Shown: one piece after another, positions 1 to 34,308 of the stretch | Layout of the letters: each line of letters starts with the position of its first letter | Numbering within the stretch: the stretch's first letter is position 1 | Origin: Oscillospiraceae bacterium | GTDB lineage: Bacteria; Bacillota; Clostridia; Oscillospirales; Oscillospiraceae | Direction of reading: 5' to 3' | NCBI GenBank assembly: GCA_902761635.1 | Contig: CACWLG010000023.1 | Span: forward strand, 1-34,308 | DNA length: 34,308 bases | The notes under the pieces: model-generated | What the model was told of the DNA's origin: nothing | What the model saw: only the letters and a program-made list of their open reading frames with translations | The model's database searches: none | Made by a program: the position numbers and the translations under genes

Positions 1-566
1 CTCGTGATCGACGCGGCGAGGAAGCCGCCCATGGCGCAGTAGCCGACGATGACCGCCGCGGAGAGCAGCATCGCGCCGATGTAGCTCGTGCCGGGGAAGA
101 GGTTGGTGAACAGCTTGCCGCAGGCCGCAAAGCCCGAGGCGGTGTAGGGCACAAAGAAGATAATGATGATCAGCGCCGCGACACCTTCGATCAGGCCGCT
201 GCTGTCGCCGAAGCGGTGGGCAAAGAAGTCGGGGATCGTGATGGCGCCGAGCTTCTGAGAGTAGATACGCAGACGCTTGGCCACGATCAGCCAGTTGAGA
301 TAGGTGCCGAGCGCAAGGCCGACGACCGTCCAGGTTGCGTCCGCAAGGCCACAGAAGTAGGCCAGACCGGGCACGCCCATCAGCAGCCAGCTCGACATGT
401 CAGAGGCTTCGGTGCTCATCGCAATGACAACGGGGCCGAGCTTGCGTCCGCCGAGATAGAAATCGCTGGAGGTCTTGTTGCGCTTGGAGTAGGCAGCGCC
501 GATTGCCAGCATGCCGATCAGATAGACCGCAATCGCGATCATCACAATAACGGTGGAAGATGTCAT
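1..566 (-). CDS. Sodium:solute symporter, PutP-like (partial, N-terminal 188 residues)
   Basis: Membrane transporter of the SSS family, which couples Na+ entry to uptake of a solute; the nearest recognisable match is the Na+/proline symporter PutP. The reverse-strand frame opens at 566 with ATG after an AGAGGA site and stays open to the window edge, so the C-terminal part is missing. Visible family signatures are LGGRKLGPVVIAMSTEASDM, then SSWLLMGVPG, then YLNWLIVAKRLR and IPDFFAHRFG. Hydrophobic segments lie near residues 4-23, 65-85 and 125-145, with a further one at the truncated end. It is divergent from a LysR gene across a 175-bp promoter region, so that LysR probably controls it. Proline as substrate is inferred from family resemblance only. 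Confidence 0.9.
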   Translation of the reverse strand, partial: MTSSTVIVMIAIAVYLIGMLAIGAAYSKRNKTSSDFYLGGRKLGPVVIAMSTEASDMSSWLLMGVPGLAYFCGLADATWTVVGLALGTYLNWLIVAKRLRIYSQKLGAITIPDFFAHRFGDSSGLIEGVAALIIIIFFVPYTASGFAACGKLFTNLFPGTSYIGAMLLSAAVIVGYCAMGGFLAASIT

Positions 567-601
567 AACAGTTGTCCTCTCTTTTTCATGGGATGCTTTG
601 C

Positions 602-629
602 ATTATATCGGTCGGGGCGTTTTCTTCAA
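602..629 (-). promoter_or_regulatory. Predicted promoter of the symporter gene
   Basis: On the minus strand TTGAAG (629-624) and a perfect TATAAT (607-602) are separated by 16 bp, 36 bp before the symporter start codon. Confidence 0.5.
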
Positions 630-651
630 GCGTCAATTTCCCCAAAAGGAC

Positions 652-679
652 TTGATAATTCAAAATTTTTTCATATAAT
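652..679 (+). promoter_or_regulatory. Predicted promoter of the LysR gene
   Basis: TTGATA (652-657), 16-bp spacer, perfect TATAAT (674-679). It points toward the LysR gene and lies back to back with the symporter promoter. Confidence 0.6.
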
Positions 680-697
680 AGAAAGGCACAACATTCT

Positions 698-715
698 TTT
701 CATATATGTATGAAA
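698..715. promoter_or_regulatory. Palindromic operator candidate (LysR autoregulation)
   Basis: TTTCATATATGTATGAAA has perfect 7-bp arms around a 4-bp centre. It lies just downstream of the -10 of the LysR promoter and 27 bp before its start codon, where a bound regulator would block its own transcription. Its AT-rich dyad fits the loose LysR-type binding pattern; binding itself is inference. Confidence 0.45.
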
Positions 716-741
716 TTTTTTCATGTTTAGGAGGGCGCTGT

Positions 742-1617
742 ATGGCCCTGGACAAATATCACACCCTCATGACCGTGGTGGACACAGGCAGTCTCACCCG
801 GGCATCGGAACAGCTCGGCTGCTCCCAGTCGGCAGTCAGCCACTGCCTGGATGCCCTGGAGAAGGAGCTGGGCTTCACCGTCCTTATGCGCAGCCGCGCG
901 GGCGTAAAGCTCACCGGCGAGGGGGAGCGGCTGCTGCCTGCGGTGCGCGGCTTTCTCTCGGCGGCCGAGCAGCTTCGGCAGACGGCTTCCTCTATCCGTG
1001 GACTGGAATCCGGCACCGTGCGCATCGGGGCCTTCACCTCCGTGGCCGTGCACTGGCTGCCCGCAGTCCTGAAGGAATTTCAGCACGACTACCCCAGGGT
1101 GGACTTCAAGCTCTTGAACGGCGACTATCACGATGTGGAGCAGTGGCTCACCGACGGGAGCGTGGACGTGGGCTTTGTGACCCTGCCCTCTCCCGTGGGC
1201 TGCGAGTGCATCCCGCTGCTGGAGGACCGACTGCTGGCCATCCTGCCGAAGCACAGCCGCTTTGAGCATTATCCAAAGTTTCCCCTCGTGGAGTGCGAGA
1301 CAGAGCCCTTCATCAGCCTGCTGGAGCGCTCCGACCATGACGCCCGCCGCGCCCTGGATGCGGCAGGCGTCAGGCCCAATGTGCGTTTCTACACCAAGGA
1401 CGACTACGCCGTCATCGCCATGGTGGAGCAGGGCCTGGGCATGAGCATCATGCCGGAGCTTCTTTTGAAGGGGCGGCAGTACGACCTGCAGATCCTGCCC
1501 CTGGTGCCGGAGGCAAAGCGCATTATTGGCCTTGCCATCGCCGCCGGGGACAAGGCCGGCCCTGCCACAAGACGCTTTGCCGACTACGTGGTGCGCTACG
1601 TCACGGCGCAAAAGTGA
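742..1617 (+). CDS. LysR-family transcriptional regulator
   Basis: DNA-binding regulator of 291 residues, the normal length for LysR proteins. Residues 1-60 form the winged helix-turn-helix (LMTVVDTGSLTRASEQLGCS, then QSAVSHCLDALEKELG), and residues 90-290 match the periplasmic-binding-protein-like effector domain. I chose ATG 742, which follows TTTAGGAGGGCGCTGT, over the in-frame ATG at 706, which has no ribosome site. It is divergent from the PutP-like symporter, the usual arrangement of a LysR protein with its target; the co-inducer would then be that transporter's solute. Only 81 bp separate it from the wall hydrolase gene downstream, with no clear terminator, so the two may be co-transcribed. 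Confidence 0.93.
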   Translation: MALDKYHTLMTVVDTGSLTRASEQLGCSQSAVSHCLDALEKELGFTVLMRSRAGVKLTGEGERLLPAVRGFLSAAEQLRQTASSIRGLESGTVRIGAFTSVAVHWLPAVLKEFQHDYPRVDFKLLNGDYHDVEQWLTDGSVDVGFVTLPSPVGCECIPLLEDRLLAILPKHSRFEHYPKFPLVECETEPFISLLERSDHDARRALDAAGVRPNVRFYTKDDYAVIAMVEQGLGMSIMPELLLKGRQYDLQILPLVPEAKRIIGLAIAAGDKAGPATRRFADYVVRYVTAQK

Positions 1618-1698
1618 GGCTTTTCCTCCGCATTTCCCTCCCGCTTACGACCTTTTTCGCAGTCTCCCGCCGCTATAATGGGCGTCGGGAGGTGGGAA

Positions 1699-2451
1699 AT
1701 GATGAGAAAGCGCAGAAGGCTGATCGCGGCGCTCTGTCTGCTGCTGACCCTGCCCCTGCACGGCTACGCGGAGCAGGAGCTGCTGCCGGCGCACATGAAC
1801 GTCCGCACCTTGTACCCGAAGGAGGAGGCGCCTGCCGAGACCCCCGCACCGCCGGAGGACAGTCCGGCCCCGTCTCCGACGCCGCCCCCGCCGGAGGAGG
1901 GCGACTTTATCCTGCTCGGCCACCGCAGCCGGAGTGTGCCGCTGGACATGGCAGGCTACTATCTCGAAGAGATGCGCGAGGCCGCCGTCAGCGGCAACAT
2001 GGGTGCGGGCCGGGCGGCAGAGCAGTCCCGGAACGCGGCTTTGCAGGCCGGGGGCATGGGCAAGGCTGTCTCCTTTGACGATCTGTACCTGCTTGCCCGG
2101 GTCATCGACGCTATGGCGGGCAGCGACTGGCTGACGGACGATTTCCGCATGTGCGTGGGCGAGGTGGTGTTGAACCGCGTGGCGTCTCCGGAGTTTCCCG
2201 ACACGATCCGCGACGTGGTCTATCAGCGCGGACAGTACACCGTGGTCAACACAGCACACTTTGCCGCGCTCACACCCCGGTGGGAGTGCGTGGACTGCGC
2301 CCTGCGCCTTCTGCAGGGGGAGCGGCACATGGTGGCCGCGGTGGTCTACCAGGCCGACTACCTCCAGGGGGAGCTGTTCACCATGTTCCCCGACCGGCAG
2401 CTCGGCACCACCTACTTCTGTCTCAGCGACAGGCTGGAGCTGTACAGTTGA
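1699..2451 (+). CDS. Secreted SleB-like cell wall hydrolase domain protein, catalytic Glu apparently absent
   Basis: Exported protein of 250 residues. A basic start and hydrophobic core (LIAALCLLLTLPLHGYA) form a signal peptide of about 24 residues, followed by a Pro/Glu-rich linker near residues 38-66 and a C-terminal domain (about 125-250) of the cell wall hydrolase SleB family. The family pattern is clear: LYLLARVIDAMAG, then VVLNRVASPEFPDTIRDVVY and QRGQYTVV. Where active SleB proteins have AEA with a catalytic Glu, this one reads DAMAG, so lytic activity is doubtful. ATG 1699 was chosen because GGGAGGTGG precedes it; ATG 1678 overlaps a TATAAT sequence and has no ribosome site. It may act in spore cortex or vegetative wall processing, or only bind wall. 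Confidence 0.8.
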   Translation: MMRKRRRLIAALCLLLTLPLHGYAEQELLPAHMNVRTLYPKEEAPAETPAPPEDSPAPSPTPPPPEEGDFILLGHRSRSVPLDMAGYYLEEMREAAVSGNMGAGRAAEQSRNAALQAGGMGKAVSFDDLYLLARVIDAMAGSDWLTDDFRMCVGEVVLNRVASPEFPDTIRDVVYQRGQYTVVNTAHFAALTPRWECVDCALRLLQGERHMVAAVVYQADYLQGELFTMFPDRQLGTTYFCLSDRLELYS

Positions 2452-2458
2452 GGGCGCA

Positions 2459-2536
2459 AAAATACCGCGCCTGCATTTCGATCCACTCCTCCCTTCGGAA
2501 AAAGAGGCCAATCTCCGGATGCGGGCACGGTATTTC
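2459..2536. repeat. Inverted repeat between convergent genes, probable terminator for gtrA
   Basis: Arms at 2459-2475 and 2520-2536 are near-perfect reverse complements (AAATACCG then GCC then GCA, two mismatches) around a 44-bp loop. Read on the minus strand the second arm runs into TATTTTT, so it could end the GtrA-family gene transcript as a long-stem terminator. Confidence 0.45.
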
Positions 2537-2552
2537 TATGGAAGCCCTATCT

Positions 2553-2987
2553 TTATTCCTCTCCCGCCGCCTGCTTCTTCGCGCGCTCGTTGGTGTCGAT
2601 GCTGTCGCGGAAGACCACATAGCGGTCGTAGAGATACTCCGTGATCAGGTTCAGGCCCATGTTGATGGCCGTCGCCAGATACTCGTTCCAGCCGAGCTTT
2701 TCGGTCAGGACGTGCTCCAGCAGGGTGCTCAGCGGGGTGAAGACCGCATAGAACAGTGCCACCTTCAGCATGGCCCTGGGCACGTTGTTGGCGCTCTGGA
2801 AGGTGAACTTGCGGTTGAGAGTAAAGTTCCACAGCACCGAGGCTGCCAGCGCCGCCAGATAGCTCAGCCAGTAGGGCAGGCGCAGCAGCTCGTTGAGCAG
2901 GGCAAAGACCACGATCTCGATGATCCCCGCCGAAGCGGAAAACAGAACGAATTTCACGGCCCGCCAGAATTCCTTTTTCTTCTCCAT
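2553..2987 (-). CDS. GtrA-family membrane protein
   Basis: Small integral membrane protein (144 residues) with four hydrophobic segments near residues 12-32, 38-56, 76-95 and 105-123. The family marker NFTLNRKFTFQ follows the second helix, and LYDRYVVFRD closes the domain. GtrA proteins are thought to help move polyprenyl-linked sugars across the membrane for glycan decoration, often together with a GT2 glycosyltransferase. Here no glycosyltransferase is adjacent, but two polyprenyl-type GT2 enzymes are encoded at 29.3-32.4 kb, so it might serve them; that link is inference. The start has AAGGAGAG eight bases upstream. Confidence 0.88.
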   Translation of the reverse strand: MEKKKEFWRAVKFVLFSASAGIIEIVVFALLNELLRLPYWLSYLAALAASVLWNFTLNRKFTFQSANNVPRAMLKVALFYAVFTPLSTLLEHVLTEKLGWNEYLATAINMGLNLITEYLYDRYVVFRDSIDTNERAKKQAAGEE

Positions 2988-3128
2988 GGGAATCTCTCCT
3001 TTCAGGCAAGGGCAGTATAATAGAAATCATTTGCTTTGAAAAGCAGTTATTAATATGCCAATTTTTTTGGGGAGCAATATATTTTTCTTTCACAACGCAT
3101 AGGCTATTTCGGAAAAGGAGGGGATGCC

Positions 3129-4406
3129 ATGCGAATTTTACGGATGGGAAGCACCGGCCCCGCGGTGGAGCTGCTGCAGCTCGCGCTGAACCGGGCGGGC
3201 TTCGGGGAGCTGGAGACCGACGGGATCTTCGGCCCTGTAACAGACCAGGCTCTGCGCCGCTTTCAGCGCGCCCACGAGCTCGTCTCCGACGGTGTTGCGG
3301 GCAGGGAAACCCACCGGGCGCTGCTGCCCTGGTACACGGGCTTTCTGCTGCACCGCATCGGGAAGGGCGATACGCTCTGGGCTCTGGCCGAGAAATACGG
3401 CAGCAGCGTGGAGGCCATCACTCTGGCAAACCCCGGCGTCGAGCCGGAGAACCTGCAGATCGGCGCAAGCCTTGTGGTCCCGCTGCCCTTCCCGGTGGTG
3501 CCGACAAGCATCCGCTGCAGCGCAGCGCTGGTGGGATACATCGTCCGCGGGCTCTCGGCTCGCTACCCCTTTCTGGACGTGGGTGAGATCGGGCAGAGCG
3601 TCATGGGCAAACCCCTGTGGCGTCTGCGACTGGGTACCGGCGAGAACCGTGTTCTGTATAACGCGACCCATCACGCCAACGAGTGGATCTGCACCCCGCT
3701 GCTGCTGAAGTTTGCCGAAGAGCTGGCTGCGGCCTCCGCCTCCGGCGGAACGATCTTTGATCGCAGCGCCGCGGAGATCCTGGATTACGCCCAGATCACC
3801 CTGATCCCGGCGGTGAATCCGGACGGCCTGGACCTTGTGACAGGCGAACTGCAGCAGGGAGAGTTCTACCGCGGCGCCATGAACATAGCAAAGCTCTGGC
3901 CCGCCATCCCCTTCCCCGCCGGTTGGAAGGCCAATATTCGGGGCACGGATCTGAATCTTCAGTATCCGGCCGGCTGGCAGCAGGCGAAGGAAATAAAATA
4001 CGCCCTCGGTGTGCGGGGTCCCGCCCCGGCAAACTACGTGGGCACGGCACCCCTCTCTGCTCCGGAAAGCCGGGTCCTCTATGACTATACTCTCGCGGCA
4101 GCGCCGCGCCTCACGCTGAGCTACCACGCCCAGGGCGAGGAGATCTACTGGCGCTACGGAGAGTGCGAGCCGGAAAACGCAAAGCAGATCGGGGAGCTCT
4201 TCGCTCGCCTGTCCGGTTATAAACTCGCGGATCCCGCGTCGGTGTCCTCCAACGCCGGTTATAAGGACTGGTTCATCGAAGCCTTCGACCGCCCCGGCTA
4301 CACCGTTGAGGTCGGCCGCGGCGTCAATCCCCTGCCGCTGACAGATTTCGACGGACTTTATGAGAAGAACCTGCCGATCCTGGTCTATGGCGCACTCGTT
4401 ACATAA
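3129..4406 (+). CDS. Peptidoglycan-binding/LysM/M14 metallopeptidase, gamma-D-glutamyl-meso-diaminopimelate endopeptidase type
   Basis: Predicted zinc peptidase of 425 residues that cuts the gamma-D-Glu-diamino acid bond in peptidoglycan stem peptides. Domains in order: PG_binding_1 (about 5-66, with DGIFGPVTDQALRRFQ), LysM (about 72-118, with KGDTLWALAEKYGSS), and peptidase M14 (about 130-425). Zinc ligands are H182 and E185 (HANE) and H333 (SYHAQGEE); the catalytic base is E394 (YTVEVGRG). There is no signal peptide. Such leaderless PG/LysM/M14 enzymes are known from sporulating Bacilli (endopeptidase I, YqgT type) and act in sporangial wall turnover, which fits spoIIR elsewhere in the window. 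The ribosome site AAAGGAGGGG is ideal. An 8-bp-stem terminator lies about 100 bp after the stop. Confidence 0.93.
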   Translation: MRILRMGSTGPAVELLQLALNRAGFGELETDGIFGPVTDQALRRFQRAHELVSDGVAGRETHRALLPWYTGFLLHRIGKGDTLWALAEKYGSSVEAITLANPGVEPENLQIGASLVVPLPFPVVPTSIRCSAALVGYIVRGLSARYPFLDVGEIGQSVMGKPLWRLRLGTGENRVLYNATHHANEWICTPLLLKFAEELAAASASGGTIFDRSAAEILDYAQITLIPAVNPDGLDLVTGELQQGEFYRGAMNIAKLWPAIPFPAGWKANIRGTDLNLQYPAGWQQAKEIKYALGVRGPAPANYVGTAPLSAPESRVLYDYTLAAAPRLTLSYHAQGEEIYWRYGECEPENAKQIGELFARLSGYKLADPASVSSNAGYKDWFIEAFDRPGYTVEVGRGVNPLPLTDFDGLYEKNLPILVYGALVT

Positions 4407-4509
4407 AGAGGAAGCGGAAGGACTCGTTTTGCGGCGGTCAGAACAGGCGCCGCCCTTCCGGAAGGCGGTGTACGCCTGCCCGGGTTGCGGAATCGTCCGC
4501 AAGCAAAAA

Positions 4510-4537
4510 CGTGCGGTTCATCACCGCACGCTTTTTT
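4510..4537 (+). terminator. Intrinsic terminator after the M14 peptidase
   Basis: Perfect 8-bp stem CGTGCGGT/ACCGCACG with a 5-nt loop, followed by CTTTTTTATT. Confidence 0.85.
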
Positions 4538-4545
4538 ATTCTTCA

Positions 4546-4734
4546 GGCAACACCGCACAATCCGCCTTCGGCATCTCCTGGAAAATTTGTGCCCTGATTT
4601 CGAGCCTTTTTCTTGAGGTACACAATACGATTCGCTTCGCTCAGACGCTCACTTAAGTACATCTGCGAAAAAGTGCCTTTATCAGAACCCAAATTTTCTC
4701 AGGATCTGCTCTTGCCGAATTATGCGGTATTGCC
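4546..4734 (-). repeat. Foldback element copy A (full-length, 189 bp)
   Basis: Longest of four related elements. The ends are inverted repeats: the right end read on the minus strand starts GGCAATACCGCATAATTCGG and the left end read on the plus strand starts GGCAACACCGCACAATCCGC. The inverted similarity extends about 70 bp inward from each end, so the whole unit is an imperfect palindrome. TTCA flanks both sides (4542-4545 and 4735-4738), as expected of a 4-bp target duplication. It fills most of the 313-bp space between the M14 peptidase and the DtxR-like gene, and its right edge encodes the last residues and stop of the latter. It encodes no protein of its own. Confidence 0.85.
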
Positions 4735-5103
4735 TTCATGCTGCTGCCTGACATAGCGCTTCATGGCCCGGAAGGTCTCGTCGCTGATGTCATGCTCGAT
4801 CTTGCAGGCGTCCCGCGCTGCGATCTCCTTGTCCACGCCGATGGAGACGAAGAAATCCGTCAGGAACAGATGCCTCTCATAGGTCCGACCAGCGGCACGT
4901 TTGCCCTCCTCCGTCAGCACGAGATAGCCGTTCTCATCCAGCTCCAGATAGCCGCCGCTGCGCAGCAGGCCCACCGCCCGGCTCACACTCGGCTTGGAAA
5001 AGCCCATATACTCAGCCACATCCACCGCGCGCACACCTTTTTCGCGCTGGGACAGGATGTGGATCGTCTCCAGATACATTTCACCGGATTCCTGTAATTG
5101 CAC
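4720..5103 (-). CDS. DtxR/MntR-family metal-dependent transcriptional repressor, iron-type ligand set
   Basis: Metal-sensing repressor of about 127 residues, a winged helix-turn-helix (ARG/VDVAEYMGFSKPSVSRAVGLL region, about 25-50) followed by the metal-binding dimerisation helices. With the GTG start at 5103 (AGGAG nine bases upstream; TTG 5112 sits too close to it) the primary-site ligands are M9, E12, H78, C100, E103 and H104. MntR proteins have Asp and Glu at the first and fourth of these positions, whereas iron regulators DtxR/IdeR have Met and Cys, so I predict Fe2+ rather than Mn2+ sensing. The final residues GNTA and the TAA stop are encoded by the edge of foldback element A, so the original C-terminus was probably replaced. 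No iron transporter lies nearby. The E2-like gene is divergent. Confidence 0.88.
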   Translation of the reverse strand: MQLQESGEMYLETIHILSQREKGVRAVDVAEYMGFSKPSVSRAVGLLRSGGYLELDENGYLVLTEEGKRAAGRTYERHLFLTDFFVSIGVDKEIAARDACKIEHDISDETFRAMKRYVRQQHEGNTA

Positions 5104-5172
5104 AGTCGTCAACTCCTCATACTCAATAATCGCTCATGCGGCAAACGCTCATACGCCGTCTCTCTTGCTTCC

Positions 5173-5201
5173 AGCATACCATCCCGGCGGTTTTTTTGCA
5201 A
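5173..5201 (-). promoter_or_regulatory. Predicted promoter of the DtxR-family gene
   Basis: Minus strand TTGCAA (5201-5196), 17-bp spacer, TATGCT (5178-5173). Confidence 0.4.
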
Positions 5202-5231
5202 GCGCCTTTCACGTCTGCCGGTTTTTGGGAC

Positions 5232-5260
5232 TTGTAAAGCGGCTGCTTTCCCTGTATAAT
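5232..5260 (+). promoter_or_regulatory. Predicted promoter of the E2-like gene
   Basis: TTGTAA (5232-5237), 17-bp spacer, perfect TATAAT (5255-5260), 57 bp before the start codon. Confidence 0.6.
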
Positions 5261-5317
5261 AGGCGGGACATCCAGCCGTTAATACGATTTCAGACAGAAC
5301 AAAAGGAGCTTTTCGTC

Positions 5318-6199
5318 ATGGCCAAAAACGACAAGCGCCGTTTCGGCGACCGCAAGGATGGGCGCCTGATCCGTTCCCTGCCCGGTTTTTCCCGGTTCAT
5401 TCCCTATATCATGCCCACCCGCAACGACGCCACCAATCTCTATGAAGAGCGCATGGAGGTCAGCGAGGTGGACCGCCGTCTGCGCAGACTGCGGGTAGAG
5501 GGTTATAAGGGCATCGGCATCCTGCACTTTCTGATCGCGGCCTATATCCGCTTGGTCTCCATGCTGCCGGGCCTCAACCGCTTTGTGGCGGGCCGGCGCA
5601 TCTATGCCGCAAACGACATCGTTGTGGTCATGGTGGTCAAGCGCTCCCTATCCATCGACGCAAGCGAGACTACCATCAAGCTCCACTTTGAGCCGACCGA
5701 CACCATCTTCGACGTCTACCGCAAAATGAACGAGAAGATCGATGAGATCAAGGCCAGCGACGAGCACAACAATACCGAGGATGTGGCCGAGGCACTGAGT
5801 CATCTGCCCCGCTTTCTTCTGCGCTTTGTCATTCTGGTGCTGCGCATCCTAGACTATTTCGGCTGGCTTCCCGAGAGTCTGACCGAGGCCAGCCCCTTCC
5901 ACGGCTCCCTGATCATCACGGATCTGGGCTCGCTGCGCATCGGGCCGGTGTTCCACCACATTTACAACTTCGGCACCCTGCCGATCTTCATCGCCTTCGG
6001 GGCCAAGCACCATGTCTATGAACTGGACCGCCACGGCAACATGGTGGACAACAAGTATGTCGACCTGAAGTTCAGCCTGGATGAGCGCACTGTGGACGGG
6101 CATTATATGGCCCAGGCCTTCCAGGCCTGGCGCTACCTCTTCCAGCACCCGGAGATTCTGGAGCAGCCCCCCACAAGAATTGTGGACGATATCTATTGA
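5318..6199 (+). CDS. Orphan 2-oxoacid dehydrogenase E2-acyltransferase-like protein
   Basis: Protein of 293 residues resembling only the catalytic (chloramphenicol-acetyltransferase-like) domain of dihydrolipoamide acyltransferases. The similarity is seen in LHFLIAAYIRLVSMLPGLNR near residue 70, HGSLIITDLGSLRIGPVFHH followed by FGTLPIFIAFG near 200-235, and the C-terminal LDERTVDGHYMAQAF (254-268). True E2 enzymes have DHRxxDG there with a catalytic His; this protein has Glu (E256), so classical acyl transfer is unlikely. There is no lipoyl domain, no peripheral-subunit-binding domain, and no E1 or E3 gene nearby. ATG 5318 follows AAAGGAGC; the longer in-frame upstream reading has no ribosome site. 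It is divergent from the DtxR-type gene and may be controlled by it. Function unknown. Confidence 0.8.
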   Translation: MAKNDKRRFGDRKDGRLIRSLPGFSRFIPYIMPTRNDATNLYEERMEVSEVDRRLRRLRVEGYKGIGILHFLIAAYIRLVSMLPGLNRFVAGRRIYAANDIVVVMVVKRSLSIDASETTIKLHFEPTDTIFDVYRKMNEKIDEIKASDEHNNTEDVAEALSHLPRFLLRFVILVLRILDYFGWLPESLTEASPFHGSLIITDLGSLRIGPVFHHIYNFGTLPIFIAFGAKHHVYELDRHGNMVDNKYVDLKFSLDERTVDGHYMAQAFQAWRYLFQHPEILEQPPTRIVDDIY

Positions 6200-6207
6200 A
6201 CGCAAAC

Positions 6208-6236
6208 GCCCCGGTCACAGGGACCGGGGCATCTTT
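6208..6236 (+). terminator. Terminator hairpin after the E2-like gene
   Basis: Perfect stem GCCCCGGT/ACCGGGGC with a 7-nt loop, followed by only a weak T run (ATCTTTAT), 8 bp after the stop codon. Confidence 0.65.
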
Positions 6237-6370
6237 ATGACGCACACCTTTTTTATCATAGGTGTTCTCCGTCAAAATGTCAATAGTGCAAGGGCTAAAG
6301 ATCGCATTTTTGACGCAAGTTTGGCAGTTTAGCACAAATGCGCCTGCCGTTTTTCGGGAACTATCCCATC

Positions 6371-6399
6371 TTGCAAAAGCCTCTTCCCTCTGCTATATT
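6371..6399 (+). promoter_or_regulatory. Predicted promoter of an unassigned transcript
   Basis: TTGCAA (6371-6376), 17-bp spacer, TATATT (6394-6399), with no convincing gene downstream before 6772. Confidence 0.45.
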
Positions 6400-6404
6400 A
6401 TAAC

Positions 6405-6720
6405 CAGAAAGGGAAATCAAAACATTCCACTTTCCTCTATCCCCGGATCGAATATCGGAGCGATCAAACATGGGGAGCGCACTGCAGGCCCAAAATATGA
6501 GGAGGACGACAGCCACTTTGTTCATCCCGCATTTGGGAATATCGTGAACCGATTGATTGCTGTGAGCTGAAGAAAAATGGTCCCGTTGGCGAGGCAGTGC
6601 TCCGAAATATGAGAAAGCGAGGTAACCAGGATGTTAGATACTAAGAATTCAATGAAATGACCCTTGACTGCTGAAGAGGCGAACGGGAAAAAATCGCCGC
6701 AGTCAAGGGTCGTTTCTATT
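6405..6720 (+). ncRNA. Candidate small RNA or leader transcript, no convincing protein
   Basis: The 685 bp between the E2-like gene and rsmE hold no gene that I recognise. A plausible promoter ends at 6399 and a strong hairpin lies at 6659-6711 (13-bp perfect stem GACCCTTGACTGC, with a second inner 5-bp stem GGCGA/TCGCC), followed by TTTCTATTTTT. Inside is a minute ORF, MLDTKNSMK, at 6631-6660, preceded by GAGGTAACCAGG, whose stop codon touches the hairpin. This resembles an attenuator leader or a stand-alone RNA. A 102-codon frame at 6262-6570 has no ribosome site and no recognisable domain. It matches none of the riboswitch consensus sequences I can check by eye. A decayed gene is the main alternative. 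Confidence 0.3.
6659..6720 (+). terminator. Long-stem hairpin with T-rich tail
   Basis: Perfect 13-bp arms at 6659-6671 and 6699-6711, then GTTTCTATTTTT. The loop contains a second 5-bp stem. Confidence 0.65.
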
Positions 6721-6736
6721 TTTAAATACTTCTGTC

Positions 6737-6772
6737 GCTGCCAGGGATATGAATCCCAGGGCGGCTTTTTTT
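6737..6772 (+). terminator. Second intrinsic terminator
   Basis: GCTGCC-A-GGGAT, 4-nt loop, ATCCC-A-GGGCGGC and seven T residues (6766-6772). It immediately precedes foldback element B. Confidence 0.8.
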
Positions 6773-6774
6773 AT

Positions 6775-6884
6775 GGCAATACCGCATAATTCGGCAAGAG
6801 CAGATCCTGAGAAAATTTGGGTTCTGATAAAGGCACTTTTTCGCAGATGTACTTTGTGTACCTCGCGGATTGTGCGGTGTTGCC
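6775..6884 (+). repeat. Foldback element copy B (110 bp)
   Basis: Its first 80 bp (6775-6854) are identical to positions 4734-4655 of copy A in inverse orientation; the centre and most of the second arm seen in A are deleted, and the end GATTGTGCGGTGTTGCC remains. Flanks are TTAT and TTAG, three of four bases matching. It abuts the stop codon of rsmE exactly. Confidence 0.85.
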
Positions 6885-7616
6885 TTAGGCCAGATTCCCT
6901 GTGGCGTACATAGTCGCAGTCAGCGCCACGATCGGCGCTGTCTCGCAGCGGAGGATCCGCTCCCCCATGGAGCAGACGTGCAGCCCGCAGGATTTGGCGA
7001 GCTTTGCCTCATACTCCTCAAAGCCGCCCTCGGGCCCGGTGATGATGGCGGCAGTTTTCGCCTCTTTGTTGGCCTCCAGCACGGTGTTGAGAGCTTCACG
7101 CTCACCGGTCTCGTACATGAACAGACCCAGCTCCTTCTTGACCGCAGCATCCAGGGCCTGGATAAAATCGCCGGCCCAGGCGACCTGCGGGATGATGCCG
7201 CGGCCGGACTGCTTGGCGGCCTCCTCGGCAATGCGCTGCCAGCGTTCAAGCTTCTTCTCCGGCGTCTCCGGTCGGGCAATGCAGCGCTCACAGTTGAAAA
7301 AGCGGATCTCGTCGGCGCCGGCCTCCACGCCCTTCTGGATAATGTAGTCTACCCTGTCCCCCTTGGGCAGGCCGCACAGCAGCATGACCTTGACCGTGGG
7401 CTCGGCAGGGCAGCGGACGACCTCCAGCACCTCGGCCTCGGCCTGCTCCTTATCCGCGTACACGAGGCGGCATTTGTAATCCGTCCCCTCGCCGTCGCAG
7501 ATGATGACATCCTCGCCCGGGCGCAGGCGCAGCACGCGCACATGCTCGGCATCCCGGCCGCGGATGATAGCCATGCCGCCCTGGATGTTGGTCCCGGCCA
7601 TGAAAAATCTCGCCAT
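6885..7616 (-). CDS. rsmE: 16S rRNA (uracil1498-N3)-methyltransferase RsmE
   Basis: S-adenosylmethionine-dependent SPOUT (trefoil-knot) enzyme that methylates N3 of U1498 in helix 44 of 16S rRNA. The protein is 243 residues, the normal length. An N-terminal PUA-like domain (1-70, with HVRVLRLRPGEDV) precedes the knot domain, which carries CGLPKGDRVDYIIQKGVEAG (81-100), ITGPEGGF (192-199) and GERILRCETA (218-227), the cofactor-binding loops. The usual residue before ETA is Thr; here it is Cys. The start follows CGGAGGGATCGCT. Its TAA stop lies directly against foldback element B. It stands alone, whereas many Firmicutes have it next to prmA. Confidence 0.96.
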   Translation of the reverse strand: MARFFMAGTNIQGGMAIIRGRDAEHVRVLRLRPGEDVIICDGEGTDYKCRLVYADKEQAEAEVLEVVRCPAEPTVKVMLLCGLPKGDRVDYIIQKGVEAGADEIRFFNCERCIARPETPEKKLERWQRIAEEAAKQSGRGIIPQVAWAGDFIQALDAAVKKELGLFMYETGEREALNTVLEANKEAKTAAIITGPEGGFEEYEAKLAKSCGLHVCSMGERILRCETAPIVALTATMYATGNLA

Positions 7617-7631
7617 AGCGATCCCTCCGTT

Positions 7632-7647
7632 TTTCTTTCTTTCTTTC
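7632..7647. repeat. Tetranucleotide run in the rsmE leader
   Basis: Four exact TTTC units between the predicted rsmE promoter and its ribosome site. Confidence 0.7.
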
Positions 7648-7651
7648 GGTG

Positions 7652-7680
7652 ATTATCGCATACTTTTCACATCTTTGCAA
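7652..7680 (-). promoter_or_regulatory. Predicted promoter of rsmE
   Basis: Minus strand TTGCAA (7680-7675), 17-bp spacer, GATAAT (7657-7652), 36 bp before the start codon. Confidence 0.6.
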
Positions 7681-7712
7681 GTGCGGGCGTAGAATGGAGC
7701 GGTGATGCTCCA

Positions 7713-7943
7713 TTGAAAAACGAATTTCGCAATCATGACTGGGAACGCAGGCTCCGTCCCTTCCCTGATATCTGGGAGCGGATCACGGGCGACCGGGGCC
7801 GCCCCTTTCCGCCGCCCCCGCCGCCGGGCAGGCCGCCGATGCCGGGACCTCCGCCCCCGCCGGGCATGCGTCCGCCCCTCATGCCGGGGCGCGGCTGCTG
7901 CACAAAGGCAGTAAGATTCAATCCTCACCGCCGGGGTCGCTGA
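7713..7943 (+). CDS. Small proline-rich protein of unknown function
   Basis: Frame of 76 residues, starting at TTG with no well-spaced ribosome site; a GGAGC lies 14 bases upstream and pairs with GCTCC just before the start. Residues 1-30 look like a genuine protein (NHDWERRLRPFPDIWERITG). Residues 32-57 are almost all Pro and Gly in two poly-Pro blocks, and the tail is basic with a CC pair. No signal peptide or membrane segment is visible. It is divergent from rsmE and close to a possible promoter (TTCACA, 18 bp, TAGAAT at 7690-7695). The opposite strand also reads open as Gly-rich sequence, a by-product of the CCG codons, so the case rests on the N-terminal part. I do not recognise it. Confidence 0.45.
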   Translation: MKNEFRNHDWERRLRPFPDIWERITGDRGRPFPPPPPPGRPPMPGPPPPPGMRPPLMPGRGCCTKAVRFNPHRRGR

Positions 7944-8073
7944 GAGTGTGGAGTTATTTAGAGGTATCCCCCTCCGGGAGATCTGTCGAACGAACAGAGC
8001 GAATGAGACTGAGAGGGGCAAATTCAACCGAACCGCAGGCGCTCCATAACTCAGCACTTCACACTCCACACTC
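7944..8073. repeat. Foldback intergenic repeat overlapping the spoIIR 3' end
   Basis: Outer arms GAGTGTGGAGT (7944-7954) and ACTCCACACTC (8063-8073) are exact reverse complements, and GAGTTAT (7951-7957) pairs with ATAACTC (8046-8052). Between them is a second hairpin block (TCTGTTCG-type arms and CCCCTC/GAGGGG). The right arm encodes the last residues and stop codon of spoIIR. A related purine-rich run of GTGGA/GTGAA units lies upstream of uxuB. Confidence 0.6.
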
Positions 8074-8664
8074 CAAACGCTCCAGGAGCTCTCCCCAGAG
8101 CTCCACGATGCGAAAGCGGATCTGCCAGCCCTCCTCGCGGGTGATGAGGGCATAGTCCTCCGGATTCATCACGGGCCGCACCGCCTCCCGCTGCACCGCC
8201 GCAAGGCAGACCGGCGGGAAAACCACGCACCACCAGTTGTGGCCCGCCCCTTCGCCCAGCACCACGCGCAGCGAACGGTAGCGGCCCGCCGGCAGGCTGA
8301 AGCCTGTGTACTCGCGGGTGGGGTAGCGCTCCTCCCCCAGCGTCACACGCACGGCGCGCCCCTGTGCCGCTCCCTCGGCGGCGGCGCGGATGCCCTCCAG
8401 GTCTCCGGCAAGGATGGCCTCAGCCTCTCCGGCGCTGCCGGCGCCTGCAAGGCGCGGCCTGAGATAGGTAAGCACCGCATCCCGCACCTGCAGCTTGACG
8501 GCCTGCTCCTCCGCCGCGTCAGACGCCGCCAGCACATGCAGCCTCACAAGGCTCCCGGCGATGCGCCGCTGCCGCCCTTCAGCCCAGAGGCCCGCCGTCA
8601 GGCACACGCAGAGCGTAATGAGCGCCGCGAGCTCCCAGATCCGTAAGCACCTGCTTTTCTCCAT
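8059..8664 (-). CDS. spoIIR: Stage II sporulation protein R
   Basis: Forespore-made signal protein that, in Bacillus, is exported into the intermembrane space and triggers the SpoIIGA protease to process pro-sigma-E in the mother cell. The 201-residue protein has one N-terminal membrane segment or signal (11-27). Signature blocks are VRLHVLAASDAAEEQAVKLQ (40-59), RYPTREYTGFSLPAGRYRSL (113-132) and NWWCVVFPP (143-151). The ribosome site is weak (AGGGCGG) and the start codon directly follows the T run of a terminator hairpin, so expression probably depends on its own forespore promoter, which I could not identify. The last codons (ECGV, TGA) fall in a repeat. Its presence marks an endospore former. 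Confidence 0.95.
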   Translation of the reverse strand: MEKSRCLRIWELAALITLCVCLTAGLWAEGRQRRIAGSLVRLHVLAASDAAEEQAVKLQVRDAVLTYLRPRLAGAGSAGEAEAILAGDLEGIRAAAEGAAQGRAVRVTLGEERYPTREYTGFSLPAGRYRSLRVVLGEGAGHNWWCVVFPPVCLAAVQREAVRPVMNPEDYALITREEGWQIRFRIVELWGELLERLECGV

Positions 8665-8669
8665 GAAAA

Positions 8670-8715
8670 AACCGCCCTTCCGTATGTTTGATGCATACAG
8701 TATGGGCGGGTTTTT
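8670..8715. terminator. Bidirectional terminator hairpin at the spoIIR start
   Basis: CCGCCC (8672-8677) pairs with GGGCGG (8704-8709), with an inner stem GTATG/CATAC. There are T runs on both outer sides (8710-8715 on plus; 8671-8666 on minus). On the minus strand it would stop read-through from ispE immediately before the spoIIR ATG. A second small palindrome, CCGGTTTTAAACCGG, follows at 8716-8730. Confidence 0.7.
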
Positions 8716-8788
8716 CCGGTTTTAAACCGGGCAGGAACGCAATGATCTTTTCTGTGACCGGGTTCAGCGGAGGCCACCGCTCTGTTAA

Positions 8789-8877
8789 GGCAATGCCGCA
8801 TCATGCGGCAAGAGCAGATTCCGGGAAAATCGGGTTCTGATGAAGGCGTTTTTTCGCGGGTATTGTGCGGTGTTGCC
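8789..8877 (+). repeat. Foldback element copy C (89 bp)
   Basis: Begins GGCAATGCCGCATCATGCGG and ends TATTGTGCGGTGTTGCC, with the middle AGAGCAGATT then GGGTTCTGATGAAGGC diverged from copies A and B. A perfect TTAA duplication flanks it (8785-8788 and 8878-8881). The right-hand duplication contains the ispE stop codon on the minus strand. Confidence 0.85.
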
Positions 8878-9744
8878 TTAAGTCTGCCTCCCTACGCTGA
8901 CGGCCTTTTCGCAGAAGCCGTACTCCCTTCGCAGAGAAGCGATCGCCTGCTCCGGGGCGGCGCCGGGACGGAAAACGCCGAAGACCGCCGAGCCTGTGCC
9001 CGTCATCACGGCACCGAGGGCGCCATGATCCAGCAGGCAGCCTTTGATTTCCTTCACGGTCCGCATGCGCCGGTCGTCGATATCCTCAAAGACATTGTAC
9101 ATGCGTCGGCACAGCTGATCGAGATTCCCCTCCTCCAGCGCCGCAAGGAGCCCTGCGGTGTCCGGATGGCAGCGGGCGCTGCTCTGATCCAGTTTCCGGA
9201 AAAGCTCCGGTGTGGAGATGGAAAAGTCCGGCTTGCAGATGACGAAGTCGCACGGCGGCATGTCCGACAGGGTCTCCAGCTTCTCGCCCCGGCCTGTGGC
9301 GAGGGCCGTGCCGCAGCGCACACAGAAGGGCACGTCCGAGCCCACTGCGGCGGAGAGCTCCTCCAGCGCTGTCGGGCTCAGCGCCTCGAAATAGCGGTTG
9401 AGCGCGCGCAGCACCGCCGCCGCGTCCGAGGAGCCGCCGCCCATCCCGGCGCCCACCGGCACCCTTTTGTCGAGGGTGATAAGCATGCCCTGCCCTTCCT
9501 TCCCTGCGGCGCGCAGATAGCACATAGCCGCGCGCACGGCCAGGTTCCGCTCGTCCCCCGGGACGAAGGAGAGGTTGCTTTTGGCCTGTACGCGGCCGCT
9601 CTCGTTGAAGCTGATGCACACCTCATCACACAGGGAAACGGTCTGCATCACCATGGTCATATCATGATAGCCGTCGGCGCGCCGCTCTGCCACATCCAGG
9701 GAGATGTTGAGCTTGGCCCAGGCCTTTTCATGAAGTGTAGTCAA
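8878..9744 (-). CDS. ispE: 4-diphosphocytidyl-2-C-methyl-D-erythritol kinase
   Basis: GHMP-family kinase of the MEP isoprenoid pathway. It phosphorylates CDP-methylerythritol at the 2-hydroxyl, using ATP, in the cytoplasm. About 288 residues. K11 in WAKLNISL, the DGYH motif at 24-27 and the ATP loop PVGAGMGGGSSDAAA (96-110) are all intact, as is MTGTGSAVFGVF near the C-terminus. I favour the TTG start at 9744, which has GGAGGG six bases upstream; ATG 9750 lies directly against that site. The upstream extension overlaps the GH13 gene and is not real. It follows the GH13 gene by 26 bp and is probably co-transcribed with it. The product feeds undecaprenyl phosphate used by the TagO-like and GT2 enzymes here. 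Confidence 0.95.
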   Translation of the reverse strand: MTTLHEKAWAKLNISLDVAERRADGYHDMTMVMQTVSLCDEVCISFNESGRVQAKSNLSFVPGDERNLAVRAAMCYLRAAGKEGQGMLITLDKRVPVGAGMGGGSSDAAAVLRALNRYFEALSPTALEELSAAVGSDVPFCVRCGTALATGRGEKLETLSDMPPCDFVICKPDFSISTPELFRKLDQSSARCHPDTAGLLAALEEGNLDQLCRRMYNVFEDIDDRRMRTVKEIKGCLLDHGALGAVMTGTGSAVFGVFRPGAAPEQAIASLRREYGFCEKAVSVGRQT

Positions 9745-9770
9745 AATCATCCCTCCGTTGATGATATGGA

Positions 9771-11453
9771 TTATTCCAGAATGTACACCCGCAGTTCGTA
9801 GGGCCTTGCGGTGAAGCCGTTGCCGATGGTAAAGCAGGTTTCGTAATTGCTGAGGGCAAGGCGCCACTGGTCGAGATTGATGTCCTCCGGCGCATTGAAG
9901 CGCTGCAGCTCCTGGGAGAAGCTGCACACCACCAGCAGGCGCTGGTCAAAATAGCGCCGCTCATACACATAGAAGTTCTTATCCCGGGGATAGAGCTCCC
10001 GATAGTCGCCCCGCAGCACTACGGGCGTCGATTTGCGAAAGGCAATGAGCTTCCGGTAAAAATGCAGCAGGGAGCCGGGGTCCATTTCCGCTGCGCGCAC
10101 GTTGACCTCATTATAATTGCCGTTGACGAAAAACCAGGGTCTGCCCGTGGTGAAGCCGGCGTTGGGCCCGTCGTCCCACTGCATGGGGCTGCGGGCATTC
10201 TCGCGGCACCCCTCCTGGATGAGCGAGAGCACCTTCTTCTGCGGCAGTACTTTGGAGAGGGTCCGGGCAGCGTTGTAGGTCATCACGTCCTTGTACATGT
10301 CCAGCTCCGGCAGGCGCAGATTGGTCATGCCGATCTCCTGGCCCTGATAGATGAAGGGCGTGCCCTTCTGCAGCATGTACATGGCGGCCAGCATTTTCCC
10401 GCTCTCCACCCGGTATTTCTCGCTGCCGTAGCGGCTGATGATGCGCGGGTGGTCGTGGTTCTCAATATACAGGGCGTTCCAGCCGCGGCCCTGCAGCTTG
10501 TACTGCCACTCGCTGAAGGCCCGTTTCATCTTGAGCAGATTGAAGGGCCTGCGGATCACATCCGTTATGAAGCAGTCAGCCTCCATATGGGAAAAGGCGA
10601 TCATCTCGTCGAGCACCTGATCCGGTCCCTCGGTGACATAGCGCAGGGCGGTATCTGCGTTCGTGGCAGGGCTTTCGCCCACGACGAAGCAGTCGTACTG
10701 GCTCAGAACATCGTGTTTGAATTCCTTGAGATACTTGTAGGCCTCGGGGCGGTTGGAATAGTACTTGATCCCGTTTGCCACCGGGAGCTTCGGATACGAG
10801 TTTGGAAATCCCGGGGTCTTGGAGATAAAGGTGATCACATCCTCCCGGAAGCCGTCCACCCCCATGTCGAGCCAGAAGCGGAGGATACGCTTGACCTCGT
10901 CGCGCACCCTGGGATTGTCCATGTTCAGGTCCGGCTGCTTTTTGGCGAACAGATGCAGGTAGTATTCGTCCAGATTGCTGTCGTACTCCCAGGCATCCCC
11001 CTCGAAGATCGAGGTCCAGTTGTTGGGCGGCAGGTTTTTTCCGCCGCTGCCCTTTCTGCCGCTGCGCCAATAATAATAATTGTGGTAGGGGTTGTCGCGG
11101 CTCTTGCGGCTCTCGATGAACCAGGGATGCTCATCCGAGGTATGGTTGACCACGAGATCCATGAACACGCGCAGGCCGCGGTCATGGGCCTCCTTCAGCA
11201 CGCGTTTGAAAACCGTGAGATCGCCGAAGTCCGGGTGGATGTCCTTATAATTGCTGATGTCATAGCCCCAGTCGGCATTGGGCGAGGGGTAGAGGGGGGA
11301 GAACCAGATCGCGTCCACGCCCAGGCTCTTGATATAATCCAGGCGATAGAGCACGCCATAGAGATCGCCGATTCCGTCGCCGTTGCCGTCGCAGAAGCTG
11401 CGGGGCCAGATATGGTAGACAACCATATCCTTGTACCAGGGAGTAAACGCCAT
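9771..11453 (-). CDS. GH13 alpha-glucosidase, oligo-1,6-glucosidase type
   Basis: Cytoplasmic glycoside hydrolase (560 residues, no signal peptide) that releases glucose from the non-reducing end of short alpha-glucans. The GH13 (beta/alpha)8 barrel opens with VVYHIWPRSFCDGNGDGIGD (11-30). Region I is DLVVNH (99-104). The nucleophile is D205 (DGFREDVI), the acid/base E260 (VVGESP) and the third acid D334 (ENHDHPR). Val after the nucleophile is the residue linked to alpha-1,6 rather than alpha-1,4 preference in this subfamily. Glu replaces the usual Met before the nucleophile. Trehalose-6-phosphate hydrolase is the main alternative; no sugar PTS gene is adjacent. Start after GAGGAGGG. First gene of a likely operon with ispE. 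Confidence 0.93.
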   Translation of the reverse strand: MAFTPWYKDMVVYHIWPRSFCDGNGDGIGDLYGVLYRLDYIKSLGVDAIWFSPLYPSPNADWGYDISNYKDIHPDFGDLTVFKRVLKEAHDRGLRVFMDLVVNHTSDEHPWFIESRKSRDNPYHNYYYWRSGRKGSGGKNLPPNNWTSIFEGDAWEYDSNLDEYYLHLFAKKQPDLNMDNPRVRDEVKRILRFWLDMGVDGFREDVITFISKTPGFPNSYPKLPVANGIKYYSNRPEAYKYLKEFKHDVLSQYDCFVVGESPATNADTALRYVTEGPDQVLDEMIAFSHMEADCFITDVIRRPFNLLKMKRAFSEWQYKLQGRGWNALYIENHDHPRIISRYGSEKYRVESGKMLAAMYMLQKGTPFIYQGQEIGMTNLRLPELDMYKDVMTYNAARTLSKVLPQKKVLSLIQEGCRENARSPMQWDDGPNAGFTTGRPWFFVNGNYNEVNVRAAEMDPGSLLHFYRKLIAFRKSTPVVLRGDYRELYPRDKNFYVYERRYFDQRLLVVCSFSQELQRFNAPEDINLDQWRLALSNYETCFTIGNGFTARPYELRVYILE

Positions 11454-11485
11454 GGACTCACCCTCCTCACGAAGTTCTTATGTAT

Positions 11486-11514
11486 ATTGTATCACAGACC
11501 TTTTCGCTTGCCAA
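11486..11514 (-). promoter_or_regulatory. Predicted promoter of the GH13-ispE operon
   Basis: Minus strand TTGGCA (11514-11509), 17-bp spacer, TACAAT (11491-11486), 32 bp before the start codon. Confidence 0.6.
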
Positions 11515-11609
11515 CAAAAGGCGGGGATTTTTTCTCTTTTTCCAGGAACTTTTTCAGCGCTTTTGCGTCCTGTAAACTGTCAGGAACAATTTACCACGGT
11601 GCAATTGTG

Positions 11610-11638
11610 TTGACAAAAGGCGGATTTTGTGCCATCAT
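11610..11638 (+). promoter_or_regulatory. Predicted promoter of the Ig-like repeat protein gene
   Basis: Perfect TTGACA (11610-11615), 17-bp spacer, weak CATCAT (11633-11638). A leader of about 100 bases follows. Confidence 0.4.
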
Positions 11639-11742
11639 TTTCGTCAGAAGACGAAATCCGTTCCGTCGCGCGGCAGCCTCTGTGCGCCGCGTCTGTATTT
11701 CTCAGAGCCCGGCATGCTGCCGGAGCTCGGAAGGGATAAGCT

Positions 11743-14406
11743 ATGAAAAGGAAAAACATACTCGCTATGGCACTGGCGATGCTGATGCTGTTCTCGCTCG
11801 CCCCTGCCGCCCTGGCTGCGGAGCTGCCGTTCCCGGCCGAATGGTTTGAGGGGATCGACAGTGTCTCACTGCGCAGCCTCATCGACGAAAACCGCGACCA
11901 GATCGACGTGGGCGGCGGCAGCTTCCAGTTGGAAAACATCCTCTTTCTGGAAGAAAACGTCGTGGATGAGGCGTTGGAGCTCTGCATCTGCGAGACCACC
12001 GAGAGCGCCATGATCGTCGACGAAAAGGCCCTGCCCGCCGGCTGCGAGATCGAGCTGCGCCGGGAGAAGGTGCGCATCCCCGACGCCAGGACCGGCGTGG
12101 AGGTTGCGGAGGAGATCCGCGCAGAAAAGGCCGGCAGACAGCTTGAGCCCAAGGAGAAGCGCATCGACCCCGCCGATCAGGACCGGGAGACCTGGTATCT
12201 CTATCTGACCGGCACACCCACTCAGACCGGCAATTCCATCTTCGTGATCTGGGACGGGGCAATCCGCCTGTGCCAGGTGGAGGTCCTGTCCGAGAAGCCC
12301 GTCCATTACGAGCAGCCCGCCGTTGAGGAACCCTCGATCGGGCCCGCCGTCCCCGCCCAGCAGGAGGAGCCGCCTGTGAATCAGGAATGGACCGACCCCT
12401 GGGCGCCCGGAGTGCTGCCCCCCGAGGAGCAGGAGCCTGCGGCACCGGCTCCCGCTTTCGTGCTGCCCACGCCGTCCGTGACGGTCACGGGCGCCACCCG
12501 CGTGGAGCAGGGGCAGAGCGCCATGCTGAAGGTAGAGGTGACCAACGCCTTCAACGCAAGCTATCAGTGGTATGAGGCCCAGTCGCAGTGGGAGGCTATC
12601 GACGGCGCCACCGACAGCCAATACCGGCCGAGCACCGACCAGGCCGGGACCCAGACCTATCTCTGCCAGGTCACCAACAGCGGTTATGGCCGGACGACCA
12701 CCGCCTATTCCGAGCCCGTGACCTTCACGGTGGAGGCAAAGCAGGAGCTCCCCACGCCCACCGTGGTCATCGCAGGCGCCACCCAGGCTGCCGTGGGCGA
12801 GCTCGTCCAGCTCGAGGCCCGGGTCACCAACGGCCGCAACCTCAGCTATCAGTGGTTTGCAAGCCTCGGTTATTACGACGCCCCCATCCAGAGCGCCGAC
12901 GCCACATCCAGCAGCTTCAGGCCTGATACTTCCCAGGCCGGCACCTTTACTTACTTCTGCCGCGTCACAAGCTCCGACTATGGCCAGACGGTCACGGTCG
13001 ACTCCGCCCCCCTGACCCTTACTCTGACCCAGCGTCAGGTACGGCAGATCAGCTCCGTCACCATCGACGCCATGCCCTCCAAGACCAGCTATTACGATGG
13101 AGAGCGGCTGGATACCGCCGGGCTGCGTCTGCTCGTGTGGTACAACGACGGGACCTATGAGCGCGTCACCACCGGCTTTACCGCAGAGCCCACCACCGTC
13201 CGCTACAACAATTCCGGCATGGTCGACGCCACAGTCCGCTACCAGGGCTATTCCATGACCCTGCCTCTCACCGTAAAACAGCGGCAGGAGCGGAAGATCA
13301 GCTCCGTCACCATTGACACGCTGCCCCGCAAGACTGCCTACAACGACGGCGACCGGCTGGATACCACAGGGCTCCAGCTCCTGGTGAAGTACAGTGACGG
13401 CAGCTATGAGCGCGTAAGCAGCGGCTTTACCGCAGGCCCCAGCGTCATCAAGTACAACAATACCAGCACCGCGAATGTGGCCGTCCGCTATCAGGGCTAC
13501 ACCGCCACCTATCAGATCAGTGTGCGCAGCAGCCAGCAGGCGGTCTCGGACCAGGTGCAGCGCATCGAGATCCTGAGTTCGCCCCGCAAGACCAGCTATA
13601 CCGTAGGCGAGGCGCTGGACACCAGTGGTCTCATGATCCGCGTCTACTCCTACGACGGCCGGTATCTCGATATCGGAGAAGGCTTTGAATGCAGCCCCAC
13701 CCGCTTCAACGGCACCGGCAACCAGGCCGTCATCGTGAGCTTTGCGGGCAAGACCGCGACCTTCACCGTAGCGGTGCAGGAAGCGCGGCGTGTCTACGGC
13801 CTCACGATCACAAGCATGCCTGCCAACCGCAGCTACGCCGCGGGCGACACCATCAGCGCTGCGGGCCTGGTGCTGCAGCTTCAGACCAACAGCGGCTATG
13901 AGACCATCACCAGCGGCTACAGCATTTCCCCGCGGGTGGCCTCCGGTACGGGCACCCAGATGGTCACCGTCTCCTACGAGGGCCTGACCGCAAACTACAC
14001 CGTTGAGGTGCACGCGAACAACATTCCGCGCGTCAGTCCCACCCCGGCCTCCGTCCCCACCCCGGCTGTCACGATGCCCGGCGTCACAACGCCTGGCGCT
14101 TCCCCGGCACCTTCCCCGGCACCTTCCGGGATGCCGACGCCCGGCGCGCTGCCCGGCGTCAGTGCCTCCCCGGCACCCTCGGTCACGCCGCGGCCGGTAA
14201 CCACGCCCGTCCCCGCCCGCCGCAACACCGGCGTCAGCACACTGATCAAGGTGCTCTTTGTTGTGGCGATCCTGGCCCTCGCCGGTCTGATCGGCTATGT
14301 GCTGTATCTGAGAAAGCATGACGGCGAGGAGGACGCCTTCCGGGAGGAAAGCCCCAGCCAGAAGCTCCGCAGCTTCTTCTCGAAGAGGGACCGGGACGAT
14401 CGGTAA
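11743..14406 (+). CDS. Membrane-anchored extracellular protein with Ig-like (Big_3) repeats
   Basis: Surface protein of 887 residues. Layout: signal peptide 1-25 (cut after ALA); N-terminal domain 26-200 that I do not recognise; two Ig-like modules at about 241-327 and 337-425, each with SYQWY or SYQWF, then F/YRPxTxQAGT and TYxCxVT; four Big_3-type modules beginning near 436, 520, 606 and 684, sharing KTxY--G--LDTxGLxL; a Pro/Thr/Ala linker at about 765-828; one membrane helix (VLFVVAILALAGLIGYVLYL, about 837-857); and a charged cytoplasmic tail. The start follows GGAAGGGATAAGCT. It is a C-terminally anchored adhesin-like or wall-spanning scaffold with no catalytic domain visible. It stands alone between terminators, so partners cannot be inferred. 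Confidence 0.85.
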   Translation: MKRKNILAMALAMLMLFSLAPAALAAELPFPAEWFEGIDSVSLRSLIDENRDQIDVGGGSFQLENILFLEENVVDEALELCICETTESAMIVDEKALPAGCEIELRREKVRIPDARTGVEVAEEIRAEKAGRQLEPKEKRIDPADQDRETWYLYLTGTPTQTGNSIFVIWDGAIRLCQVEVLSEKPVHYEQPAVEEPSIGPAVPAQQEEPPVNQEWTDPWAPGVLPPEEQEPAAPAPAFVLPTPSVTVTGATRVEQGQSAMLKVEVTNAFNASYQWYEAQSQWEAIDGATDSQYRPSTDQAGTQTYLCQVTNSGYGRTTTAYSEPVTFTVEAKQELPTPTVVIAGATQAAVGELVQLEARVTNGRNLSYQWFASLGYYDAPIQSADATSSSFRPDTSQAGTFTYFCRVTSSDYGQTVTVDSAPLTLTLTQRQVRQISSVTIDAMPSKTSYYDGERLDTAGLRLLVWYNDGTYERVTTGFTAEPTTVRYNNSGMVDATVRYQGYSMTLPLTVKQRQERKISSVTIDTLPRKTAYNDGDRLDTTGLQLLVKYSDGSYERVSSGFTAGPSVIKYNNTSTANVAVRYQGYTATYQISVRSSQQAVSDQVQRIEILSSPRKTSYTVGEALDTSGLMIRVYSYDGRYLDIGEGFECSPTRFNGTGNQAVIVSFAGKTATFTVAVQEARRVYGLTITSMPANRSYAAGDTISAAGLVLQLQTNSGYETITSGYSISPRVASGTGTQMVTVSYEGLTANYTVEVHANNIPRVSPTPASVPTPAVTMPGVTTPGASPAPSPAPSGMPTPGALPGVSASPAPSVTPRPVTTPVPARRNTGVSTLIKVLFVVAILALAGLIGYVLYLRKHDGEEDAFREESPSQKLRSFFSKRDRDDR

Positions 14407-14443
14407 AGCGTGATCCTCTGATCGCATCATGTAAAGCGACCCG

Positions 14444-14465
14444 TTTCCGGAAGGCCTTCCGGAAA
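14444..14465. repeat. Perfect 22-bp palindrome
   Basis: TTTCCGGAAGG followed immediately by its exact reverse complement, in the space between the Ig-like protein gene and its terminator. It could be an extra hairpin of that transcript's 3' end or a binding site. Confidence 0.6.
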
Positions 14466-14474
14466 ACGTATTCT

Positions 14475-14513
14475 AAAAAGCCACTGTTTCTCCAAAATAA
14501 CAGTGGCTTTTTT
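14475..14513. terminator. Strong intrinsic terminator, symmetric
   Basis: Perfect 14-bp stem AAAAAGCCACTGTT/AACAGTGGCTTTTT with a 10-nt loop. The A and T runs make it able to work in either direction. Confidence 0.9.
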
Positions 14514-14578
14514 CTGTTGCCTGTACTATACTGTGCGTTGTGCCTAAATAACTATGACGATTTTTGGAGGCTTTATCC

Positions 14579-15832
14579 ATGAGCTTCATCAAACAGGAGA
14601 GCCGGGAGATCCGCAAGACCATCCTCAGCTTTCTCAAATGGATCCTGATCGCCCATCTCACGGGCGCAGCGGGGGGCCTGGTGGGCTCCGCCTTCCACCT
14701 GAGCGTAAGCTGGGCCACTGCCTTCCGCACAGCCCACCCCTGGATGCTGTATCTGCTGCCCGTTGCAGGCATGGTGATCGGGCTGATCTACCACTTCCTG
14801 CACACCGAGAACAAAAACACCAACACCATCATCGACTCCATCCAGCTCGGGCAGCGGGTACCCCTGGCCCTGACGCCTACCATCTTCTTCGCCACGGTGC
14901 TCACCCATCTGTGCGGCGGCAGCGCCGGACGCGAGGGCGCAGCCCTGCAAATCGGCGGCAGCCTCGGCAACGAGATCGGCATGCTCTGCAAGCTGGACGA
15001 CAAGGACATGCGCATCGCCACCCTCTCGGGAATGAGCGCGGTGTTCTCCGCCCTCTTCGGCACGCCCCTGACCGCCACGGTCTTTGCGCTGGAGGTCATC
15101 TCCGTTGGCGTCATCTACTACTCTGCCTTTGTGCCCTGCCTGGTAGCCTCACTGATCGCCCTGCAGATTGCAAGTCTCTTCGGCATCGCGCCGGAGCATT
15201 TCCTGGTGCAGGAGCTCGCGCTGAACGGGGCAGATGTGCTGCGCACGGCGGGCCTTGCGATCCTCTGTACGGTGATCAGCATTGTGTTCTGCCTGACCAT
15301 GCACGGCACGGAACATTTTCTGCGCAGAAAGATCCCCAATGACTTTGTTCGCGTGGTCATCGGCGGGGCCGTCCTTGTGGCGCTCACGCTGCTGCTGGGA
15401 ACCACGGAGTTTAACGGCGCCGGCATGGTCAGCATCAAGCGCGCCATAGAGGAGGGCGTCACCCGGCCCGACGCCTTTTTCTGGAAGCTGCTGTTTACGG
15501 CCCTGACGCTCGGCACCGGTTATAAGGGCGGCGAGGTGGTGCCCTGCTTCTTTGTCGGCGCAACCTTCGGCTGCGCTGTGGGGGGACTTCTCGGTCTGCC
15601 CTTGGGATTTGCGGCGGCGGTGGGGCTTGTCTGTGTTTTCTGCGGTGCGGTCAACTGCCCGCTTGCTTCAATCCTTCTGTCGGTGGAGCTCTTCGGCTCC
15701 GGGAATCTTGTCTATTACGGCCTGGCCTGCGGCATCGCCTACATGCTCTCAGGCTACTTCGGCCTGTACTCCAGCCAGAAGATCATGTACTCCAAGCTCA
15801 AGGCCGAGTTCATCAACGTCCACGCGCGCTGA
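14579..15832 (+). CDS. CLC-family anion transporter, possibly of the fluoride (CLC-F) type
   Basis: Integral membrane protein (417 residues) of the CLC chloride channel/antiporter fold with about ten hydrophobic segments. The gating-glutamate block is GGSAGREGAALQIGGSLG (113-130, E119); the pore block GTPLTATVFALEV and the later GYKGGEVVPCFFVGATFG are intact. Chloride-type CLCs carry GREGP and an upstream GSGIP; here the former is GREGA, and the region where GSGIP belongs reads NTNTIIDSIQLGQRVPL. That pattern resembles the fluoride/proton antiporter branch, so fluoride export is possible. I saw no fluoride riboswitch in the leader. ATG 14579 has GGAGG eight bases upstream. It is convergent with the TagO-like gene across a shared terminator. 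Confidence 0.88.
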   Translation: MSFIKQESREIRKTILSFLKWILIAHLTGAAGGLVGSAFHLSVSWATAFRTAHPWMLYLLPVAGMVIGLIYHFLHTENKNTNTIIDSIQLGQRVPLALTPTIFFATVLTHLCGGSAGREGAALQIGGSLGNEIGMLCKLDDKDMRIATLSGMSAVFSALFGTPLTATVFALEVISVGVIYYSAFVPCLVASLIALQIASLFGIAPEHFLVQELALNGADVLRTAGLAILCTVISIVFCLTMHGTEHFLRRKIPNDFVRVVIGGAVLVALTLLLGTTEFNGAGMVSIKRAIEEGVTRPDAFFWKLLFTALTLGTGYKGGEVVPCFFVGATFGCAVGGLLGLPLGFAAAVGLVCVFCGAVNCPLASILLSVELFGSGNLVYYGLACGIAYMLSGYFGLYSSQKIMYSKLKAEFINVHAR

Positions 15833-15839
15833 GAAGATA

Positions 15840-15872
15840 AAAGGACCTGTCTCATTTTGAGACAGGTCCTTT
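15840..15872. terminator. Bidirectional terminator between convergent genes
   Basis: Perfect 14-bp stem AAAGGACCTGTCTC/GAGACAGGTCCTTT with a 5-nt loop and T runs on both sides. The final codons and stop of the TagO-like gene lie inside it. Confidence 0.9.
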
Positions 15873-16949
15873 GTTTTTCTGCCGCTCCTGCAGGCGCTGT
15901 TTCTTCCGTTCCTCGCGGGCTTTGGCGCGCCGAGGGTTGCGGATGAAGACCAGGATCCCGATGCCCAGCAGCGTTACCAGGATGGCCGCGATGCAGAGCG
16001 TGCGCACCACGGGGCCGCGGCCTGCGATCCAGAGGCTTATGACCCCGCCGATGGCGGCAATGCCATAAAGCACCAGCACAGTCTGCTTCTGACTCAGGCC
16101 CAGAGCCATCAGCCGATGATGGAAGTGGCCCTTGTCCGCCTGGAAGGGACTCTGCCCGTGGGCCAGGCGCCGGATGACGGCAAAGCCCGTGTCTGCCAGG
16201 GGCAGGGCGAAGGCCACCACGGCCTGCAGCTTGAACAGGCCCAGGATCGAGGCAGTGGCCAGGATGAAGCCCAGAAACTGAGAGCCCACATCCCCCATGA
16301 AAATCTTGGCGGGATTGAAGTTGAAGGGGATAAAGCCCAGGCACGCCCCGATCAAAGCAGTGAGGATGATGGCGGCGGCAGGCTCGGCCGTGAAGAAGAG
16401 GATGGAGCCGGCCAGCAGAAAGAACGAGCAGATGGCCGTGACGCCCGCCGCGAGCCCGTCCAGCCCGTCGATCAGGTTGAACGCGTTGGTGCACAGGACG
16501 ATCCACAGCATGGTCAGCGGCGGGCCCATCCAGCCGAGGTCCATATAGGTCTGGCTGACGGGCCAGGTGATCGCGTCGATCACGAGGCCGAAGCGCACGC
16601 ATACAAAAGCCGCGAACATCTGCAGCACCAGCTTGACCGAGGGGCGCAGGTTCACGATGTCGTCCACAAAGCCCATGCCCGCAATAATGAAGGCGCCGAT
16701 CACAATGCCGTAAATCTTCTCCGAAACGGGCACGAAGAACAGCATCGCGAGGAAAAAGCCCACAATGATCGCAAGGCCGCCCATGCGCGGGATGGGATGG
16801 TCATGCACGCGGCGCTCATCCTTGGGAATATCCATGGCGCCGATCCGCTCGGCAAAGCGTTTGACCGGCGGTGTCATGCGGTTGCAGACCACCAGTGCCA
16901 CCACGAAGGCGGAAAACAACGTCAGCCAGGGGTTTAAGTTCGGAAACAT
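15852..16949 (-). CDS. tagO: Undecaprenyl-phosphate N-acetylglucosamine-1-phosphate transferase (TagO/WecA family)
   Basis: Polytopic membrane enzyme (365 residues) that transfers GlcNAc-1-phosphate from UDP-GlcNAc to undecaprenyl phosphate, the first step of teichoic acid or other wall glycan synthesis. Markers: HDHPIPRMGG (49-58), DDIVNL (96-101), NAFNLIDGLDGLA (155-167), IFMGDVGSQFLG (216-227) and the UDP-sugar loop ADKGHFHHRL near 270. About ten or eleven hydrophobic helices are followed by a strongly basic cytoplasmic tail from about residue 337. The end of that tail (KGPVSK) is encoded by a terminator hairpin. Start after CAGGGAGAACGCTT. In a Gram-positive host TagO is likelier than enterobacterial WecA. 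It could supply lipid-linked primer for the glycan operon at 29-34 kb; that is inference. Confidence 0.92.
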   Translation of the reverse strand: MFPNLNPWLTLFSAFVVALVVCNRMTPPVKRFAERIGAMDIPKDERRVHDHPIPRMGGLAIIVGFFLAMLFFVPVSEKIYGIVIGAFIIAGMGFVDDIVNLRPSVKLVLQMFAAFVCVRFGLVIDAITWPVSQTYMDLGWMGPPLTMLWIVLCTNAFNLIDGLDGLAAGVTAICSFFLLAGSILFFTAEPAAAIILTALIGACLGFIPFNFNPAKIFMGDVGSQFLGFILATASILGLFKLQAVVAFALPLADTGFAVIRRLAHGQSPFQADKGHFHHRLMALGLSQKQTVLVLYGIAAIGGVISLWIAGRGPVVRTLCIAAILVTLLGIGILVFIRNPRRAKAREERKKQRLQERQKNKGPVSK

Positions 16950-16991
16950 AAGCGTTCTCCCTGTTTTCAGTTAGGAGTCAGGATTTTGAAA

Positions 16992-18008
16992 TTAAAACGG
17001 CTTTTCAACAAGCCCGATCTTTTTGCAGACCTTTCTGAGGGTTTTGCGCGCCACGGCGCTTGCCTTCTGCGCACCCTGCGTGTAGACCTCCTGGAGATAG
17101 GCCTTGTCGGCGATGATGTGCTCGGCCTCCTCCCGGATGGGACGCAGACTTTCAATGACCGCCTCGCCCACCTGGGGTTTAAAGACGCCGTAGCCCTTGC
17201 CGTCAAACTCGGCCTCGATCTCGCTGTAGCTCTTGCCGGTGACGGAGGAATAGATGTTCATGAGGTTTGCCACGCCCGGCTTGTTCTCGGGGTCAAAGCG
17301 GACACAATGCTCGGTATCGGAATCCGTGACGGCGCGCTTGAATTTGCGGGCAAGCTCCTCAGGGCTGTCCATCAGGAAGACGCAGCCCTGGGGATCGGAC
17401 TTGGACATTTTGGACGTGGGGTTGGAGAGGCTCATGATCCGCGCGCCCACCTTGGGTATATAGGGCTCGGGCACCTTGAAGGTCTCCCCGTAGAGGTTAT
17501 TGAAGCGGATGGCAATATTGCGCGTCAGCTCACAGTGCTGCTTCTGATCCTCGCCCACAGGGACATAATCCGCCTGGTACAGGAGGATGTCCGCCGCCAT
17601 CAGGGCGGGATAGGTAAAGAGCCCGCCGTTAATATTGTCGGCGTGCTTTAAGCTCTTGTCCTTGAACTGGGTCATGCGGCTCAGCTCTCCGAACATGGTG
17701 TAGCAGTTGAGGATCCAGCCGAGCTCGGCATGCTCGTGCACATGGCTCTGCAGGAAGAGGGTGTTCTTCTCCGGGTCCAGACCGCAGGCGATATACTGGG
17801 CAAGCTGCGTGGTGGAGCGGCGGCGCAGCTCCTTGGGGTCCTGGCGCACGGTGATGGTGTGCAGGTCGGCCATAAAATAATAGCAGTCAAACTGATCCGG
17901 CAGCTCCGCCCAGTTTTTCACCGCGCCGAGGTAGTTGCCAAGGTGCAGATCGCCGGAGGGCTGGATGCCCGAGAGCATGACTTTTTTCTTTTCGCTTGCA
18001 TTATCCAT
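16992..18008 (-). CDS. trpS: Tryptophanyl-tRNA synthetase
   Basis: Class Ic aminoacyl-tRNA synthetase that charges tRNA-Trp. 338 residues, normal for the bacterial TrpRS-I type. The HIGH-equivalent block is GDLHLGNYLGAVKNW (19-33) and the KMSKS loop is SKMSKSDPQG (199-208); DADILLYQAD-like sequence MAADILLYQADYVPVGEDQK (137-156) marks the Trp/adenylate pocket. The start at 18008 has GGGAGGACACC eight bases upstream; the frame stays open further up but crosses the promoter and is not coding. It is divergent from gltX and their -35 boxes overlap. I found no T-box element in the short leader. Confidence 0.97.
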   Translation of the reverse strand: MDNASEKKKVMLSGIQPSGDLHLGNYLGAVKNWAELPDQFDCYYFMADLHTITVRQDPKELRRRSTTQLAQYIACGLDPEKNTLFLQSHVHEHAELGWILNCYTMFGELSRMTQFKDKSLKHADNINGGLFTYPALMAADILLYQADYVPVGEDQKQHCELTRNIAIRFNNLYGETFKVPEPYIPKVGARIMSLSNPTSKMSKSDPQGCVFLMDSPEELARKFKRAVTDSDTEHCVRFDPENKPGVANLMNIYSSVTGKSYSEIEAEFDGKGYGVFKPQVGEAVIESLRPIREEAEHIIADKAYLQEVYTQGAQKASAVARKTLRKVCKKIGLVEKPF

Positions 18009-18051
18009 AAGGGGTGTCCTCCCATGTTGACAAATTTCCACACTTCTATTT

Positions 18052-18080
18052 ATTTTAGCAAAAGAACTGGTACTTGACAA
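18052..18080 (-). promoter_or_regulatory. Promoter of trpS, sharing its -35 with the gltX promoter
   Basis: Minus strand TTGTCA (18080-18075), 17-bp spacer, TAAAAT (18057-18052). Confidence 0.75.
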
Positions 18081-18102
18081 CTGCCAATTTACAAAATAAT
18101 AT
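18074..18102 (+). promoter_or_regulatory. Promoter of gltX, sharing its -35 with the trpS promoter
   Basis: Perfect TTGACA (18074-18079), 17-bp spacer, TAATAT (18097-18102). The hexamer overlaps the trpS -35 by five bases, within TTGACAA. Confidence 0.7.
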
Positions 18103-18118
18103 AACAGAAGGACTTTTC

Positions 18119-18245
18119 CCTCCCTTTTGAAAAAAAGGGGGCAGCCGAAGGCCGGCGGGATTGATCCCTCGCACGCTTTCAGCGTGTACAGGACAGCCGA
18201 TCCCTCGGTCAGCTTCGCTGACAGCTCCCTTTCACAAAGGGGGCT
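18119..18245. repeat. Multi-hairpin intergenic repeat in the gltX leader
   Basis: A chain of small perfect stems: CACGCT-TTC-AGCGTG (18172-18186), GTCAGC-TTC-GCTGAC (18208-18222), CTCCCTTT-CAC-AAAGGGGG (about 18226-18243) and CCCTTTTGAAAAAAAGGGG at the left edge. The outer ends are themselves inverted (CTCCCTTT against AAAGGGGG). Sequences of this style are abundant in the intergenic regions of gut Clostridia; I recall the style, not a named family. It forms most of the leader between the gltX promoter and start codon. Confidence 0.6.
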
Positions 18246-18270
18246 TATATCATCCACACGGAGGAACACT

Positions 18271-19746
18271 ATGAAAGATATAAGCTGGTTCAATGACATG
18301 GAAGCGCGCATCCCCACCGGTGAGGTGCGCACCCGCTTTGCCCCCTCTCCCACGGGCTACATGCATGTGGGCAACCTGCGCACAGCGCTCTATACCTATC
18401 TCATCGCCCGTCACGGGCAGGGCAAGTTCATCCTGCGCATCGAGGATACCGATCAGGGCCGCCTGGTGGAGGGCGCGGTCGATGTCATTTACAAAACCAT
18501 GGCCGAGTGCCATCTGGAGCATGACGAGGGTCCCGATGTCGGCGGCCCGGTGGCCCCCTATGTGCAGACCGAGAGACGGCCGCTGTACAAGGAATATGCC
18601 GAGCTTCTGATGGAGCGCGGCCACGCCTACCGCTGCTTCTGCGAGAAGACCGAGAGCGAGGAGGACAGCGGCGACTTTGGCCGCGGCGACGATCCCTGCC
18701 GCAGCCTGAGCCGGGAGGAATCCGACCGGCGCGCTGCCGAGGGTCAGCCCTATGTCATCCGCCAGCGCATCCCGCATGAGGGCACCACTACCTTCCACGA
18801 CGAGATCTACGGCGACATCACCGTGGAGAACAAGAGCCTTGACGACCAGGTGCTTTTAAAGCGCGACGGCCTGCCCACCTACAACTTCGCCAACGTCATC
18901 GATGACCATCTCATGGGCATCACCCATGTCGTGCGCGGCAGCGAGTATTTAAGCTCCGCCCCCAAGTATAACCTGCTGTATGAGGGCTTCGGCTGGCCCA
19001 TCCCCAAGTACGTCCACTGCTCGCCGGTCATGCGCGACCAGCACAACAAGATGTCCAAGCGCCACGGCGACCCCTCCTATGAGGATCTGATCGCCCAGGG
19101 CTATCTGACCGACGCGGTCATCAACTATGTGACGCTGCTGGGCTGGAGTCCCAGAGGGGAGCGGGAGATCTATTCCCTGGACGAGCTGAAGGAGATCTTC
19201 GATCTCTCCGGCATCTCCAAGTCTCCTGCGATCTTCGACATTGAGAAGCTGCGCTATTTCAACGCCGAGTACATCCGCGCCATGAGCCCGGAGGCCTTTG
19301 CGAAGGTGGCCGAGCCCTTCATCCGGCAGACGGTGAAAAATCCCGCCATCGACGCGCACGCCGTTGCGGCGCTTCTGCAGCAGCGCACCGAGGTCCTGAC
19401 CGAGATCCCCGAAAAGGTGGACTTCTTCGACGCGCTCCCGGACTACGATCCCGAGCTCTTCGTGCACAAAAAATCCAAGTCCGACAAAGACTCCTCCCGT
19501 GCGGTGCTGGAGAAGGTGATCCCGGCCTTTGAGGCCCTTCCCGCATGGAACGACGAGAGCATCATGGATGTGATGGTGACGCTTGCCGAGGCAGAGGGCG
19601 TCAAAAACGCCAAGGTCATGTGGCCCGTGCGAATCGCGGCGGCAGGCAAGGCCGTCACCCCCGGCGGCGCGGTGGAGATCTGCCGTATTCTGGGCAGGGA
19701 CGAGTGCCTCAGGCGCCTGCGCGCAGGCCTCGGGAAGCTGGGCTGA
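18271..19746 (+). CDS. gltX: Glutamyl-tRNA synthetase
   Basis: Class I synthetase (491 residues) that charges tRNA-Glu, and in many Firmicutes also tRNA-Gln for later amidation. RFAPSPTGYMHVGNLRTALY (22-41) contains the HIGH motif, RIEDTDQGR follows, and KMSKRHGD (260-267) is the second catalytic loop. A Cys-rich segment (RCFCEKTESEEDSGDF, later DPC) near 130-150 lies where zinc-binding GluRS proteins have their cysteines. ATG 18271 has CGGAGGA nine bases upstream; the longer frame begins inside the leader repeat. The next gene begins 40 bp after its stop with no visible terminator, so read-through into the protease gene is possible. Confidence 0.97.
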   Translation: MKDISWFNDMEARIPTGEVRTRFAPSPTGYMHVGNLRTALYTYLIARHGQGKFILRIEDTDQGRLVEGAVDVIYKTMAECHLEHDEGPDVGGPVAPYVQTERRPLYKEYAELLMERGHAYRCFCEKTESEEDSGDFGRGDDPCRSLSREESDRRAAEGQPYVIRQRIPHEGTTTFHDEIYGDITVENKSLDDQVLLKRDGLPTYNFANVIDDHLMGITHVVRGSEYLSSAPKYNLLYEGFGWPIPKYVHCSPVMRDQHNKMSKRHGDPSYEDLIAQGYLTDAVINYVTLLGWSPRGEREIYSLDELKEIFDLSGISKSPAIFDIEKLRYFNAEYIRAMSPEAFAKVAEPFIRQTVKNPAIDAHAVAALLQQRTEVLTEIPEKVDFFDALPDYDPELFVHKKSKSDKDSSRAVLEKVIPAFEALPAWNDESIMDVMVTLAEAEGVKNAKVMWPVRIAAAGKAVTPGGAVEICRILGRDECLRRLRAGLGKLG

Positions 19747-19786
19747 TTCCAGGGCACTTCAGGGAGTGTGTTATGGAGGTCTTTAC

Positions 19787-21736
19787 ATGAAGCATCGGAA
19801 AGTCTTTTCCCTTCTGCTGTGCCTTGTCCTGTTCGTGTCCCTGCTGCCCGCCGCGGCGCTGGCAGATACCGGCGATACGATCATCGGCTTTGCCCCGCCG
19901 GGAGACGATGAGACCGTCAGCGTGATGTACAAGCCCGCCCTGACGGAGCTTGAAAAGCGCTTCCCGGCAGCCATGAACGTCACGCTCTCCTCCGGTGCCG
20001 CGGTGAGTACGGCGGTCACCTGGCGCTGTCTGGAGGATTATGACGAGGAGCTGATGGAATTTCACTTTGTCCCCGTGCCCGCTCTCCCCGTGGAAGCGGG
20101 GGTCACGCTGCCCTCGATCACCGTTGTGATCGAGGCCGAATCCGCGCGCGCCGTCATGTCTGAGCCCCGGGAGCGTCCGGAGGCGGAGCCGCCCATTGTC
20201 GGTGCTCTGATTCCGGAAGGGCGCAGAGGAGCCCCACTGCCGTCCTACTACAATGCCTATGAGCGGGACCTGCTGCCGCCGCTGCGCGACCAGAACCCCT
20301 ACGGTACATGCTGGGCTCACGCCTCCATCGGCTGCATCGAAGCCGCCCTCATCCATGACGGAATTGCCGGCACAGACATTGATCTGTCCGAGCTGCATCT
20401 TGTCTATTTCGGCAACCACGAGTATGCCGATGAGAAGGGCTGCAACGTCGGCGACACCGTGGATGTTACGGTTTCCGATTATTACGATTATGGCGGATAT
20501 TCGAGTCTCTCCGTAAACAGGATGGCAAACCTTGTCGGCCCGGCCCGGGAGACGACGGTCCCGTACAGCTGGATCACCGATTATTATCCTGACCCGGAGG
20601 ACGGGCGAAACGACGGCTGCTCGATCCAGCTTTCGAGAGCGTACTACCTCAACAGCAGCGACCTTGATGCGATCAAGTACTGCATTCAGACCTGCGGAGC
20701 TGCGGAGATCGGTTATTACGCCGCAAACGCCAACTACAGCGCTATATACAATTCCTATTACTGCTCCTCCGCCCGCTCGTCGAACCACGAAGTCATGCTG
20801 GTCGGCTGGGACGATTCCTTTTCCCGCTCCAATTTCAGAACCGGCACGCCCGCCGGCGACGGGGCCTGGCTTGTGCGAAACAGCTGGGGCGGCAGCGGCT
20901 ACAGCTATGACGGCTATTTCTGGCTCTCCTATTACGACAAAAGCCTGGACATCGCGACCGCTATGGATGCGATCCCGAACCAGTATGACCACTGCTACGC
21001 TTACAATGGCTCACCCATCCTTTCATGGTACCCCATGGAGAGCAGCCAGGTCACGACAACGCAGCACTACAGCGTTTCCGGCGGGGAGACAATCAGCGCC
21101 GTCGGCGTTGAGACATGCACGGCAGACCTGGACGTCTCCCTCAGCCTGAGCTGCGCCGGAAAAACTGTCACCCAGAGCTTCCGCACCACTTATCCCGGCT
21201 ACTATCTGATCCCCCTGAACGACAGTCTTCCCGTCTCAAATGAATCTACCGCGACGCTGAAGATCACCTATAGCGGCAATAGCACCATAGATATCCCTGT
21301 TGAGGCCAGCGACTACTCTTCCGCGATCTCCTACAACGCTTATTGCGGCAGCGACGGCTTGAGCATCACATTGTCCGATTGGACATTCAGCGCCGAAGAC
21401 GACAGCGTTGTGCGTCTGTTCACGAATAACGGCGCCTCCCCCGTTTACGGCACACCGGACTTTACGCTGCCGGCTTCGCTCAAGACGATTGGCGCCAACG
21501 CCTTTGAGGGCCTCGGCATGCACATTGTCTATGTTCCGGATCCCTGCACCGCCATCGGCGCCCAGGCCTTCCGCGGCTGCGCCGACCTGACTCAGATCCG
21601 TCTGCCGAAAAACTGCACGATCAGCAGCAGCGCCTTTGACGCCTGCACCGCCCCGGTCCAGGTTTTCGCCCCGGCGTGCGGCACGACAGAGGCCTGGTGC
21701 ACGGGCCGCAGCGATGTTGTCTTCATCGCGGAATAG
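19787..21736 (+). CDS. Secreted papain-like (C1A) cysteine protease with C-terminal BspA-type leucine-rich repeats
   Basis: Exported protein of 649 residues. Signal peptide 1-26 (LLLCLVLFVSLLPAAALA). Residues 27-150 form an unassigned propeptide-like region. The C1 peptidase domain spans about 155-390: oxyanion Q169 and nucleophile C175 in LRDQNPYGTCWAHASIG, H334 in SNHEVMLVGWDD, N365 in WLVRNSWGGSGYSYDGYFWL. A beta-rich region (about 400-560) matches the lectin-like domain often attached to such proteases. The end (about 565-640) has LRR_5 units (LPASLKTIGANAFEGLG, then IGAQAFRGCADLTQIRLP). ATG 19787 follows GGAGG; earlier in-frame starts lie inside gltX. It may degrade host or dietary protein or mature surface proteins. 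It ends at a terminator. Confidence 0.9.
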   Translation: MKHRKVFSLLLCLVLFVSLLPAAALADTGDTIIGFAPPGDDETVSVMYKPALTELEKRFPAAMNVTLSSGAAVSTAVTWRCLEDYDEELMEFHFVPVPALPVEAGVTLPSITVVIEAESARAVMSEPRERPEAEPPIVGALIPEGRRGAPLPSYYNAYERDLLPPLRDQNPYGTCWAHASIGCIEAALIHDGIAGTDIDLSELHLVYFGNHEYADEKGCNVGDTVDVTVSDYYDYGGYSSLSVNRMANLVGPARETTVPYSWITDYYPDPEDGRNDGCSIQLSRAYYLNSSDLDAIKYCIQTCGAAEIGYYAANANYSAIYNSYYCSSARSSNHEVMLVGWDDSFSRSNFRTGTPAGDGAWLVRNSWGGSGYSYDGYFWLSYYDKSLDIATAMDAIPNQYDHCYAYNGSPILSWYPMESSQVTTTQHYSVSGGETISAVGVETCTADLDVSLSLSCAGKTVTQSFRTTYPGYYLIPLNDSLPVSNESTATLKITYSGNSTIDIPVEASDYSSAISYNAYCGSDGLSITLSDWTFSAEDDSVVRLFTNNGASPVYGTPDFTLPASLKTIGANAFEGLGMHIVYVPDPCTAIGAQAFRGCADLTQIRLPKNCTISSSAFDACTAPVQVFAPACGTTEAWCTGRSDVVFIAE

Positions 21737-21746
21737 GAAAAGCATA

Positions 21747-21787
21747 CCCTCTCCCGGCGGATTTGAACCCGGGAGGGGGCTTTCTTT
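21747..21787 (+). terminator. Intrinsic terminator after the protease gene
   Basis: CCCTCTCCCGG pairs with CCGGGAGGGGG (one G-T pair) around an 11-nt loop, followed by CTTTCTTT. Confidence 0.8.
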
Positions 21788-21808
21788 CAGCAAAATATTG
21801 TGCTGAAA
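21785..21808. promoter_or_regulatory. Palindromic operator candidate upstream of uxuA
   Basis: Perfect 8-bp arms TTTCAGCA and TGCTGAAA around an 8-bp AT-rich centre, 15 bp upstream of the predicted -35. Size and position fit a LacI- or GntR-family regulator of hexuronate use, which is not encoded in this window. Confidence 0.5.
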
Positions 21809-21823
21809 ATGTAATTTTAGCAG

Positions 21824-21851
21824 TTGTTTTTTTGACCGGGACTGTTACAAT
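21824..21851 (+). promoter_or_regulatory. Predicted promoter of uxuAB
   Basis: TTGTTT (21824-21829), 16-bp spacer, TACAAT (21846-21851), 47 bp before the uxuA start. Confidence 0.55.
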
Positions 21852-21898
21852 AAAAGCACCAAAGAATCAATGAACAGCATAATAAGGAGGAACAAACC

Positions 21899-22984
21899 AT
21901 GCCGATGCAAATGGGCTTTCGCTGGTACGGCGAGGGCAACGACAACATCAAGCTCAGCGATATCCGGCAGATCCCCGGCGTGAAGACCATCGTCTGGGCC
22001 CTGCACAGCAAGATGCCCGGCGAAGTCTGGCAGCCGGAGGAGATCAGGAAGGTCGTCGACCAGATCACGGCCGCGGGCTTCAACGCCGAGGTGGTGGAGT
22101 CCGTCAACGTCCACGACGACATCAAGATCGGCCTGCCCACCCGCGACAAGTACATCGAAAATTACATCCAGACCATCCGCAACCTCGCCCCCTTCGGCGT
22201 GAAGGTCATCTGCTACAACTTCATGCCCATCTTTGACTGGACCCGTTCGGACATGTTCCACCCCGTGGGCGACGGCTCCACGGCTCTTTTCTACCAGAAG
22301 AACATGATCCAGGACGACCCCAGGGAAATGGCCGACTATGTCATGGGCCTCACCGAAAAGTACCACATGACCTTCCCGGGCTGGGAGCCCGAGCGCATGG
22401 CGAAGCTCGACGAGCTCTTTGAAAAGTACAAGCCCGTCACCAAGGAAAAGCTCTGGGAAAATTTCAGGTACTTCCTGGAAAAGCTCATGCCCGTCTGCCA
22501 CGAGTGCGACATCAGGATGGCCGTGCACATGGACGATCCCCCATGGGATATCTTCGGCCTGCCGCGCCTGTTGGTGGACAGTGAGAGCATCGACCGCTTC
22601 CTCAAGATGGTGGACGATCCCTATAACTGCCTGACGCTCTGCTCCGGCTCGCTGAACGCAAACCCCGCCAACAACGTCGCCGAGATCGTCCGCAAGCACT
22701 GCGACCGCATCGCCTTTGCCCACATCCGCAACGTCAAGCACTTCCCGAACGGTGACTTCTCCGAGGCCAGCCACCGCGACTGCGACGGCGAGACCGGCAT
22801 TCTGGACATTCTCAAGGCCTACCACGACTGCGGCTTCGAGGGCTATATCCGCCCCGACCACGGCCGTCACCTCTGGGACGAGAAGCCGGGCAATGTCCGC
22901 CCCGGCTACGGTCTCTATGACCGCGCCCTCGGCATCATGTACATGCTCGGCGCGTGGGACTACATGGACAAATTCTCGAAATGA
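21899..22984 (+). CDS. uxuA: Mannonate dehydratase
   Basis: Metal-dependent (Fe2+/Mn2+) TIM-barrel enzyme that dehydrates D-mannonate to 2-keto-3-deoxygluconate in glucuronate breakdown. 361 residues, normal for the family. Landmarks: MGFRWYGEGND at the start, CYNFMPIFDWTRSD (100-120), MAVHMDDPPWDIFGLPR (about 202-218), LTLCSGSLNANPANN (about 242-256), AHIRNVKHF, and IRPDHGRHLWDEKPG (about 316-331), which supply the metal-ligating Cys/His/Asp set. The ribosome site AAGGAGG is ideal. First gene of a two-gene operon with uxuB. The stop codon lies within a perfect 13-bp-stem hairpin (22965-22995). Confidence 0.97.
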   Translation: MPMQMGFRWYGEGNDNIKLSDIRQIPGVKTIVWALHSKMPGEVWQPEEIRKVVDQITAAGFNAEVVESVNVHDDIKIGLPTRDKYIENYIQTIRNLAPFGVKVICYNFMPIFDWTRSDMFHPVGDGSTALFYQKNMIQDDPREMADYVMGLTEKYHMTFPGWEPERMAKLDELFEKYKPVTKEKLWENFRYFLEKLMPVCHECDIRMAVHMDDPPWDIFGLPRLLVDSESIDRFLKMVDDPYNCLTLCSGSLNANPANNVAEIVRKHCDRIAFAHIRNVKHFPNGDFSEASHRDCDGETGILDILKAYHDCGFEGYIRPDHGRHLWDEKPGNVRPGYGLYDRALGIMYMLGAWDYMDKFSK

Positions 22985-22995
22985 GAATTTGTCCA
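22965..22995 (+). other. Intercistronic hairpin across the uxuA stop codon
   Basis: TGGACAAATTCTC and GAGAATTTGTCCA are exact reverse complements around the loop GAAAT; the TGA stop spans the loop and second arm. No T run follows, so it is more likely to affect RNA processing, stability or uxuB translation than to terminate. A purine repeat of GTGGA/GTGAA units (22995-23025) follows and contains the uxuB ribosome site. Confidence 0.8.
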
Positions 22996-23026
22996 AAGTG
23001 GAAAGTGAAAAGTGGAGAGTGAAGAT

Positions 23027-24562
23027 ATGGTACTGAATAACGAATCCATTAAAAACAGAGCCGCATGGGAGAAGCTGGGCTATCGGCTGCCGAAATTTGA
23101 CCGGGACGCGATGGTCGAAAAGACTGTCAAAAATCCCACCTGGCTGCACTTCGGCGCGGGCAACATCTTCAAGGCCTTCCAGGCCGATGCCTGCCAGCGC
23201 CTGCTGGACGCAGGGCTTTGGGACACCGGCATTATTGCCGCCGAGCGACGCGAGAAAAAACCCGAGGCAAACGACAACCTGACCGTCAAGGTCACCCTCA
23301 AGGCAGACGGCAATGTGGAAAAGGCCGTCGTCGCCTCCATCGCCGAGAAGGTCTATCTCTACGGCAGCGAGGCGAGACTCAAGGAGATTTTTGAAAACCC
23401 CAGCCTCCAGATGGTGTCCTTCACCATCACCGAGAAGGGCTACGCCCTCTATGACGCAAACGGCGAATACCTGCCCGACATCGCCGTCGATCTTGCGGGC
23501 ACACCCGAGACGGCGAAGAGCTACATGGGAAAGATCACGGCCCTGCTCTGCGCCCGCTATCTCAAGAACAGGGCGCCGCTCGCCATGGTGAGCATGGATA
23601 ACTGCTCCCACAACGGCGATAAGCTCAAAACCGCGATCACCTGCTTTGCCGAGAAGTGGGGCGGCCCCGGCTTCAACGCCTGGCTCAAGGAGTCGGTGAG
23701 CTTCCCCTGGTCTATGATCGACAAGATCACCCCGGGGCCGGACGCCTCCGTTGCCGCCATGCTGAAGGAAGACGGGCTTGCCGACGGCACCCCCTTCGTC
23801 AATGCCGAGGAGTGTGAGTACCTCGTTATCGAGGACAGCTTCCCCAACGGCCGTCCCTGCCTCGAAAAGGCAGGCATCTACTTCACCGACCGCGAGACCG
23901 TGGACAAGGTGGAGCGCATGAAGGTCTGCACCTGCCTCAATCCCCTGCACACCAGCCTCGCCGTGTACGGCTGCCTGCTGGGCTACGACAGGATCTGGAA
24001 GGAGATGCAGGATGAGGACCTCCGCAAGCTGGTAGAGCTTGTCGGATACAAAGAGGGTCTGCCCGTCGTGACCGATCCCGGCATCATCAGCCCGAAAGCC
24101 TTCATCGACGCGGTGGTGAACGAGCGCGTGCCGAACCCCTTCCTGCCGGACATGCCGCAGCGCATTGCGATGGACACCTCCCAAAAGCTGCCCATTCGCT
24201 TCGGCGAGACGATCAAGGCCTACATCGCTTCCGATACGCTGGACGTGAACGACCTCAAGTTCATCCCGCTGGTGCACGCGGGGTGGCTGCGCTACCTCAT
24301 GGGCGTGGACGACAGGGGCGAGCTCTTTGAGCAGAGCCCCGACCCCCTGCTTGAGACTGCGAAGGCTTACGTCAAGGACATGAAGCTCGGCGAAAAGCCC
24401 GACACGAAGAAACTCGAGGGCCTGCTGAGAAACGCCTCCATCTTCGGCGTGGATCTGGTGGACGCGGGGCTCGCCGATAAGATTTACGACTATTTCACCG
24501 AGCTCACCGAGGGTGTCGGCGCGGTGCGCAAGACCCTGCACAAGTACGTCTGGGGCAAATGA
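23027..24562 (+). CDS. uxuB: Fructuronate reductase (mannitol dehydrogenase family)
   Basis: NAD-dependent long-chain polyol dehydrogenase (511 residues) that interconverts D-fructuronate and D-mannonate, giving UxuA its substrate. The cofactor-binding motif is WLHFGAGNIFKAFQAD (about 39-54); the SMDNCSHNGDKL block lies near 190, and the catalytic lysine is in MKVCTCLNPLHTSLAVYG (about 302-319). Tagaturonate or mannitol-type substrates are possible for this family; the uxuA partner argues for fructuronate. ATG 23027 has GTGGAGAG eight bases upstream, a site formed by a purine-rich repeat. Uronate isomerase, 2-keto-3-deoxygluconate kinase and aldolase genes are not in the window. Confidence 0.93.
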   Translation: MVLNNESIKNRAAWEKLGYRLPKFDRDAMVEKTVKNPTWLHFGAGNIFKAFQADACQRLLDAGLWDTGIIAAERREKKPEANDNLTVKVTLKADGNVEKAVVASIAEKVYLYGSEARLKEIFENPSLQMVSFTITEKGYALYDANGEYLPDIAVDLAGTPETAKSYMGKITALLCARYLKNRAPLAMVSMDNCSHNGDKLKTAITCFAEKWGGPGFNAWLKESVSFPWSMIDKITPGPDASVAAMLKEDGLADGTPFVNAEECEYLVIEDSFPNGRPCLEKAGIYFTDRETVDKVERMKVCTCLNPLHTSLAVYGCLLGYDRIWKEMQDEDLRKLVELVGYKEGLPVVTDPGIISPKAFIDAVVNERVPNPFLPDMPQRIAMDTSQKLPIRFGETIKAYIASDTLDVNDLKFIPLVHAGWLRYLMGVDDRGELFEQSPDPLLETAKAYVKDMKLGEKPDTKKLEGLLRNASIFGVDLVDAGLADKIYDYFTELTEGVGAVRKTLHKYVWGK

Positions 24563-24578
24563 TCCCCGGATATGCCTC

Positions 24579-24616
24579 GGGCCTGTCCGCGAAAATGCGG
24601 ACAGGCCCGATTTTTT
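24579..24616 (+). terminator. Intrinsic terminator of uxuAB
   Basis: Perfect 12-bp stem GGGCCTGTCCGC/GCGGACAGGCCC, 6-nt loop, then GATTTTTT. It ends at the stop codon of the convergent acyltransferase. Confidence 0.92.
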
Positions 24617-25571
24617 AATTCAGCTTCAGGCGCTTGCGCAGCAGACGCGACACGCCGACAAGCAGCGCCGTATAGACCACCGTGAGCAGCAGGAACAGCG
24701 GCAGGGGCTTTTCCAGTGCCCAGAAGTGGGTGAGATAGATTTCAAAGGTCAGGCCGCCGAGAAAGCCCAGGCCCCGGTTTACGGCCCGGCCCGGCGTCCA
24801 CTGCTCCAGCCACGCCGAGACTGCGGCTGTCAGGACGCAGAATCCCGGGGTGATGAGCAGCATCGGATACCAGGCGATGCCATGACTCCAGATGAGGTCC
24901 GGGAAAAATTTCGGGCTCTCCCAGATAATCGCCGCTCCCACCGGCATCAGACCCAGCAGCAGCGCGAGCTCCGCCTTTGTGAGCCCTTCCCGCCTCTCGC
25001 TCTCGGCAGCGAAGAGCATGCCCGCGAAAAAGACCGGCAGGCGGGCGGCAATGATAATGAGCTCATTATCCCCCCAGAAGGCAGCGGAGAACAGCAGCAG
25101 CGCCAGCACTGCCGCCGCAGCCTTCAGGCGGGTGCCGCACTTTTCCGCGAGAGGGGCCAGCCAGGGCGTGAGCAGATAGCTCAGCCACATGCCGGAGACG
25201 TACCAGTTAAAGGCGGGCGACACAGCCGTGAAGCCCTGTACGCCGATGAGGTTGGCAAGCGCCGCCGCAAAGCCGATCCCGCCGCCCCGGGCCTGCGCCA
25301 GAATCCAGACCAGGATAAAGGGCAGATAGACCGGCAGGATGCGCCCGGCGCGCCGACGCAGGAAGCTGACCGGGTCCCGGTCCCGCCTGTAGGAGAAAAA
25401 GCAGCCGATGCCCGAAGCAAAGAAAAAAATGTCCACGCCGCCGTAAAAGAAACCGGCGGCTTTTTTCAGTGCCGTCTCCGGCCAGGCGCCCTTGGTGTGG
25501 TAGCACAGGATCAGCAGGATCGCCAGGGCCATCATGTTTTTCCGATATTTGAACAGGGTCTGAAAACGCAT
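24615..25571 (-). CDS. Acyltransferase 3 family membrane protein
   Basis: Polytopic membrane protein (318 residues, about nine or ten hydrophobic segments) of the family that O-acylates surface sugars or lipids using cytoplasmic acyl-CoA. The first helix carries ILLILCYHTKG, where the His is the family's conserved catalytic residue; FYGGVDIFFFASGIGCFFSY follows, then RRRAGRILPVYLPFIL, and the end has TFEIYLTHFWALEK. ATG 25571 follows GGAGGTGTACGG; the upstream extension would run into foldback element D and is not coding. It stands alone, convergent with uxuB. The substrate is unknown; a wall glycan is the obvious candidate. Confidence 0.85.
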   Translation of the reverse strand: MRFQTLFKYRKNMMALAILLILCYHTKGAWPETALKKAAGFFYGGVDIFFFASGIGCFFSYRRDRDPVSFLRRRAGRILPVYLPFILVWILAQARGGGIGFAAALANLIGVQGFTAVSPAFNWYVSGMWLSYLLTPWLAPLAEKCGTRLKAAAAVLALLLFSAAFWGDNELIIIAARLPVFFAGMLFAAESERREGLTKAELALLLGLMPVGAAIIWESPKFFPDLIWSHGIAWYPMLLITPGFCVLTAAVSAWLEQWTPGRAVNRGLGFLGGLTFEIYLTHFWALEKPLPLFLLLTVVYTALLVGVSRLLRKRLKLN

Positions 25572-25628
25572 CCGTACACCTCCCGGAACGGCGGCTCGGT
25601 AACAAAACACAGCAAGGAAGCATGCTAC

Positions 25629-25671
25629 GGCAACACCGCACAATACGACTGCCGCATGATGCGGTATTGCC
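25629..25671 (-). repeat. Foldback element copy D (43 bp, ends only)
   Basis: Consists of the two terminal inverted repeats joined with almost no interior (GGCAACACCGCACAATACG on one side; its reverse strand starts GGCAATACCGCATCATGCGG). It resembles copy C after internal deletion. No flanking duplication is visible. It lies between the divergent acyltransferase and nitroreductase genes. Confidence 0.75.
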
Positions 25672-25730
25672 CTGATGATTTTACAATAAAACCTGCGGAA
25701 AGGCAACAGAACAAAGCATTGTTGTCCGTC

Positions 25731-25759
25731 TTGCGCGTTTGAGGGGATTGGCTTATAAT
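25731..25759 (+). promoter_or_regulatory. Predicted promoter of the nitroreductase gene
   Basis: TTGCGC (25731-25736), 17-bp spacer, perfect TATAAT (25754-25759), 30 bp before the start. Confidence 0.6.
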
Positions 25760-25789
25760 GACGTTAACCACATTTTCGGGGGGATTAAC

Positions 25790-26458
25790 ATGGAAAACGC
25801 AATGGAGCTTATCCGGGCGCGCCACAGTGTGCGCCAGTACCTGGACAAAAAAATCCCGGCAGAGATCCGGGAACAGCTTGACGCCTGTGCCGCGGAGCTG
25901 AACGAGAACGCCGGCCTGCATATCCAGATCCTTTATGACGAGCCTGCCTGCTTCAGCTCCCGCATGGCAAAATACGGGCGCTTTGAAAACTGCACCAATT
26001 ACATCGCCATGGTGGGGCCAAAGGCGCCTGACCTGGAGGAGCGCTGCGGCTGGTATGGCGAGCTGCTGGTGCTGAAGGCCCAGGAGCTGGGCCTCAACAC
26101 CTGCTGGGCAGCGCTGACCCACGGGAAGAGCAGGGCGCAGCTCTCGGACGGGGAGCGCGAGGTCATTCTGATCGCCCTCGGCTACGGCAAAACCCAGGGT
26201 GCCGAGAGGAGGAGCAAGACGCCCGCCGACGTCAGCAACATTGCACCCGACAGTCCCGCCTGGTTTCGGCAGGGCGTGGAGGCAGCACTGCTCGCGCCGA
26301 CCGCCGTCAACCAGCAGAAGTTTCATTTCACGCTGCGCGACGGCTGTGTCTCGGCCGGGGCGGGCCTGATCGGCAGCTGCCTGAAAATCGACCTTGGCAT
26401 CGTCAAGTGCCATTTTGAGCTCGCCGCGGGGAAGGAAAATTTCCGCTGGGCGGAGTAA
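25790..26458 (+). CDS. Nitroreductase-family FMN protein (TM1586-like)
   Basis: Predicted flavin-dependent oxidoreductase of 222 residues. MELIRARHSVRQYLDKKI at the start is the FMN-phosphate-binding RxSxR-type motif of the nitroreductase fold; GLNTCWAALTHGK near 102-115 and LLAPTAVNQQKFHF near 166-179 complete two pseudo-symmetric halves, as in the TM1586 subgroup, where two half-domains share one chain. Natural substrates of this group are unknown. ATG 25790 follows CGGGGGGATTAAC; the upstream extension to 25739 crosses the -10 box. Transcribed alone from a recognisable promoter. Confidence 0.85.
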   Translation: MENAMELIRARHSVRQYLDKKIPAEIREQLDACAAELNENAGLHIQILYDEPACFSSRMAKYGRFENCTNYIAMVGPKAPDLEERCGWYGELLVLKAQELGLNTCWAALTHGKSRAQLSDGEREVILIALGYGKTQGAERRSKTPADVSNIAPDSPAWFRQGVEAALLAPTAVNQQKFHFTLRDGCVSAGAGLIGSCLKIDLGIVKCHFELAAGKENFRWAE

Positions 26459-26486
26459 TCCTTCAAAAAGTTGTGATAACAGGGTT

Positions 26487-26515
26487 TTGACAGGATCTGT
26501 CGTGTCGGTTATAAT
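26487..26515 (+). promoter_or_regulatory. Consensus sigma-A promoter of the secreted phosphatase
   Basis: Perfect TTGACA (26487-26492), 17-bp spacer, perfect TATAAT (26510-26515). The leader of about 80 bases contains GC-rich stems. Confidence 0.85.
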
Positions 26516-26601
26516 AGAAGCCGTGGAAGCCTCGCAGGCTGCCGGACAGCCAGCGGTGATCTGATCGAAGCCAAAAAACAGAACAGAAAAGGAGTGTATT
26601 T

Positions 26602-28437
26602 ATGTCAGTCACGTATCAAAAGTCCCTTTGTCTGCTCCTCGCGGTACTTTTTGCAATCGCGCTGATTCCCTCCGCCGCCTTTGCCGAGGAGGACACCCAC
26701 GTTGTGATCCTCGCCACCTCTGACATGCACGGCAATGTCTGGAGCTATTCCTACGAAGACGGCACCGAAAGCAGCAACAACGGCATGGCCCGCCTGTACA
26801 CCTACATCCAGAAGGTTCGTGAAGAGAACCCCCTCGTCTTTCTGGTGGACGCGGGCGACGATATCCAGGGCACCATCATGACCGACGACCTGGCAAACAA
26901 GGCGCCGGAAAACGAGCACCCCGTCATTGCCGCCATGAACTACATGGGCTATGATGCCATGACCGTCGGCAACCACGAGTTCAACTGGGGCATCGACAGC
27001 ATGCTGAAGATCCTGGGCCAGGCCAGCTTCCCGGTGCTCGGCATGAACGTCCTGAACCAGGACGGCAGCTATGTCACCGGCAAGGGCTGGACGATCATTG
27101 AGCGCGGCGGCGTCAAGCTGGCCGTCATCGGTGTGTGCACCCCCGATATTCCCATCTGGGACGGCAACAAGCAGGGCATCGACAGCACGGTCTTTGAAGC
27201 CGGCACTGTGGCGGTCAAGAAGGCCATGGAAGAGATCGGCGACCAGGCCGACATTATCCTCGTCTCTGCCCACATGGGGCAGTATGCCGAGTTTGACGAG
27301 GCGGGCGGCTCCGATTCCGGCCAGAAGATCGTGGAAGACAATCCGGGCGTGGACATTCTCCAGGTTGCCCACATGCATATCACGGTCAACGACAAGATCG
27401 GGGAGACCCCCGTTGTCGGCGTGCGCAGTTCCGGTCGTGAGATCGCGCGCATTGATGTGACGCTCGACGGCGACAGGAACATCCGGGACATCGCCACCGA
27501 GATCGTGGACATGGCCGATTACGAGCCCAGCCAGGAGATCCGCGATATTCCCGTGGTCAAGGATCTGCATGAGCAGACCACCACCTTTATCAAGGGCGAG
27601 GTCGACGAACACGGCCAGCCCGTCAATCCCCTCGGCACAACCTCCGCCAAGTTCCAGCCCGAGGACGAGATCAAGGGCCTGCCCGAGGGCAAGCTGCAGG
27701 ATACCGCCGTCATGGATCTGATCCTGAACATCCAGCTTCTCAATTCCGGCGCTGACGTCACCGCCTGCGCGCTGTTCAAGGATACCAGCGACCTGCCGGC
27801 GGGCGCCATCACCTACGGCAACGTCTTTGATATCTACAAATTCGACAACACCCTCTATACCGTGGATGTCACGGGCAAGGAGCTCAAGGACTATATGGAG
27901 TGGTCCGCCGCCTGCTACAACCAGTGGAAGCCGGGCGACATCAACATCTCCTTTGATTCGGATCACCCGGGCTACCTGTACGATATGTTTGCCGGCGTGG
28001 TCTATGAGATCGACCTCTCCCAGCCCGCAGGTCAGCGCATCAGGAACGTCAAGTTCCATGGCGAGCCGCTGCGCGACGATCAGATCCTGAAGCTGGCCGT
28101 CAACAATTATCGCTACTCCTCCGCCCTCAAGGCCCAGGATCTGATCGGGGGTGTGCGTGATTGGGAATCCTCCAACTCCATCCGGGATATGATCGTGCAA
28201 TATCTTGCTGAAAATCCCATGCTCGAGCCCCGCGTGGACAACAACTGGTGCATCACGGGCGTCGATCTGGGCAAGGATGATCCGCGCCGCGCCGAAATCA
28301 TCGGCTACATTAACGCCGGACTCCTGCCGACTCCCTACAATCAGAGCTACAACCTGGCCGATTACGATGCCCTTGTCGCGGAGGCCATGGCCAACCAGGC
28401 GGCAGGTCAAACCGTTGATGCGCACGAATCCCACTGA
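26602..28437 (+). CDS. Secreted 5'-nucleotidase/2',3'-cyclic phosphodiesterase-type metallophosphatase
   Basis: Exported two-metal phosphoesterase (611 residues) that would release phosphate and nucleosides from extracellular nucleotides. Signal peptide 1-28 (cut after AFA). The calcineurin-like domain (about 32-300) has SDMHG (D41, H43), VDAGDD (D86), VGNHEFNWG (N124, H125), VSAHMG and AHMH; the last is normally GHxH, so Gly is replaced. The C-terminal nucleotidase domain (about 340-560) includes DTAVMDLILN, GAITYGNVFDIYKFDN and LKLAVNNYRYSS. No sortase motif or C-terminal anchor is seen. The start follows AAAAGGAGTG, behind a perfect consensus promoter, so high constitutive expression is likely. 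Single-gene unit. Confidence 0.92.
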   Translation: MSVTYQKSLCLLLAVLFAIALIPSAAFAEEDTHVVILATSDMHGNVWSYSYEDGTESSNNGMARLYTYIQKVREENPLVFLVDAGDDIQGTIMTDDLANKAPENEHPVIAAMNYMGYDAMTVGNHEFNWGIDSMLKILGQASFPVLGMNVLNQDGSYVTGKGWTIIERGGVKLAVIGVCTPDIPIWDGNKQGIDSTVFEAGTVAVKKAMEEIGDQADIILVSAHMGQYAEFDEAGGSDSGQKIVEDNPGVDILQVAHMHITVNDKIGETPVVGVRSSGREIARIDVTLDGDRNIRDIATEIVDMADYEPSQEIRDIPVVKDLHEQTTTFIKGEVDEHGQPVNPLGTTSAKFQPEDEIKGLPEGKLQDTAVMDLILNIQLLNSGADVTACALFKDTSDLPAGAITYGNVFDIYKFDNTLYTVDVTGKELKDYMEWSAACYNQWKPGDINISFDSDHPGYLYDMFAGVVYEIDLSQPAGQRIRNVKFHGEPLRDDQILKLAVNNYRYSSALKAQDLIGGVRDWESSNSIRDMIVQYLAENPMLEPRVDNNWCITGVDLGKDDPRRAEIIGYINAGLLPTPYNQSYNLADYDALVAEAMANQAAGQTVDAHESH

Positions 28438-28459
28438 TACCGCAAGTCTCTGAACAGCG

Positions 28460-28492
28460 ATCCCCCCGCCGGACGGCGGGGGGATTCATTAT
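28460..28492 (+). terminator. Terminator after the secreted phosphatase gene
   Basis: Perfect 11-bp stem ATCCCCCCGCC/GGCGGGGGGAT with a 4-nt loop, followed by the AT-rich TCATTAT. Confidence 0.7.
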
Positions 28493-29244
28493 ATACTGCG
28501 CAAAAACTGCTCGATGATATACGATTCATAGAGGTGGGCCGCGTCATTGGGGTGGGTGTTGACCGAGCCTGTGAGGCTGCCGGTATAGTCTACGGCCCAG
28601 CGCCGCTTGAGCTCCTCCTTCACAAAGTCCGCCACATCAGGGTTGACGCTGCGGATCATGGCGGGGGTGCGGCTGTCGCCGTTCAGATCCAGCCAGGCAA
28701 GGCCGTATTTCTTCGCCGCGGCGATTGTCATGTCCCGGTAGGCTGCGGTCTCGACGCCGTTGGAGACGATGATGCCGATATGGGCCTTCGGCCGGTTCCG
28801 GATCAGCCACCAGAGCACCACGTTCCAGGCCCCGCCGAAGCTGTGGATCGTCTCCTCCTCCAGCGACCCCAGGGGGATCTTGCCCGTGATGTCCTCTCCG
28901 TCCCCGGAGAAGGCATGGGGCGCGTGATGGCTGTCGTTGATGCCGAGATAGAGGGTGATATAGTCGGCGTCCTCGGGGATGTTCCGATAGTTCCAGGGCA
29001 TCTCCGGCGCGGTGAGGGAGTTGCGGAATTCGCCCGGCTCCGGCGGATAGGCCAGGGTCCGCCCGCCCTCAAAGAAGGGCACCAGCTCCATATCGTTGCG
29101 GTTTGCGATCAGGTAGGGGTAGACGCTGCGCTTCCCCTGATAGCGGCCCGACGGGATGGGGGTATTCTGTTCCAGGCCGTTTGTAAAGCTGTCGCCGCAA
29201 ACGACCCATTTTTTCCCGCTGAGGATATTGTAGCTTTCTGACAT
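28489..29244 (-). CDS. SGNH/GDSL-family hydrolase, last gene of the glycan operon
   Basis: Predicted serine esterase of 251 residues without signal peptide. Block I is VVCGDSFTNG (G17, D18, S19), block III is YLGINDSHH (G101, N103, D104) and block V is THPNDAAH (Asp and His of the triad), so the catalytic set is complete. Members remove or transfer O-acyl groups on sugars, lipids or peptides. It lies 78 bp downstream of a GT2 gene at the end of a six-gene run, so it may trim or transfer acyl groups on the glycan made by that operon. A cytoplasmic site is odd for a surface-glycan deacylase and suggests a precursor substrate. Start after CGGAGGGTTCTGAC. Confidence 0.83.
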   Translation of the reverse strand: MSESYNILSGKKWVVCGDSFTNGLEQNTPIPSGRYQGKRSVYPYLIANRNDMELVPFFEGGRTLAYPPEPGEFRNSLTAPEMPWNYRNIPEDADYITLYLGINDSHHAPHAFSGDGEDITGKIPLGSLEEETIHSFGGAWNVVLWWLIRNRPKAHIGIIVSNGVETAAYRDMTIAAAKKYGLAWLDLNGDSRTPAMIRSVNPDVADFVKEELKRRWAVDYTGSLTGSVNTHPNDAAHLYESYIIEQFLRSI

Positions 29245-29322
29245 GTCAGAACCCTCCGTTTTTCAGTCTCCGGCAACGCGCCCGAGCCTTCGGGCGGCAT
29301 CCTGCGCACGTTCATCGGGTCG

Positions 29323-30267
29323 TCATTTCCCGCCTTCTCCGGCGGGGATATATTCGCGCTCCACATACTGGGGCGTTGCGTTGACACACATGAAGACCCG
29401 GCCCACATATTCGCCCACAAGGCCCAGCAGCAGCAGGTTCAGCCCGCCGATGATGAGGATCAGGATCGTCGTGGTGGTCCAGCCCATCGGGGCCAGGTTC
29501 ACCGTGAAGCGGCGGATCAGCACCACCAGGGCGTAAAGAAAGCCGATGAAGGCGATGAAGGCGCCGGAATAGGTCGCAATGCGCAGGGGCTTTACCGAGA
29601 AGGAGGTAAAGCCGTTCATCCAGAGCCCCAGGAGCTTGGAGAGGGTATAGCCCGAGCGACCCTCCTCCCGCGCCCGGTGGGTGACCGGCACATTGCAGAT
29701 GCGCTTGGTCGAGCGCAGCACCAGGCCCATCACATAGGGGTAGCAGTGCTCATAGCGCAGCATCTCGTCCACGATGAAGCGCCGTGCCGCAAAATAGGAG
29801 GTGAGCTCCAGCTCCCGCGGCTTTCCCAGCATGATCTCCGTCATGCGGCGGTTGACATCGCTCCCGAAGCGGCGAAAGCCCGATTCCCGCTTGTTGTCGG
29901 CGTAGGAGGCATAGACCACGTCGTAGTCCTCCTCCAGCTTCTCCAGGAGCTTGCCCACCTCATCGGCGGGGGTCTGCCCGTCGTCATCGAGGCAGACGAC
30001 GTAATCGCCCCTCGCCTTCCGCATGCCGCACATAAGAGCCGCGTGCTGGCCGAAGTTCTTGGCAAGATCCACGGCGGCGATGTGCCGGTCCTTCGCCGCA
30101 AGCTCCCGGATCACGGCGAAGGTGTCGTCCGGGGAGCAGTCGTTGACCAGCACGATCTCGTAGTCGTATTGCGGAAGTCTGTCCATGACCCCGCCGATCT
30201 CCGCCGTGACAGTGCCGATGGTCTTCGCCGAACGGTAGCATGGGATCACAAAGGATACAAGCTTCAT
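29323..30267 (-). CDS. GT2 polyprenyl-phosphate-type glycosyltransferase (second paralogue)
   Basis: Membrane glycosyltransferase (314 residues) of the DPM/ArnC/GtrB type, which moves a sugar from a nucleotide donor onto a polyprenyl phosphate. The GT-A domain (1-225) has FVIPCYRSAKTIG, VLVNDCSPDDTF and the metal-binding CLDDDGQTP; two C-terminal membrane helices lie near 230-255 and 265-290. It is closely similar along its whole length to the GT2 encoded at 31457-32389 (same NDCSPD, AKNFGQHAALM, DDDGQTP, THRAREEG-SGYTL and WMNGFTSFSVKPLRIAT blocks), so the pair arose by duplication. AAGGAG precedes the start by nine bases. The ATP-grasp gene is 15 bp upstream. Confidence 0.92.
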   Translation of the reverse strand: MKLVSFVIPCYRSAKTIGTVTAEIGGVMDRLPQYDYEIVLVNDCSPDDTFAVIRELAAKDRHIAAVDLAKNFGQHAALMCGMRKARGDYVVCLDDDGQTPADEVGKLLEKLEEDYDVVYASYADNKRESGFRRFGSDVNRRMTEIMLGKPRELELTSYFAARRFIVDEMLRYEHCYPYVMGLVLRSTKRICNVPVTHRAREEGRSGYTLSKLLGLWMNGFTSFSVKPLRIATYSGAFIAFIGFLYALVVLIRRFTVNLAPMGWTTTTILILIIGGLNLLLLGLVGEYVGRVFMCVNATPQYVEREYIPAGEGGK

Positions 30268-30282
30268 TCAAATCAGCTCCTT

Positions 30283-31449
30283 TCAGGGAAGACAATCCAG
30301 CCCGCTCTTTTGCAGCAGCGCCTGCATCTCGTCCTGGGTGTCCGCCGTCAGGATGTAGTAGCCGTAGCGGGTGGAGCTGTCGCGGATCTCCCGTCCGTCG
30401 ATGGGCAGGATCTCGCTCACGCGGTAAAGCGCCTCCGGGTTCTCCCGCCGAATGCGCTCCAGGGCCCTGAGGTCCGCCTCGCTGAACAGGAAGCGGATCG
30501 CCGCGACGTGCGTTTTGTCCGTGCTCTGTGTTGTCGGCTCCGCGCCGCAGGCGGTTTCGATCACGGCGCGCACGAAGTCCACGCCCGTGGAGAGCTTTAC
30601 AAGGTCCGAGCCGATGCAGTCCCCGCCCATGCGGGCGCCGCATTCGATGAGGCGGATGTCGCCCCGCTCGTCCACCTTGAGCTCCGTGTGAGAGGCGCCG
30701 TATTGTACGCCGAGGCTGTCGAGCACCTTCGGCACCAGCGCCTTGATCTTCGCAAGGGTCGCATCGTCCATGTGCCTCGGCGGCTGGAGGTGGCCCGTCT
30801 CCACAAACAGCGGCGCGCCGGTGGTGAACTTCTCCGTCACGGCGAGAAAACGGTGCTCTCCTCTCCAGGAGAGGTATTCCACGCTGTACTCCCGGCCCTC
30901 GGCAAACTCCTCCGCCAGCACCTTCTTTTCAAAGGACGGCTCACGCGCAAGCGCGATCGCCCCGGGCAGCTCTTTCGGGTCCGTGACCTTGTAGATGCCC
31001 CGGCTGCCGGAGCGGTCCGTGGGCTTCACGATCAGCGGATACTTGAGCGGCAGGGCGCCGAGATCCATGCCCTCCTCCACCAGGATGCTTTTGCAGGAGG
31101 GCAGCCCCGCCTTCTCAAACGCCCGGCGCATGAGGTGCTTGTTCGTAGCGGTCATGGCGCTGACCATGCCGTTTCCCGTGAGACCCAGCCCCTCGGCCAC
31201 GTAATTGACCGTGATGGCGGCAAGGTCCGAGGCGATCGAGCAGACGCCCGCCGGTCGGATGGCGCGGGCAATTTCCAGGATGCGCTCCTTCTCCACAATG
31301 CTCACGGGGTAGAAATAATCCGCCGTACGCTCGCCGATATCGCCGCACTGCCAGGCGAAGACGTGGGTCGTATAGCCCATGGCCTTCGCTTCCAGGATCA
31401 GCTGATTTTGAAAATCATTGGCGCCGATGATAATGATCGCTTTTCTCAT
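30283..31449 (-). CDS. ATP-grasp carboxylate-amine ligase
   Basis: Cytoplasmic ligase of 388 residues with the ATP-grasp fold, which joins a carboxylate to an amine or thiol through an acyl-phosphate. The N-terminal pre-grasp domain starts AIIIIGANDFQNQLILEAK; the central grasp domain carries YPLIVKPTDRSGSRGIYKV (about 136-154), VLAEEFAEGREYSVEYL (about 178-194), and the Mg-binding IRLIECGARMGGDCIGSDL (about 270-288). Substrates cannot be read from sequence. Between two paralogous GT2 genes and behind wecE, it may couple an amino acid or acid group to the 4-amino sugar or to the lipid-linked glycan; that is inference. The start has GGAG just upstream and the preceding gene ends 7 bp away. Confidence 0.88.
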   Translation of the reverse strand: MRKAIIIIGANDFQNQLILEAKAMGYTTHVFAWQCGDIGERTADYFYPVSIVEKERILEIARAIRPAGVCSIASDLAAITVNYVAEGLGLTGNGMVSAMTATNKHLMRRAFEKAGLPSCKSILVEEGMDLGALPLKYPLIVKPTDRSGSRGIYKVTDPKELPGAIALAREPSFEKKVLAEEFAEGREYSVEYLSWRGEHRFLAVTEKFTTGAPLFVETGHLQPPRHMDDATLAKIKALVPKVLDSLGVQYGASHTELKVDERGDIRLIECGARMGGDCIGSDLVKLSTGVDFVRAVIETACGAEPTTQSTDKTHVAAIRFLFSEADLRALERIRRENPEALYRVSEILPIDGREIRDSSTRYGYYILTADTQDEMQALLQKSGLDCLP

Positions 31450-31456
31450 ATCTCCG

Positions 31457-32389
31457 TCAGCCCCGCTTTCGGATGATCTGCCGCTCTACATACTGGGGAG
31501 AAGCATTGATGCACATATATACGCGGCCGATATATTCGCCGATCATACCGAGCACCAGGAGGATCACGCCGCCCAGAAGCAGCATCAGCGCCATGGTGGA
31601 GGCCCAGCCCTCAGGGATGGAGCTGTCGACAAAGTGCTTGACGATAATGACGATGAAGTAGATGAAGCCCAGCATCGCCGCGACCGCTCCGCACCAGGTC
31701 GCAATGCGCAGGGGCTTGACCGAGAAGGAGGTAAAGCCGTTCATCCAGAGGGAGAAGAGCTTGACGAGCGTGTAGCCGCTCTCCCCCTCCTCCCGCGCCC
31801 GGTGGGTGATCGGCACGGTGCCGATGTTCCGCGTGGAGCGGAGGATGAGGCCTTCCACATAGGGGTAGCAGTTTTTATAGATCAGCATCTCGTCCACAAT
31901 AAAGCGCCGCATGGCAAAATAGCTCGTGATGGTGAGCTCCTTCGGCTTGCCCAGCATGATCTCCGTCATGCGGTTGTTGAGCGCGGTGCCGATATTGCGC
32001 CAGGCGGCGTGCTGCTTGTGGGCATATTCGGCATAGACCACATCATAGCCCTCGTCGAGCTTTTTGAGGAGCTTTCCGACCTCGCTGCCGGGGGTCTGCC
32101 CATCGTCATCCAGACAGACTGCGATCTCCCCCACGGCATGCCGAAGGCCCGCCATCAGCGCTGCGTGCTGGCCGAAGTTTTTCGCAAGATCCACAACGGT
32201 GATCTTCCCGTCCTTCTCTGCCAGATCCCGCAGGACTTCAAAGGTGTTGTCCGGGGAGCAGTCGTTGACCAGGATATATTCGCTGTCATATTCCGGCATT
32301 TCCGCCATGGCGGCCTTGAGCTCGTCCACCACGCCGGTGATGGTGTTTGCCGAACGGTAGCAAGGGATCACAAAAGATACAAGGCGCAT
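31457..32389 (-). CDS. GT2 polyprenyl-phosphate-type glycosyltransferase (first paralogue)
   Basis: Membrane glycosyltransferase of 310 residues, the same architecture as its paralogue at 29323: GT-A domain with FVIPCYRSANTIT, ILVNDCSPDNTF and CLDDDGQTP, then two membrane helices near 232-255 and 268-292, ending in a short basic tail (RKRG). Its differences from the paralogue cluster around 120-140 (EYAHKQHAAWRNIGTALNNR here) and in the membrane helices, so the two may use different sugar donors or lipid carriers. GAGGAGGG, lying inside the end of the GNAT gene, precedes the start, so translation is probably coupled. This enzyme would place the amino sugar on undecaprenyl phosphate. Confidence 0.92.
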   Translation of the reverse strand: MRLVSFVIPCYRSANTITGVVDELKAAMAEMPEYDSEYILVNDCSPDNTFEVLRDLAEKDGKITVVDLAKNFGQHAALMAGLRHAVGEIAVCLDDDGQTPGSEVGKLLKKLDEGYDVVYAEYAHKQHAAWRNIGTALNNRMTEIMLGKPKELTITSYFAMRRFIVDEMLIYKNCYPYVEGLILRSTRNIGTVPITHRAREEGESGYTLVKLFSLWMNGFTSFSVKPLRIATWCGAVAAMLGFIYFIVIIVKHFVDSSIPEGWASTMALMLLLGGVILLVLGMIGEYIGRVYMCINASPQYVERQIIRKRG

Positions 32390-32392
32390 GTC

Positions 32393-32941
32393 TCAGCCCT
32401 CCTCTGCCAGTCTCGCCATGAAGACCACATCGGTGTACACGCCGCCCAGCTTTACATAGTCGCGGAAGATGCCCTCGGTCTGAAAGCCGGCCTTTTCATA
32501 GCTGCGCCGGGCCACGGCGTTGTCGCCCAGCACCTTGAGTGAAATGCGGTGCAGGCGCAGTACATCCAGGCCGAAGGCCGTGAAAAGCCGCGCCGTCTCG
32601 GTGCCGAAGCCGCGGTTTCTGGCCCAGGCCTCGCCGATGAAGATGCCGTACTCGGCAGATTCGTTTTTCCTGTCCACATCGCGGAAATAGACGCTGCCGA
32701 TGCTTTTTCCGCTGGTGTGCTCGACAATGATATACTGGATGACCCTGCCGGTCTCCACCTTGTTTTTGAGCCAGTCCCGGTGCATCTCGGGGGTAAAGGG
32801 CTCCCGGAAGAGGAAGTATTTCCAGACCTCCGGGTCATTGCGCCATCTGACGACATCCGCCGTGTCCGCGTCCGTGATGGGGCGCAGGCTCAGCTTCTCG
32901 CCGTTGATGACCGGCAGCTCGGTTGTTTGCAGAAGCAGCAT
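32393..32941 (-). CDS. GNAT-family N-acetyltransferase (RimJ/RimL fold)
   Basis: Acetyl-CoA-dependent acetyltransferase of 182 residues. Features: LSLRPITDADTADVVRWRND (about 17-36), typical of the RimL-like fold; the acetyl-CoA loop ARNRGFGTETARLF (about 106-119); and RISLKVLGDNAVARRSYEKAGF (about 131-152). In amino-sugar clusters such enzymes N-acetylate UDP- or TDP-4-amino sugars (PseH and WecD roles). Next to wecE, four bp away, the likely substrate is TDP-4-amino-4,6-dideoxygalactose. Its start site GGAG overlaps the wecE stop codon region. Ribosomal-protein acetylation, another role of this fold, is less likely here. Confidence 0.88.
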   Translation of the reverse strand: MLLLQTTELPVINGEKLSLRPITDADTADVVRWRNDPEVWKYFLFREPFTPEMHRDWLKNKVETGRVIQYIIVEHTSGKSIGSVYFRDVDRKNESAEYGIFIGEAWARNRGFGTETARLFTAFGLDVLRLHRISLKVLGDNAVARRSYEKAGFQTEGIFRDYVKLGGVYTDVVFMARLAEEG

Positions 32942-32945
32942 GATT

Positions 32946-34076
32946 TTATACTCCGTAAAAATCCCGCACAGCGGTGATGACCCGGTCCTGATCCTCTTTC
33001 GTCAGGCCGTAGTAGAGGGGCAGGCGCACAAGCCTGTCGGACTCCGCCGTGGTATAGCGGTCCTCCCCCGCAAAGCGCCCGAAGCGCAGCCCCGCCGGGG
33101 CCGAGTGCAGCGGCACATAGTGGAACACCGCAAGGATGTCCCGCTCCCGCAGATATTTGATGAGCGCCGTGCGCTCGCTGAGGTCGCGGCACTTGAGGTA
33201 GAACATGTGGGCGTTTTGTACGCAGTCCTCCGGGATCACCGGCAGCTTCACTCTGCCCTGCGCCGCGAGGTCCGCGAAGGCATCCTTGTAGCGCTGCCAG
33301 CTTCTCAGCCGGTCGTTGTTGATCTCATCCGCCAGCTCGAGCTGAGCCCAGAGATAGGCAGCGTTGAGCTCCGAGGGCAGGAAGCTGTCGCCGATATCCA
33401 CCCAGGTGTACTTGTCCACCTGGCCCCGGAAGAAGCGGGCGCGGTTGGTGCCCTTCTCCCGCAGGATCTCGGCCCGCTCCACATAGGCTGGGTTATTAAT
33501 GAGCACCGCGCCGCCTTCGCCCATGGAGTAGTTCTTTGTCTCATGGAAGGAGTAGCAGCCGAAGTCTCCGATGGTGCCGAGGGCTTTCCCCTTGTAGCTC
33601 GACATGACGCCCTGGGCCGCATCCTCGACCACCAGCAGATGATGCCGCCGGGCAATGTCCAGGATGGTATCCATCTCGCATGCCACGCCCGCGTAATGCA
33701 TGACGAGGATGACCTTTGTCCTGTCCGTGATGGCGGCTTCGATCTTCGTCTCGTCGATGTTCATGGTATCAGGCCTGATGTCCACGAATACCAGCCTTGC
33801 CCCGTAGTTTACAAAAGCGGTGGCGGAACTGGAGAAGGTGAAGCTCGGGAGGATGACCTCGTCCCCGGGCTGAAGCTCACACAGGAGGCTCGCCATATCC
33901 AGAGCTGTGGTGCCGGAGGTGGTCAGCAGCACCTTATGGGCGTCAAAGCGCTTTTCCAGCCACTCGCTGCAGCGCCTGGTAAACTGCCCGTCGCCGCAGA
34001 TCTTGCGGGAGGCAATGGCCTCGCCGATGTATTTCATCTCGTTTCCTGTGCAGGGCGGGACGTTAAAGCAGATCAT
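32946..34076 (-). CDS. wecE: dTDP-4-amino-4,6-dideoxygalactose transaminase (DegT/DnrJ/EryC1/StrS family)
   Basis: PLP-dependent sugar aminotransferase (376 residues) that converts dTDP-4-keto-6-deoxyglucose to dTDP-4-amino-4,6-dideoxygalactose with glutamate as amine donor. It resembles E. coli WecE closely over the whole length from memory: ICGDGQFTRRC, PDTMNIDETKIEAAITD, HYAGVACEMDTI, VVEDAAQGVMSSYKGKALGT, FHETKNYS (PLP lysine K181), REKGTNRARFFRGQVDKYTW, QNAHMFYLK and GEDRYTTAESDRL. Enterobacteria use it for common antigen; here it heads a Gram-positive operon with no rml genes in view, so the dTDP-keto sugar must come from elsewhere. Start after AAAGGAAC, behind a good promoter. Confidence 0.95.
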   Translation of the reverse strand: MICFNVPPCTGNEMKYIGEAIASRKICGDGQFTRRCSEWLEKRFDAHKVLLTTSGTTALDMASLLCELQPGDEVILPSFTFSSSATAFVNYGARLVFVDIRPDTMNIDETKIEAAITDRTKVILVMHYAGVACEMDTILDIARRHHLLVVEDAAQGVMSSYKGKALGTIGDFGCYSFHETKNYSMGEGGAVLINNPAYVERAEILREKGTNRARFFRGQVDKYTWVDIGDSFLPSELNAAYLWAQLELADEINNDRLRSWQRYKDAFADLAAQGRVKLPVIPEDCVQNAHMFYLKCRDLSERTALIKYLRERDILAVFHYVPLHSAPAGLRFGRFAGEDRYTTAESDRLVRLPLYYGLTKEDQDRVITAVRDFYGV

Positions 34077-34129
34077 GGTATAGTTCCTTTCTGTCTACAA
34101 TGCAAAAGCGTTAAAAAAGATGTCTTTAT

Positions 34130-34158
34130 ATTATATCAGTAGAAGGGGGGATTGACAA
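34130..34158 (-). promoter_or_regulatory. Promoter of the wecE operon
   Basis: Minus strand TTGTCA (34158-34153), 17-bp spacer, perfect TATAAT (34135-34130), 53 bp before the wecE start. Confidence 0.75.
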
Positions 34159-34308
34159 GGGCGAAGTTTTTGATCCGTGCACGGCGCGGGCAGCGAAAAA
34201 ATATGCATGCTGTACGTTTGTCAATGATGTGAGACCAAGAGATTGAGTTTGAAAGATGAGCGCGTTAGCTGTTGATGGAGGGAGGGCGTAGCCCGACCGG
34301 AGTCAGCA
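34159..34308. other. Window edge with no assignable feature
   Basis: No open frame with a ribosome site, RNA gene or terminator is visible. It contains a short symmetric stretch (CCGTGCACGG) and a GGAGGGAGGGCG purine run near the end. Confidence 0.5.

Follow-up and report, generated by a model that had tools for sequence, protein, structure and literature searches.

The four foldback units in the window, by which we mean the whole 34,308-nucleotide stretch of DNA that was analysed, belong to a large family of MITEs in Clostridia, a known kind of element in an unusual variant, and a transposase of the IS5 family very probably moves them in trans. The units are short and without transposase coding, they carry TIRs and a target duplication of fixed length, their sites are found both filled and empty, and an autonomous relative was identified.

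Units, target sites and family

Four related units, A to D, were located at the positions originally predicted, with ends of the form GGCAAYRCCGCAYMAT and its inverse. The features are as follows.

4542..4545, no strand: target duplication TTCA, left of copy A (overlap of both flank alignments at the empty site of the related genome G107)
4546..4734, minus strand (T-first, more stable strand): copy A, 189-bp MITE, which looks like a shortened long form
4720..5079, minus strand: mntR-like regulator gene (named by eye), last codons and stop from copy A (gene calls; C-terminus compared with G107)
4735..4738, no strand: target duplication TTCA, right of copy A
6771..6774, no strand: target copy TTAT, left of copy B
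6775..6884, plus strand (T-first): copy B, 110-bp MITE, part of one arm deleted
6885..6888, no strand: target copy TTAG, right of copy B (TTAT in G107), holding the rsmE stop at 6885-6887
6885..7601, minus strand: rsmE-like gene (name from the original prediction), stop within the target copy of B
8785..8788, no strand: target duplication TTAA, left of copy C
8789..8877, plus strand (T-first): copy C, 89-bp MITE, internal deletion
8878..8881, no strand: target duplication TTAA, right of copy C, holding the ispE stop at 8878-8880
25629..25671, minus strand (T-first): copy D, 43-bp unit consisting of two TIRs with an 11-bp spacer

The exact 4-bp duplications reported for copies A and C were confirmed, as was the match at three of four positions around copy B. 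Because the orthologous copy B in G107 has TTAT on both sides, the G in the TTAG of the window is probably a later change. The sites of A and C are empty in G107, with flanks 88-95% identical. The site of copy B was filled in 2 of 30 rsmE loci (the window and G107) within 400 bp of the stop, and these two copies carry different deletions of one arm, that of the window being columns 91-139 of the 159-base reference. Copy D, whose region gave no alignment to G107, has the flanks CTAC and CTGA without a target duplication; it is a remnant or minimal form. An Rfam search of positions 4400-9000 (copies A-C) gave a single match, which was below the gathering score and outside the units.

When the ends were searched with at most one mismatch to GGCAAYRCCGCAYMAT, the genome of the window (G000, 3.59 Mb) gave 164 matches, against 1 for the reversed pattern. 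Counting G000, 34 of the 102 genomes of this genus carried ends, and the count per genome ranged from 0 to 364 (the latter in G103). A young burst of MITEs is present in G087. Units with paired ends (196 pairs) were 27-395 bp long, the longest few being possibly chance pairings of separate ends, and have no coding capacity for a transposase, as had been claimed. The commonest lengths were 159 bp (45 of the 196) and 161 bp (20), and a long form of about 225-238 bp, with sequences that are partly runs of N, was also seen; copy A, taken at first for the parent form, is not the parent. Contigs of these draft genomes often break off within the repeats. Neither the end sequences in the open-access papers searched nor a description of the family among the open-access titles and abstract starts listed (on Clostridia MITEs, IS5/YTAR MITEs, MITE wobble pairs and palindromic repeats) was found.

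Flanking 4-mers were equal in 136 of the 196 pairs, whereas 1000 shuffles of the partners gave a mean of 38 and a maximum of 51; at k = 5 only 2 pairs were equal, and 60 of the 196 had no exact duplication. These results support mobile, non-autonomous units with a 4-bp target duplication. The target, proposed to be TTNA, is better described as YTAR, which 90 of the 136 exact duplications fit. Short forms seem to move too: at L261, two near-identical 45-bp copies each have a TTAA duplication.

A wider contig scan used a pattern that excluded the main form on purpose and gave at least 119 stretches, 80 of which were listed. Carriers among the matches listed were records named Ruminococcus, Ruminococcaceae, Eubacteriaceae, Anaerotignum and others; matches in Nitrosomonas, an epsilonproteobacterium and Galacturonibacter are probably due to chance. 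Such a range of carriers might speak for an ancient conserved regulatory element, but the 4-bp duplications, the empty sites and the range of end counts within one genus make this extremely unlikely. Carriage of the unit by all relatives, which was to have counted against mobility, is contradicted by the empty sites.

Stop codons and the position of the units

As first described, copies B and C adjoin the stops of rsmE and ispE, both of which lie inside the target copies; the rsmE stop reads TTA on the plus strand. Copy A lies inside mntR, six codons ahead of the stop position seen in G107, and substitutes GNTA for the tail KQKSVR of G107, followed by a stop that its right TIR provides. Of the 113 copies with an exact duplication, 27 have a complete stop codon within the duplicated 4-mer, 2 to 4.5 times as many as expected for non-coding sequence, with an odds ratio between 2.7 (locus-weighted control) and 6.7 (pooled sites). 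A further 74 lie elsewhere between genes, and 13 were scored inside ORFs, one of which is also counted among the 27. The idea of insertion at stop codons holds in that the stop is kept inside the duplicated target, but the siting is a bias and not a rule.

It had also been suggested that the hairpins could act as mRNA 3' ends, and siting after stop codons could then reflect their retention by the host as transcript ends or mRNA stabilisers. The hairpins are stable, the excess at stop codons would fit, and an effect on upstream transcripts has been proposed for YPAL of Yersinia (PMC2229807). However, stable and sense strand coincide in only 12 of the 27 insertions at stop codons and in 21 of 55 at tandem genes, and we rejected a 3'-end function on this orientation. 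Furthermore, the arm deletions of the orthologous copies B differ between the two species, and recent changes do not spare pairs, as described below. Such a role is therefore very unlikely.

A candidate helper transposase

The units were expected to depend on a helper elsewhere, and ISs that share their ends and are about 1.13-1.18 kb long were found in relatives, though none in the genome of the window. In G091, of the same genus, an IS has the TIR GGCAACACCGCACAA, with ends as in the MITEs. The transposase P0001 matched NF033581 (IS5) with 310.7 bits (cutoff 140) as well as Pfam DDE_Tnp_1 and DUF772; the PDB set contained no structure of it. Three ISs have both TIRs and equal flanks, namely L362 (CTAA, 1150 bp, open frame of 355 aa), L369/L378, which are one IS (TTAG, 1137 bp, frame with stops), and L374 (TTAA, 1132 bp, matching only residues 1-204); L362 alone combines equal flanks with an uninterrupted frame. 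L165 has the same ends and lacks its left flank at a contig start, L359, L360, L361 and L372 have both ends with unequal flanks, and L363, L364, L375 and L381 have one end only. Beyond the terminal 10-21 bp, the ISs and the MITE representatives have little in common.

Homologs of the transposase at E<=1e-40 were present in 15 of 394 genomes of the order. MITE ends were absent from L365 (65% identity), from L373/L377 (51-61%) and from the homologs at 39-46% identity. Our confidence in the IS5-helper explanation is lowered because only a single equal-flank IS has an intact frame and two homologs of more than 55% identity lack the ends. Within the genus, the search covered seven genomes and G000, and the helper was seen in G091 alone, where 0 of 3 MITE pairs had equal 4-mers. 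The genome of the window (85.8% complete) gave no homolog at E<=1e-40, with five of six first-look candidates scored, and G103, with its 364 ends, gave no DDE_Tnp_1 match. A PF01609 search of seven genomes found four loci; L165 was the helper, and the other three had no end with fewer than four mismatches.

Several other candidates were discarded. Two end pairs 420-4500 bp apart were inspected for a helper: at L261, an LD-carboxypeptidase-like gene (by eye) was flanked by a truncated unit and a 45-bp unit, and no transposase was visible at L204. Several further pairs at this spacing were pairs of separate units. A candidate at the contig end of L059 was a different IS with ends TGTAGCGTTACAAT, integrase-like and by eye IS481-like, inserted in a unit, and was ruled out by its other copies, which lack the end of the unit. 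L067:4619, considered as an IS start, reads by eye as a secreted-protein gene. Near 13 single-ended copies, no transposase was recognised by eye among the first three called genes; a serine-recombinase-like gene lies near the single-ended copy L083. A scan of genome contigs with a pattern from a different IS gave no matches.

We propose that an enzyme of this type would bind the 16-bp ends GGCAAYACCGCAYAAT, insert the units at YTAR-like tetramers and duplicate them. Because one strand of YTAR reads TAA or TAG, a target word that falls in frame within a gene can only be the stop of that gene, and that stop would survive intact in the target copy adjoining the gene. Insertions within coding sequence would largely be lost, leaving intergenic copies and copies on stop codons. 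Copies then decay, mostly by deletion within one arm, and the substitution patterns described below show that those with descendants tend to retain a strand foldable to a hairpin of about 160 nt. An abundant repeat of Clostridia would be tied to a concrete transposase family and the tolerance of insertions at stop codons explained; the units would also allow tests on a DNA transposon that encodes no protein and has descendants apparently filtered by the fold of one strand.

The hairpin and its maintenance

The 92 copies of 155-175 bp fell into 10 groups with dissimilar interiors, and 87 of them form a single unbranched hairpin. The T-first strand was more stable in 67 of 68 scored copies (82 of full length, 14 left out, mainly for equal ends), a count that includes 21 of 22 copies among the matches listed from the wider scan. 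Of the alignment cells, 96.7% were paired, and 64 were double-changed as against 22.6 after shuffling, counts for which the structure came from the same alignment and the variants are phylogenetically non-independent. Variants seen once formed a pair in 14 of 59 cases, with G.T:A.C at 9:15, whereas those in three or more copies did so in 45 of 55, with G.T:A.C at 17:3. Inherited changes therefore mostly preserve pairs and recent changes do not.

These observations may reflect selection on folding: besides the ends, a folded strand some 160 nt long, either RNA or single-stranded DNA, would be needed for propagation or would aid it. This reading adds to the IS5-helper explanation and does not replace it. 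Several results tell against it: the 45-bp forms are apparently mobile, in two groups the strands lie only 1-11 kcal/mol apart, and the opposite strand has 57 double-changed cells, so that compensation alone names no strand. We regard such selection as plausible, though not probable. Pairing might instead be kept by mutation alone, without selection on structure. Template switching between arms can create and maintain stems (PMC8794818), and 28 of the 55 inherited variants form Watson-Crick pairs. By reasoning, however, this process should give Watson-Crick pairs without strand preference, which does not fit the inherited wobble ratio beside the recent one, and we consider it unlikely. Retroposition-like truncation was ruled out by single copies keeping either end (by eye) and by internal deletions in either arm (14 of 36 in one, 19 in the other, 3 across the loop).

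Returning to a folded strand, subfamilies in different Clostridia have similar lengths and a wobble-rich hairpin on one strand only, despite their dissimilar interiors. Our tentative and somewhat unlikely further proposal is an IS5-dependent class of MITE whose spread would require, in addition to the ends, that one strand of about 160 nt be folded; a structured RNA or single-stranded DNA would then serve as an intermediate of propagation or protect it.

Comparison with known systems

The ends of IS5 are 16 bp long, as are those found here. The helper transposase is of the IS5 type by both NCBIfam and Pfam, with DUF772 present, and the 4-bp duplications are of the YTAR kind, with CTAA, TTAG and TTAA at the three equal-flank ISs; YTAR is the target reported for IS5 in E. 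coli (PMC10359306). Unlike IS5-derived MITEs, the present units have interiors that do not represent truncated versions of the ISs, a long strand-asymmetric hairpin and many subfamilies of similar length. REP/REPIN sequences with RAYT are likewise dispersed palindromes without their own enzyme. To our knowledge, no target duplication is expected of the RAYT enzyme class, whereas the units here have 4-bp duplications.

YPAL reportedly prefers sites just after stop codons, according to a 2006 paper. YPAL, or RU-2, of Yersinia comprises abundant, intergenic, palindromic non-coding mobile repeats of about 168 bp with predicted stem-loop transcripts, and its inverted repeats are internal and its duplications 3 to 26 bp long (PMC2229807). 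Our units are similar in kind and size but, having terminal repeats and a duplication of exactly 4 bp, are not YPAL. In the same paper, Correia/NEMIS of Neisseria and RUP of pneumococcus are MITEs of about 105-157 bp with inverted ends, 5'TA3' at the termini and stem-loop transcripts, and RUP is tied to a helper IS, IS630-Spn1 (PMC2229807). The units described here resemble both in their inverted ends, and RUP also in the link to a helper IS, and differ from both in the IS5-type enzyme and the YTAR target.

Copies, targets and neighbouring genes

The predicted family of four hairpin-shaped units was borne out, ends and coordinates included:
4546-4734, unit A, in an mntR-like gene
6775-6884, unit B, adjoining the rsmE stop
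8789-8877, unit C, adjoining the ispE stop
25629-25671, unit D

In the window's own genome (G000; 3,589,123 bases, 176 contigs), 89 forward and 75 reverse matches to a 16-base end pattern were observed (≤1 mismatch), and the reversed pattern used as a control gave 0 and 1, respectively. The 21-base end (≤1 mismatch) was present in 34 of the 102 genomes of the genus, the window's own counted, at 1 to 364 ends per genome, and was not found in the other 68. Pairing of ends separated by <420 bp, at ≤3 mismatches in total, yielded 196 distinct pairs, 50 of them from G000; this is a sample drawn from the fetched part of the places found, and the number is at least 196.

Identical 4-mers flanked 136/196 pairs, versus a mean of 38 and a maximum of 51 when right flanks were shuffled among copies (1000 shuffles), and 60 pairs had no exact match. 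By genome, equal flanks were seen in 34/50 pairs in G000 and 0/3 in its relative G091. The duplication was exactly 4 bp long, a match at 5 bp occurring in only 2 pairs. Among the 136 target words, 69 were TTAA and 90 were YTAR, which is the target reported for IS5 (PMC10359306).

Relatives did not all carry the units, in agreement with the original prediction of mobility. Sites A and C were both empty in the relative G107: at A, the two flank alignments overlapped by the 4-bp target; at C, a few bases were altered. The rsmE gene was detected in 93/102 genus genomes; when 30 fetched loci were inspected up to 400 bp past the stop, 28 had no unit, and only G000 and G107, whose rsmE proteins are 98% identical, had one. 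Copy B is a single insertion shared by these two genomes, flanked left and right by TTAT in G107; the deletions in one of its arms differ between them and accordingly postdate the insertion. At site D, the intergenic stretch differed between the two genomes.

Stop codons were examined in 113 copies that had an exact duplication and ≥500 bp of sequence to the left and to the right; for these, the empty site was rebuilt by script and genes were called with a small custom dicodon caller (output looked over on the window only). A whole stop codon lay inside the target in 27/113, and the target lay within an ORF in 13/113 (one also counted as stop). At 1522 control sites (identical 4-mers at other positions of these loci, locus-weighted), 4.8% overlapped stops (whole stops, 4.4%) and 59.8% lay within ORFs. 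With ORF interiors excluded, stops accounted for 27/101; the locus-weighted control gave about 12% (p = 0.0003 on scaled counts; odds ratio 2.7) and the pooled control 6% (34/570; odds ratio 6.7 for whole stops). Thus, the predicted insertion at stop codons stands as a genuine 2- to 4.5-fold bias, but not as a rule, 74/113 targets falling in neither class. Part of this bias may come from target context: at observed sites, the core (about 14 bp) was rich in AT and the outer flanks richer in GC, unlike at control sites. Copy A truncated the mntR tail and furnished the stop from its own end, which is another route to tolerance besides a stop kept in the target.

Hairpin structure and its inheritance

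The commonest lengths among the 196 pairs were 159 (45), 161 (20), and 157 bp (8). Greedy clustering on shared interior 9-mers divided the 92 copies of 155-175 bp into 10 groups (54, 11, 10, 5, 3, 2, 2, 2, 2, and 1); short motifs were common to some groups, and distant kinship may exist among them. A single unbranched hairpin was formed in 87/92 copies and a second small loop in 5/92. When strands were oriented without recourse to energy, so that the first end has T at its positions 6 and 13, the T-first strand was the more stable in 67/68 scored copies (82 of scored length; 14 left out, mostly for equal ends). In 23 non-redundant copies of the 44 main-subfamily 159-bp copies, 96.7% of cells were paired on the stable strand, with 64 double-changed cells versus 22.6 (sd 3.4) in shuffled sets and ≤17 in slid structures; on the opposite strand, 88.2% were paired, with 57 double-changed cells versus 21.4. 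The scored structure was derived from the same 23 sequences, which tilts these scores in its favour.

In 176 aligned main-subfamily copies, with variants seen twice excluded, once-seen variants kept the pair in 14/59 (G.T 9, A.C 15), whereas variants in ≥3 copies kept it in 45/55 (G.T 17, A.C 3; Fisher p = 3e-10 for pairing and 0.002 for G.T versus A.C). Therefore, recent mutation shows neither strand bias nor constraint, and inherited variation shows both. Template switching (PMC8794818) could produce arm-to-arm compensation and account for the Watson-Crick changes; however, the inherited wobble bias lies beyond it in our view. The simplest reading is that copies with one foldable strand leave more descendants. 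The predicted role in transcript 3' ends was unsupported: the stable strand was the sense strand of neighbouring genes in 21/55 tandem cases and 12/27 at stops, showing no preference, and hence benefit to the host transcript fails to explain the one-strand fold.

In the decay set (60-156 bp, ≥85% identity to the reference), 33 of the 36 shortened copies had a deletion within one arm (5' arm 14, 3' arm 19) and 3 had one spanning the loop. The inner endpoint fell at columns 58-66 or 91-98 in 26/33, close to the apical A/T tract. Shorter forms with exact duplications were also observed:
L261 1551-1595 and 6489-6533, 45 bp, nearly identical, each with TTAA duplications
L187 6984-7028, 45 bp
L178, L195, L213, and L270, 35 bp

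The 45-bp forms, hardly more than the two ends, seem to be mobile judging from these flanks, and those in L261 count against a strict folding requirement.

Candidate helper elements

A DDE_Tnp_1 search of seven carrier genomes gave four loci. L165, in G091 of the same genus, begins with GGCAACACCGCACAA at contig base 1, encodes a 325-residue transposase, and terminates in GGTGTTGCC followed by CTAA; its last 38 bp are in tandem duplicate (1102-1177), leaving two possible right ends. The protein was assigned to the IS5 family by NCBIfam (310.7 bits versus a cutoff of 140; domains DDE_Tnp_1 and DUF772). Homologs at E ≤ 1e-40 were found in 15/394 genomes drawn from the order, a set in which G000 appeared and G091 did not among the genomes listed. 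Both ends and equal flanks were found in three ISs of 1132-1150 bp.

Ends and flanks of homologous loci
L362: both ends; flanks CTAA; uninterrupted frame
L369/L378: one IS, both ends; flanks TTAG; frame with stops
L374: both ends; flanks TTAA; partial match to transposase
L359, L360, L361, L372: ends present; flanks unequal
L363, L364, L375, L381: single end seen

L365 and L373/L377 had no such ends despite 51-65% identity, and MITE-like ends were absent from homologs at 39-46%. Past the terminal 10-21 bp, the ISs and unit representatives had little in common. The expectation of a transposase elsewhere thus found a candidate in relatives, an IS5-family IS with matching ends; no such homolog was found in G000 (E ≤ 1e-40) or G103 (DDE_Tnp_1 search). 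In the relative G087, amplification seems recent, because the fetched 159-bp copies were near-uniform by eye and 11/12 pairs had exact duplications. This genome is a good place to seek an active helper; its DDE_Tnp_1 search gave only a broken, different IS5-like locus.

Other repeats and relation to known elements

Another IS has TGTAGCGTTACAAT ends and encodes a transposase that resembles an integrase (by eye, IS481-like); it was found in 12/102 genus genomes, with one copy within a MITE. This and two other repeats were located as follows:
L059 1785-1899, and contig ends of G000 (C49, C42, C53, C38, C17, C5, C3): TGTAGCGTTACAAT-ended IS
13010-13250 and 13259-13499 of the window: tandem 241-bp repeat, 73% identity, within a long ORF
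29357-30188 and 31482-32310 of the window: two diverged nearby copies, 71-78% identity in pieces

Among the papers listed in searches of open-access literature, none described this MITE family. The units are MITEs of the IS5 type, which is a known kind; what is unusual is their breadth across Clostridia, their similar size with changing interiors, and a one-strand hairpin constrained at the level of inheritance.
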